Below the pieces are notes generated by a model that saw only the letters and a program-made list of their open reading frames with translations, did not search any database and was not told the DNA's origin. Position numbers and translations under genes: made by a program. Below are positions 1 through 64,000 of a stretch of DNA of 64,000 nucleotides, in pieces. Numbering within the stretch: position 1 is the stretch's first letter; every line of letters begins with the position of its first letter. This DNA is from Tetradesmus obliquus (Eukaryota > Chlorophyta > Chlorophyceae > Sphaeropleales > Scenedesmaceae): the NCBI GenBank assembly GCA_030272155.1, contig CP126195.1:2339001-2403000 (forward strand), in the 5' to 3' direction.

Positions 1-722
1 GGCACTGCAGCAGCAGGCGCTTCAGCGGCAGGCGCTTCCGCAACATACACTTCAGCAGCAGGTGCTTCAGCCGCAGGGGCCCCTGCGCCGCCCCCACACG
101 TCACCTGCACCAGCAGCTTCTGCCCGCGCTGGCAGTGCCGCCCCTGGCCGTTCTGGCAGGCCAGCCAGAAGGCTGGTGCGTCCTGCTGCTGCACGGTGTA
201 GGTGATGTTGCCGCTGCCAGCGAGTGGCGCAAGCTCCACGCCAGTGGATGCACTCCAGTTGGCTGGGCAGGCGCCTGCTTGTGGCGGTGTACATATGGGA
301 TGCGGTAAAACCAGAGACAGGGGGAGCACATGAGTGTGTGAATGAAGATGTGTGTGTATGAGAGGGCGAGACAGGGGGTTGAAGTACTGCTGGAAAGGCA
401 CAGCTGTGGCTGCCTCAACATGGTGCTCGTGAACTGCCAGCATGCTGCTTCAAGCAACAACAAAAGGATGATAGCAACCGCACTGCATTGCACCCTCCTT
501 CCCTTCCACCATGCCTGCAGCTGCACAGCATGCTCGATACACACCTGTGTCGGTTGCGTTATTGAACACCTTGAACACGCCATGGTTGCCGCTGCTCCAC
601 ACAAAGCGAATCTGGTCTCCAGGGCAAGCTGTGGCGAGGGGCGGGTAGGTGATGTTGCTGGGTGGGATCACCCACGGGTCGATTTCAAACAGCGTGGCAG
701 CTGCAGCGTACTGCAGCGGCAG
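1..722 (-). CDS. Phytocyanin-like blue copper protein (cupredoxin), partial at left edge
   Basis: Two exons are visible on the minus strand: one from about 722 down to 545, and a second from 274 to the left edge, with a 270-base GT-AG intron (275-544) that joins in phase. The fold is a single type-1 copper domain. The first His ligand is in GNHGVF. The Cys, the second His and the axial ligand are in the segment reading FWLACQNGQG then RHCQRGQK. The axial position five residues after His is Gln where plastocyanins and uclacyanins have Met, as in stellacyanins. After the domain comes an Ala/Pro/Glu repeat that continues past the edge, typical of extracellular hydroxyproline-rich tails. The start is not resolved. 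A hydrophobic signal-like segment with MLALCALLNAA lies just upstream (about 720-790) but in another frame, so a short 5' intron is likely. Probably secreted; the electron partner is unknown. Confidence 0.7.
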
Positions 723-2687
723 GCAGCATACTGCTGCATGGCGGCATTCAGCAAAGCACACAAGGCTAGCATGAGTTGAAGCGTGATGGAATTATTATGT
801 TGATGTGCTGGTAAAGTGCAGCTCCCCTGCATTCCGTTGTTGTCTTCAGCAGCTTTTGTCTGCTTGCTAGCACGTCTGACTAGCAAGGTGCAGCAATGCC
901 ACCTGTCAGGCAGTGCATGGGTTGTGTGGACAGAGCAACACGAGGAGCTTCAGGCAGGCTGCTGAGCAGCACTTGTTATGCTTCAAAAGAAAGGCCTCAA
1001 AAGCAATGCTTGCTTGAGCAATCGTAACTCACTCTGCCATGCGGTAGAAGATGATGCTGAGGTGATTTGTGAAGCGGGTCGAAAGGCCTGCTGCAGCTGT
1101 GACCACCAGCACTGCTCACCTGCAGCTGTGAGCAGCAAAGCTAGCGGCACCATTTCCAAGAGAGCAAAATAGGTATAGGAGGTTGTAAGAATTATTTGAA
1201 ATCCGTCGATGTCCTGTAGTTCCCTGATATCGCTGATCTGTGGTTGCTCCAAGGTGTTCAATGAACGTCACCAATGATCGCCACGGCCACACTCGTTGCT
1301 CAATGCGGTTTAAACACCTCACGTTTGATTGGTATACGATGCTGTGGCTTCAACGGCACACGTCTCAGCAAGTGCAACTAGGGTTCTGACGAATGTCCCG
1401 GTGGCGGTTACAAGGCCGAGATACAGGTGGCAAACTCTTGCGGCTAACGTCTTGATCGTGACAGTAAGACCCAAGCACACAAACACATCTTCTCTGACAG
1501 CTATACACAAGCTCAATATTGACAAGCAAATAATGTAACACAGCAGTGGTCTTACACCCTTCAGAGGTCACCTTCTTTTGGTGGAGGCCTTGCATTGCAC
1601 GGCGCAAATGCCTTTGCTTTGTGCCTGATGAAACAAGCATCATTATGCTCACTCCTTATCACACAGGTGCCATCACCGCACATGCCACCTCACAAGCGCG
1701 GCATCATGCTGCACTTGCCATCATGGCAATTGCATCACAGCTTGTCACCCATGCAAGGCCACCAGCGGCAGCACGTCACAATGCACGGAACAGTAGCCTA
1801 AGCCTGAGGGGGATTTTGATCACCATTCAAAGTAGCTCAACACCACAGGTCGGCTGGGGCCGATCCGTCTCCATCAATGCAACCACAGCAACAGCAACAG
1901 ACAGCAGCACAGACCTGCTGGTCGTGCCGTGCCAGGCAGAGGCCTGACGCTGCATGACTCAACCCACGGATGCGCCATGCACTTGCCGAAGGGAGCATTC
2001 ATACCGGAGCACATGCTGCCAATGCAGCAAAGAGCTGGGTAGATGCATGCATGATGTGTCAGCCACATGCTCCGATTGAAAGTGTCAGCCTTGCAAGTCC
2101 TGCTGTGCTTGTGCTACCTAAAAGGCGGCTGGCAGAGCTGGCTGGCATGCCAACGAAAGCATCCGCATCACACAAATGTTGACGTGCTGACGCAGCTGAT
2201 GCTAGCACAGAATACAACAATGTGATGGCTTGCGCCACCTACGCAGGCCACATGCCATCACTGCTGCGTTGACCAACAAATAACAATTGAGGGCAGGTAC
2301 CAGCCTGAACCCACCCACCAGGTCACCCGCAATGGCCGGCTGCCACACTCAGTGGCGCTTGAAGTGAAAATGTAAGTGAACTGCCGAAGGTTGTAGGCAG
2401 GTACTATGCGTTACTACAAATAAACATCCACATGTGCCGAGGAAGGCAGTCCTCGGGCCGTGCTGAAACCGCAACATTTGACACGCAGTGGGAGCGCTGC
2501 ACAGCAATACACAATCACTTATACTCAGATGCCAGTCAACCACCAGAATCATACCCAATCGTGACAGATGCGTGCACACCACCCACGTTGCAGCCGAACC
2601 CCATCCGTTACTACCAAGCCCAGCCCCACACATACACACGACACACAGCGACATCTTCTGCTTGTCACACCTAGCACAGCGCTCACA
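723..2687. other. Intergenic region, no supported gene
   Basis: This stretch lies between the 5' side of the minus-strand cupredoxin gene and the stop codon of the next minus-strand gene. Short open frames exist on both strands, but none has a recognisable motif, a good splice context or a continued partner exon. It should contain the cupredoxin promoter and perhaps its first exon, and the 3' UTR of the large Gln-rich gene. I see no tRNA, repeat array or clear regulatory element. Confidence 0.5.
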
Positions 2688-5600
2688 TCATGCCTCAGTT
2701 GTTTGCATACTGCTTGCCATGCGCTGCTGCACTGACGCTGCCTCGCAAGACGTGCGCCGCCGCTTGCAGCTGCGCGCCTCCTGGCTGCGGCTGCCGTGGC
2801 TGCCCTCACCCTCCTGCATTGCAGCAGCAGCAGCAGCAGCAGCTCCGGCGCTGGCGCCGGCCTCACCCGAGCGTGCACGCCGCCCACCGTGCTGCTGCTG
2901 CTGTTGCTGCGCTCCGTCGCTGCTAGCAGCTCCCCGGCTGCCTGCAGCCCCCGCTGCTGCGCCACCGCCGCTCCCAGCAGCAGCCGCAGCACTCGCAGGG
3001 CCTACAACAGCCTCCCCGTCTGCTTCCCCTGCAGCCTCCGCATGCTCCTGCTGCTGCAGGTGCTGCTGGTGCTGCTGGTACGCCGCGGCAGTGCCATACC
3101 TGGCCCCGCCGCCTGCGCCGCTCGCCATTGCGTTGCCTATGCTGCAGCCGTCCAAGCCAGCGCCGTAGCTGGGGCTACCCTCCGCCTTGCTGCCGCTGGC
3201 AAAGCCCGCACTGACGCTGCCGTAGATCTTGCTGCTGATGCCTGGCTGCATGCTGGGCTCAGGCTGGCCATAGCTGAAGCGCATGCTGCTGGCCCGCCCG
3301 CCAACCTGGCCTGCGCCTTCCTCCAAGCCGCCTGCGCCGTGCAGCCAGTGCTGCTGCTGCTGCTGCTGCAACGGCTGCGCCGAATGCTGCGCCTGCAGCT
3401 GGTCATGCAGTGCTGCATGGCTGCTGCCAGCGCCACCGCCTGCTGCTGCTGCCGCTGCTGCTGCTGCCGCTGCAGCGTAGCCATTGAGGTGCAGGTGGCG
3501 CTGCGAGGGGGAAGTGACTGCAGACTTGCTCTCCACAGCATGGCTGCCTAGCAGCGCAGCGTGGTGCTGCTGCTGAGCATGCCCGTGCTGCTGTGCAGCA
3601 TGGGAGGGCCCGTCGGCTTCCTGCTCATTCAGCCGCTGCTGCAGCTGCCCGTCAGGCTCGGGTTCAGGTGCACGGTGGCTGCCTGCAAGCACCACAGCGC
3701 AAGGCAGCGTAACAACAGTCAAGCGTCATTACGTACCAAAGATCTCACCCAGAGCTGCACCCAGCCTCGCAACTACACACAGCAATCATTTCTATTCAAG
3801 CACTAATAACATTTGCATGCTGTTGTAGGGATTGTCGCACGCCTCACACAACCCCGCCGGCTGCCACAACACGCGCGCTCACCTGCGCCCTCACTGACAG
3901 TGTGCTGCGAGCCAGCAGGCACCGCCTGATCCACCACCAGGCCTGCCTGGTGGCTGGCCACTGCACCACCAGGCTGCCGCTCGGGTGGCGGCACGCTGCC
4001 CACCCTGCCCATGCCTGCAGGAGGCGAGCCCCTGCTGCCATCCTGCTGCTGCCCCAGCTGGCTGTTGTTGCCGCCCTGCGCATCATGGCTAGGGCTGCCT
4101 GGGCCAGACCCAGCAGCATCGTCATCCTGCTGCTGCTGCGACGGCGGCAGCTGCATGTACGGCAGAGACGCAGCACCAGCAGCCGCTGCAGCTGCATTTG
4201 CCGGTGCTGCAGCGCCCAGCTCTGCTGCAGCAGGCTGCTCCTGCTGCTGCGGGCTGAGTTGATGCTGCTGCTGCTGCTGCTGCTGCCCTGCCGAGCCGGC
4301 GCCTCCCGCACCCACGCCGCTGCCGCTACCTGTCACAGGCGCCGAGCCCTGCTCTGCGAGCAGCCCAGCAGCTGCAGCAGCTGCTGCTGCCTGCGCCAGT
4401 GGCGTGAAGTTGACAGCAGGAGGGCTGTAATGTGCGCGGGATGTGTGCACGCCAGCATACAGCCCTTCAGCGCTCGCAGAGCGAGGCGGCTGCATGTGCT
4501 GCTGCGCGTTGCTGTTCGCCCAGTTGCCGCCCTGCCCAGGTGGCGGTGACGACACCAGATTGCGGTCACCACCGGCTGCAGAGCTGCCCTGGCATAGCCG
4601 GCTGCCTGCTGCAGCTGCTGCTGCCGGCGCCGCGCCATGCGGCCTGTGGTGGCTGGTGTAACCCCTGCCACCATGCGCATGTGGCAGCGGTGGCAGCCGG
4701 CCCTCAGCAGTGGAGCCAGCAGCTCCAGCTCCAGCTGCTGCTGCTGCTGCCGCCGCACTTGGCTGCATGTGGTGCGCCTGGTGCGCAGCATGTGCTGCAG
4801 CTGCAGCAGCCAGTTGCGCCTCTGCTGCTGTGCCTGCCGAAGCCCCCAGCATGCCATGCATTTCAGTCACCTGAGGCTGCTGCACACTTGGCACATGCCC
4901 GTGCGTGTGCTGCACAACGCCGTGCGCTTGGTGCTGCTGCGCTGCCGCCGCCACAGCTGCCGCCGCCGCAGCGGCAGCGGCAGCCATCTGTGCAGCTGCT
5001 GCTGTGGCTGGCACCTGGCAGTCTGCAAAGTGGCCATGGATCTCTGTCACCTGCGGAACTGCATCTGCTGCTGGCGCCTGGTGCCCTAAGCCTGTAGCAA
5101 GAGGGAGCCAACATTGCGAACAGAGCAGCAGCGGCAGCAGTACAGCCGCGTCAGCCCATGCAAAGTCACAGGCTGATGGAGATGCATGTCAGCAAGTCAA
5201 CTTCATCAACGAAGACGTGTTTTCAACGATGACAGAGACAAACAAGACTATGCCTGCACATGCAGCTTGCAACACACAGGGCAGCAAATGATCAAATCAA
5301 CAATGACAGTGAGCCTCGCACCGTAGTGGTGGCCAGACTGATGTGGCTGCGATGCAGTAGTCAGCACTGACGCAGGTGGCATCATGCCAGCCCCGTTACC
5401 AGCTGCGCCCTGCAGGCGGTGCGCTTGGTGCTGCTGCTGCCGCTGCTGCGCATGTGCCGGCTGGCCGTGGCCCTGCTGCTGCTGCTGCACATGTAGCGAC
5501 GGTGGCTGCAGCTGCGATGTGACGCTCAGTGTGCCACACAGCGGACTCTGCTCAATCTGCTGTGCGGCTTGCGGCTGCTGCACATGCTGCTGCTGCAGGT

Positions 5601-8600
5601 GTGTGGGAGGCTGTGCAAGCCCAGGAACATCTGCTGAGCCCTCTTGCAGCTGCCCTGCTGCCTGCGAAAGGCCGTTCATAACTGCCTGCTGCGGATGCTG
5701 CTGCTGCAACAGCTGCAGCTCAGGGCCATCGCCAACTTCACCCGCAGCCGACATAGTATGCCCACCCAAGTCCGGCGCATCAGCCAGGGCATTGCCAGCA
5801 GCACTGCTAGACCGGCGACGTGCTGCACCAGCACCCAGGGTATCAGCAGCTGCACCAGCAACATTGCTAGAGCTGTAGCCACCCTGCAGTGAAGGGCGAC
5901 CCAACGAGTGCGGCTGCTGCTGCTGTTGCTGCGCCACCGCTGCTACAGCTGCCGCAGCTGCTACAGCTGCCTGCTGCAACAGCATGCCGCCTTGGCCTAG
6001 CTGCTGCTGCTGCTGCTGCTGCAGTTGCTGCTGTGACACACCGTTCAGCCCAGCTGCAGCAGCTGCTGCTGCTGCTGCAGCAGCTGCCTCAAGCACTCCC
6101 AACGCCCCAGGTGCTGATGCGGCAGGTGGGCTAGCAGCAGCAGGGCTGTGCCCTGCGCCAGCTCCAGCAGCAGAGCAGCTGGGCACTGCCGCAGGCAGCG
6201 CATTGCCCTGATGCTGCATGTTGTGCGCATGCTGGTGCTGATACAAATGGTGCAGCTGTGGCTCCGCTTGGTTCTCTGCTGCTTGCCCATAGCCGCCGCC
6301 TTCCGCTGCCCTGCCTGACTCAGCAGTCTCACATGCACCAGGAGGCTCGCCCCTTGCCTCGCCATCGCGCGAGTTTGTCGCACCAGCGGCATCCTCGTCA
6401 TACTCGTTCTCAGCGCCCATGCCCCAGGCACGGCCCTCATCTGCTGCTGGGGCCTCGCCTTGGCTGCCCTCGCCGCTCTTCTGGCTCTCGTTGTGTATGC
6501 TCATGTCCACGGTGCCGCTGTTGGTGCTGATGGTGGCGCTACGGGTGCCGGTCGGGCCAGCAGTGGCCATTGCCAGGCTGCTGTCGCGCTGCTGATGCCG
6601 GTGCTGCTGCTGCTGCTGCTGCTGCTGCTCTGGTGCTGCCTGGCCGCCCTGCTGCTGCGCTGCAGGCGCATCCTGCTGGTTGCTGCGCTGCCCGCTGTTA
6701 CAGGGCTGCTGCTGGTGCTGGTGTTGATGCTGCTGCTGGTGGTGGTGCTGCTGCTGTTCGTGGTGGTGGTGGTGGTGGTGATGCTGATGAGCATGTCCAC
6801 CTGCAGCAGCTGCAGCTGCCGCTGCTGCGCTGTGCGTGCCACCATCTGCTTCTCCTTGGCCTCCTCTGCTGTCAGCTCTGCTGCCCCTGCCGCCACCCCT
6901 ACCACCACCTCTGCTGCCGCCAGCAGCACCGCCAGAGCCTACACCAGGGCTCCTGCTCATCGGCCCAGTGGCTGTGGCAGCAGCAGGCATGGATGCTGAG
7001 GGGTTCAGGGAGGCAGAGTGGCTAGCACCGCAGGGCTGCGAGACAATCTCTGCCTCATGGTTGTTGCCGCCGTTGCTGCCGGGCCCATGGTTGCTGTTGC
7101 TGTGCCCAGACCGCGTGCTGGATTGCTCACTGTCTGCGTCGCTGCTGTCTCCTGAGCGGTTGCCCTCCTCATCTATCATTGTGGCATGCACAGACGCTGC
7201 CGGATGCACAGCATCGCCGTGCTGCTGCTGCTGCTGTTGCTGCTGAGCATCCTGCTGCTGGTCGGCAGGCAGCTGCTCATGCTGCAGCTGCTGCTCATGA
7301 AGGTCATGCTGCTGCACAAGCGCACCATCCAGCTGCGCAGCTGCATTGCCATCAGCTCCTGGCTGCAGCTGAGGGCTGCCAAAGCCCCCATGCTGCTGCT
7401 GCTGCTGCTGCTGCACAGGCTCCACACCCGCCATGCCTGACTGGCTACCTGTCTCTGCACCAGCCTCAGCAGCAGCAGCTGCCGCGCCCGCAGCTGCAGC
7501 CGCTGCCGCAGCAAGGTTTGCAGCGTCAGCTGCTACCACTCCGCAGCTGCCGCCCTCCGCTGCGTCCAGCATCGGTGCATCTGCCTCCCCTTCATCGCTG
7601 GTAAAGCCGCCGCCTGCCCTGCTGGCACCCCCAGCTGAGCTGATGGCACCACCACCACCGTCTGCTGCATGCAGCGATGGCGCAAAGGCCGCAACACCCC
7701 CGCCACCCCCACCCACGTTCAGCACAGAGCCATGGCCCTCGCCTGCTGTTGAGGTGCGGGCAGCTGCATGTGCAGCAGGCACAGGCGAGGGCGACGGCGA
7801 GCGCCACTGCGCGGTCTGCGGCTGCTGCTGCTGCTGCTGCTGGCCATGGTGCTGCTGAGGGCGGAACTGAGGCGGCGGCTGTAGCAGAGCAGCTGCAGCC
7901 TCGCCAACGACTGCAGGCGGCAAGTGTGCTTGCTGCACGCCATGCTGAGCTGCTGCTGCTGCAGACTGCATCACTGGCCCCGCTGGTCCTGCAGGGCTGC
8001 TGTGCCTTGCGGGGTGCGTGCCTTGAATGCTGGAGTCGCAAGACTTGGCATGTTGCACTGCCGGAGGCAGCATGCCGTAGCCTGCTACAGCCGGCTGTGC
8101 TGCTGCTGCTGCTGCTGCTGCCTGCTGTGCCCCTGACGCATGCTCAGCTGCTGCGCCGGCTGCACCAGGGAAGGCCAAACCGTATTGCTCGGTGGCTTGT
8201 GAAGCCAGGCTAGCAAGCAACAGACTCAGCGCATTCTGCAGCTGCTGCTGGTTGACAGCCAAGGGCGCCGCTGGCACGTCTGGTGCCTGCTGGCCAGCAC
8301 CCTCACCATGCTGCTGCTGCTGCTGCAGCATGGCAAGCAACGCAGGCGTTAGCTGTGCTTGCAGCTGCTGCAGCACACCATGGGGTGCAGCAGCGGCAGC
8401 AGCAGCGTCAGCAGTAGCATCCTCTGCAAACCGTGCACGATGCCTGCTGGTGATGCTGCTGCAAGCGCCTGCTGCTGCAGGCGGCAGCACATGCTGTTGC
8501 TGTTGCACGTGGCCAGCAGAGGCAGCAGGCACAGCTGCAGCAGCAGCAGCAGCAGCAGGTGGTGGTGCTCCTGCAGAGCCTGCTGCAGCCCCCTGCTGCC

Positions 8601-9809
8601 CTAGCAAGCTCTGCAACAGCTGCGCAGACGGCTGCAGCCCACCACCAGGCACAGCAGCAGACAGGTTGGCAAGTGCATGCTGAAACAGCTGCATCTGTGG
8701 CAGCAGCAGCCCGTGCTGCTGCTGCTGCCGCTGCAGGCCGGTCCGTAGCGCAGGCCGCAGCGGCTGACCAGGCCCTGCAGGGCTCACGCCTACTGCTGCT
8801 GCAGAGCTGCTGGCAGCTGGTGCGGCTGCGGCAGCAGCAGCACCTGCAGGCGGCATGCCAGCCTGCAGGACGGCAGCTGGACCAGGCACTGCAGGCAGGG
8901 TATGGGTGTGCTCCAGGCCGCCTGCCAGTGCTGCCGCAGCTGCTGCTGCTGCTGCGCCAGGGCCTGCACTGCCGCCGCCGTGCTCTCCCACCCTGCCCAG
9001 GCCGCTGAGGCCCGCGTGGCGGCCGCCACCATTGTCAGAGCTGCGGTGGTAGCCATCAAACGAGTCGCGTGCCTCCAAGCGCAGCGGCAGGTGCTGCTGG
9101 TCTGGGTGCTGCTGCAGGCCCTGCAGCCCACCGCCAGCCCCTTGCTGCTGTCCTGCAAGGCCGCCAAAGTCCTGCAAGCCTGGGAAGGTGGGCGGCATGT
9201 GCGCCCAGGCCGGCTGCTGCTGCTGCTGCAGCGCTGCGCCTGGCTGCTGTGCGCCATCCGCCTGCAGAATCAAGGCAGCAGTGCAGGTTGCCTCAGCAGC
9301 CAGCACCATGATGCAGCAACACTGCTCTCAACCTGCAGCAAAGACTGGTTTCCATGCCAAGACAGCGCCAAGACAACACCGCGCACTACCAAAGACGCAA
9401 GAGCCCCAGACAGTGCCACTGTAAGCATCAAGAGCTGTCCTGCAAGCAGTGGCGCCTTGGCTCAGCAGTCGGACTACATGCGTGCCGCATGCCTGGACCA
9501 AAGACGCTGCAAGCAGTAACACAACAGCCTCGAACGCTTTCTTGCAAGCAGCCATTGCATGCGCACTGTTTGACGCTCCTCCTGGCTCTGCTCTTGCATA
9601 CACAACGCAACAATACTTGTCCGTGCTGTGGCTCGCACCTGTTCGGCGCCTAGCCGTGCTGGGCTGTGCTGCCTGGCCCTGCTAGGCAGCAGGAAGCCAG
9701 GGGTCTGCCCATACACTGATGCGGGCGTGCCTGCCCTGCCGCCATGCTGCCGGGCGCCTGGTGCAGTGTGCGACACGACGCTGTTTGCGCGGTTGAGCTT
9801 TGGCGACAC

Positions 9810-9840
<31 letters not shown>

Positions 9841-10987
9841 GGCTGGTGTGCGTGGCCATGCGGCGAGGCTGGCTGCACTGCCGTGGAGATCAGGCTGTTG
9901 CTGGGCCGGTGGAAGCGGCCGCGAGAGGGCCGTGAGTGACCTGCCGCTGCTGGATTAGGCTCTGCAGAGTGAGAGCACTCCACTGCAACAGAAACCACCA
10001 CAAGCGGTGCAGATGTCTCACAGCAAGTGTGCAACATGCAGACGTACACGGGTGTTGAAGTGGTACAAGCTGTGCTGCTTATGTGGTTCAGCGCACTGCC
10101 TGCAGGCACACGCGCGTTCCTGAGGCCACCAAGGTGCAATGATGTATGAATGCCGAGCACCCCACTGATGCTGAACGTATCCTTGCAATGGTCATGTTAT
10201 TGTGCATGGCACGAACTGCAATTTTCTGCGATGCATGTCTTCCTGCAAGGCTGTGCTGCCCTGCCACCTTCCTGCCTGCCTCTGCATCCCAGGTACAAGA
10301 ACAGGCTAACACAGCCAACTCAGTTTAGGTTCTATGTCTGACGAAACTGTGAAAAGCTGCAGGTGCTGCTTACCATCTGCTTCTGCAGCTGACAGGGCGC
10401 TCTCTTCTTCCAGTGACCTGGAGGGCAGCGCCGCTGATCCTGCTGCTCGTGCGCCCTCAAACGACACGGCAGTGGATATCTGACTCCTCGCAGCACGCTG
10501 CAGGAACAGGTAGCAATCAACGCACATACAAAAGCCATGCGTCTGTCAGATTACGATGTGCAAAGCCCGCAGATGCTTGAAGCGCAGTCTGCTGAGCAGT
10601 GCCAGCTGAGCGTAGTGCTGTTGAAAGCGCTGCAGCTCTGTGCAGGAGCTGTGCTGCAATGTTGAACAATGTCGCAGGAATAGATGCAGAACCATATCAC
10701 AAGAACTACCATGATATCTGCATAATGGTCAGGAGCTCATGGCCACGTGCAGGGGAAGTCTGGTGAACAAGGTCAAGTGCTGCTGCTGCCTGGTGCTGGT
10801 GCCAGCAAAACAGCCCAAGACTTCGTGCCCGCAAGTAGCCATATGATGCCCAGCGCACCGGACTAACTTGTCCTCCAAAACTGTGAGGTCCATTGCCCTC
10901 GGACGAATGGTGCGAAGCAGCCCCGCTGGGCTCGGCAGCAGCAGCGCCAGAGTTCTGCGTGTGCAGAGGTCCCTCCTCCTGCGACAT
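2688..10987 (-). CDS. Very large Gln/Ala/His-rich protein, function unknown
   Basis: Six exons join in phase: 10987-10859, 10497-10374, 9982-9639, 9261-5322, 5091-3883 and 3682-2688. They total 6,741 bases, giving about 2,246 residues. The ATG is preceded by no in-frame extension that I trust. The protein is almost wholly low complexity, with long Gln runs, Ala runs, a His run near the middle, Gly/Ser stretches and one short RGG-like patch (GGGRGGGRGSR). Two short related segments, VTEIHGHF and VTEMHGML, lie about 60 residues apart near the start of exon 5. A basic cluster CKRRRTSC close to the C-terminus could be a nuclear localisation signal. I recognise no catalytic or binding domain. Such composition is common in algal transcription cofactors and condensate-forming RNA-binding proteins, but that is only analogy. 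Opposite-strand frames are mirror images of the triplet repeats. Confidence 0.75.
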
Positions 10988-12335
10988 GCTAGCCGCACCC
11001 TCTGCCCCACTACTTTATAACGTTTCAAACATGGTAGGTAGCTTCTTAGCCGTTCAGTTGCGACACGCGTGCAGTTCTTACGTTCTCGAGCTCCGGCAGC
11101 TCACCATATCAGTCAACACAGTGTACGTGTTCCTTGTCAAACATTAACATCAGCAACAATCGCTCGACGCTTGCTAGCCCAGTCCCTGACTTCAGCCAGC
11201 GTGTTTAAACACCCAACCCTTGGCATCAGTGCATATATTGTACGCATGCTGTTTGCTATGTCGCTTCTTGAGTTGTGTGAGGTTTGGGTTTCAGATATGC
11301 ATGCTTTTGACGCTGAACTCGTCACCCGCAAGGTAGCAGCAGCAATGCAGCAGCATTGCTAGTGGTCCATGCCAGCACTGTACAGCCGTTCTTGTATTGA
11401 ACACGCCCTTAGGTAAATGCAAACATTCACTTGACTTCCTGCAGCTAAACAACCTGCAGGCCGGATGTGGGGCACCAACAGCACGCTGCTGCACCTGCTT
11501 GCATATCACCAAGCCTGGGATCATGTGATGGAGGCTAACCTGCCTTACATCATCAGCTGTGTGCACCAAGTCAGAAAAAAAATGTAGGGAAGAACGGGAG
11601 TTTTTCAGAGCAACAGAGGCCGCTGAATGCAGCAGCTGTTTGCTTGCTGCGCCTCACATGTTGAGGATGTAAATCACACAAGGCTGGGCTAACTGAGAGA
11701 AACAGCAAATATGGTACGGCAAAGCAGCATGACATCGTTGTGGTCTGGCTCGCATCATAACCCCAGCTGGCACTGAGCCCAGTGCTGTACCGTACGCAGT
11801 AGCGGTAAGCTGCAGCAGATGAGCACCTGCATTGACGCAGACAACAAGCCAGCTCAACCGCAGCAGCCTCACAAACAGCCCAATCCAAATCACAACACCA
11901 GATTCACCGCGTCAATGGGCGCTATGTGACCGATGCTATCAAGCACTTCAAGTGCACCAGGTGGACAGGAGTGTGGAGCCCAGAGCTCAAAACCGTCACG
12001 CTTGCAAGCAGAAGCAGCAGCAGCTTTGATGGCTTCAGTGAACACACTTGCAAATGATCAGCTGGAGCTCGCAACAGTACCAATCGCTTGAGCCTCGGGC
12101 TTGGGTTCAGAGAGGCAGGCCGTCAGTAGCAGCATTTGTGCGGGATCGTGCCAACCGTCTCGCCCTCTTCCACACGCAAAACAAGCGAGCTTTTTTCGCA
12201 CCTGGTGCGTTTTTGTTACGACTGCTGTTCCGCGGGAGGCAGTGGTGACTGCGGCCACTGACCCTGCTCTCTTCGTTGCCCTGCAGAAATCCTCGAGGAC
12301 TCTCAGACAGGGAGGCTTTTACGCCGAGGACCAAC
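10988..12335. promoter_or_regulatory. Divergent intergenic region between the Gln-rich gene and eS12
   Basis: The two start codons face away from each other across about 1.35 kb, so both promoters should lie here. The last 170 bases before the eS12 ATG include a T-rich stretch (about 12188-12196) and a second T run near 12211. I cannot pick a TATA box or initiator with confidence. No coding signal is seen. Confidence 0.4.
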
Positions 12336-13770
12336 ATGTCTGACGCAGGGTGAGCAGCAACGGCTATCGCAATGGCAGCAGCACACCCAAGCAACAGCAG
12401 TGCACACAGCAGCATCTGCAGCAGCAGCCACTGCTGCTTGAGCAACATACACGCTGCTCCCAGCGCAGTTCGTGCTCTCCACGCACGCACGTGCTTCACA
12501 AGTTATGGGCGCTGCATCCCAGCCAGCCATGGAGGCACTGTGCAGCAGCAGGCCTGCACTGTACAGCTGCACCCTGTCCCCTGCTCACATCATACCAGGA
12601 CGACACCAAGCAGATCGTGCTGCAATCAAGCCTTTTTGCACTAATGCATGCGCATGCAAACTTCTGTAACTCAATGATATCGTGCCCTTGTGCAGAGAGG
12701 AGACCCCCGTGGTGGTGGAGGCGGCGCCCGCCCCCGGCGAGCCCATGGACATCAACACCGCGGTGCGCCTGGTCATGAAGAAGGCCCTGGCCCACGACGG
12801 CCTGGCACGCGGCCTGCACGAGGCAGCCCGCTGCATCGAGAGGGTGAGGAGGAGGCAGTGATATGCATTCATGCGCGAGGGGGCGTTTACCAGTCCAGTT
12901 TCAAGGGTTACTGGTGCTACAGCAGGCTGCTGCATCGCGAGGGCAGGCACGACAGGAAGTGCAGCTGCTGATGCTGGTCATTTAGTGCAAAAGATGAGCT
13001 GCCTGCGGCCGCAGCCGCAGGGCTGCAGGCATAGCATCGCACTGGTGGAGAGTGTGCAGGTTCCGCAGGGCTATCAGTGCTGACGAAGGGATGCCTGGGG
13101 CCGCAGCAGCAGGCAGGGGAGCAGCAAAGCAGTTGGTATATACAGCCAGTTGCGTGGCGCAGCTGCTGGGCTGGGTCGGGAGGTTTTGTGGCAGCATCAG
13201 CCAGCAGCTGGTGTTTCTGGCAACGCGTTGGTGCAGCCGTAGCGTGCTGTGCTGCGGCATGTGTATGTTGTCAGACTAGCCAGCAGCAGGCAGGCACCGC
13301 ACATAAGCTGCATCTGTCAATGACTAACGGCAGTTGCAGCAGCAGCCGCGTGTGCATGAAAGTCATCACCACAGGGCATGCAACATGATTGCTGCAATGC
13401 ACTGTCTCGCCCGCTGCAAGGGCGAGGATGCTCTGCCTTCTTTGTCACTTCTGGCTGTCTCATGCCTCATCTCTGTGCATTGCTGCTGCTGCTGCTGCTG
13501 CTGTAGGGTGAGGGCCAGCTGTGCATCCTGGCTGAGGACTGCAACCAGCCCGACTACAAGAAGCTGATTGAGGCGCTGTGCGCGGAGCACAACGTCAACC
13601 TCATCAGTGTGCCCGAGAACAAGCAGCTGGGCGAGTGGGCCGGCCTGTGCAAGCTGGACGCGGAGGGCACCGCCCGCAAGGTGGTGGGCTGCAGCTGCGC
13701 CGTCATCACCGACTACGGAGAGGAGTCCGAGGGCCTCAACATCCTGCAGGACTACCTGAAGAGCCGCTAA
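12336..13770 (+). CDS. RPS12: 40S ribosomal protein S12 (eS12)
   Basis: Three exons: 12336-12349, 12696-12843 and 13507-13770, 426 bases, 141 residues. The first exon holds only 14 bases (MSDA plus two bases). The match to eS12 is plain. It includes [20 protein letters not shown] and [11 protein letters not shown] in exon 2, then [45 protein letters not shown] and [15 protein letters not shown] in exon 3. Length fits the family (about 130-145). eS12 is an L7Ae/L30e-fold protein of the 40S beak. Intron 2 ends in a run of CTG triplets directly before the TAG acceptor. The short first exon followed by an intron near the ATG is common in ribosomal protein genes. Confidence 0.96.
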
Positions 13771-13950
13771 AATGTACTGCTGTACTACTGCTGACCTGGC
13801 GGCGTGCTGGCGTGTGCTGCTGACTCAGCAGTGGACGGCTGTGCAATGCTGGGCAGCAGGCGGCTCGCGCAGCGGGTGTGCGTGTCACGCGGGTGATTGA
13901 TCCTTGTGGCGCACCGCTGCCGTCGACAAGTTGTGGTTTGCTGTTACAGG

Positions 13951-13955
13951 TGTAA
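13951..13955 (+). terminator. TGTAA cleavage/polyadenylation signal of eS12
   Basis: The pentamer TGTAA, the usual chlorophyte poly(A) signal, lies 181 bases after the eS12 stop codon. No nearer copy was seen. Confidence 0.6.
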
Positions 13956-16289
13956 TCACAACTTGGATGTGGCACCAATTGTCAATGCGTCACTGGTTGT
14001 CTGCAACCGAGCCTGAACAGAGCTGAACCACAAATCAGCGTAACTTCGTTCTTATTCAGCGCCTTCAAAACAGCCGATCACAGCGCCAGAGCCAGCTTCA
14101 GTCCTGCTTACATGTTGTAAACTGACAGATATCCCTTTACAGCAGTGTCAAACACCCATCGCAGGCCTGCACAGGAACCACAGCCGTGCAGCGCACCACA
14201 TGGCCCTCAGGGCCAGCAGGCTGCTAGCTGCCATCACGCTTTGTGAGTTTGCACGACGGGTACACACACTGTGATCGCCGTTGGCCGGGCCTCACCACAC
14301 TGTCGCCCACCTCTGCAGAGTGCACCAACAGGTTGATGCAGGAGAAGCCGCAGACATGGTCCTGACGTCTGTGAAGAACGTTCCTCCACCTACTAGGTGG
14401 CGGTAGTACCGCTCAGCAGCATAGGCAAAAAAACACCACCAGATCCACGTGATAATGCTGAGCCGTCAAAACCTGCCATGGTAGCATACAAGCTGTCACA
14501 TACCAGGCTGGTACAGTGCGCATGTTGACCAGGCAACTGCTCTTTCTCAGTAGCAGCAATGCCATCACACCATTTACGACACAGAATGCAGTCAGCCAAA
14601 TGTACCAAACCGCCCACGTCACAACGTTCTCTGCAGAGAGCAGGTGCCAGCTGCTCGCAAGGTGAGCCTAAAACAGGCAACGCCTCCAAATGTGCAATAA
14701 CATAAAAGCCGGCAGTGCACCACCCCAAACCAGATACTCGCCCTTAGCGCCGGCTAGCGCAGCGCTGCTGTGCAACCAACATGCAGCATTGTGTTACGTT
14801 GCTTTTTCTCAGCCGCGCAGCGCTGGAGCGCATGCACCAACATCGTCGCCTCTTGCTGAACAAGAACAGTGACGGGCAACCCTGCCACACACCTGCAAAC
14901 CATGCACGCCTTTGACAGCCAACTCACTAGGACTCATCACAGCATGTGCCTGGCCCGCAAAAAAGTAGGATGTCAGACCCAGAATAAGCCATTGTCACAA
15001 CGGTGCACTGGGGCAGCCGGAAGTGCAGCATCACCAACCACGAACTGCAAACACATACCCTGGATATAGTACAAGCACCTGAGATTGCTAAGGCAGAGGC
15101 TGCCCACGAGGGACAAACTGACAACAAAACTGACGTGTCACGTTCAGCGCAGCATCACTGCACTTACACCTTCCTTCCCCAACCAGTGCCCGATGCATTG
15201 TCATGCCACATACTGCAGTCAGCAGCCAAGCGTGTTGCCATGCTCCCGCCAACCCTGCCAACAAGCTCTTGCTGCTTCAATGTTGCGTACAGCAATAGGC
15301 CAGCCAGAAAGCCCTACTTTCTTGAAATTGCAAGTAAGCCGTCCCTGGAACACCCACGCAGCCAGGCGCATGCGGGCCTGCGGTTGCACGGGTAGACCAC
15401 TCACTTTCAATATGAAGCGCCACTGTGTGCTCAAACCACCCATCTTTTAGCGGCATGCACCCACATTGGCATGCATGTGCAACTGCAACTGCGTATGCAT
15501 ATCAGCAGGCATGTGCATCTTCGAAGTTCCATGTCTCAGCATCACATCCTTTGCTGACCATGAAGAGGTAGCAGCAGGCGCAGCCACCACACACTCAACA
15601 ACCATGTGTTGCTCATATGCAGGCCAGAGACGTGACAAGAAACGCTAATCAACGCCCTGCCATGCGCAGCGCATCAGCTAGGGCATGCTGTATGTCGCCT
15701 GTGCGAGCCCTCCCACCCACAAGCGCGCGCATGCATCCATACAACGGCAAGCTGTTGCACCGCTGCACATGCACATGTGCATTCTGACACTCATCCTCAT
15801 GTAACTTTGCTACTGGCCGCGTCTTGGCTGCCGGTTGTACGCAGCACCATGGATTACATTAAAGAACCCCGCGGTGTTGTCGTTTTTTTGCCATTTCATG
15901 GCCATCGCTAGCAGCGGATGCACCGGGGTTGTGCACTGCCGCGGTCCACGCTAGACCTCTTGCCGTTGCATTAGTTGCGGGTGCCGGGTGCTGCTGCCTC
16001 AAGCACACCCTGCGGCACACACAAGCAGCACGCACACATTGAGCAACGCAGCTGCCAAGCCCTCTCGCTGACGCCGGCGAGCGTGTACACACCTACCTTC
16101 AACAGCACTGGCTGCCATCTGACAGACCCTTGCCGACTAGCGTGTTTTGCTGCATTGCGACGCATGGTTTTGCATTGTGTCGTCTACAACCTGTCGCGGG
16201 TGAGTACCATGTCGCAAGTTAATATGGCAACTGCAGCCAAGCAGCACATGCACACGTGGCTACCATACTAAGACTCAGGCGTGTCTCAG
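13956..16289. other. Intergenic region between convergent genes
   Basis: The eS12 and tyrosinase genes converge on this 2.3 kb. Open frames here are short and lack motifs. A minus-strand TGTAA (TTACA on the plus strand at 15854-15858) may be the tyrosinase poly(A) signal, which would give a 3' UTR of roughly 430 bases. One minus-strand frame at 15219-15443 reads smoothly but has no partner exon and no recognised domain. I do not call a gene. Confidence 0.45.
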
Positions 16290-19200
16290 TCAGCCCACCT
16301 GTGCATATCCTGGCAGAGTGATCTCATCCTCTTTTGACTCAGCAATGAACCTCGTAGGTAGGCCACTCCTGATTGACTCCTCAGACGTCTGCACTGTCTG
16401 GACATCGCCTGAAGCTTCGCCCAGTGGGAAGTTTGACCAGCGCAGCTCAATGCGTGGGCCAAGCGACACACGCCTCGTAAAGTTAGTGGCCGTGCCATTC
16501 CTGGTAATGCTGGTGGGCAGGATGTAGATGTTTGACAGCTTGTAGGGGCTCTTGGGTGCCAGGTATGGCTCCTTGTCGGGGCCTGCAGCGGCAGCAGTAG
16601 ATGCCTCGTCAGCGTGCTGGCACAATGCTACAACCGACAAGTCCCGCATCAGTAGCAGGCGAGCCTGTTTGAGTCTGTATGCTGTTCTGTGCATGGAATA
16701 GAGCATCGCATGTGTGGGGTGGGCTGTTGCACGCGTGCTGTGACACAGCGACCCTCTGCATGATGTGGCTGCACTTATATATGTCCTGTGCAGGCAGCCC
16801 AAAGACTGCACAGCGGCGAGCTTACGCAATTGCCGCCTGTGGCTGAGGAGGTAAACAAAGCACCAAGCATGCGTCCAGGCTATCGGGCTGTAGTATTTGC
16901 ACAAACACGACACCCAATAAGCCCCTGCAAGAAATCCCAATAGCAGCAACCCACCTGTGGACTCCAGGGATTGCTGCTGCTTCACGATGCAGCCGGTGAT
17001 ATCTGCTGACGCATCCACCTGCATATCAAGCAGTGAACGTATGTCAAAAGCAATGACCAAGTTGGCACAACATGCAGCAGCTGTCACGATACACTGCAAA
17101 TCACATGCAACATTTGCCCAAACATCACTCACCCTCAGTGGTCTGTTAGGCGCCAGGGAGCTCCCCAGGATGCACCAGTTGCCACAGTACTGCGCAGCAT
17201 CTGCGCTCTGCATCTTCTCCACACGGATCTGGCCATTCCCGCCTGCAAACTGATCTGCAAAGGCCTTGCCAGTGGTGCCCCGGTAGTCACTCATGAAGTG
17301 CAGGCAGAAGCCCTGGTTGGGAATTGCGTTGATGTTGATGGCATTCAACCACACCTACACACAGAATGAATGAAATAATGTCAACATACAGCAGCAGCTG
17401 TGATAGTGCTGGTGTGTATTGATGTTGGTGGCATTGAGCCACACCTAGCAGGAGCACTGCAGCATGGAAGGCAGGGGCGGATGCATGTTTGGTTGATTGT
17501 GTGGTGGCAGCTGCATGTGTCTTGGTGCTGCGGCCTGGGTGTTGAATCGTGCTGGTTTCTGCAACATCGCGCAGGCAAAGCATCTGATAACAAGCTCACA
17601 CAGTAACCATGGTAGACATCTGACAGCTCGTCCACCAGCTCCCCAAACACATACAACAATACACTACTTATGTGTAGCATGTATATTGATCTGTATATGT
17701 GATATTAACAGTTTCAAAAAGAGATGAAGTACTGTGCTCACCTGCAGCCTGTAGCCCGTGTAGACCTCTCCCAGCTCCTCCACAAGCTCCTTGGCAACAG
17801 CAGCAACACACAAACAATAACAGCAGCAACCATGATACTAAACAAACCCCAAAAAAACAAGGTAACAACACTAACAGTAATGCCATCATGCTCACCTGCA
17901 GCCTGTAGCCCTTGTGCACATCTGCCAGCTCATCCACCAGCTCCTTTGCCACAAGCCTGCTCATGGTTGTAGCACTCACAGTCACATCTTTGATTGCCAC
18001 ACCGATAATCCACCACCACCTGCTCCAGTACCTGCAGGATACAGCAGCAGCAATGAGGCGGGTGCTGCGTCAGAACCTGCTGCATGCTGTGTGGCCTGTG
18101 CGGGACTGCAGGCATCACCTACTGTGCCATGGATTCAATGTGGGCACTGTGTGCCGTTGTGCATGTTGTATGCGGACAGACGTGGCTAGGCATAAGCCAT
18201 GTGAAGGCTCCTGGCAGGCCACGGCAGCTTCCAGCTAGCTGCCAACTTGCAGCTTATTTGATGTGCGTCCTGCAGCCACAGCCATGCTCACCTTGCAGCT
18301 TATACGCTGCAAATGCAACGTTTAGCTGTAAATCAAGTTGTGCTGTCCCCTTGTTGCACCTGTATGATCAGGAACTGCGTATGCGGTGCGCTGATTGAAG
18401 AAGGTTGTCAGTGTCTCAAACCTACTGTGGCCTTCCCTCTCACCTGTACGGCAGGGCGATCCACGGGTTGGCGTGCTGGATGCGAGCGAAGCTGCCATCC
18501 ATCCTGCACAACAGCAGCAGCAACAGCAGCAGCAGCAGCAGCAGTGAAGACAGACACTAATTGGCTCATCCAGAGCTGCCTTTCTCACAAGTAGCCTGCC
18601 CAGCCGGAAGTACAGAAGGGGCCAGCAGTGGGGACACCATCAGGCTGCACCAAGCATGTGGCCTCAACTCTCAACTGCAGGCAATGCGCTCAACTGCAAC
18701 ACCTGCAGGTGGGCTGACTCGCGCTGTGCACAGAATCAAGCTGCACTCAACATATGGCCACAGCATTGGACTGCAGGCATTTAACACAATGTCAGCACCT
18801 GCAGGCTGGCTAAGCCTGTGCTGTGCACTGCACAAAACACTGACCAGTAGCCTCCCCAGCCGGAGGTGTAGAAAGGTGCCAGCAGGCAGAGCACCACGAA
18901 GCTACTCACAACATACGGCCACAACATTGTGTAGTTGACAACAAGCATCATGTGCACAGTCACTTACCAGTAGCCTCCCCAGCCGGAGGTGTAGAGAGGG
19001 GACAGCAGGGAGAGCACTACGAAGCTACTCACAACATGCGGCCACAACGTTTAGCTGCGGGCGTTGTGTACTTAACAACATACATCATGTGCACAGTCAC
19101 TCACCAGTAGCCTCCCCAGCCTGAGGTATAGAAAGGTGCCAGCAGAGAGGAGGCGCTGATAGGAGTGCCAGGGGGGTAAAACAAGGTGGCAGCAGCAGAG

Positions 19201-20826
19201 TCTGGCAGCAGAACAGCAGGCAGTGCGATGCAGAGAGGAAGAAAGGCTTAGCCGCAGCAGCAGGATCGGCTTTGCAGTGGGGAGACAGCACACACATTGT
19301 GTGGCATGGCAGGTGTTATATGTCTGTCATCAGCTCCGCACGCTGGCGACTAGGGCTTGGATGCATGCCTGCTGCCAGAGACATGGAGAGGTGTATGCTT
19401 TTATGAACGAGCAAACTGCTTGTTGTCAGTGTGAACGAATATGCCTTGATGATACAAGCCTGCCACTCACTGACGGCTGGAGCCATCCATACGGCTGGGC
19501 TGCTGCCTCCAGACCCCTGCCATGACTGCAGCACCCGATCAATGTAGCCATGCAGCATCATAAAGATGGGGTCCCTGCAGCGCCACGTGTAACCGGTGAC
19601 AGTGTTACAAGGCAGTTAGGCACACACCAGGTATGTAGCTGCTATCAAGGCATGCATGCGCACAGAGTAACATCGTGCGCAACATCAGTTTGGTTTGGCG
19701 CCAGCAACAGGCAAACAGCAGAGCATCATGAAGATGGGGTCCCTGCAGGCGCACCAGCGACAGACGATTTGACAGACAAGGTGCCGAAAGCTACACAAAA
19801 AAAGCCATGCCATTGACGCATCTGCTACCACCAGCTTGCAAGGTTGAAGCACGGGACAGTCGGAGTTCAATGGCACGCAGTCAAGGCCGCTGCGGCGACA
19901 TGTGACATGTTTCGGGTGAGCATTGCTGTCGATGCAGCCGCGCCCTATGGTCGCTTCGCCTTAGCTGCTGAAAAAGTGCGATGCATTTGCTGCCAGGGTG
20001 TGTAAACATGCCACACTCACTTTGCTGCTGTTGGCACAGAGCTCATGGTGCCGCCAATGTTCACGTGCATGCTCCCGTGCGTGTTTTCGAGGCGGGTTGC
20101 GCCGGAGGAGCAAGACCTGCAGACATATATACACGCAGTTGCAAAATGCACCACAAGTTGCAGCACGGAACAGGTGAGCATGATGGGATGCAGTTTTATA
20201 TTGCAAGGGTTACACATATAAAAGTCGTCTACCTTCACCAACTGCATCGCCGGTACCGCACACAATTGTTGCTGACTGCAGGTGATGTTCCAGAGCCTCT
20301 CCTTTACCATGCAGCATGCGCTTTGTGAGCAGTTGCTGTTCAACAGCAGGAGTTGACCGCCGCAGCTTGCGCTCTGCCAGGCAGAATTGGTTAAAGGGTG
20401 AAACCAACACACAATCAACACATCGAGTACAGTACAGTATGAGCAGCAACAGCTCGGCAGTAGAAGGCATGCAGCATAGCCTGCAGTCCGCTAGGCAGAC
20501 ACTGTTAACCGGCCACAGCAACACTGTCTCCAACAAATCGCCTCTCACCCTGCTCCCCATGTGCAGCCCCAGTCTGGCGATGCAATGAAGGATGTGATCT
20601 GGCTCGACCAGGAGACCGCATTCGCTGCAAAGTTTGCCTTCCAGCTGCCGGACCTTGTAGTGGCAGGGCTGCCCCAGCTGGCCAAGGGGTTTGGGATGGA
20701 TGTGGATGCATTGGTGAGAGGGTCGATGACATTGACGTTTAAGCTGTCAAGGATGGTGAAGGCGGGATCAGTGATGTAGGAGGATAAGGGGTTAATGTAG
20801 GGGGTGCGGATCTGCAGGACAGAAGT

Positions 20827-20881
<55 letters not shown>

Positions 20882-22958
20882 CGTTACAAGTCATCAGAGT
20901 CAGCCGATCACAGCATTAGTATGCCGTATTCAATTCAGCAAAACCAACAGCGTGTGACCTGCTTGTGTCAGTAATGCGCCACAGTGTCCAGTCACCTCTT
21001 CAAAAAGTGGGCTCAACAGGCACTAGCATGGTGTCATTGCCTGAACTAGGGCAGCAGCTGCTGCTGTTCCGTTGCCCACCTGATGAGCCAGCTGCTGGTA
21101 GAGTGAGCGCTCCCCTGGGTCTGCCACGCGCATGGCCACAGCATGCGCAGCATTCACCAGAGCCATCTCAAACTGTGACAGGTATGGCCTGCAGGCATAA
21201 GAGCAAGCTGGCTTCGGTTAGAGAGCCTTGGAGGTTTTGCATCTGTCCCTTAATGTAAAACATGGTCACAGCTTGCGGAGCATTCACCAGAGTCATCTCA
21301 AACTGAGACAGGTATGGCCTACAAGCGCCAGGGCACGAAAGCCTTGAATTTCAGGTAGCATTAGAGGGTTGAAGGTGCTCCCAACTTACAACATGACATG
21401 CTGCGGCAGTGAGTGTCTGCTGATGTGCTTGTGACAGTACAGCTTGCAAAGAGCACATGCCTGCTAGTATGTCTGCTGCTTTGCAGCGCACCTGTGCCAG
21501 GCAGCAAACAGAGGGTGGGAGTGCGGGCAACTGCAGGTGCAGCAGCAGCACAGAAACAGCAGCAGTGAGAGTTGTCGGTGTAGAACACAGCTGTGGTCCC
21601 ATGTTGCAGCAACAGCAGCAGCAGCACATCATGAACAGGTGTACGTGGGTGCTGCATTTGATACTGCTGCTTGTTGCTGCTGCTGCTGCTGCTGCTGCTA
21701 GTTGTAACCACGTTTAGCTGTTGTAACTAGTGTAACTAGGCAAGTTACTGGCACACGAGAGTCACTCACTATCCGGCAGTTGCCGAGCATCTGAAAGTGC
21801 CTCCAGCACAGTCCGCATGGAAATTAGCACACGCAGAGTTGCAGGCTCCCTGGTATGGTGTGCTGTTGCCATGGATCTTTGCTATTGCATCATGGTTGTA
21901 GACTGGCCCAGTTACATCAGTAGTTGACTGCATCTCTTGCATTGCAAGCAGGTACAGGGTCTGCAAGCAGCAGCAGAAGAGGGAAATGAAGCGGCAGCAG
22001 CAGCAGCAGCACTAAAAGAGAGGAAGCCACGGCAGCTGTGGCAGTGCCAGCACACGCAGCAACTGTGGCTGATGCCAGTCATGCTGCTGCTGCGAGCTAA
22101 GAAGCCAACAGGTGGCAAAAGCCTGACCAGCACAGTTAACCTCCTGTGCTGCATTGTCAGCATGCCAGGAACATATGCCAAGACCCTTGCTTTGAGTTGT
22201 TATTATACATCAAATGACAAGCCAATCACATGACTAAACGTCCAACCATGACAGCAAAGTTGACCCTCACCCTGTAGCGGTCGGTCACAGGGAGGTTGTT
22301 GATCTCAAAGATGTCCCTCCTGCGCGGGATGGAGTTATACACCCAGTTGGACACTGCAGCAGCAAGCGTGTCGGGGCAGAAGCAGCAGCATTGCCTCAGC
22401 AACTCCTGGTCTTGTTGTTAAAGCCATCTCACAAGGCGCGGTATGCAGAGGAAGCATGCATTTTCATTCAAAATCGTGTTACTTGCAAGCTTGTGTCTCA
22501 CCTGCGGCTCCATTGATTGGCCCAACAGTCGGCGTTGTCGTCATGGTTGCAATACCAACTTCATCTGTGACGCAGCAGTGGAGGACACAGGGCAAGCAGG
22601 AAGGCAGGTTGCACACAAGGCTGAGCTGTGAAAACTTGGAGTTGATGATCTGGTGTTGTTTCAACTTCTGAAAAAATCCTTGGATGGTGCCGGTCGTGTC
22701 TCATTGGGTCTGCAGGGTACTGGCGTGAACACGCAGCAGTGGCGTTTGTACTGCTCCGCAAACACTGTGAAGTTTAAACGCTGTCCACAACCAACCATGA
22801 GCTGCCTTCAGGGAACAGCATGCGGTGACAAACTTACCTCCGGCTCCTGCAAGCTGCCTGGAAGTACTGCTCGGCAAGGCAGTGCCCCAGGCCTGCTGCC
22901 AAGCAGCAGCAGCCAGCAGTGTCACCAGCGTCACGCGAACTGCGGCGAGACTTGACAT
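16290..22958 (-). CDS. Secreted tyrosinase (type-3 copper monophenol/diphenol oxidase)
   Basis: Sixteen exons join in phase: 22958-22838, 22564-22502, 22353-22271, 21960-21833, 21530-21492, 21188-21080, 20811-20549, 20371-20264, 20116-20021, 19574-19471, 19201-19105, 18503-18444, 18031-17896, 17354-17133, 17018-16955 and 16582-16290. They total 1,986 bases, 661 residues. Residues 1-27 form a signal peptide (VTLVTLLAAAAWQQAWG). CuA ligands are His119 (KIHG), His135 (CPHSHPLF) and His144 (AAWHRPYL). Cys133-Pro-His135 matches the Cys-X-His thioether pair of fungal and plant enzymes. CuB ligands are His318 and His322 (THGSMHVNIGG) and His345 (DPIFMMLHGYID). The usual first His of the HH pair at 344 is Leu. 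About 300 residues follow the copper core. They may form the shielding domain of tyrosinases, but I see no family motif. Introns contain several partial exon copies, annotated separately. Product would be o-quinones outside the cell or in a secretory compartment. Confidence 0.9.
17592..17789 (-). repeat. Two partial copies of tyrosinase exon 13's 3' edge
   Basis: Exon 13 ends in KELVDELADVHKGYRLQ followed by a GTGAGC donor. A copy at 17789-17742 reads ELVEELGEVYTGYRLQ and also ends in GTGAGC. It is 48 bases long, has an AG before it, and is in phase 0, so it could be included as an extra exon without frame change. A second, more diverged copy at about 17640-17592 reads LVDELSDVYHGYC before GTGAGC. 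Confidence 0.75.
18593..19020 (-). repeat. Three partial copies of tyrosinase exon 11's 3' edge
   Basis: Exon 11 ends in APFYTSGWGGYW at a GTGAGT donor. Copies of this edge occur at about 19010-18969 (PLYTSGWGGYW, donor GTAAGT), 18890-18850 (APFYTSGWGGYW) and 18640-18593 (a decayed version, FCTSGWAGYL). Flanking intron is partly shared, including an ACAACATGCGGCCACAAC-like stretch. Confidence 0.75.
20826..20880 (+). repeat. (CAG)n run, CTG on the tyrosinase sense strand
   Basis: A nearly pure triplet run of about 18 units lies 15 bases upstream (on the minus strand) of the acceptor of tyrosinase exon 7. In the transcript it is a CUG run next to the 3' splice site. Confidence 0.9.
21250..21315 (-). 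repeat. Partial copy of tyrosinase exon 6's 5' edge
   Basis: The real exon 6 starts at 21188 with PYLSQFEMALVNAAHAV. About 125 bases upstream, a copy with its own AG acceptor reads PYLSQFEMTLVNAPQAV and then diverges into a stop-containing frame. Inclusion would break the protein. Confidence 0.75.
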
Positions 22959-24278
22959 GGCAGCTCGCGCTGGTAGATGCGCAGGATGGTTTTATCGTTA
23001 TTAGACTCTGCGTTGGTGATATCCCGCCTGCAGCGAGAGAGTTGGCCTGGGCCCAGACCAATGGAGGGGCACTTGCGTTGTTGACTAGGCTTCACAACTT
23101 GAACACAACGGCCATCAATTTTGGATACATAAGAAACCACCGATGACCTCAAGAGCGAACACAAACTGCAGTGCTTGAAGCGATGGTGGCACAGCAAATC
23201 GAATCCAACGTGACGGACCGCATATGAATAGGGCTATTAAACCTCATTGAAGCCAAGCCAACCACTGAAATATTTCAAAACATTTGATCACAAGCAGCAC
23301 TCACCTGGCTTCGAGTGTTCAGCACAGTGATCGCAACCGCAGCAAAAATGTGCTTAGGCTCCTGCTTGAAGAGTTGCAAGGATGGCTTGTGGTGCCTCAA
23401 TTCAAGCAAGCACATTTGCTGCTACGTTCTGCAGGTGTGCTATTTTGTATGCAGCTGATTGAACACCGCTCGAAGCCCTGTAAAACACTGCCCGAAGGTC
23501 GAGTGAAGGCTGGTGACCCACGTGCTGTGGCGCCGTGCTGCCGAGTGTTGCTTCACTGAACGAAATCAAAATCCGATTCTTTCAAATTTTTGCGTAGCTC
23601 GGACTGCATTCAGTCCCACTGTGCAGTCAAAAGTAAAACATTGTAACCTATCTGGCGTACTGCTGCTCACGCGGCTACGTCGTTACACCGTGCACGGTGA
23701 TGATCTTATTTTATGTTCACGGCCTTGAGAAGGTTCCCATCTTAGTGTCCCAGTGTCGCCAGGCTGTCTGGCTTTCGTTGGTCCTTTCTGACATGACTCA
23801 GCAAGTACACTGTACGTAGCTGAGCTGTAACAGCAGTCAAAGCTGTCTGTCAACGCCCGCCGGGTATTGCAGCATTGGACCTTTTCAAAGAGTCTGTCCT
23901 CAGAACACTTGCATCTATTCTGTCCTGGAACCATGGGTCTCCACTCGGGTCATTTGACGCTTGTAGCCGCCTAACCATGAACTTCATGCAGCGACTGCAG
24001 CCTGTCTGCACACTGGCAGCCAGCACTGCTGGCATGGCATGCACATGTAACAAATGTTACTAAACAGTAACGAAACCTCTTGCATTATGCGAGAGACACC
24101 TTGGTACACGAACCCATCCACTTCACTCAACCAGAAAGCACTTGTCAGCTAGCCAGGCACAGCAGGCAAGCTACGGCGCCGCAAACAGCAGCAAATCCAA
24201 ATGCGTGCAGTCCTCAACCATCCTCAGCACATATGCTAAAGCCACTCCCACCAGGCTGCAGCTGCTGCACGCGATAAG
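22959..24278. other. Intergenic region, tyrosinase promoter and SFI1-like 3' region
   Basis: Both flanking genes are on the minus strand. The region should hold the tyrosinase promoter and the 3' UTR of the SFI1-like gene. It is poorer in CAG triplets than its surroundings. Short frames occur, for example plus 23284-23559, but none shows a domain or a splice partner. Confidence 0.45.
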
Positions 24279-27200
24279 CTATGCCAGCTGCCGCTGCTGC
24301 TGCCTGCGCTGCTCCTGCTGCAGCTCATCAACCTCTGCTGCAACATGCGCCAGCTGCTGCTGCGCCTCCTGCAGCTGCTGCTGCAACTCCTCCGCAAAAG
24401 CAGGTAGATTCTGCTGCTGTAGGCTGTGCTTCCGCTCTAAAAAAAGGTGTGCCTGCTCCAGCTGCTGCTGCTGCTGCCCTTCCCCAGAACCACTCTGCTG
24501 CTGCGACTTTTCCAAAGCACCAGCATCCCCCGCAATAGCAGCAGCAGGCGCATTAGCCACACTGCTGTCACCAATCTCACCAAGTGCAGCCGCAGCAGCA
24601 GCTGTTAGTTGGGCGATGTGCTGCTGCAATGCAGCCGACTGCTGCTGGCGGCACTCCAGGGCAGCTGTGAGCTGCTGCAGCAGCTGCTCAGCACTCTGCA
24701 GTGCCTGTACCTCATACTGCAGCAGCTGCTTTGTCATGGGAGTCATGGCAATAGACGCTGCGGCTGGCTGGAAACTGTCTGCTGCTGCTGCTACTGCTGG
24801 AGGAGGCGGTGGTGGCGTTACAGCTGCCGACTGCTGCTGGTGGCGCTGCATCAGAGACAACTGCTGTGGCGTCTGCCACTGGCTGCCCTGACCAGCTGGT
24901 GCGGCGTCCACAACAAGAATCTGTGCATGGCTGCTGCCAGCTTCCTGCAGGACTTGCTGCTGCTGCTGCTGCTGCTGCGCATGTGGATGCCAATAAGTTG
25001 CCGCACCAGTTTCAGCAAAGGCACCCGCAAAGTCCTGCCCGCTGCGCAGATGTTGCAAGTGCTGCTGCTGCTGCTGCTGCTGCTGCTGTGCAGGTGGGAT
25101 GCAGCCTACCACTGTTGGTGCTGTCTGCAGCTGCCGAGGCTGCAAGCGCGCCACTCTACGCACTTGCGGCGTGCCCCATGTGGAGCCAGCACCTGCCATT
25201 GCTGCTGCTGCTGCTGCTGCTGCTGGTTCACTGGCACTGCTACTAGCTGGCACAATGTGCCATGGTGGCCGGCGTTGCTGGTGTGCTGGTGACGCACAGT
25301 GCTGCTGCAACTGCCATGGCACAACACTGTGCTGCTGCTGCTGCTGCTGCTGTTCCTGGAGCACAAGAGGCGTTAACGAAGACTGCTGCAGCTGCTGGCT
25401 GTGACCGACGGTTGTGTTTAAGACCATGACAGCCTGCTGCTGCTGCTGCTGCCACGGCTTCTCTAGCAGCAGCCGCTGCTGCTGCTGCTGCTGCTGCTGC
25501 CCCATGTGTGGTTGCTGCTGCTCCTGGCCAGCTACCCGCATGAAACCAGGCAGGCGCGGAGGACGCCTGACTCGGCGGCTTGGCAGCACTGCTGCTGCTG
25601 CTGCTGGCTCAGGTGTTGCAACATCACCAGCAGCCCCGAACGCTGAAATAGCAGTGAGCGGCTGCGCTGGACTGTGCTGAACAAGTTGGCTGGGTTGCTC
25701 AAGCTGCTGCTGGTGCTGGTGCAACGCAACATTGCTTTGCTGCTGCTGCTGCTGCTGCCTCCATTCAACGCCATTGCTGGCAGCCGCTGGCTGCCCTGGC
25801 CATGATTGCTGTGCTGCATGGACTGCAACCAGCAGCTGTGGAAGCTCAGGCGTGCCTTGCAGCTGCTGCTGCTGCTGCTGCTGCTGAGCCGGCAAGTTGC
25901 TGCCAGCAAGCTGCTGCCACTGCTGCCGCCACTGCTGCTGCCAGCGCTCCTGCGTTGCACAGCTTGCGGCAACAACTGCATCTGCCACGACATCCAGGCA
26001 GGGCTGCTGCTCACCCTGCTGCTGCTGCTGCTGACGGCGTTCTTGTGCAACCTCTGCTGCAGTTTGCTCCAGCTTGCACATAGCAAAGCCCAACCTGCCG
26101 CATCATGTACAAACAGCGATACGTTAGCTGCTAGGACCTGCATGTTCTGGTTGCCGGCGTGTCGCTGCTGTGTTGTAGAGAATCCTTCTGTACTGCATGC
26201 TGCATTATTGAACAGGGCCTGCCAAGCATTGTGCACCAGCCGGCAAGCAAGCACAGCATGATCCAGGCAGGCTTGCACACACTTGATGCATCGGCAAACT
26301 CGCCAGATTTCCAAAGAACACCCCACTGATGCAGGCATGCATGCATACACACCTCGCGCATCGGCAAACTGACTAGATTCCCTGAGAATACCTCCAAACA
26401 CACATAGAGGGCTACGTACACTGCCCTCCTGTAGCTTTGTCACATGGAGCCCTTGCCTACAGCTGTGAAGAACAGCCTGTCGCAGTCACGCAGCAACTCA
26501 CCTCCAGGCCCTGCAAGCTCTTCGCAGCAGCCACACGCGCCGGTGCATCGCAGCAGCAAACAGCCGCTGCCGCTTCACACAGCCAGCCTCCACAGCTGCA
26601 GCAAAGCCTGCCAGAACAGCAGCAGCCAGCCGGCAAGCCCTGTGCTGCTGCGCACGCTGCCTTGCTGCTGCCTTGCAGGCGCGCTGCGCTTCATATTGGC
26701 GCCAGGCTGCCAGGCCGCGCCGCAGCAGCGCGCTGCGGTGCTGCTGTACAGCTGCAAGCTCCTGAAACAGGGACCAGGGATAGAAGCGTGTAAGTGATGA
26801 GTTTTGCACATGTTACCTGCTAACCAGCAGTAAGGCAGCTGGTCATGTACTGTCAGAACCATCACCAAGCAGGAAACCCCCTGACAACATACCAGGCAGC
26901 ATCAACCAGCAGGCCCAAGGCAGCCAACGCATGCCAAGCCAGCAGCAATTACTCACCGCCTCAAGCTCCTGCTGCTGCTGTACCAGCACCTGCCTCCAGC
27001 CAGCAACCACACGCCGCAGCTTCAACCTCGCCAACACATGCGTTGCTGGCGCTGCTGCATCAGCGAGCTGCTGCCGCTCTGCTGCTGCTTCTGCACAGGC
27101 TGCTGCCCAGGCTGCCATGGCTCGTGACAGCAGCTGCACCTGCATGTGGCGAGCAGCTAGCTGCATGGCGAGGCGCTCCTGCTGCGCTGCTGCTGCATTG

Positions 27201-29584
27201 GCTTGCCATCGCAGCAGCGCCTGCCGCTGCTGCTGGCTGGAGTAGTGGGCGGCTGCCGCTGCCAGCTGTGCACGCTTGTGCTGCTGGTGCTGCATGAAGG
27301 GACCTCGCCAAGCCTGCAGGGCAGTGGGCAGGGGACAGTGGAATGAGGGCACGAGCAGCCTTGCAGGAGCCTTGAAGAAGGGCGTGTGTCTGTGCTGAGG
27401 AACCCGCACCGAGTCCACCAACGAGGTGTTTGGCGGAATGTCTCCCCTTCCCTTGGACTCGTAACCGCGCACCCAACCTGAGTAAGTCCACACTCAGCGA
27501 GCAAAACAGCGCAAACAGCAGTGATGGCATCACATGAGCACGTATGCAGTTACATGGCGCACGCAGCACGCCCATTCCGCGCCAGCCGCACCTGCCAACC
27601 TCGCAGCAGCAGCTGCCGCTCACGCTGCCGCGCAGCCTGCTGCTGCATGCCACGCTTCACGGCAGCCGCCTGCATAGCCTGCCGCCAGGCAGCCAGGCCC
27701 CTCGCGAGCATGCACAGGTAGTGGTGCCGCACTGCCTGCCGCCGCTGCTGCTCTTTCTGCAGCTTGGCAGCTGTGACGTCCTGCCAGCCAGCTATGGCGC
27801 GTGTTTGCAGCTGCAAGCGGCGGAAGCTTGGCACCTGGCGCTCAACGTGTCGGTGCCTGCAGGAGGTGCACAGACACAGACAGAACACTGATTCAGAGGA
27901 TGTGTGTGTTTGCTGTAGGCCGTGCTTGCACATGCAGCCAGCATAGCTTGCGCATGACGGGGCGCTGCCTGCATGATGCGCAAGGTTGGCAGACGTTGGC
28001 AGACGCTGATTGGTATGTGCAAAGTTGGTTCCCTATCTCAAGTGATACGCAGCTACAACACACCTCAACAAAGACAGCAAGCCAGCGCAGTAGCTCACCA
28101 GCAGTACCAACTCCACCCCTGCCAGCTGTTCAACAACAGGTGCTGTTTGTACTGCAGATCAGCAGCTGCCACCAGCTGCCGCTCCAGTGCCGACTCCTCT
28201 GCATTCCCTCGCCACTGCACCAGCACGCGCTGCTTCAGCTGCAGCGCATAATAATGCGTAGCCACTTGCCGCTGCTGCTGCCGCGCTGCTAGCGCCTCTG
28301 CTGCCAGCTGCCACGCTGCCAGCATGCGGCGCAGCCGCTGCTGCTGCAGTGCTTGCCGTGCTGCTGCCAGAGCTGCTGCGGATGCGCGGCGCTGCTCAGT
28401 GTACTGCAGCCAAGTCCTGAAGACAGAGCATGGTTGTGCAGTTGCAGGGGCGGCAGGCAGAGGCGGCTGTGACAAGAAGCTGATCAGACGCGGCTGCGAG
28501 GATGGGGTCCCAACACCCGGCAAAAACAGCATAAACTGTGCACATCAATCTTGTAGATACATCAGCTCAGCGCACACATAAGTCTGCACCAGAGCCCCAA
28601 GTGTCCAGCTGCATCAGCATGTGGCATTACCACCGCCAGCTCATGCAGACAGTGCATCCAACAACACCTTACGTACCCCATGCAACGCACTGGCTTCATC
28701 GCAGCATGCAGCATCAGCGCAATTCAAAAACCTCACCCTAGCGTTGCGCGCAGCAGCACCACCTCCCGCAGCTCAGCGCTGCGCCGGCCAGCCATGGCGG
28801 CAGCCACCGCCTGCCACCGGCCCAGGCAGTGCCGCGCCCACCACCAGACAGCAGAGCCAGCCAGCCTCTCAGCAGCAGCAGTGAGTTGCTTATGGTACTG
28901 CACCAGGGCTGACCAGTGCAGTAGGACCTGGCAGGGCGGCAGGACGGACATCGCACAGCAAGGTTCACATGTGTTGTTGCAAACTCAGCGCACACGGTAC
29001 CTGCCAACAAAGATGCTTGAATGAGGGTACAGAGCTGAATCTCTGGTGAGACCAAAAGACACATAAGGGATGTACGATTTGCCATGCGGGAGCCTCATTA
29101 TCACATGTCGACATTGCTGTGCTGCATGGTGGCACGGGCCCCACCTAGACATGTAAGTAAGCATAATGTTGCATTGTGCTCTTGCAAAGCGTGCTTCCTG
29201 CAACGCTTTGCACTGCATTGTGCCACCTGGCCGCACCTGGTGCCTTTGGCGCCGCTGCAAGATGCGCACCAGCTGCAAAGCTAGTTGCCGCAACTCCACC
29301 TGCTGCCGTGCCAGCTCGTGCCAAGCCCCCACAGCCTCTGCTGCTGTGCAGCGCAGCACCTGCTGCTGCCAGGCCTGCAGCCTGTCTGCTGCTGCTGCCC
29401 TAGCCTGCTGCTGCTGCGCTGCCGCTTGCTGCCATGCTCGCAGCGCAGTGACTTGCAGTGTGCGCTTGTAGAAGCACAGCGCACGCGCCAGCTGCTGCCA
29501 CTTGAGTGATGACTCTGCGACCCTGCTGCGCCAGCAAGTCAGCACATGGCGCAGCACAGCTGCCTGCCAATGCTGCTCAGCTCT

Positions 29585-29622
<38 letters not shown>

Positions 29623-31869
29623 TAAGCCTCAGCAGTGTACAGGTTGCGGTGCACCAGCTTAAGGGCAGAAAATGGAAGAAGCCATGCTGCAAGACGATGC
29701 TCGCCAGTTGCGAGTTCACTCACACTCGCAGCTTTGCCCGTACGCGTCCCAACCGCCAGCGCTGTCTGCTGCAGCTCACTGGTTGCCCAACACATCACGC
29801 AACACAACAGCCAAACACACAGCCACATGTCCCCCACCTGCTGTACTTCAGCCGCGTCAGCCATTTGTCGGCCAGCCAGCCCTGCCTGCTGCAAACCGTG
29901 CTTGCACAACACCTCAAAGCCATTGAAACCATCATACTCACAAACACATGCGCCCCACCTGCTATTCTTCAGCCGCATCAGCCGCTTGTCAGCCAGCCAG
30001 CCCTGTCTGCTGTTCTTTCGCAACACCTCAAAGCCATTGAAACCATCATACTCACACACACATGCGCCCCACCTGCTGTACTTCAGCCGCGTCAGCCGCT
30101 TGTCGGCCAGCCATCCCCGCCAGGCCTGCAGCGCCCGCCCCATCACCATCAGCACCCGGTACGCCTCACCCCGCAGCAGCAGCTGCCGCTGCAGCCTTGC
30201 TTGCAGGACAACCTCCTGCCAGCCCATCAGCGCTGCTGACAGCACCTGCCGCTGCTGCCGCGCCTGCACGCCTGCCGCTGCTGCTGCCAGGCGCTGCTTG
30301 TGCTGCAGCAGCTGCTGCCAGGCCACAAAGCAGCGGCAGAGCTGCAGGAAGCTGAGCTTGGCTGCTTGCAGGTTGGCTTGGTACAGCCGCAGCTGCTGCT
30401 GAGACACCTCCTGCTGCAGAGCGGACCAGCCTGCAGCAGCAGCAACAGTGCCAGCAACCTGAGCTTGGCATGTAGAGTTACAGTTGCTGGGCGAAGCATG
30501 CTTAGCTGCTGTGTTATGCCCTTGGGCTTGCCCTTGCGCATGTGCACTGAAATCTGTGATGCTCACCCTGTATCTCATAGCACACCACCCACATGCACAC
30601 ACGAGTAATAAACTGCACAGCTGCCGACTAATTCCTGCAAGCTTGAAAACCTTGATGCGTTCTGCTTCAAGCGCACCTGCCGTCATCAGCTGCCTGTGGT
30701 GGTGCTGTACTGCCAGCCGCTGCCGCCGCCTGCTGTGTGTGAACCACAGCCACTGCTGCACCACCAGCTGAGACAGCTGCAGCCTGCATAGAACAATGGG
30801 CACAACACGAAGAGTTGAGTTGAGTTGACGTTATGTGTGACTGAAGAGCAGCTGTGTGACAGAAGAGCAGTCACAATACTGTCTCCAGCGTGTGCCTGCT
30901 GCTGCTGCTGGTCCTGCTGTACTGCAGTCGCTTTTGCCTTGTGTGATGAGACTGCAAAGCAATGATGAAACGCAACTGCACCCACCGCTGCTGCTCCTGC
31001 TCCCGTTTGGTATGGTGCAAGCTGCGCTTGGCTACCAGCGCTGACTGGGCCGTCAACTGACTCCAAGGAACGCCACAGCCCAGGTTTAAGCTAGGAGCGC
31101 TGCATGGCGTTGCAGCACAAGGCAGGTGCTGACGTGCCATGCTGCGCTGCTGCCGCGCAGCTGTTGCACTTTCAGGGTGCGCCTGCAGTTGCTGCTGCTG
31201 TTGCTGCTGGTTGAACTGTACACCTGTGCCAGACACAAGGAGTTGAGGTTCTGCCTGCTGGCAGGCACTGCTGCTGTTCCGGGCCCCAGCAGTAGAGTTC
31301 CCTGCAAGTGCCACCCCGCTGCTGCTACTGCTGGCTCTAGCTGCAGCAGCGTGGCTGCGCCCACTGACATTGGACAGAGCTCTGCTGCAGCTGTTGCTGC
31401 TGTAGCTTGTGTCATGCTGCTGCTGCTGCTGCAGCTGCGGGTTGGGCTCCTGCAGCTCTACGGACCCTCTCAGGCTGCCAGCACGGCTGGGTGGCTTGCT
31501 CTGCATGCCCCTGCCTGCTTTGGTAGTGACGCGGCCAGTTGCGATGATGCTGCCATGTAGCCTGGCTGGTGCTGCTGCTTGTGCAGGCTGTGCTGCTGGG
31601 CCCCTCTGCTGCTGGAACAGCTGCTGCGTTGAGATAATTGCCAGCTGCTGGTGTTTCTGCAAGTTGATTGGCTGTGCAGTAGGTCCGCTGCGTGCTCCAG
31701 CATCACTGGTGCTTGTGGGCTGGCCTGCTGCATCCAGCTGCTTGCTATGCAGGCGTTGCCCTGCTCGCTGCAGCCGCTGAGCCTGCAGCTTCCCAAGTGC
31801 TTTGTGTTTATGTGTATCCTGGTGCTGATGTTGATCGTCATAGCCATTTGGGTGTGGCTGGATGGGCAT
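24279..31869 (-). CDS. SFI1-like centrin-binding repeat protein
   Basis: Ten exons join in phase: 31869-30986, 30783-30677, 30430-30073, 29582-29237, 28927-28737, 28416-28099, 27856-27592, 27313-26957, 26761-26502 and about 26094-24279. This gives about 1,633 residues. Residues 1-294 are Gln/Ser/Ala-rich. Residues about 295-1030 hold at least 18 tryptophan-centred helical units of the SFI1 type. Examples are CFVAWQQLL, ALMGWQEVV, ALQAWRGWL, VLTCWRSRV, ALRAWQQAA, AVGAWHELA, CLGRWQAVA, MLAAWQLAA, VLVQWRGNA, GLAAWRQAM, ALLRWQANA, AMAAWAAAC and VVAGWRQVL, spaced by Arg/Gln-rich helix. The last exon (about 605 residues) is Gln-rich with a coiled coil near the end (QLTAALECRQQQ and onward). SFI1 repeats bind centrin along one long helix at spindle poles, basal bodies and centrioles, which fits a flagellate or centriole-bearing alga. 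The start at 31869 is the first in-frame ATG after a stop; a further 5' exon cannot be excluded. Confidence 0.85.
29583..29622 (+). repeat. (CAG)n run forming the acceptor tract of SFI1-like exon 4
   Basis: Thirteen triplets, CTG in sense orientation, run straight into the AG acceptor of exon 4 at 29582. No other pyrimidine tract is present. Confidence 0.85.
29828..30076 (-). repeat. Tandem copies of SFI1-like exon 3's 3' edge
   Basis: The real exon 3 ends near 30073 with GWLADKRLTRLKYSR at a GTGGGG donor. About 115 bases downstream is a copy reading GWLADKRLMRLKNSR before the same donor and intron start (ACVCEYDGFNGF when translated). A third copy at about 29890-29830 is shifted by one frame. 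The unit includes about 50 bases of exon and about 60 bases of intron. Confidence 0.8.
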
Positions 31870-32563
31870 GCTGCAGTCTGCTGCATAGCTCTGCTGCTGC
31901 AGGGTCCCGGGAGCACCGGAACGGGAAAGGGTCAAACGATCACCATCTGAATGCTATACGATGTTGTTCAGCAGCTCGTGCTATGCTGCCAATCAGCCAT
32001 AAGCGACTGCTCTCGCTTCAACAATTCAAACTTGACGTGGTGACCAGGTGTGTTGCTGGAGGCCCGAACCACATGCACTGGTGCAAAAATAGAAAATCCG
32101 ATTGAAGAGCAAGTGAGTCAACGACGGAAATTTGGCTGTTGAAGCTCAGCTCAGCTGTCAAAGTGGTGTGCCAATTCTTCCCTCTGTCCCAGGCGATATG
32201 GTGTGTTGATGTTTGTGTGCTGTGACCAGTCATACGCCAGAAAAAGGTTACTAGCAGTGGTTGCTCACAACAAGGACCTGCTCAATAGGCATGTGAAGCC
32301 TGGTTGGGACAACAAGTGACAGGTCATGGGCTCACAGGCTGGGTTCATGCCCAGGGTCCAATTGCCAGGTTTGCGCAGGCAGCTGCATGTGCTGCAAGTC
32401 CTAATCCTCTGACAACCACTCTCTGCAAATACATAAGTGTAAACCACTACCTGCTATCACTAATGATGTGCAGCAGCACAACTTGTGTACAACAGCCCCC
32501 ACGTTGTCACATGCAGCATGCAGGTCATGGAATGGCCTGCAACAGCCACTGAGCGGTCCATCG
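31870..32563. other. Intergenic region between two minus-strand genes
   Basis: Should contain the SFI1-like promoter and the 3' UTR of the helical-repeat gene. No coding or repeat signal is seen. Confidence 0.45.
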
Positions 32564-33153
32564 TCACCGCACGGCTGCTGTAACAGCCGCTAGGCCACCT
32601 CCAGGCGCCGGAGGCAGCCGCCGCCGCTGCAGCTGCTGTTGCTGCTGCTGCTGCTGCTTTGGCCCCGCTGGCGACTGCAGCTTTGCCTGCAATGCTGCTG
32701 CTGTGTCCACTGCACCCCTGGGCAGCCAACCTTCCTGCAAGCCCCTGCCTAGTGCATCTGCCACGCCAGCCTGCACAGCAGCAGTTGAGCAGTGCGTGGG
32801 GCACGGACACAAGCTTGCGTCACAATCACACTCAACAAGAGGAAGCAGTCGTCCAGGGTCTAGTTTACTAGTGGCGCGCCACCATTCATGTGGCAGGTGC
32901 TGGTGCGATAGTTGTCACTACAGCAACTTGCGCGTGGTTTCTGCACACAATGCTGCGTGTACTGCCTCCTGCAGTTTGCAGTCAGCTGCAGGCAGAGCAG
33001 GCGGCTATGCTGCGCAGCCAGTGAATGGCACACACTTGAGGCCCTGCATACGCCGCCAGCCCTGCAGCACTGACCTTCAGCATTGCTCGTGCCATTGTGT
33101 CATCACAATCCAGCAGCCGCTGCAGCAGCTGGAACACCTCATTCAGCACCACT

Positions 33154-33184
<31 letters not shown>

Positions 33185-33784
33185 AACGTCAGCATCATAA
33201 CCAACAGCAGCACCGCAGAACCAGCTGTAGGCAAGAAGGGCTAATCATGCAGCAGGGCAGCTGCTGGATGCTAGCTCACAGCAGCTACAGCTGCATGCCA
33301 CCACCCTAGGTGCATAACTGCTAACGCCAAACCCTCATTCAAATCAATCCAAACCCCAATTTAAACCCTGGCTCACCAGCCTCCGTGCCAGGCTTCACCA
33401 GCGCAGCAAGCTGAGCCAGCAGCCCCTTGTCAGCCATCTGCTGGCACTGGCTAGCCGCATCAGGCCAGGCCAGCGGCCACCCCGCAGGCCGCCACAACTG
33501 CAGCAGTATAAAAATGTTGGCAGTTTAGCAGAGTGCGGCATCACCGCCAAGCCCCACCAGCCTGTAACACTTGTATAACATGTGTTACTTCACCAACGCA
33601 GCGCACATTGTGGCGTGGCTCTGCTTACTGACCAGTCACATCATATAGGTCCCATCTAGCTTGCAAGCCCGCACTTACCAGCGCGTGCAGGCGCGACACT
33701 GCCAGCCGCTGCAGGCGCGGCTCTGCACTGCCCAGGTTGCCTGCGCTGCCGTTCATGCACGCCCACTGGAACACCTCATACACT

Positions 33785-33871
<87 letters not shown>

Positions 33872-34879
33872 ACGCAGAGGACAGGCTGTGACACTACAGT
33901 GGACATACCCATGTTCAGGGTAGTGCCTCTGGTGATGCCTGCCTGCTGCTGAGAGGGGCTAAACAGCTGCAGGACGTCGCAAAAGCCTGCCTAGCATAAG
34001 TGAGCGGTACAGTACCACAATCGCATGCAGTCTGGTAGCTGCGCTGCGCCCCCACTGCTCTGCCTGCCTGCCCCAAGTGTACATGCATGCCCAAAGCCCA
34101 ACGTGTGACATCCGACTCTTGCTAAGCACAATCACGCTTGACCACTCACATGCCACAGCACTCGTGATGCACACGCCAGCAGACATGCCCACAAAGCTGA
34201 TCCTGCGCCACGGCAGTGCCCCTGCTTGCTCCTGAAGCCGCCCTGCTGCCTCACACACTGCCTGCCACTTGTGTTTCACTGCCTCCTTTAAAACAGCAAC
34301 CCTGCTAGTGCCAGGCTCGGGAGCTGCTGTAGCAGCCTCAGCTGCTTGCTGTTCCGCACTGCTGCTGCTGCTGCTGCTGCCGCTCGAACTCCCCCATGAC
34401 GAGCTGCTGCTGTTTGTTGCTCGCAGCGTTTTGAGAGGGTCTGTGCCGGACACGTGCTTTTGGGGCTGGTGCAGCTGGGGTTTGTGGCGGTTCTGTGCAG
34501 TCGTGCTGCTGCTGAATGACCTGTGCAGTAGCGGCTGCTGCAGCACTGCAAGGCCCTGCATCAACGATGCTTGGCTGTGCTGCTGGGACAGTAGCTGGAA
34601 TGCTAGCTGCTGTGGGTGCTGCTGCAACCACACTGCAGAGCTGGACTGCAAATACTGCCGCTGGTGCGACAATGGTGGCGATAGTTGGATTGCTGCATCT
34701 GCAATCGAGTCACCATTTGGCCTGCAGCCATCAGCAGTGACCCTAGTCTGCAAGCTGGGAGGTTTTAGGCTGTCTGCATGCGCAGCATACGCTCTTTGCT
34801 GCCTGAAATCCAAGTGGTTTATGTTATCAACCAATTGCTCGCCATGAAGGCTGGCGAGCGGGAGACATACGCGCAGCAT
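32564..34879 (-). CDS. Organelle-targeted helical (armadillo-like) protein, function unknown
   Basis: Five exons join in phase: 34879-34150, 33782-33679, 33497-33377, 33151-33075 and 32770-32564. They total 1,239 bases, 412 residues. The N-terminus (MLRVCLPLASLHGEQLVDN) is basic and hydroxylated with few acids, like a mitochondrial presequence. A Ser/Gln-rich region follows to about residue 190. Then comes a hydrophobic segment SFVGMSAGVCITSAVALYEV, and a helical part with leucine spacing like ARM repeats: LQRLAVSRLHAL, GLLAQLAALVKPGTEA and VVLNEVFQLLQRLLD. The C-terminal tail has Gln and Arg runs. It shares a 271-base divergent promoter region with the carboxypeptidase gene. I cannot name a family; the helical-repeat call rests on pattern only. 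Confidence 0.6.
33785..33870 (+). repeat. Long (CAG)n run in intron 1 of the helical-repeat gene
   Basis: About 28 triplets with one TAG interruption. On the sense strand it is CTG and abuts the AG acceptor of exon 2 at 33782. A shorter run at 33158-33182 similarly abuts the acceptor of exon 4. Confidence 0.9.
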
Positions 34880-35150
34880 TGCCTTGCCAGTGCGAGGAAG
34901 GCCAACACGAGTTAGTCACAGGAACCACGATGCGGATCTATTCCAGCAGGATCAATGATTGCGACGTACGTCGTGCAAGGTTCAGCTGGGCCGAGCTGCT
35001 CGTATCTCAATCGTACTGCCTTGTCAAAGCAGTTGTGTCATTGTCACGTTTGAAGCCCTGGTGTTCCGCTGTTGGCCAAGCCTTGTGATCCTCAAGCTAG
35101 GCTCTAGCGTTGACGCATCTGCAATACGTAGTGCAGCTAAGAATGGCAAG
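34880..35150. promoter_or_regulatory. Short divergent promoter between helical-repeat protein and carboxypeptidase genes
   Basis: Only 271 bases separate the two ATGs, which point away from each other. The two genes must share or overlap promoter elements unless a distant 5' UTR exon exists. No TATA box is evident. Confidence 0.55.
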
Positions 35151-36030
35151 ATGCCGTCAACTGTGCAGCTGGTGGTGTTCTTAGGAGCAGCAGCAGCAGT
35201 TGGTGCCTTTCTGGCCTGCAGCTGCGTTGTGACTGATACAGGTGACTAATGCCACGCCACTGCAGCTGTATGATACACAAGCTCAGATAACTGATCTTCA
35301 ATTGGCTCCTTGTATGACGTGGCTGCAGGTGGCAGGGGCCTCTCCCTTTCAGCAGTGATGCGGCAATCAGCATCACCCAGTGAGAGCAGCAGCAGCGGCA
35401 GCAGTAGCAGCGGCAGCAGCAGCAGCAACAGCAGCAGTGATCTGCCCAAGGGTTGGCGCTGGGATGCCTACCACAGCCATGATGAGCTGGCAGGGTTCAT
35501 GGCGTGGCTCAACACCACATACCCTGGAGTGGCACGCGTGTACAGCATTGGACAAAGGTGCGCAGCTGCAGGGGCTGGATACAGCGAAGCACACAGCACA
35601 GAGCCAAGGAAGTGTACAGCAACTGACCTGCCAGTACAATGACAATTACCCACGCGTTGATCAGACGCAAACACAAGAGTATAGGAGGGACTGCATGCAC
35701 CATTTCGGTGGCACTCTCCACCCCCATGATGGCACACAGCTGCACACGCCCACCACTGCAGCTTGACGAAGCAGCCTGCCTGCATGCTCAATTGCTGGCC
35801 AACGTGGCCAGCCGTGATCCAGCCAATAGAGTGATTGCTGCGGTTGTATGCTGTTGTGGGGTGATGCTGGTGCATGTGCAGTGTGCAGGGCAGGCAGCTG
35901 CTGGCGGTGGAGCTCAACGGCCGCAGCCAGCTGTCGCCCTTCTACCACAAGAAGCCTAAAGTGAAGGTGAACACAAGATTGCCAAAGGTGTCACACAAAG
36001 GATTAGCTGCCTGGTTTAGTCTCCAGCATT

Positions 36031-36062
<32 letters not shown>

Positions 36063-36680
36063 TGTGGTGTTGCTGGAGTTTTCGGTGATGTTGAGTATCG
36101 ACAGTGCCCGTTGTGCTATGCTGGTGTCAATGCCGGCAGCACAGATGCGATCTCAAAGGCAAACCAATTCCTGAAGCACACATGTCAATGTGTCAATGTG
36201 TGAGTCCATGCATTGCGCGGTGTCGGCAACATCATGTTGCCAGCTTCATTGAGAACCATCATGTGGCGGGCATTGCAGTGTTTGCCTCTATTCAGTGCGC
36301 TGTGCTTTGTGCTGCACTTTGTGGCTGCAGCTTGTTGGCAACATCCATGGTAATGAGCAAGCCACAAGAGAGATGCTGCTGCGGTGAGTTGCAGAGTGCT
36401 TGGCAGGCCTTGGCCTACATGCAACACCACGTTTTGCTAACTGCTGTAGTAGCCTTGCTTATGTTGCGTCCTGGTTCTTGTGGGTGTGTGTTTCAGGATG
36501 CTTGAAAGCAGTGATGATGCCTGACATCACACCCGGCCGGCCAACATCTCAGCTTCCTTCTCAGACCTGCCACCCCTTGTACCGCTGTTGTACTGTACGG
36601 TGCCCGGCATGTGAATGCTCCATCTAGATCTGCTGTGTGCACTGCTGCCTTTGCTTGTTTCATTGATGCCGCCGACCATG

Positions 36681-36746
<66 letters not shown>

Positions 36747-37258
36747 AGCCTAATCCACCACATAGCTCATGGCTATGGCCGCAAGCACCGCATGACTCAG
36801 CTGCTGGACAATGTGTGCATACACATCTTACCCAGCATGAACCCTGACGGGCACGAAGCTGACACGCGTTTGAACACAAACAGCTTCGACCTAAACCGCA
36901 ACTTCCCGCTGGACGCTATGCCCTACGACCCGCCGAGCCCTGAACCCTCAGATAATGACTCAGCGACAGTGCAGTCTTGGAGGGCCACAGGATCAGGGCC
37001 ACTGCAGCCGGAAGTGGCTGCAGTTATGCAGTGGAGCAAGCAGCACAACTTTGTGCTGTCTGCCAGCCTGCATCAAGGGGCGCTGATTGCAAACTACCCG
37101 CATGATGCATGCGACACACAGGTGAGCTGTGAACAAGCATACGAGTAGTGTGGCTCATAGACTAGCAATGAAATGCTGTGCTGGAGCAAGTCGGTGTGAT
37201 CTGTTGCACAGCACTGGCAGTGCACATTCTGCAACATGTTGCAATACAAGTCACCCCA

Positions 37259-37291
<33 letters not shown>

Positions 37292-37547
37292 GCCTGCTGC
37301 GCTCCTGCCCAACCCAGGAGGACCCGCTGCCGCTGTTCCTGGCGCGCGTGTACGCTCAGAATCACGCCCTCATGAAGACCAACAGCAACAGCAGCCTGGG
37401 GTTTGTCAACGGCACTGTGCAGGGGGCGCGCTGGTACACACTGCTGGGCGGTATGCAGGTGCGTCACCAACATGCTTGTGTGTGGTGTTAGTGGAGATAC
37501 TGTTATAGCAGTCTGATCGCAGCTCATTTACGGCGCTGAGATCTGCA

Positions 37548-37625
<78 letters not shown>

Positions 37626-38935
37626 TGAAGTCATTGTGTATGGGTGCGCTCCCTGCTGTCATGTACACCGCCGTGGCGCACCAGCTACACAGCCCTACCT
37701 GTGGCCATCAATGTTCTGCTGGTACAAGCTGCTGCTGCTGCTGCTGCTGCTTGCAGGACTGGGTCTTCTTTGACCGCGGCAGTGTGGAGTTGACTCTGGA
37801 GCTGCACGAGCAGATGAAGCCGCCGCCGCAGCAGCTGCCCGCCATGTGGGCGCTCAACCAACCTGCGCTGCTGCGCTTTGCAGAGATGGTGAGCACAGCA
37901 ACTGTCAACTCGTAACAAATATTGTCTTTCAAAAATGTAATCCACCAAATTTTTGTCATTTAGTTGAGCAGCAGCCTGCTGAGAGGGAAGGGTGCTGTTG
38001 GGTGCAGGGCAGTCCATGACAGCAGGAGAGACCGTAGCCGTCACTAACATGAAATGCTGCAGTGCGCCAATCGCAGTTTCCGAGGCTGCCTCCATTGTTC
38101 CGTCTTCTGCGTGAACGTCGCATCAACGCCTGTGATGTCTGTCTTCCATACTGCAACTTGCTGGGCCAAATGGGCTGCATGCGCGCCTGGTGTATGCAGA
38201 AGATGTCTCCCCACTGCAAGCACTTGTGCCACCTCAAATTCACGTGTATGTACGTACTGCCTGTACATTCTGCTTCATTTCTTGTCACTTGCAGGGCCAG
38301 ATGGGGCTACACGCGCGCCTCGTTGATGCAGAAGACTTCTCCCTACTGCAAGCAGGCACGTCACCTCAGAACCCACCTTTTTCTGTGCTGCCTGTACACT
38401 CTGCCCCGCTACTTTCTGTTCTCAGGGCCAGATAGGGCTGCATGCGCGCCTGGTGGATGCAGAAGACTTCTCCCCACTACAGGGCACAATCCACGTCACC
38501 ACACCACAGCACCACCGGCCTCTGGCTATCAGTGATCCAAGCGGCGAGTTCCACATGCTGCTGGCCCCAGATGTACTGTACTGCCTCAGCATTCATGCGG
38601 TACATCCGTACCGCAGCAGCCAGGCGTACTATGCGATACATGTGGCTGTGCTGCGGCTGGGGGCTCAGTGGGTGATACAAGGCAGCGGGCCCAAGGGGCT
38701 TACGGACAGGCACTTGTTCCTTGCGGAGCGCGTGTATGACGATGGTGTGGAGCCAGCCGCAGAGCCGCAGCAGCAGCAGCAGCGGGGCGGCAATGGTGAT
38801 GCAGGCAGCAGCAGCAGCAAGGCTGGCAGTGCAGCGCGGTGGTTAGGGCACTGGGGGGCTAGGCAGCAGCGCAGGCGGCAGGTGCTGCTGGGGGATGCTG
38901 CTGAGGGCCTGTGTACCACTGCCTTTGTATCCTAA
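35151..38935 (+). CDS. Secreted M14B metallocarboxypeptidase (CPD/CPE/CPM-like)
   Basis: Eight exons in phase: 35151-35241, 35329-35557, 35882-35966, 36331-36383, 36749-37121, 37291-37458, 37757-37888 and 38426-38935. They total 1,641 bases, 546 residues. An N-terminal signal peptide or anchor (VQLVVFLGAAAAVGAFLAC) is followed by a Ser-rich linker. The catalytic domain begins near WRWDAYHSHDELAGF. Zinc ligands are His141 and Glu144 (GNIHGNE) and His261 (SASLHQGALIANYP). Substrate-binding residues appear in NPDG (184-187) and LNRNFP (201-206). The catalytic Glu is Glu348 (SVELTLELHE). The last exon encodes a transthyretin-like domain (TIHVTTPQHHRPLAISDPSG, then EFHMLLAPD), diagnostic of the M14B subfamily, then a Gln/Ser/Arg-rich tail. 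It should remove C-terminal basic residues from peptides or proteins in the secretory path. TGTAA lies 39 bases after the stop. Confidence 0.92.
36681..36748 (+). repeat. (CTG)n run at the acceptor of carboxypeptidase exon 5
   Basis: About 22 pure CTG triplets end in CAG, which is the 3' splice site used at 36749. Shorter CTG runs precede exons 6 (37260-37287) and 7 (37731-37750) in the same way. Confidence 0.9.
37549..37620 (+). repeat. (TG)n microsatellite in carboxypeptidase intron 6
   Basis: About 36 uninterrupted TG dinucleotides, ending in a CGCGC step. Lies within the intron and overlaps no exon. Confidence 0.97.
38155..38350 (+). repeat. Two partial copies of carboxypeptidase exon 8's 5' edge
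   Basis: The real exon 8 starts at 38426 and encodes GQIGLHARLVDAEDFSPLQ. Copies begin near 38162 (GGGCCAAATGGGCTGCATGC) and at 38295 (after a good TTGCAG acceptor; encodes GQMGLHARLVDAEDFSLLQ). Unit spacing is about 130 bases and includes the intron end (CTGTACATTCTGC...). Only the last copy continues into the transthyretin-like domain. Confidence 0.85.
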
Positions 38936-39333
38936 GAAAATTTAGGTCTGCCAGTCGCCAAGACAGCAATATGTGTAATTATCTTTGACGGTGCTTGTGA
39001 CAAACAGCTCGTTGCAGGATTGGCAAATGGGCGTCTCTGCTTTTGAAGTGACTAGGGCTCAGCGGTACAGCGGTTGTTGCACACACAGGCTAACACCTAG
39101 GGTCTCAACGCCAACAGCACGGCTCACACGTCTAAGCAAAGATTGACACACTCTCACAGCAAGTTGTTTGGCACTATTGTCTCTTAGCGTAGAGTAGCTG
39201 TCACTGGATACAATCCTGCTGTTGCTGGCCGCTGCATTGTATGTTGGTGCTCTCTAAGCACCATTGTGCACAAAGCACGCAGTTGTACTGCTAGAAGACG
39301 ACATAGCCTGCCAGCACGCCCGCAGGGGTGCAG
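38936..39333. other. Intergenic region with carboxypeptidase 3' UTR and MED16 promoter
   Basis: Contains TGTAA at 38974-38978, the likely poly(A) signal of the carboxypeptidase. The remaining 350 bases should hold the MED16-like promoter. No other feature is seen. Confidence 0.5.
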
Positions 39334-42300
39334 ATGGCAGCGCAAGGGCACCTCCTGGCTGACATAGGGCTCGGCTCCGGCGCGAAATGCGTCGCCTGGT
39401 GCCCTGTGAATGGGATCGTAGCTGTAGGATCCCGTGTGCGCCACGATTTGGCCTGTGTGCACCTGCTCAACGTGCACTGCGTCAGCAGGAAGGTGACACT
39501 GTACGTGCCTCTGCAAGGTGAGAGGAGATACGAGACACGACTGGTATGAGGCCAATTGTAGCTTCATTTGATGTAGCTTGATGTCATAGCTGACGGTCCA
39601 AGCATGTGCAAGCTCCCCTGTACGCTGCTGTTGTGCCCGCTGCCACTGCTGGTTCGTCTTGCTGCTGTCTTTGCTGTCTGCAGGGCCAGAAGATGACTTA
39701 GTGGCAGTGGCCTGGTCTCCAGCTGGCTGCCGGCGCGTGCTGTTGACAGCCACACTGCTTGGCAAGCTGACAGCCTGGACGCAACAACCACCAGAGCCCA
39801 CCTCACAAACACGCATAACAGTCGAGGACTGGTGGTGCCATGACGTAGCTGATCTGGCAGCAGCAGCAGCACAGCCTGCAGATCAAGCAGCAGCAGGACA
39901 GGCGGGTAGCAGCAGTGCTGATGGTAGCAACAGCAGCCCTGCTCAGCTAGTGGCAGTACAGTGGCTGCAGCCTGCAGCTGCTTGGGCATGGAACAGCAGC
40001 ACAGTGCAGCAAGCAGACTATTCGACAGGGTCAATGCATGACATGTTTGCACAGCCCAGCCTTCCAGGAGCTGCAGGAAAGGCAGTTTCCTGCAAGCCTG
40101 ATCCTGCTGGACCAGGCGAAGCTGCAGCAGGCGCACAGGGCGCAGCAGACAGTGCAGCAGCAACAGCAGCAGCAGCAGGCGATCAGCCGGGTCACAGCAG
40201 CAGCAGTGAAGAGTTCCACTGGGTGCGCACTGGCACGATGGCATTCACAGCAGTGATGTCAAGCGGTGCTGTTGTGCTAGCATGGGCTCAGTGGTCAGCA
40301 TATGGCCAGTTGAGCTGGGTCTGCACAATCGGCATCACCCTACCTGTCCCTGCAGCGCTTGCAGGACAGGCGCAGGTGGCTGCTGCAGATGCAGCAGTGT
40401 GTGCAGAAGGCGTAGCTGTCGCGTATGCGCTGCAGCAGCAACCGAGCACGGTGTTTGTTGCGCACCTGCAAGGGAACCCGCTGCATGCGCAGTGTGCTCT
40501 GCTAGAGCCTGGCAGTCAACCGCTGCAGCTGCCAGTGGTGCAGGCTGGCTCTTACACCATTGCAGAGCCACAGTGCCACATTAGTGCAGTGAGCTGGGAC
40601 CAGAGCAGCAACAGCAGCCGACTGGCTTGCATTGCTTCGCGCAACAGCAGCAGTGGTGCAGCCGCAGGGGCGGCTGCTGCAGGCAGCACCGGCGGCGCAA
40701 CGCTGACGTTGCTCAGCTCGCAGCAAGGGCAGTTGCAGCAGCAGGCGCAGGTGCAGTGCGCAGCAGCAGTATCGCAGCAGCAGCTGGTGTGGCTGCTGGA
40801 CGGATTGCTGCTGTGGTCTGGTGGCGACAGCATGCAGCTGTTCACACTGGACCCCTTGCAGGAAGCAGCAGTCAAGTTTGCGGCACCGGCTGGCAGGTTC
40901 AGAGCAGCAGCAGCAGCAGCAGGTGCTGACCGCAGCAGTGGAGGCAGGCAGCTGTGTGCACTGGCAGCCTCCCCTCACGGCGTGGCTGTTGCAGCAGTAA
41001 TGCCATGCTCCTGTGCAGCCCGCGGCACAAGCAGCAGCCGGCTGCTGCTGTACAATGTGCCTCCTGCAAGAACATCCAGCAGCAGCAGCAGCAGCAGTGA
41101 GGCCGCCGGGCTTGGATCGCCCAACCAGCAGCCTGCTGCTGCTCGGCTGCTGTGGGCGCTGATGCAGCAGAAGCACACCTGGGACGTTGTGCAGCACGCG
41201 CTGTGTGCTGCGCGCCTTCCTGCAAGCTCAACAGCAGCAACAACATCAGCCGCCAACGGCAACCCCAGCAGTACGACTGCAACCGCAGCCGCAGCAGCGG
41301 CAATACAGCCGGAGGCGGTGGGGCAGGTGCTGGCGCTGGTTGACTCTAAGCTGGCAGTGCAGCAGCCGACCCTGAAGTCCACCTTTTCAGCGCGCTGGGA
41401 TGTACTGAAGCTGGCGCTGCTGGGTGGCACGCCGGGTGACGTGGCGCGCGTGGTGGGTGTTGACCTGCGGCTGCGCATCATCAGCCACATGATGAAGCCC
41501 GTGTTTGACGTCATGCGCGAGGTGAGGCGGCAGTGGGATTGTGGTGGTTACAACAGCTGTGAAGGCAGAAATTTACAGCAGTTTTAGTGGTAAAGTACCT
41601 GAGGCAGTGAGCAGGGATGGAGCCCCAAAACACGACAGCTGCAAAGGTGTATTGCTAGCGTCAGTGGTGTAGTGTTTGCTGATGATATGGGCCGGCTGTT
41701 ACGGCTGGTTGGCGTGGACCTGCGGCTGCACATCATCAGCCACATGATGAAGCCCGTGTTTGACGTCATGCGCGAGGTGAGGCGGCATATGTGTAGCACC
41801 TGTGATCGTGTCTCAATAGTATGGTTTGCGTGGCCCGGGCAGCCCATCTCATGTGGCCGTGGGTGTGTCTGATGAGGTGGCCAAGTGATTCTGCTGCTCT
41901 CACTCAGTAGGGTGTAGTGATACCTGGATCACATCGAGCACCACTACACCACGAGGTTTACGCTGCTGGCTTGCACCTCAATCCAGTCTGATTGAGAAAC
42001 AAACCAGCAGCGTACTCGTGGTGTACCTGGTTGCGATGGGCAGCTGCGATGGCAGGCTCTTGTCAGATCTATGGTGAAGGACATCATCAGCCGCATGATG
42101 AAGGCCGTGTTTGACGTGATGCACGAGGTGAGGGCTAGATGTGCAGCACCTATGATCATGTTTTATTTTTGAATTGTTTGTGTCCTGCACAGCCCACGTT
42201 GTATGGCGGTTGGCGTGGCTTGCAAGGTGGCCAGGAAATGAGTCTGCAGCTGGAGTGTTCATGTACTTGTGTAGTGGTACCTGATTGTGCTGGGCGGCAC

Positions 42301-44186
42301 GCCGGGTGACGTGGTGGGCGTGGACCTGCGGATGCACATCATCAGCCACATGATGAAGCCCGTGTTTGACGTCATGCGCGAGGTGAGAGCCGTATGTGCA
42401 GCACCTGTGATCGTGTTACAAAAGTACAGTTTGCGTGGCCTGGGCAGTGTCCATTTCATGTGGCGGTGGGCGTGCCTGATGAGGTGGCCAAGTGATTCTG
42501 TTCACTCGTTAGGGTGTAGTGACACCTGGATCACATCGAGCACCACTACACCAGGAGGTTTACGCTGCTGGCTTGCACCTCAATCCAGTCTGATTGAGAA
42601 ACAAACCAGCAGCGCACTCGTGGTGTACCTGGTTGTGTACCTTGGACCTTGTAACAGGATCGCCACATGCAAGGGCGGGCTGTTGTTCAGATTTATGGAT
42701 GCACAGCATCAGTCGCATGATGAAGTTCATGTTTGACGTAATGCGCGAGGTGAAGATGGCAGTGTAGTTGGCCTGCTGTCAGCAGTTGTGAAGGTAGCGA
42801 ATCTATAGCAGCTTTTTGTAGTGGCACAGTCCTTGAAGGAGTGAGCATGGCTGGCGCCCGGAAACACAACAGCTGCAAACCTGTACTGCTCGAATCGATC
42901 CGACTCGATTGATGAGGATAGCTCAGACCTATCCCCTGCCCATGTCTCACATTTAACACTGCGGGCGCATGCTCCATGCTTATGCTCTGTGTGTGTGCAA
43001 TCGACTGTGCTCTCCGCTGCTTACCTTGCAGGACGCGTCCATGCGCCAGCGCGAGCAGCGGCCGCGCCTGACGGGGCTCAGCCCGCTGCACACCTACCTG
43101 GCTGACCTCATGTCCTTCCACATCGCATGCCTCTTATCAAACACTGCGGCCGCATGGTCCATGCTCCATGCTCTCTGTGCATATTGGAAATGCACTGCGC
43201 TCTGCTCTCCACTGCTTGCAGGACGCGTCCATGCGCCAGCGCGAGCAGCGGCCGCGCCTGACGGGGCTCAGCCCGCTGCACACCTACCTGGCTGACCTCA
43301 TGTCCTTCCACATCGCATGCCTCAAGACCTGGGTGGCGCGGCGCGCAGGCAGCAGCGCCGGCCTGCCGCAGCACGTGCCCTGCATCCGGCACTTCCTGGA
43401 CTGGCGGCCCTGCAACCTGCTGCTGCTGCTGTACATGATCACGTGCACTGCGACAGTGAGTGCCATCAAAGCGTGTGTCGCACAAATTAGCTAGAGCTAA
43501 TGAAGCAGGCGCTTCCCTCACTATATAGCAAGTGCAAAGGCGTAATTCAGATCTGCTTGTATTAGTTCCGCGCTTTTCCACCGTCCGCAAGCTTGCACAT
43601 GCGCCTGCCAGATAACCACCCAAAGATGACTGCCAGTACCACTTATAGTCAACTGCACGCAATCTGGCATGCTCCCTTGCCTGGCATGCAGCTGGATTTG
43701 CCTGCCCTGCCCAGCGCTGCTTCGCACTGCTTACGCCTTTTGACCGTGCCTCGCTCCGCATCTGTATTGCTGCCTGCTGCGCAACCCTCGACTGCTCACA
43801 GTCGCACTCCCCCACCGCCAAGGCTGATGACGTGCTGTACCCCACGCTCAAGCAGGCCTTCAAAGCGGCACCAGCCTGCAAGGACGCGGCATGGGAGCAG
43901 ACCGCACGAGGTGCGATGCATTACAACAGCCTTGATGCAGCCTACAGAGGAAGAGCAAACAGTGTTAGGTCGACTTAAATTTTGGCAGCGCGACCGCTGA
44001 TCAGGTCATGCAGTGATGACTTGTGGGTTTTCAAATGTTTGTTTGCCGCCTAGCCGACATCGTCCTTATGTCGCTGCTGCTGCTGCTGCTGCTCCTACTG
44101 CTGCTGCTGCTGCTGCGCAGGCCTGTTTCCTGGTGAGCTGCAGCTGCAATACAGCGAGACCATCCCGGAGTGCCTGTCAGGGCTCA

Positions 44187-44270
<84 letters not shown>

Positions 44271-44340
44271 GCAGGCCTGTTTCCGGGTGAGCTGCAGCTG
44301 CACTACAGCGAGACCATCCTGGAGTGCCTGTCAGAGCTCA

Positions 44341-44378
<38 letters not shown>

Positions 44379-44593
44379 CTTTGCCACAGGCCTGTTTCCT
44401 GGCGAGCTGCAGCTGCAATACAGCGAGACCATCCTGGAGTGCCTGTCAGAGCTCACGCTGCTGCTGCTGCTGCTGCTGCCACTTTGCCACAGGCCTGTTT
44501 CCTGGCGAGCTGCAGCTGCATTACAGCGAGACCATCCCGGAGTGCCTCTCAGGGCTCACGCTGCTCCTGCTGCTGCTGCTGCTGCTGCTGCCG

Positions 44594-44629
<36 letters not shown>

Positions 44630-45547
44630 GCCACAGGTCTGTTTCCTGGTGAGCTGCAGCTGCACTACAGCGAGACCATCCCGGAGTGCCTGTCAGGGCT
44701 CACACTGCCGCCTGAGAAGATGATGGCACACATGGAGTCATCCGCGCTGTGGCAGCGGCAGCAGCCGCTGTCGGATGCCGAGATCACTGCCACAGCCACG
44801 CGTCTGGGGCTGCTGCCAGTGCGGCCACCCAAGGCAGCAGGTGGGTAGGATAGGCTGCTGGTCGATGTGCGTTTTGATTGTGCAATGCTGCTTGTGTTTT
44901 GAGTTGGGGTACTTCGTCGCTGAGTTGCATACACGCTGGTGGTGGTTTTTTGTGCATGGCTGCAAGGCAGGCAACGAGCTGTGTGGAGGCATGTGTGTGG
45001 ATGTTGCGCGTGCTATGTCAGCACCTGCTGCTGTTGCTGTCTGCTGCTGCCTGCAGGCATGTACAGGCACGAGCTGCAGCTGCATGGCAGCTTCCGACTG
45101 CCGCTGCACCCTGCAGCAGACCTGCCTGCTGCCGCTGCTGCAGCCGCCGCCACAGCAGCACCAGCCGCAGATGCGCTAGCGGCTGTGCAGGCCTTCTCAG
45201 CTGCTGTGCCTGCCCAGAGTGGCATTGCGAGCTCACGCCTAGTCAGCATGAAGCGGCGCCGGTGGGAGCAGCAGCTGAGTGATGCCATGGGTGACTCATT
45301 GGGGCCTGGAGATGGCAGCGGCAGCAGCAGCATAGTCAGCCTTGCGCAGCTGGCTGACATGGATGCAGCAATGCCTGGTCTGCTGCTGAGTGTGGATGGA
45401 GCTGTGCTAGCAGCGGAGGGCCCTGCACCGCTCGCTGTTGATGACGGGTCAAAGTCAGTGCCGAAGCTGATTGTTGACCAGTGCGCGAACGGTTGGATGT
45501 ATGCTTGCCCCATCACAGGGGAGATGTGGATCCGCAGCGCGAGTTGA
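39334..45547 (+). CDS. MED16: Mediator complex subunit 16 (SFR6-like)
   Basis: Six exons in phase: 39334-39517, 39684-41521, 43222-43455, 43823-43910, 44637-44840 and 45057-45547. They total 3,039 bases, 1,012 residues. The N-terminal half is a WD40-like propeller with the MED16/SFR6 pattern: AWCPVNGIVAVGS, AVAWSPAGCRRVLLTATLLG, GKLTAWTQQP, then a Trp-Trp-Cys segment (VEDWWCHDVADL) and MSSGAVVLAWAQWSAYGQLSW. The C-terminal half is helical (RLRIISHMMKPVFDVMREV, HVPCIRHFLDWRPCNLLLLL) and ends with a Cys-containing segment QCANGWMYACPITGEMW. Plant MED16 is a tail-module subunit needed for cold and iron responses; the algal role is inferred. Family assignment is from recalled pattern, not alignment. 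Intron 2 (1.7 kb) and intron 4 contain extra partial exon copies. TGTAA lies at 45744-45748. Confidence 0.75.
41690..42770 (+). repeat. Four extra copies of MED16 exon 2's 3' edge in an intronic repeat of about 600 bases
   Basis: The real exon ends at 41521 (ISHMMKPVFDVMRE, donor GTGAGG). Copies with the same edge and donor occur near 41715-41776 (about two differences in 63 bases), 42078-42126, 42320-42381 and 42700-42749 (most diverged, donor GTGAAG). Around them, 41880-42060 and 42480-42640 are near-identical, including the shared GTTTACGCTGCTGGCTTGCA. Segments after 41525 and after 42755 also correspond. Confidence 0.85.
43032..43133 (+). repeat. 102-base copy of MED16 exon 3's start, read as identical
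   Basis: It carries its own CTTGCAG acceptor and encodes DASMRQREQRPRLTG and onward up to HIACL. Read base by base, it matches 43222-43323 without difference, while the intron upstream of the two acceptors is only partly similar. The offset of 190 bases is not a multiple of three and the copy has no donor at its end, so use of this acceptor with read-through would shift the frame and end translation at 43295. Confidence 0.85.
44121..44636 (+). repeat. Four copies of MED16 exon 5's start separated by CTG runs
   Basis: Copies begin at 44121, 44275, 44390 and 44493, each after a CAG acceptor, and the real exon begins at 44637. Each encodes a version of GLFPGELQLHYSETIPECLS (His or Gln, Pro or Leu, Gly or Glu variants) and then dissolves into CTG triplets (up to about 27). 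Only the fifth copy continues into coding sequence (LPPEKMMAHMESS). Confidence 0.9.
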
Positions 45548-45869
45548 GCTTGAAGATGGGCGTGTGGCCGTTGTGAGCAGGAGTTGCAGTGTGATATTTG
45601 CAGCCTGGTATGTGGCTTGGGGTTTGTCCCGGTTTGGGGTTTGTCGCCAAGGTTGTGTCAGGTGGGGTTGGGGAGTAATAGCCAGGCCATCCTGTCTGCT
45701 GCTCGTTGCAGTTGGCTTTGCGTGCGTGAGCGTTGCTACGTGCTGTAATCGTGCCTGGCTGCATTGATCAAGACCATAAGGGCATAGCAACAGAGACTTT
45801 TTGCTCACCTACTAGGAATAGCAGCAGCAGCTCCGCACCAGCAGCAGCAGCAACAGCCACAGAAGAAAC
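45548..45869. other. Intergenic region with MED16 3' UTR and VPS2 promoter
   Basis: A TGTAA signal lies at 45744-45748, leaving about 120 bases before the VPS2 ATG. The region just before the ATG is CAG-rich (45819-45855). Nothing else is evident. Confidence 0.5.
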
Positions 45870-48298
45870 ATGGAGTGGCTGTTTGGAAAGAAAAAGACTC
45901 CCGCAGAGATGCTGCGGGAGAACAAGCGCATGCTGGACAAAGCCATTCGCGAACTGGACCGAGAACGCATAGGCCTGCAAAACCAGGAAAAGAAGACTGT
46001 AGCAGAGATCAAGAAGATGGCCAAAGAGGGGCAGATGGTGGGTGTATGTCGCCATGCACTTTCGCAACGGTCGAGGCACCTCTGCATCAGCAGTAGCACA
46101 GTCACTGCTGATGCTGACCTGATGGGTTTGCTGCTTTTGCTGCTCGCAGGACGCTGTGAAGGTCATGGCCAAGTCGTTGATACGCAACAGGCATGCAGTG
46201 ACCAAGCTGCATGGGCTCAAGTCGCAGCTGCAAGCAGTGTCACTGCGGATACAGGCAAGTCCCAGTGCATGCAACATAGCAGCTGCTGTGCTGTCGCTGG
46301 CGCAAGGCTCCGCTGCAGCATGCATACTCTCAGGCAGCTCCAAGTGCTCATCCGCTGTGTGGCCGCAAAGCTTGTTGCTGTGTTGATTTCCTGCAGACGC
46401 TGAAGAGCACACAAGCCATGGCAGATGCAATGCGGGGTGCAACAAAGGTACGGTTGTTGCGTCTGCCTGAGAGAACCAGGTACCCTGCAGCCTAAGCAGT
46501 ACCTTCAGGCACATATCATGTCACCATTCTGACACCTGTAAACAAACCAATCACACACTGTGCTGCGCAGCCACATAACGTGTACAGTCCTGTGTGGTGT
46601 GTTGCCTGGTTTGTGCAGTTGCCTGCAGCTGCTTCCAGCACAGACCCTCCGCACTGCTCTTGCTGTCTAGTGGAAGTATCACCTGGTTGGCTGGCCAATG
46701 CTTCAGCTCTCAGTGGTGTAATGCCTGTTACACACCCCGCAACACCATTTGCATTGCAGCTTCTGCCAGCCCTATCACTGCTGTGTGACACATCACGCTG
46801 CTGTCACCTGCTGCTCACACTCGCTGCTGCTGCTGCTGCTGCTGCTGCCGCCGCCAGGCGATGCGCGTGATGAACAAGCGCATGAACCTGCCCAACATGC
46901 AGAAGATCCTCATGGAGTTTGAGAAGCAGAACGAGCGCATGGAGATGACCAGCGACATGATGGGTGACGCGATTGATGACGCCATGGAGGTGCGGGCAGC
47001 ACCAGGCTAGTTAGCACCAGGGTTGTAAGGTTTGAGGTTTCCAGACCTGGAAGGTGCGCAGCTGGCAGCACACATGCATGGCAGCAGGCAGGACTCAGAG
47101 GCAGCAGGCTTGATAGGAGATGCCAATGGTGATGTGGTGGAGGTGGGTGTGCCAGCTGGCACACTGCAGGCCGAGCGGCAAGCAGGCAGCACACAGGGCA
47201 GGGTGCAAGGTTTGGAGATGACCAGCGATATGATGGGAAGACGCGGTTGGTGACGCTATGGAGGTGCGGCGCGGCAGGCAGCACCAGGGTTGAAACGTTG
47301 TGTTATAACAATCATGTTATGGCCACCATGCAGCGAAGGCAAGACAGCAGTATGAGTTGCAGCAGGCAGATTGCAGGGCAGCAGGCAGGATGCAGTATGC
47401 TGCATCGTGTTCTGCTTGAGTGACACACAGTGGGTGGTTCTGCTTGAATGACACACAGTGGTGGGTCAACCTGGAGTACTCTGTCACTGCTGCTGCTACT
47501 GCTGCAGGGTGAGGGCGAGGAGGAGGAGACTGACGACCTCATAGGCCAGGTGCTAGATGAGATCGGCATCTCAACCACCACGCAGGTGCGCGGCAGCAGC
47601 AGGGCGGGCAGGGGATTGGGTATGCCAGTGGTGGTGCGCAGTGTGTATGCGCCTGCAGCTGCGCAGGGCTGCCAACTTGCTGCTGAGTGCATCTTGCTGA
47701 ATCGCTGCATGTCACCTGTGCTGTTCAACTACCTAAATGGATGATCCTGGCTCTGCGTGTTCTCGTGTTTGCCTATTTGTTGCAGCTGGTGTCTGCGCCA
47801 GACATGCCGGTGGCAGCAGCAGCAGTGCCGGCGCAGGCAGCGCCAGCCATGGCTGAGGCAGTGGGGGCGGGGCCCTCAGCAGGGCCGGGCATCGATGAAG
47901 ACCTGCAGGTGAGCCTGCGGCCAGCAGCAGCAGCAGCAGCAGCTCGCAGCAGCGGCCGCGAGCAGCAGCAGCAGCGCTCAGCAATGGCAGTGGGCATGTT
48001 GGGTTGGGTTTGGTCAAGGGTCTGGGGTTGCTTGCAGCAATGCTAGCGACAGGTTCAGGCGCTGAGGACGGTAGATGCAGGCAGCAGTGCTGCAGCCTGC
48101 CATGTTTGCATGCGGTTCCATGTTGGCGCAGGTACTGCAGTGACGGCGTGCCTATCGCCAGCTATGGCACACAGGCAAACACACCCTGTCACTTGCATTG
48201 CGCTTACTTTGATTTACTGCATAATCATCTGTGATGGCTTAACCATGTTTTGTGTTTGTGCTGTGCAGGCGCGGCTGGATAACCTGCGGAAAACATGA
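45870..48298 (+). CDS. VPS2: ESCRT-III subunit VPS2 (CHMP2-type)
   Basis: Seven exons in phase: 45870-46037, 46150-46254, 46397-46447, 46858-46989, 47508-47585, 47786-47908 and 48269-48298. They total 687 bases, 228 residues, close to CHMP2A (222). The N-terminus MEWLFGKKKTPAEMLRENKR is the classic basic VPS2 start. The Snf7 core continues with AIRELDRERIGLQNQEKK, MAKSLIRNRHAVTKL, MADAMRGATK and MNLPNMQKILMEFEKQNERM. An acidic helix (EGEEEETDDLIGQVLDEIGI) follows. The C-terminus DEDLQARLDNLRKT fits the MIT-interacting motif that recruits Vps4. It polymerises on membranes for multivesicular body sorting and abscission. Intron 2 appears to use a GC donor (CAG then GCAAGT). A copy of exon 4's 3' edge lies at 47214-47265. 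Confidence 0.95.
47214..47265 (+). repeat. Partial copy of VPS2 exon 4's 3' edge
   Basis: The end of exon 4 (GAGATGACCAGCGACATGAT then on to GCCATGGAG and donor GTGCGG at 46990) recurs about 273 bases downstream with small changes and the same donor. Two changes shift its frame. Intron text after both donors is also alike (GCAGCACCAGG). Confidence 0.8.
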
Positions 48299-48942
48299 GC
48301 CACACCACCAGCAGCAGAAGCGCAGCTGGCAATGTCTTACCGAGTTGAGATGCAGCTCTTGCGCAACGGCCAGTGGCTGCAGGCAGGTGCTGCTGCTACA
48401 GCTGAGACAGCCTGCAACCTGTCAATTGGCTGCCGGCGGTTGGGTGTTGGATTTGTACAGATACTGCTGCACTGGTGCGGCGATGCAGCACTGCATTGCG
48501 GCGGTTGTATATTAGTGCTTCTTGATGGGGAGGGTTGAAGTTTTGGCCGGCAGCAGCGCTTGATGTTTGGACCCCAAAACCCAGTGTTGAGTGTTCCATG
48601 ATGTGTACCTTGGACCTTGTAACAGGAGCGTCACATGTGGAGGAGATTTGAACACCTGGTATGCCCGATATAATACATCAGCTTTTGCTGTATCATATAC
48701 CATCCAGGCACAGGGTTGAACGCTCTTCTTACTCCGACCGCAACGCTCACCGTTTGGGTCAGGTCGTAAGCTGTTACACGCACGCGTCTTTCAAAGGGAC
48801 CATGCATACAAGCTTGCGTGCACCGCATTACGTTCATCGTACCACATTCGGACTACGTTCCAGCACAAGTCAACTCCTGCAGCCCGACAGACGTATTTGT
48901 ACAGTGAAGAGCAGGCAGCAGAAGCACACAGTGTACGCCAGC
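48299..48942. other. Intergenic region between VPS2 and glutathione transferase
   Basis: A TGTAA at 48618-48622 is the likely VPS2 poly(A) signal. It lies inside a stretch (48602-48630) that closely matches one in the MED16 intron (42637-42665). The remaining part should carry the promoter of the next gene. No ORF of interest. Confidence 0.5.
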
Positions 48943-51593
48943 ATGGGTACTCCAGTGCTGTACACTTATCCTCTGGCTTACAACCCATTTAAGGCGGCAC
49001 TGGTGAGCAGTGAGGAGTGGCTCTGCCCTTGTCTGAGGTGCAACATCCACAGCAGCAGTTGGTTGTGCATGCGAAGCAGCAGCTGCAAGACGTATGGTGC
49101 ATGGAAATGCATTCGAGTCGCTTTCAATGCAATGTCATGGCAGGATTGTCTCACATGGTGCATGTTGGTTTATCACCTACTTTGCATTACTGCTGCTGCC
49201 GCTGCCGCGCACTGGCTACTGTGCACACACTCATTCACACGCCCAGTACGAACAACAATCATGTTGCACCTCACCCATCCCTGATCTCCACACTGTCCTC
49301 AGGTCCTGGCTGAGAAGAACATCAGCTACACCTCAAAGTACGTGGACCTGTTCAACGGCCAGAGCCTGTCCCCGGAGTACCTGGCAGTCAACCCAGCAGG
49401 CACAGTGCCTGCCCTGAAGGATGGTGACAAGACCATCGAGGACAGCAAGTGAGCGGCTGGCGAAATGGCGGGCTGGCTGGTTCTTTCTTACCATGTTGGT
49501 GGGCCCACACACTTGCTGACAAACAGTCAGCAAGTAAGCGGCTGCGTGTCTACAAACTGGGTCTGCACAGTGTTGTTCATGGCACGGCATGGTAGACAGG
49601 GGAGATTAGTGTACAGCTGTGCAGTATGCTTGCACGTGTCACTATCAGTCGTCAACACAGTCGAAAAACGGTTGTAGGCTGTGGAATCATGCTCAGTGCT
49701 GGCTGCTTGCCAGGGTCTAGCTCTAAATCATTAACGGGGTGGCTAGCATGCAGGGTAGCAGGCGCCATGCACTTCATTATTTTTATCTGCAAGCGTGGTG
49801 ACCCTTGCGCATCCTCACAGTTGCTTCCTGTGCCTGCTGAATCTCATCTAAAGCTATGTTGCACATGCACATACCCCACCTCGCAGGGCCATAGTGGACT
49901 ACGTGAACAGCCTGGGTGATGGGCCCCTGGGCGGCTCGCAGGTCGACCAGGGCCTGGCCAGCCGCTGGGCAGACAGGATACACAAGTGGGACGGCAACCT
50001 GTTCCTGGCAGCAAACGGCGATCCAGGTGGGGCTGCGCTGATCAAAAAGTCTGCATGCACTCCATACAACCTGACACCCCAGCTGTCAAGCAGCTTGCAT
50101 GCAGGCGCCATTTGCAAATGCATCGTTGGATATCAAGTGGCAGCATGGCTGCATTCTGCCACATCTGTGGGTTGATCTCTGTGCTGACATGCTGTCAAAA
50201 CAGGTGCTGCCAAGCTGCTGGGCAAGCTGACAGACTTCAAGATGAAGTATGCAGAGGCACGGGCAGCGCAGCACCCAGAGCTGAAAGACACCTACAGCAG
50301 CAAAATTCAGTCCATGAAGGCAGCAGGTGGGTGCACAACACAACGATTGTGCGGCCTGATGCTGCTTGCCGCAGTGCTGCAGCACAGTCACGAGTTGCAA
50401 TTGTTTGATTCGTTGCACGTCCAGCTGTGTGTAAGTGTTAACTCCACTGTGGGCGCGGCCCTGCAGCGGAAAGCACCCCAGATCTGTCACCACAGGTGCT
50501 CATAGGGCTGCTTCATTGCAGGGCTGTGCTCCCTGAACATTGCGCACCTTTGTAACAGTAGGCCGCACACACACTGACGTGGCGGCCCCCTGTGTGCCGG
50601 TGTGTTACAGATGCTACGGCAAAGGATGCTGCTGCTGTTGCTGCCAACAATGCGCTGCTGCTGGGGCTGCTGGACGATGCAGAGCAGCAGCTGGCCAGCA
50701 GCAGCTTCCTGGCGGGCCCGGCATACAGCGTGGCTGACGTGATGTTCACACCTGTGCTGTTCAGGTGCGCTGCTCGAGGCTGCCGTGTGTGGTGTTCATG
50801 GTATTATTATGCTAGCTGTGGCTGGAGACAGAGGGGCCTGCGTGCAGCCTGTCACATGTGCCATGCACTTTGTTACGTGACGTCTTGTATAGGCCAGTGC
50901 TGTTCAAGTGCGCCGTGTAACATGGCTCAGCGCAAGCCTGCTTGCATGGAACCGACTGTAACCTCTCTGTCAATTACTCTACAACTGGGTCCAGCCATGA
51001 ACAGCAGAGCTGTGCTGGAGATGTCTTCTACCTGGTGCAGCTGCACACTTTCAATACTCTTGTTTTCCTGTGACACATAATTGACATGTGACACAAAAGT
51101 GACATGTTACATGAGCGAGACATGGTGCAATGCCATGATGTGGACTGTGTTGCAGGTTGGGCATGGCCAATAAGACTGGTGAGTACCTGAAGCCACGCCC
51201 ACATGTGAGCGAGTACTACAACAGGTGAGCCTGCAGCTGCACTTGACGGGTCTGACAGCAGCCTCATCGCTTTGAGCTAGCGATTGCTGTGCTGCGGTGA
51301 AAGAGCAGATGGCACTGACAGCTGCCAGCAGCGCTGCAATCGCCCAACGAGAAAAGCAGTGCTCCTGAAGGCAGGGGTTGGCGGCTGTGCTTGCATGGTT
51401 TGAGAATGCTAGCGCTTCTTGCATCAGAAATTAGCAACACATCATGCCCGTCTTGCCGCTTGCTTGCAGGATGAAAGAGCGGCCCAGCTTCAAAGCGGCG
51501 TTTGGTGCTGCCAGCAGCAAGCTGACGCTGGCGAGCGCGATTGTGCCTGCGCTGCTCAAGGCGCAGCTGGCCTGGCTGACGGGCTGGTACTGA
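48943..51593 (+). CDS. Glutathione S-transferase, TCHQD/GDAP1-like
   Basis: Seven exons in phase: 48943-49002, 49303-49448, 49887-50026, 50204-50326, 50611-50764, 51156-51224 and 51470-51593. They total 816 bases, 271 residues. The N-terminal thioredoxin-like domain shows VLYTYPLAYNPFKAALVLAE, the cis-proline motif VNPAGTVPALKDG and the gamma-glutamyl-binding EDSKAIVDYV. The helical C-terminal domain has an extended linker (KMKYAEARAAQHPELKDTY) and the GST signature region GPAYSVADVMFTPVLFRL, then MKERPSFKAAFG. The long alpha4-alpha5 linker and a hydrophobic C-terminus (SAIVPALLKAQLAWLTGWY) recall the TCHQD and GDAP1 groups. Those can be tail-anchored, and the last 20 residues could serve as an anchor. 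Substrate unknown. TGTAA lies at 51675-51679. The start at 48943 is the ATG directly before the first strand. Confidence 0.87.
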
Positions 51594-52159
51594 GGCAGTG
51601 GCTGGCGCTTATGAGCGTGATTTCGGCTTAAACGTTGACATTGGGATGATGATGCTGTGTGGAGCGAGTGGCTATGTAATCAAGCTTTCTGTACTGTGGT
51701 CCTCTCACGGCGCAAGCCCATCTTCAAGTACAGCAGCTGCACAGCATGATGGCAAGCACCTAACTTCAGTGCTGCCGCATAGCCGGTGCAGAAGTAACTA
51801 TACGCCAACGGCAAGTACTGGAAGGGTTGCAGCACAGGCGGTTTGGGAGTTGTACTGTCACAGCGTTGGCGTGCAGTACCAGCGAGCTGACGTGGGGTGT
51901 CATGGCGGGGGTAGGATAACAAGCAACCTCCCGGCACCATCTGCCTACATGTTCACTTCACTGTCTGCATAAACTTTGATTTGGGAGTTTGAATCGACCA
52001 CGGCCCGTCTTTGCATTGAAGATCGACAATCGTCTTCTCTAGGCTGCAGCAATCCCATCACACGCACAGTTCATCTGGGTCATGATCAAAGGATTAGTAG
52101 CTGCAACAAAGATTCATCTGTTCCCATTGTGAAGTGGCCCTCTGCAGGCTGGCCTCCGA
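51594..52159. other. Intergenic region between GST and F-box genes
   Basis: Contains the GST poly(A) signal (51675-51679) and the F-box promoter. No ORF or repeat of note. Confidence 0.45.
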
Positions 52160-52985
52160 ATGGCCTCACTAGCAGACCTTCCTGCCCCTGTTCTACAGAG
52201 GATTGTAGCTCTGTGTCTAGATGTCGACTCCTCGGAGTGCTGGAGGTCGCTGTCGCTAGTCTGCAAGGGCCTAAACAAGGTGTCATCAGCCAGTGCTGTG
52301 CGCTCCCTGAAGCTAGAATGCACGCCGGACCTAATACTCAAAGGCAGACGATGCGTGGAGCGCAGCTTCGGCGTCGATGCCTTGCACCTGGTGGCGCCAA
52401 GCAACAGTAGCAGCTGCCTAGTGCAGCAGCCAGTAGCAGACCAGCTTCTGGGTCTGTTCCAGCTGCCTCTGTGGCGCCATTTGCGCTGCTTGCGGCTGCG
52501 TGACTTGGATGTGCCGGAGGCAGTGCTGCAGCTGCTGCCCCAGGCAGCCCCTCAGCTGCAGGAGCTGTTCCTGGAAGGTGTACTGCTGGCCAGCAAAACC
52601 GCCACCAGCAGCAGCAGCAGCAGCGGCGCATCAACCAGCACCTCGGAACTCGAGGATTTCGACAGTTGTAGCAGCAGCACCACTCCCAGCACAGGCTGCA
52701 GCCAGCGGGTCCGGCAGCAGCAGCAGCAGCAGCAGGCTGTGCTGCCGCGCATGCAGCTTCCTGCTGTGACAGTCAGCCTGCCGAGGCAGATCGGTGCACG
52801 TGCAGTTGAGGTGCAGCTATGCAGCTTTGAGCACCCCAACCCATTCATGCTGCTGGCAAACACCAGCCTAACTGACGACAGCAGCAGCAGCAGCAGCAGC
52901 AGCACTGCTAGCCAGAGCAGCGGCAGCAGCAGCGGCACAACCTGCGCTGCTACAACCCCGAAGCCTGCTGCGTGCAGCCGAGCCC

Positions 52986-53017
<32 letters not shown>

Positions 53018-54133
53018 GCGGCTGCTGTCGCACGTATCGCTTGCAGCCTTGCTCAGCTCAAGCAGCTGCGCGTGCTGCGCATGGATTGCCAGCTGGCACA
53101 GCCGGTGATGCTTGCGCTGTGCGCGCTGCACCGCCGGCCTTGCTTGCAGGACAAGGGCCGCAGCATGTGGGCGCTCTGGCCTGCTGGTGTCAGCAGCAGC
53201 AGCAAAGATGCGCAAAGCAGCAGCAGCGGCAGCGGCAGCAGCGGCACTGCAAAAAGCCAGCCATTGCTAGTGCATATGCCGCTGCTTGGATGGTACCTGT
53301 TCAATGTAACAGGTGCGCCCTGCATTGGCAGCGGCAGCAGCGCAACCAGCAGCTGTGCCACTAGTCGAGCCAACAGCATGCAGCCAGCTGGCATAATGCA
53401 ACCGGTGGATGGCATTGATACAAGCACACGCAGCAGTATTGGCAGCCTGGCAACTGCATCGAGCAGCGGCACCAGCAGCGCGGCAGCCAGCAGCAGCAGC
53501 AGTGCCGCACCGAGCATCAACACTGGGGCGCCATCAGCAGCTGAGCAGCCGCAACCAGGTGCACAGCATAACGCGGACGCTGCAGCAGCACCTGCGGCAG
53601 CTGTCTCTGCAGGGCCGGCTGCAGCGGGCACAAGCCTTGTGCGCACTGCTAGCATTGGCAGGCGCAGCTTAGACCTCAACCAGCCACGCAGCAGCCTGGC
53701 AGCTGCATGCAATAGTGCTGCAGCAACTGCTGCTGCTGCTGCAGCAGGAACAGGGGCAGCAGGGGCTGCAGGCTCTGATGCATCAAGCTGCCTGAGCAGC
53801 GTTAGCTGTGAGGTGTCACTGGCAGTTGCCAGCTTAAGCAGCGATGCAGCCAGTGGCAGCAGCAGCGATGCTTGCTGCACTGCCTGCTCTGGCAGCAGCA
53901 CCAGTGCCAGCAGCGACTGTGGCGGCTGCAGCTGCAGCAGCTGCAGCCGGCTTGAAGTGGTGCAGGCTGCACCCTGCAGGGGCATCAGTGGCAGCAGCAG
54001 CGGCAGCATGCCAGTGCTGAGCAAGGCAGAAGCAGGGAAGGCACTGCAGCTTCCACCTGCTACTGCTGCTGCTGCTGCTGCTGCAACGCTGGACAGCAGC
54101 GACACTTCCTGCAAGGATCAGCAGCGGGATTGA
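52160..54133 (+). CDS. F-box protein with leucine-rich segments, single exon
   Basis: An uninterrupted frame of 657 residues. Residues 3-45 fit an F-box (LADLPAPVLQRIVALCLD then CWRSLSLVCKGLNKV), the SKP1-binding part of an SCF ubiquitin ligase. Leucine-rich pieces follow at about 100-140 (LRCLRLRDLDVPEAVLQLL, QLQELFLEGVLL) and 290-325 (LAQLKQLRVLRMDC), so substrate recognition is probably by an irregular LRR. The rest is long Ser/Ala/Gly/Gln linker. About half the length is low complexity built of AGC/GCA codons. The region from 330 to the end has little predicted fold. The lack of introns contrasts with every neighbour. TGTAA lies at 54615-54619. The antisense frame of 353 residues is a mirror of the repeats. 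Confidence 0.78.
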
Positions 54134-55803
54134 GTGTTCTTGTTGTGCTCACAGCAGTTTTGGTGCAGGTGCAGTAGCTGCTAATGCACAGTGCTTGCAC
54201 GTGCTCCGGCCAACACAGGCGGGCGTTTTTTGTGTATGAGCATCCCTGCACCTCAGGGCATGGCATGATGCATTCATTTGACAAGCTAGGCTGGCGGGAG
54301 CAGAGTTTGGTGTCTGAAGTCCCCTTTTGGTGGGGTCTGGTAGCTGTAGTGCGAGGGCGTATGCACGTAGCAGATCGTACTTGTGCAGAGATGAGGTCGG
54401 TTGGGGTATCGCGCAGAGATGGGGTTGGTTAGGGTGCGTGTTGAACTGAACTGTTTCTGCAGGTGTTGTTTTCATGCTTGCAGGCAGCTACACAGGCTGG
54501 GGCCGGCACCGTGAGGGTTGGGGATAAAAGGTTTAGTGGCATTTCAGCTTAACATGCGTTACACCACACCTATGATACAACCAAGCCTGCCTTAGGGTTG
54601 GCTGCGGATATGTGTGTAACGCGGCAAACTATCTGTTATATCAGTCTGTTTTGACTCTGTGTGTGCAGCGCTGTGCCGGGGCCCATGTTGGGATCATGAC
54701 GTGCAGGCATTGTGTGCGTGCGCTGCACTGATAAGCCTAGCTAGGTGCATGTATGCTCCCACACAGCAGAGTCAGCCGTGCGGAGCGTTCCTGAGACTCA
54801 CATGCAGCGCTGTTATGTGCGGTGTGCTGCTGCGCTCAGCGCAGTTCTCTATTTGTGAGACGAGTTATTTGGCCAACTTCATAGGATGTCTGCAGGGTTG
54901 TTTGACAGCACATGCCGTGCCCTGAGGTGTTGGTGTGTGATGACGACTGCCTTGCCCTTCAGCCAGGAAAGGCATCACAGGCATTACATGAGCGCAAGCA
55001 CACATGCAACAGTGTGTTGTACAGCTGCAGCATTTGGTAACAGTAGCATGTTGACAGAGCGGTTGCATATAGTAGCGGGGCCACAGTGTCCTTTTGTATA
55101 TGTATACATATAAGCTACGTAGCTCAAGCTTGACATCAGCCGCTAGCGGAGCTGCGCAGCAGTTTGGTGCAGTTGTCATCTTTGAAGTGTGTTGTGGCAG
55201 CCGAAACATTGCAGGCTGTTGACTTGAGTGGCGTGATTTGATGCGATGGCTGGCCTGTTGATGCCGGCATACGTTGTTTGCAGGCAGGAGAAACAGGGTG
55301 CTGCCAGTTGAGAAGTGTCCTAATCACGTGTTGCTGCAAGGGTTGTGCAGCAGACTACCTTTATGCAGCAGGTTGGGGCGTGGTTGGGAGCTTGCAACAA
55401 GGTCAAATTTCAGTTCTCCTTTTTTCTATCTATGTGAGATGTGGTTTGCAACAGATGCCAAACTGTTGATCCATGCCAGTTTGCATGCACCTCACTGGGT
55501 CAACTGTGCAGTATTGACTCCTGGGTGCTGGCTTTGGTGGGTAACGCTGCACCTACGCACGAAGTTGGGCATTCTCATCCGGAGAAAGGCATTACAAGTA
55601 CTGTTTCGTCTCCAGGACTGAGACGTGAAGAAATGTCATTGTGGTGGGCGACTGGTCATTCTAGAACCTGCACCGACACACGGCCCCTGGCATCGACACG
55701 CTGGGCTCATTGAACGTAACTTTGTTCTTTCACACCAACCGAATCTTGCTGTTTTCGCCTGCCGACAGCAGCAGCAACAGCAGCAGCAAGCACGCAAAGC
55801 AGA
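54134..55803. other. Intergenic region
   Basis: Holds the F-box 3' UTR (TGTAA at 54615-54619) and the promoter of the chaperonin gene. The middle (54700-55700) contains only short frames without motifs. A small CAG-rich patch at 55768-55790 lies just before the chaperonin ATG and is probably 5' UTR. Confidence 0.45.
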
Positions 55804-57054
55804 ATGGCATTCAGCCTGGCACAGCAGAGGGCTTCCGCCCGCCTCAGCAGCCATCAGCAGCGTCCAGGTACGTGCCTAGGTTCCGATACTGCATGCAAGC
55901 TGCTCAGACGCAACAGCAGTCGGTGTTCTTACTACAGCTTGTGTCCACTTGTCCGCAGCTCGCCAGCTGCACATACGGGCAGCCTTGACAGCAGAGAAAG
56001 CAGGCCTGGACATCAATAAGGTACGTTGATTGAATAGCCCCTGTAGCTTGGCCAATGAAGCCAGCTTGATGCACATATGGCCATGTCTGCTGCCGGCGCT
56101 GCTGCTGCTGCTGTTGCACTTACCAATCTGCACTTGTCCTCTGCAGATGGAGCCAATGCACGATAGGGTACTCATCAAGCCCTTTGAGGATGAGCCGGTA
56201 AGCAGGCGACAGGGATCAGCCTATGCATCGCTCTCAAGCAGGATGAGGATGCACAGCGTGTCCAGCAGCGTCCTGCAAGCAGCTACGCTTCTGTGGCTTT
56301 CTCAGGGCTGCATGTGTGCGGAGGCATGCCTTTTTTTGGTCAGGAGAGTAGGTTCAGCTTCACATGCAAGCACACCACCAGCCCAACTGGTGGTTGATTT
56401 AAACTTCTGCACATCTTTTGGGAGAGGGTGGTTGTAGGTGTAGCTCTGCGTCCACTCTGCTTGTGTGCTTGCTGCTTGGTGTTTTGTGCCTGCAGAAAAC
56501 CGCTGCTGGCATCCTGCTGCCAAAGGGCCCACCAAAGTCAAACTCAGATGCACACTTTGGCGAGGTCAGTGACAGCCGGCTCAGCAGCAGCAGCTGCAGC
56601 TGTGGCAGGGAGGCGTTGGCAGTGGCGGTGGCAGTGGCAGCTGGTGCTACCAGCATCCGAGCAAGCAGTTTGAACTGCAGCTGCGGCAACCCTCTCTCTA
56701 CATGCCCTATCGCAGTATGGATCATCCCAGGTCAATAGCATGACCTACCGTGCCAGGCCAACGCATTGCGCAGCGTTTGGGGCATTTGGCAGCGCACAGG
56801 CTCTTTCCATCTTATACCAGGTGTCTGTTGCCTTGTGTGCCGTCTAATTGCTGACATCTGATGCTGCTGCCGCCACCGCCGCCTGTTCTCATCTTGTTGC
56901 TGTGCAGGTGCTGGCCATTGGTGCTGACGTGACGTTGCCGCTGGCTGTGGGTGACAAGGTGGTGTTCCAGAAGTACGCCATGGCCGAGGTGGAGGTGCCT
57001 GATGGCGACATCCTGTTTGTGGCCGAGAAGAGCATCATGGGCAAGCTGGAGTGA
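55804..57054 (+). CDS. Organellar GroES-type co-chaperonin (Cpn10 family)
   Basis: Five exons in phase: 55804-55867, 55959-56020, 56147-56197, 56496-56564 and 56908-57054. They total 393 bases, 130 residues. Residues 1-42 are an Arg/Ser/Ala/Gln-rich targeting sequence (MAFSLAQQRASARLSSHQQR). A single Cpn10 domain follows: MHDRVLIKPFEDEP, then the mobile loop and GILLPKGPP, HFGEVLAIGADVTL, VGDKVVFQKYAMAEVEVPDG and DILFVAEKSIMGKLE. It caps Cpn60 and assists protein folding in an organelle. The targeting sequence does not decide between chloroplast and mitochondrion. The single domain excludes the double-domain Cpn20. An extra copy of the final coding segment lies in the 3' UTR. Confidence 0.9.
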
Positions 57055-57120
57055 AGCAGCAACAGCAGCAGCAGCACCTGCCGGCAACAGCGGCAGCAAA
57101 GTAGCAGCGGAGGTGGCTGA

Positions 57121-57196
57121 GGTGAGGTGCCTGACGGTGATATTCTGATTTTGGCTGAGAAGAGCGTCATGGGCAAGCTGGAGTGAAGCAGCGGCA
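57121..57196 (+). repeat. Copy of the chaperonin gene's last coding segment, in its 3' region
   Basis: Starts 67 bases after the real stop. It encodes EVPDGDILILAEKSVMGKLE and a TGA, followed by the same CAG-rich stretch (AGCAGCGGCAGCAGCAGC) as after the real stop. The copy begins within the exon and has no acceptor, so it looks like a tandem duplication and not an alternative exon. Confidence 0.88.
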
Positions 57197-59105
57197 GCAG
57201 CAGCAGCAGCGGCAGCGGCGCAGTTCTGGCAGCAGCAGCCTGGAAGCAGGCGCACTCGCACAGGTGCGGACGCCTGCACACATGTGTACACACTAGTCAG
57301 GAACGAGGCAGTGCGCACCTACGACATGCTGCAGGCGCTGGGTAGTAGAATAATACAGTGGCTCGCAGCTGCTGGATAGTGGCTCACAGCAGTGGTCTGG
57401 CAGTATCAAATGTCGCATGCTGTGCTTGCTGCAAAGCGTGGAAGGGTTCGCATCTCTGCTATCTTTACGACAGCTGTTCGGTAGTTGTGGCAGGCAAGCA
57501 GACATGTGCAGAGGGTCTTGGCTGTGGTTGATTGCCTCCCCAGCTCGCTTGCGCTCTGCGCCAGGCCAGTGCCCTTTAGGCTCGTCACTGTGATGGCAAG
57601 TGTTGGCCAGGCTTACAATGGTCCTATGGCTTGTGGTGCCTGGTTGCCGGTGCTGGTTTGCATGGCGGCCTGATACTGTGCCCGGGCCAACATCCGTTAG
57701 CCTGTTACAACCAGTGTGTCAGCATGCCTGCTGTTGTCTCTTTTGCGACATAGCGGTTAAAGTAGTGCTATGGCATGCAACAGCTGCGTTTAAAATTGGT
57801 ACAACGTGCAAGCAGGTCAATCACTTGCATCTGCGTGCTTACCAAGAATACTTGTTGGTCTTGACGCTGTGTTGGTTGTGAATGAGTGACCATTGTGGTA
57901 ACCCAACTTTAAGTCGGCGGTCAACTGTATGGCTGATGTCACTGAGTGCATCGGCATGCGCCACGTGCAGCGACTACTAAAACAGTGTGCCTGGTCACGT
58001 GACGGGTTGCATTATGCGTATGCTTGTAATGTGTGCAATCGGCAAAATTCTTTGTACGGGGTGTGTTTGAATGGCCGACAGGCAGCCTTGCCCTGTGTAC
58101 ACCTGGTTCAACCAGTGCTGCACATTCCTGCAATGCCAGTTGTCACCTCACCAACTGTAATTATCACAACCCAGCTCTGTCCTGGATCACCACCTGGTGC
58201 TTACGATGTATACTTCAGCTACTGCAAGAAGCTCCTGCAACTCTTTAAACACTTGAAGGAGCCCTGCATCTTGTAGCCACTGAAAGGAAGCATGGCTGCA
58301 GACGTGTTGCCAACACGTTGCTGTACAGCATACACGTGCGCTGTCATCAACAGGCTGCGGTACAGACATGATCGGCCTGTGATTAACCTCTTGAGTTCAA
58401 CCAATTACATGCCGCCAACACAATGCAACTCCTACTCTGCACAAGCGCATGGCTGCAGTTGACCGTGACTGAAGCCAGCAAACACTGCTGCGGCAGCAGT
58501 GGCCAATGCTGCCGTAGCGGAGGGGCTCAATGGCCTCACATTGATGACCTGGCAGGTTGGTGGTGTGGCAATTAATATGGCAAATCAGATGCCCTGCGCC
58601 ACACTGCACGCCCTGCTAGCACTGTATGCAGCAGCGTGCAGTGGCCAGCCTGCCATTGCATCTACTACATGCAACTACTAGTAATACCAGTAATGCGCCA
58701 CAGTGCGCGGTTAGTTGCCAGCGACCAGCTGCAAGCAACTACAGTGTGCCTGCAGCGAGAAGCACACAACCCAGTCTGCTCACACGCAGACATGCGCGCA
58801 TGCATCCATTCACACGGTTGCCTTCAGCAGGATCGCCACAAGGCATGCAGCCGCATGCTCGCACCCTGATCTGCAAGCCGCTGCTGCATGTTCAAGTTCC
58901 AAGGCCGGCCAGCATCGTTCTAGTGCTACAACTGTTCCCGAAAGGATAAGCTGTGCTGCTGCTGCAGCTACTCCGTGACAGCTGGCATGTGCAGCAGCCG
59001 GCTGCAGCAATGCCTGGCAGCGCCTCCAACATAGAGTTTACGCCAGATCACGCTGCTGTCGCTCTGCTGCTGCCGATGCCAAATCTTACTGTCGGCAGGG
59101 ACAGC
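57197..59105. other. Intergenic region between convergent genes
   Basis: Lies between the chaperonin gene and the minus-strand IF1-like gene. Only short frames occur and none has a recognised motif. It is poorer in CAG triplets than the genes. No tRNA or repeat array was seen. Confidence 0.45.
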
Positions 59106-59521
59106 TCAATAGTGTGCGTGCTTCCAGTCCAGCAGCGCCTTGAAATCATCCTTTGACATCTGATACCTTGCAACGATGTTGCGCAGCGCTGCCTCCTCTG
59201 CCACTGCTGACTCTGTTGCAGCAGACACATCTGTGACTGAGGTCTGCTTCTTCATCTTGCTCAGCAGCTTGCTCATCAGGCGCTCGTCCTCCTTGCTGAA
59301 GTACATGTTCTCAACCGCCTGCGAGGCAAAAACAGTGCACTGGCTTTACATTAAAGCACGGACATGTGTTGCAAGACAGGTGTGCTGCTGCCAACTGCTG
59401 TCCCGACCTGCTCGTGCTCGTTGAACCCTTTCACGCCCGACATCGCCATGCTGCGTGTTGCTTGAAACGCGTAAGGCAGCGAAGAGGTGGCGCGCACTGC
59501 GCTACGAGCTGCGGACAGCAT
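59106..59521 (-). CDS. Mitochondrial ATPase inhibitor IF1-like protein
   Basis: Two exons in phase: 59521-59408 and 59318-59106, total 327 bases, 108 residues. The N-terminus (MLSAARSAVRATSSLPYAFQ) is a clear mitochondrial presequence. It continues with FNEHEQAVENMYFSKEDERL and MSKLLSKMKKQ. The Ala-X-Glu-X-X-Tyr-Phe followed by a charged helix resembles the inhibitory core of IF1, which blocks ATP hydrolysis by F1. The remaining part (AALRNIVARYQMSKDDFKAL) is longer than in most IF1 proteins and unrecognised. An alternative is another small mitochondrial matrix protein. Divergent from the p31comet-like gene. Confidence 0.6.
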
Positions 59522-60025
59522 TGTTCCTGGACGTTTTCGACAAGTGATCTACCAGCGATCTAGCCACGGTTCCGCTACAAACGCATGTACACGTAGAATT
59601 TAGTAGTGATCTGCCGTAGTTCGCTGCACGGCACGTGAAGAGGGTTGGCCCAGTTGCTGCGTGGACGTGGCCTGGGGCTCAAGCACCGTAACACAATATG
59701 AACTCCGTGCCTGCAAGCGCAAGTTTTGCTACGTAAAACTCACGGATTTACCTTGTAATAAGTGAAACAGCTGTCCGTGTCACCTTTCACACCTGCACCT
59801 GACCAGAGCAGTGCAGCAGCAGGCCAGCAACTGTTGCTGGCTTTTAACACCTCACCAACGATTCTGAATTCACACCTGTTAGTGCATGGGAGAACACTGG
59901 ACGCCGATTTCACCTGCAAACAGGCAGGTGGGGCCAGTCAAGCCCACAGGCCTGCGCGTCAGCAGGCCCTGACCCAGTGAAGGCGACTTGCTGCTTGCAG
60001 TCAAAGCTAGCAACACAGCCGCACC
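59522..60025. promoter_or_regulatory. Divergent promoter region between IF1-like and p31comet-like genes
   Basis: The two ATGs are 504 bases apart and face away. A CACGTG core (G-box type) lies at about 59632-59637. No coding signal is evident. Confidence 0.45.
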
Positions 60026-62554
60026 ATGCCAGGCCGCCGCAAGCGGATCCCCAACATATACAACTTGGAGGTACCGCTGGCAGTGGCGGCACACAATGTT
60101 GGTGCACAGTACCTGCTGGCCACCTTCATCAAGCACCTGGTGTTCGCTCGGGAGCAGTGCCATGCACCCTTCAACGAGCTAGAGAAGCACGTGCAGGTTG
60201 GTTGCAGCAATTGGTGCTTTCAGCAGCAGCACTTACTCGCAGCATGCATCTTCTCAGGGTTGTGGACTCTGGGACAGACCGACAGGAGCAGCTGCAACCG
60301 CGCATCCTTGTCCTTGTAGCATGCAGCATACACAGCTGTACCTGCAGCAGAAGCATGCACCAACAGCTGCACTACAACGGCTTGAAGCAGCTCCACGATT
60401 ACCATTGCCAGAAGGCTTGCATGCTTGATCACAACTGGCAGCGTGAATGCATCTGGTATCCCCTCAATAGCCCACAGCCAGCAAGCCCCTCAGAGCCAAG
60501 CAACGCCCGATTCCTGCGGCATGGCTGTCCTGCAGGCATGCCACGAGCTGCAGCAGCAGCGGCAGCAGGCTGGAAGGTCAGCGCGGCTCAAGTCATCAAC
60601 GCGCAAGGCCGTGAAGGTTAGTGCATAGGTGTCTGCTTCGTATCACTTGCAGCAGGAACAGGCGCGGTGCATGCAGCAAGCAGCAGCGCTGCCTGTTGCG
60701 GCCTGGGGTGTAGTTTCCTGCATGATCTTTTGCAACAGCGCTGCCGCAGCTCAGGTTCAGCATGCGCAACACCAGACCTGGGTACTGTGTAAGCCAAGCT
60801 GCTTGCAGGAGAGCTGGCTGCTGCCTCGTTACATCACCCATTGCTGCATGTCTCACTGGCCCTGGCCTGCCGCGCTTGTTCATCTGCTGCTGATGCTGCA
60901 GTACCATGAGCGGGTGGCCACAATGATGCAGCAGCTGCAGCACATCCCGCTAGGGCAGCTGCACGGGCAGTCTGTGGCGCTGCTGCTGGGGTCCTCAGTA
61001 CTGCGGCCCCGCGAGGTGTACTGCTTCAGCTTTCCTGCAAGCATGGACGAGCCAGGTGGGGGCCATAGCACAGCGCTTGCAGCTGCTGTGAACCGCAGTG
61101 ATTGGTTGATGGCGTGCCTGCTGTGTTTATGGGTGCAAGCGCTTACTGTAGGCGGCATGCAGTGTGTGTGCCAGAGCTTCAACATGTCGCAGCATTTCTG
61201 GGCTGAGCCAGTACGGCTGGCAACTCTGCGAAGCATTGTTCCTGCAAGCAGCCAACGAGCGCAGCGCGCAGCTATTCAGTCGCTGATCGATGTGTGCTGC
61301 TTGCTTGCAGTAATGCCTTGCACCAAGCTGCTGGCGTCTGCTGGTGCATGCCCACTACCTGCTGCAATCTGAACAACCACTACAGCCTGACATGCTGCCT
61401 GTCCTCATCCCCTGCTTGCAGGAGCAGCACCCCCTACTGAGAAGCAGGTGTCTGCTGCTGCTCGCCAGCTGCTGCGCACGCTGGTCATGGAGCACCAGAC
61501 GATCGAAGAGTGGGACAGTGCCCCTGGTGCGCATGCTGCTGTGGTGTTGCTCTGGTGTTCGTGCATCTACATTAGTGTGGCACTAGCAGATGTGTTTTGT
61601 GGTGTCGCTGTATCAGCTCTCAGGCAATTGCCTGGTTTCAAAAGCAATAATCAGCTGCAGGACCAACTCCACAGCCATTGTAGCGTGCTGTGGCATCTTT
61701 GGTGCACTCAATCATCTGAGTGAACTGCTCTGCTGCTGGCTGCAGGCCCCACCAAGATGTTCCTGCTGTTTCAGGCCCACGAGGGCGCCCTGGCAGGGCC
61801 TCCGGAGGGCTTTGCAGCCAAGCGGGCCTTCAGCATAAACCTGCGCAAGGGCTTTCAGGTGTGGCAGGCGTTGCAAGGGTTATGCACTAGGCAGGGGTTG
61901 CATTAAGGGTATGCACTAGGCGTGGTGATGATTGTGGCCCGCGGTTGCTGCAGGCTTTGCTAACCAAACCAGCTCAAACAACGTTTTTTGAGCTGTTTGT
62001 GCTGTGCTTGCGCTGACACTGCCATGCAGGTGAACATCAACCTGAGTGGCCAGCTGCAGCCGCAGCAGCTGCAGCCGCAACAGCAGCAGCATAGCGCATG
62101 GCCTGTGGCAGCTCCGCCGCTGCCACCTGCAGCAGCAGCAGCAGGCTATGAGGAGGAGGGAGAAATGCAGCGGCTGTCTCAGCGCATGTCTACCAGCATG
62201 AACATCAGCGACGCACACGGTACGTGCTTTAGTGCACTGTAGGCAGCTCTGCTGCTATTTAGCGCTGGCTGTGCAGCCGCCAGCAGCGAGCATGCATCTG
62301 GCTTGCACACACTCATGCAGATTAAGGGGTGGTCGTGCGCATGCTGTCGCATTGCATACTGCAGATGTGGCATCATGGTGAGCCAGTCAGCGGCAACAGG
62401 CTGTAGAATGCTCGCACATTGGACGCACTGCACGCTCACAGCCACTGCCTTGTGTGCTGCTGTGTCTGCAGGTGCACAGCCACAAGTGCAGCAGCCGCCT
62501 GTGTGGTACCAGTGCACAGTTATCTGCAAGGGGTTGAGGGCAGCAGCCGGCTGA
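60026..62554 (+). CDS. p31comet / MAD2L1-binding protein-like
   Basis: Seven exons in phase: 60026-60196, 60536-60616, 60902-61055, 61422-61526, 61746-61858, 62030-62219 and 62472-62554. They total 897 bases, 298 residues, near the human protein (274). The order of motifs fits the HORMA-like p31comet fold. It starts with LLATFIKHLVFAREQCHAPF then a basic helix (ARLKSSTRKAVK). VALLLGSSVLRPREVYCFSF follows, then ARQLLRTLVMEH, GPTKMFLLFQAHEG and FSINLRKGFQVNINLSG, and the C-terminal PVWYQCTVICKGLR. p31comet binds closed MAD2 and, with TRIP13, disassembles the mitotic checkpoint complex. A Gln/Pro/Ala-rich insert in exon 6 is lineage-specific. Family call is by recalled pattern and needs a profile search. 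Confidence 0.68.
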
Positions 62555-62829
62555 GCTAGCTGCAGGGGAAGGAGCAGCAGCAGCAGCAGCAGAAGAAGCA
62601 GAAGCCGCACGCTTGTGCTAGCTTTGGAGCAGGCACCCTTCTGTGCATATGAGCTGCTGCTGCTGCTCTGGCAGGAGGCTCGGGCCAGCAGCACCATTTG
62701 TACAGTAAGTTGTTCACTACATAATGCATAGGCAGCAACAACAGCTGCAGCAGCAGCAGTTGCAGGAATTGGCAGGGCGTGCCAGAAAGCTCCTCAGGCA
62801 GTGGTGCTGCAAGCAGAGGCAGCGGCAAA

Positions 62830-63075
62830 TCAGTCTCGCTTTGCAGCAGCAGCAGCGTCGTTCTTCTTGGGCCCTTGCTGTGCCAGACCATTCCGCATAA
62901 GGGTGGAACGGCAGGGCAGATGTGAGATGTGCTGCACAAATTGTGAAGGACGAGTGGCAGCTGCTGCTGCTGCCAGTGGCAGCTGCTGCAAAGCCGCCTC
63001 TTTAGCAGCAGCCTCAGCTGGCTGCAGCTGCAGCACGCTGCATATTTGCAGTAGTGGGTGTGGGGCATAGGGACG
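62830..63075 (-). CDS. Possible terminal exon of an unrecognised protein
   Basis: On the minus strand, after a pyrimidine-rich TTGTACAG acceptor near 63076, an open frame runs to a stop at 62830. It includes RPYAPHPLLQICSVLQLQP, an Ala-rich helix, then FVQHISHLPCRSTLMRNGL and a Lys/Ala tail. It reads less repetitively than shadow frames, but no upstream exon was found and no family is recognised. It overlaps no other exon; p31comet ends at 62554. Confidence 0.3.
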   Translation of the reverse strand, partial: RPYAPHPLLQICSVLQLQPAEAAAKEAALQQLPLAAAAAATRPSQFVQHISHLPCRSTLMRNGLAQQGPKKNDAAAAAKRD

Positions 63076-63529
63076 CCCGCAATGCTGTACAACAAACGCA
63101 ATTAGCATTTTATGGCGCATGCGTCAGGCTTTGTTGAAACGGTTTCAACAGTCACTGCAGGACCAACAGGCGCTGCGATGTTGCAGCTGTGTATCATGGT
63201 TAGCCATCGTCTCTTCAGGCACACACTGGCAGCAGCCACAGCAGTTGCTGGCACTGTAGTGTCTGGCTGAGACCTTGGTGAGCTCAGGGCCACCATGTGT
63301 TCTTCATGCATGCAACCTGACCTATACTTGGCCTGTGGGATGTGGGCTTGCGGATGGCCAGATTCAGGTGCTGCCAGACACATGAGCGAAGGTCTCTGCA
63401 GTAGCATAGGCTACTGCACGACCGCGTCACGAGCACTACAAGTCACTACATGTTGCTGATTAAATGGAAATTTTATATCTATGGCCCCTGTGTAAGCTTA
63501 TATATCGACATAATGCGCCGCTGGGTAAT
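63076..63529. other. Region without a supported gene
   Basis: A minus-strand frame at 63102-63407 exists but lacks motifs. I see nothing else here. Confidence 0.35.
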
Positions 63530-63645
63530 CTAAGGTCTGCCGGCCAGCGCCCGGAGCTCGAGCCCGATGGTGCTTACGTCGATGTAGGGGCTCCACTCAT
63601 GGTAGTCGCCGTCGAATGTTACAGGTAAAAGGATATAAGGTGGGG
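63530..63645 (-). CDS. Possible C-terminal exon entering from the right
   Basis: A minus-strand frame ending at TAG 63530-63532 encodes YILLPVTFDGDYHEWSPYID and then VSTIGLELRALAGRP. It is non-repetitive, with GC-rich third positions unlike the CAG-based text around it. It is preceded by an A-rich stretch (minus strand) and lacks an ATG. No family is recognised. Confidence 0.3.
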
Positions 63646-64000
63646 CTCTTTTTTTGGTTTTTTATTATTGCAAAGCATCAGGACAGTAGGTTGAACGCCT
63701 TCCATAAACAGGCGGGAAACATCACTACAGCTGCTCCCGCCAAAACACAGATGAGCTGCTAAGGACGAGTGATGCTGCCTTTGACGCGCAAAACAGAAGC
63801 ATTTGCCCAACGGCCAAAGCAGGAGTTTGATGACTCGTCAAGACATGCCCTGCTGTCAACGCCGGTGTTCTGCCTCACTTGTCTCTGCACCTGGGCAGCT
63901 GGCAGCTGCATGCACAGCTCCAGTATGCATCCAACCATACTGTGTGCCTTAACTTAGATTTGCAGCCCGGCCTGCGCGCCTCAGAAGTCTTTCAAATGCT

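Follow-up and report, generated by a model that had tools for sequence, protein, structure and literature searches.

Direct copies of exon edges within neighbouring introns of Tetradesmus obliquus as possible remnants of short local duplications

Plant work has described patch-mediated or replication-slippage tandem duplications, which are short and direct and may have unrelated filler between the two copies. In the AGGT model, introns are gained by tandem genomic duplication, and the start of the downstream exon is then found at the 5′ end of the intron. Tandem exon duplication, as in mutually exclusive exons, yields direct local copies of exons within the same gene, including their splice sites, while exon-restricted gene conversion between paralogues leaves high coding identity next to diverged introns.

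The copies described here, found in a 64-kb window of T. obliquus DNA (the whole stretch analysed) and elsewhere in the same genome, resemble each of these systems in part. Like the plant duplications they are short and direct, but they tend to lose their likeness at coding edges, and their spacing clusters at 95–160 bp. As in AGGT intron gain, the duplication is local and surrounds splice-like sites, but the splice site of each copy stays on the side of that copy's own exon, and the copy lies inside an existing intron; in the pairs inspected, the intron was not a single duplicated unit with exchanged ends. Direct local same-gene exon copies with splice sites recall tandem exon duplication, but here mostly exon ends were copied, at several sites per gene. 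An in-phase, stop-free partner splice site near the inner end (within about 40 bp), whose score reached at least the lower quartile of predicted sites, was present in 3 of the 35 copies that could be classified among 42 curated pairs, so that the copies as a class are not whole exons carrying both acceptor and donor; complete cassette exons were ruled out on the same count. The SFI1-like, carboxypeptidase and CTG-linked MED16-like arrays, with periods of 103–154 bp, are akin to intronic minisatellites, but most sites have two copies, an unrelated spacer and an anchor at the exon edge. The chlorophyll-binding (LHC) genes of this genome show the pattern of exon-restricted conversion between paralogues, but in the present case one partner is a fragment of the same gene, about 100–370 bp from the real exon.

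The original prediction that six genes of the window (tyrosinase, SFI1-like, carboxypeptidase, MED16-like, VPS2 and Cpn10) possess partial copies, in direct orientation, of an exon end together with its splice site or stop codon was confirmed in all six, and 5′ and 3′ edges were both copied, as it had stated, with donor, acceptor and stop ends among the window pairs. The names tyrosinase, M14 carboxypeptidase, Snf7 (VPS2) and Cpn10 were backed by Pfam; a Pfam search of the other two proteins gave no match, so the names MED16-like and SFI1-like come solely from that prediction. In the tyrosinase gene, four separate edges were duplicated:

17896..17953, minus strand: real exon 3′ end, donor side
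17742..17799, minus strand: copy of the 17896..17953 exon end with its donor; exon part 49/58, homology ending 7 nt into the intron
19105..19149, minus strand: real exon 3′ end with donor
18968..19012, minus strand: first tandem copy of the 19105 exon end, intron part repeated too; exon 31/36 and intron 59/66 with 28 gap columns against the real copy
18844..18888, minus strand: second tandem copy of the 19105 exon end; exon 34/36 and intron 44/69 against the real copy
19554..19580, minus strand: real exon 5′ edge with acceptor; copy at 19722–19748, 26/27 identical (96.3%)
21131..21188, minus strand: real exon 5′ edge; copy at 21261–21318, 53/58 identical, homology ending 2 nt into the intron

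A third, worn copy of the 17896..17953 end was seen by eye at about 17594–17641. The features of the SFI1-like, carboxypeptidase, VPS2 and Cpn10 genes were as follows:

29838..30117, minus strand: three tandem units of the SFI1-like gene, Tandem Repeats Finder (TRF) period 114
30073–30117, minus strand: real SFI1-like exon end, with copies at 29959–30003 (exon 38/43, intron 61/70) and 29838–29882 (exon 40/43, intron 44/65)
38164..38478, plus strand: carboxypeptidase exon 5′ edge copies at 38164–38220 and 38295–38347, then the real exon from 38426; TRF period 131
46940..46989, plus strand: real VPS2 exon 3′ end; copy at 47213–47263, 45/50 with one indel
56981..57053, plus strand: end of the Cpn10 coding sequence with stop codon; copy at 57114–57185 downstream of the stop, 63/72 with one indel

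The SFI1-like locus and the tyrosinase locus at 18.8–19.1 kb are full tandem arrays in which intron sequence is repeated as well. A close homologue was sought for comparing the copies with carboxypeptidase alleles, and none was found. The MED16-like gene contained a donor array (E1 to E5) and two sets of 5′ edges:

41451..41521, plus strand: E1, real exon 3′ end, its junction fitting the transcript-like protein P0001
41706..41776, plus strand: E2, copy of the exon end with donor; exon 51/52 to E1, flank 47/85 to E1 (the level of unrelated DNA) and 86/98 to E4
42081..42127, plus strand: E3, copy; 44/52 to E1
42312..42382, plus strand: E4, copy; 50/52 to E1
42697..42749, plus strand: E5, copy; exon 42/51 and flank 67/93 to E1, BLAST 73% over 170 bp
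43032..43133, plus strand: copy of an exon 5′ edge, the real exon starting at 43222; exon 102/102, upstream intron 68/90 with 5 gap columns
44121..44559, plus strand: four CTG-linked copies of an exon 5′ edge (44121, 44275, 44390, 44493), the real exon starting at 44637; TRF periods 103 and 154

The window, together with 200 kb drawn from five further places of the genome (264 kb in all), was searched for repeats by BLAST at an E-value of at most 1e-3 with simple repeats masked. Ten clusters of short direct repeats were found in the window and 46 in the other 200 kb, and all five places contained them; the pattern is therefore wider than the window, as had been proposed. Among pairs less than 3 kb apart, 201 were direct and 8 inverted, and no inverted pair within that distance was found in the window at the same threshold. 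Direct orientation at the same locus is what short local tandem duplication produces, and the scarcity of inverted pairs makes snap-back repair with inverted copies unlikely. The spacing was 95–160 bp in 41 of 74 pairs and occasionally 200–600 bp, and the copies were located at donors, acceptors and two stop codons.

Splice edges were taken from our own ab initio gene models, which were blind to the repeats. A predicted edge fell inside a copy or no more than 15 bp from it in 55 of 74 non-overlapping pairs (the pair at 24913/25158 of block B5 being counted twice here, as in the 74-spacer and 58-spacer sets below), compared with 35.2±3.9 when placed randomly, a count inflated by models that call some extra copies exons. 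A stricter count, with the edge at least 5 bp inside the copy, gave a weaker excess (29 of 76 vs 21.5±3.7 at random and 23.0±3.6 at random inside genes). The copies are concentrated at coding edges, more weakly by the stricter count. An annotation-free comparison of strong splice motifs inside copies was uninformative (65/76 pairs vs 67.4±2.8 at random). CAG/CTG tracts of at least five units, which had been suggested to promote the process, were enriched in the spacers (15/74 vs 5.3±2.2 in random intronic stretches); since the other 59 spacers had no such tract, they are at most a promoting factor.

The 42 curated pairs were hand-picked, mostly from 95 adjacent pairs and some from the window arrays, by a splice site or stop recognisable in both copies; array copies fill several rows, so the rows of the counts that follow are not independent. 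In 35 of these pairs (two stop-codon pairs and five with the dinucleotide shifted or lost were left out), identity was about 0.92 across 30 exon positions and about 0.4 past the splice consensus, with a step at the junction; intron positions 1–2 are identical by construction, as a result of the curation. The median extent of homology into the intron was 7 nt, compared with 29 nt under random placement (p = 7e-5; p = 0.003, n = 30, with one pair per 1.5-kb cluster). Where exon identity was at least 93%, the flanks of 15 of 20 curated pairs were at the level of unrelated DNA. Residual tandem likeness was detected at p < 0.025 on either side in 19 of 58 spacers, where chance predicts about 3; the remaining 39, among them pairs with 97–100% exon identity, showed none, and repetition of the whole unit with its non-coding part was seen in arrays such as the SFI1-like one. 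Indels were present in the coding part of 9 of the 42 pairs. Differences fell at third positions in 91 of 140 cases in indel-free copies and in 46 of 94 in copies with indels, which are the sole control, compared without a neutral expectation (sums by hand; the frame was set automatically and is wrong for pair B5_5431 and doubtful for B5_7171, both counted). The 33 indel-free pairs had 80 synonymous and 50 amino-acid-changing codons.

Our tentative preference is that short direct duplications, local and frequent, arose across coding edges and left the copies as remnants, and that exchange with the real exon preserved the likeness of the exon part. A short direct duplication, mostly at 95–160 bp and sometimes at 200–600 bp spacing, would span the edge of a coding segment and would be tolerated, since the copy attached to the remainder of the exon is still the one that splicing, or termination at the first stop, makes use of. 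The remaining copies would be spliced out or lie past the stop, as a transcript-like protein supports for one gene and as is presumed for the others. The intron part would then diverge, mostly beyond recognition, while the exon part and splice consensus would stay alike through constraint on the real gene and, probably, re-copying by short exchanges among adjacent copies, through gene conversion or template switching. The outcome would be islands of exon edge within otherwise unrelated intron sequence. The full tandem arrays of the SFI1-like and tyrosinase genes, with exon and intron repeated together, are a plausible starting state. The simple form of the short-range duplication originally predicted fails to explain the 15 of 20 high-identity pairs with unrelated flanks.

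Exchange is favoured by likeness restricted to the exon, as in the 43032/43222 pair. In the MED16-like donor array, exon and flank indicate conflicting kinship: E1 and E2 have nearly identical exon parts next to flanks at the unrelated level, whereas the less similar E1 and E5 have related flanks, although these flank relations are weak, since unrelated 100-mers already align at 62±5%. The clash may point to exchange, but separate copying of exon edges would yield the same pattern. The tyrosinase and SFI1-like arrays lean toward the same clash, on 36–43 sites. By analogy, LHC paralogues of this genome are 98.9% identical over 633 coding nt next to diverged introns (matches per shorter length of 0.65 and 0.79), a yardstick of a single, maybe special, family in which one intron was still aligned by BLAST. 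Against exchange alone, no synonymous excess would be predicted, yet most differences of indel-free copies are at third positions; tracts of 30–100 bp would also be short for gene conversion, and exchange itself is deduced from the sequences. For the 39 spacers without tandem trace, copying that was confined to the exon edge at the outset fits equally well.

Such exon-limited insertion, or an origin between haplotypes in which repair or template switching left a fragment of the other haplotype's exon edge beside the home exon, is unlikely on balance but a serious rival to local duplication with exchange. If the alga is a diploid whose haplotypes no longer match in their introns, strand exchange between homologues would lose homology exactly at exon edges; the coding-limited likeness and third-position excess of indel-free copies are expected of allelic exons (in one block B5 pair, all 8 differences in 120 nt were third-position), as are the unmatched flanks of the 39 spacers. 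Two spacers, one with copy and flank, were searched genome-wide, skipping common words, and matched no other locus. Two T. obliquus assemblies are listed together with 17 sequences each (PMC12571836), which we guess to be haplotypes of one strain; strain DOE0152z was assembled at 208 Mb vs 109 Mb for UTEX 393, and Biondi et al., as cited in PMC12636532, report that one strain is diploid and extensively heterozygous. The arrays of three to five copies and the copies with matching introns argue against this origin, as does a histidine common to E2 and E4 but absent from P0001 and its relatives P0004–P0007. An assembly artefact from two collapsed, diverged haplotypes would likewise profit from a probably diploid source and would gather at exon edges, where haplotype alignment breaks; it is the least probable reading, given the widely varying divergence between copies, some with indels, the three to five copies, the coexistence of full arrays and fragments, and contigs megabases long. 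Ordinary local tandem duplication followed by neutral decay, with edges visible because one exon copy is constrained and introns are free, accords with the full arrays and with the near-neutral third-position share in copies with indels. It is nevertheless improbable: with a single copy under constraint, divergence should be slowed only about twofold, yet 15 of the 20 most similar pairs have unrelated flanks, the 43032/43222 exon is unchanged beside a diverged intron, and extra MED16-like copies compared with one another also have exon parts closer than flanks (E2–E4 51/52 and 86/98, E2–E3 45/52 and 68/97, E3–E4 46/52 and 66/98).

Functional copies, maintained by selection as alternative exons or as decoy splice sites, are very unlikely. 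GT or AG was kept in both copies of 35 of 40 curated splice-edge pairs (chosen partly for that), and the synonymous excess points the same way, but a fair partner site was rare, and the two stop-codon-end copies are situated past the stop. P0001 has each duplicated edge once and continues solely from the last of the five CTG-linked edges (real exon 44637), and three homologues of a CBF/Mak21-like gene in the sample join the two real exons directly. The idea that the copies could be a source of alternative exons is not supported. Mobile-element insertion with long target duplications was rejected, as the spacers searched were not repeated at other loci (of 65 spacers compared with the 264 kb, 4 had one match each elsewhere, 16–53 bp long). 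Copying from spliced mRNA or cDNA was rejected by reasoning, because inspected copies keep the intron's splice consensus and never run into the next exon.

If local duplication with exchange is general, it would be a genome-wide source of intron growth and decoy splice sites and an unusual record of within-gene recombination, in which likeness stopping at splice junctions would mark exons as homology islands. More speculatively, and with considerable doubt, exons may keep stamping their own edges into adjoining introns, the reach of exchange being set by exon boundaries, perhaps because exons alone still pair between homologues where the introns of a diploid change fast; fossil exon edges would then make up part of the introns and serve to date them. 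Gene annotators should be warned, since the ab initio model called several extra copies exons, and the public T. obliquus protein P0002 fuses the carboxypeptidase and MED16-like genes.

The genome sampled comprised 104.66 Mb in 17 contigs. Self-comparison was performed with simple repeats masked, taking direct repeats less than 3 kb apart, on the window (GC 57.7%) and on five 40-kb blocks sampled independently from contigs C1-C5 (GC 57.0-61.8%). The window yielded 10 clusters of such repeats and the blocks 8, 2, 5, 10 and 21, a gene edge being absent at some clusters, and over all 264 kb direct and inverted pairs numbered 201 vs 8. The exon-edge copies described in the original prediction are real and were present also in the five other genome places sampled, and their reading as products of a duplication process was supported. 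The densest block, B5 (L021-L024, G000:C5:1000001-1040000), carried its 21 clusters per 40 kb compared with 2-10 per 40 kb in the other four; a single CBF/Mak21-like intron of this block carried an extra upstream exon end and, after it, extra starts of the downstream exon.

At a typical site, about 25-120 bp of exon end together with its splice site was followed by about 40-200 bp of unrelated sequence and then by the exon-end stretch again, and one copy only was continuous with the remainder of the exon. The edges copied were donors, acceptors and two stop-codon ends. Of 74 pairs, 41 had a start-to-start spacing of 95-160 bp and 2 were spaced more closely than 95 bp. The features referred to here were as follows.

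SFI1-like gene: full tandem array, period 114
Carboxypeptidase gene: full tandem array, period 131
MED16-like gene: CTG-linked full tandem array, periods 103 and 154
Window 41451-42749 (+): five MED16-like donor-edge copies, E1-E5, with E1 the real exon end
Window 43032 and 43222: MED16-like acceptor pair
Window 56981-57192: Cpn10 coding end and stop codon, copied just past the stop

Since the Cpn10 stop-codon end is copied beyond the stop, the process is not tied to splicing.

Splice edges were predicted ab initio with gene models for which the sample served as training set; these models have faults and take some copies for exons, giving a bias toward edges. A predicted edge lay inside or within 15 bp of the copy in 55 of 74 non-overlapping pairs vs 35.2±3.9 at random placement. 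The median extent of homology into the intron was 7 nt vs 29 at random (p = 7e-5; p = 0.003, n = 30, when each 1.5-kb cluster contributed a single pair). The stricter count, which accepted only edges 5 bp or more within the copy (29/76 vs 21.5±3.7 at random, or 23.0±3.6 within genes), was only suggestive of enrichment. We infer that the edge excess is located where homology stops at the junction.

When 35 curated edge pairs were profiled by ungapped identity, with averages taken by hand, mean identity on the exon side was about 0.92 over the first 30 positions and 0.94 over the first 25. Identity then dropped through the splice consensus, where intron positions 1-6 gave 1.0, 1.0, 0.94, 0.71, 0.89 and 0.66, the first two identical by construction because pairs were picked for recognisable sites in both copies, and positions 7-40 stood at about 0.4. 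The flank (intron positions 11-60; unrelated baseline 0.52±0.06) was above baseline in 13 of 42 curated pairs, and was at the level of unrelated DNA in 15 of the 20 whose exon identity was 93% or more. Of 58 spacers, 19 still resembled the expected flank to a slight degree (p < 0.025 on either side, where chance alone would give about 3) and 39 did not. Two spacers had no second place in the whole genome in a search skipping common words.

If a copy had been made with its intron and only the real exon were constrained, simple decay should leave the intron with no more than roughly twice the divergence of the exon part. This was not enough for the 43032/43222 pair, in which the exon was identical at 102/102 positions and the intron matched at 68/90 with 5 gap columns, nor for the MED16-like donor array. 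There, E1 and E2 matched at 51/52 exon positions and 47/85 flank positions, the latter being the unrelated level (62±5%), and E1 and E5 at 42/51 and 67/93 (BLAST, 73% over 170 bp). Among pairs in which both copies were extra, exon parts were closer than flanks (E2-E4, 51/52 and 86/98; E2-E3, 45/52 and 68/97; E3-E4, 46/52 and 66/98), and the tyrosinase and SFI1-like arrays leaned the same way in small numbers. These contrasts suggest that exon parts were exchanged, or copied, separately from introns; local exchange, exon-limited copying or an origin as allelic fragments may account for the likeness of the exon parts. Over 633 nt of coding sequence, three LHC-family genes on contig C14 were 98.9%, 93.4% and 93.5% identical, and their introns scored 0.57-0.79 matches per shorter length (the BLAST alignment of the closest pair spans the second intron, at 88% over 1,156 bp including exons), so that such a contrast is not confined to exon-edge copies, by a narrow yardstick of a single gene family. 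On the same contig, the LHC coding stretch of L041 is interrupted at 1228-1475 by about 248 inserted bp, probably an intron; in its near-identical neighbours L040 and L042 this stretch is continuous.

Differences at codon positions 1/2/3 numbered 57/40/137 in the 42 curated pairs. By hand sums, the 33 indel-free pairs gave 30/19/91 and the 9 with an indel 27/21/46; intact copies look partly constrained and indel copies neutral, a contrast of about 2.4 standard errors by hand, with rows within arrays not independent. The third-position excess is also expected if the copies are fragments of a diverged allele from the other haplotype, and this explanation was therefore kept high. Biondi et al. 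are cited in PMC12636532 for a T. obliquus that is diploid and extensively heterozygous, and the assembly of strain DOE0152z is 208 Mb vs about 109 Mb for UTEX 393 (PMC5552973).

CAG/CTG tracts of at least 5 units occurred in 15 of 74 spacers vs 5.3±2.2 in length-matched intronic stretches drawn at random (400 draws, maximum 13; spacers from one array counted separately, any intron position). This supports the proposal that such tracts promote the duplication at some loci, but not that they are a general cause. A perfect (TG)36 tract lies at window 37549-37620, within a modelled carboxypeptidase intron.

Known processes include patch-mediated duplication, the AGGT model of intron gain and sequence-dependent gene-conversion thresholds. 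The exon-edge copies are regarded as a form of local tandem duplication; among the matches listed, no title or opening of an abstract described copies of this kind, which is weak evidence, subscription journals lying outside coverage. Tandem exon duplication is itself well known (PMC9013439).

The suggestion that the copies could be a source of alternative exons was not supported. A fair in-phase partner site was found in 3 of 35 classified copies, and in the CBF/Mak21 homologues P0010, P0014 and P0024 the exons flanking the copy-filled B5 intron were directly joined. The 517-residue archive protein P0001 uses each duplicated MED16 edge once and is intronless across five exons, which makes it transcript-like; compared with the window by eye, it showed a single short in-frame replacement and differences at three residues. 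The MED16-like gene directly precedes VPS2 (window 39334-47908), and the two are fused in P0003, a public protein of Scenedesmus sp. PABB004, indicating that this gene order is conserved and that annotation merges neighbours. In the T. obliquus protein P0002, carboxypeptidase is fused with part of MED16-like.
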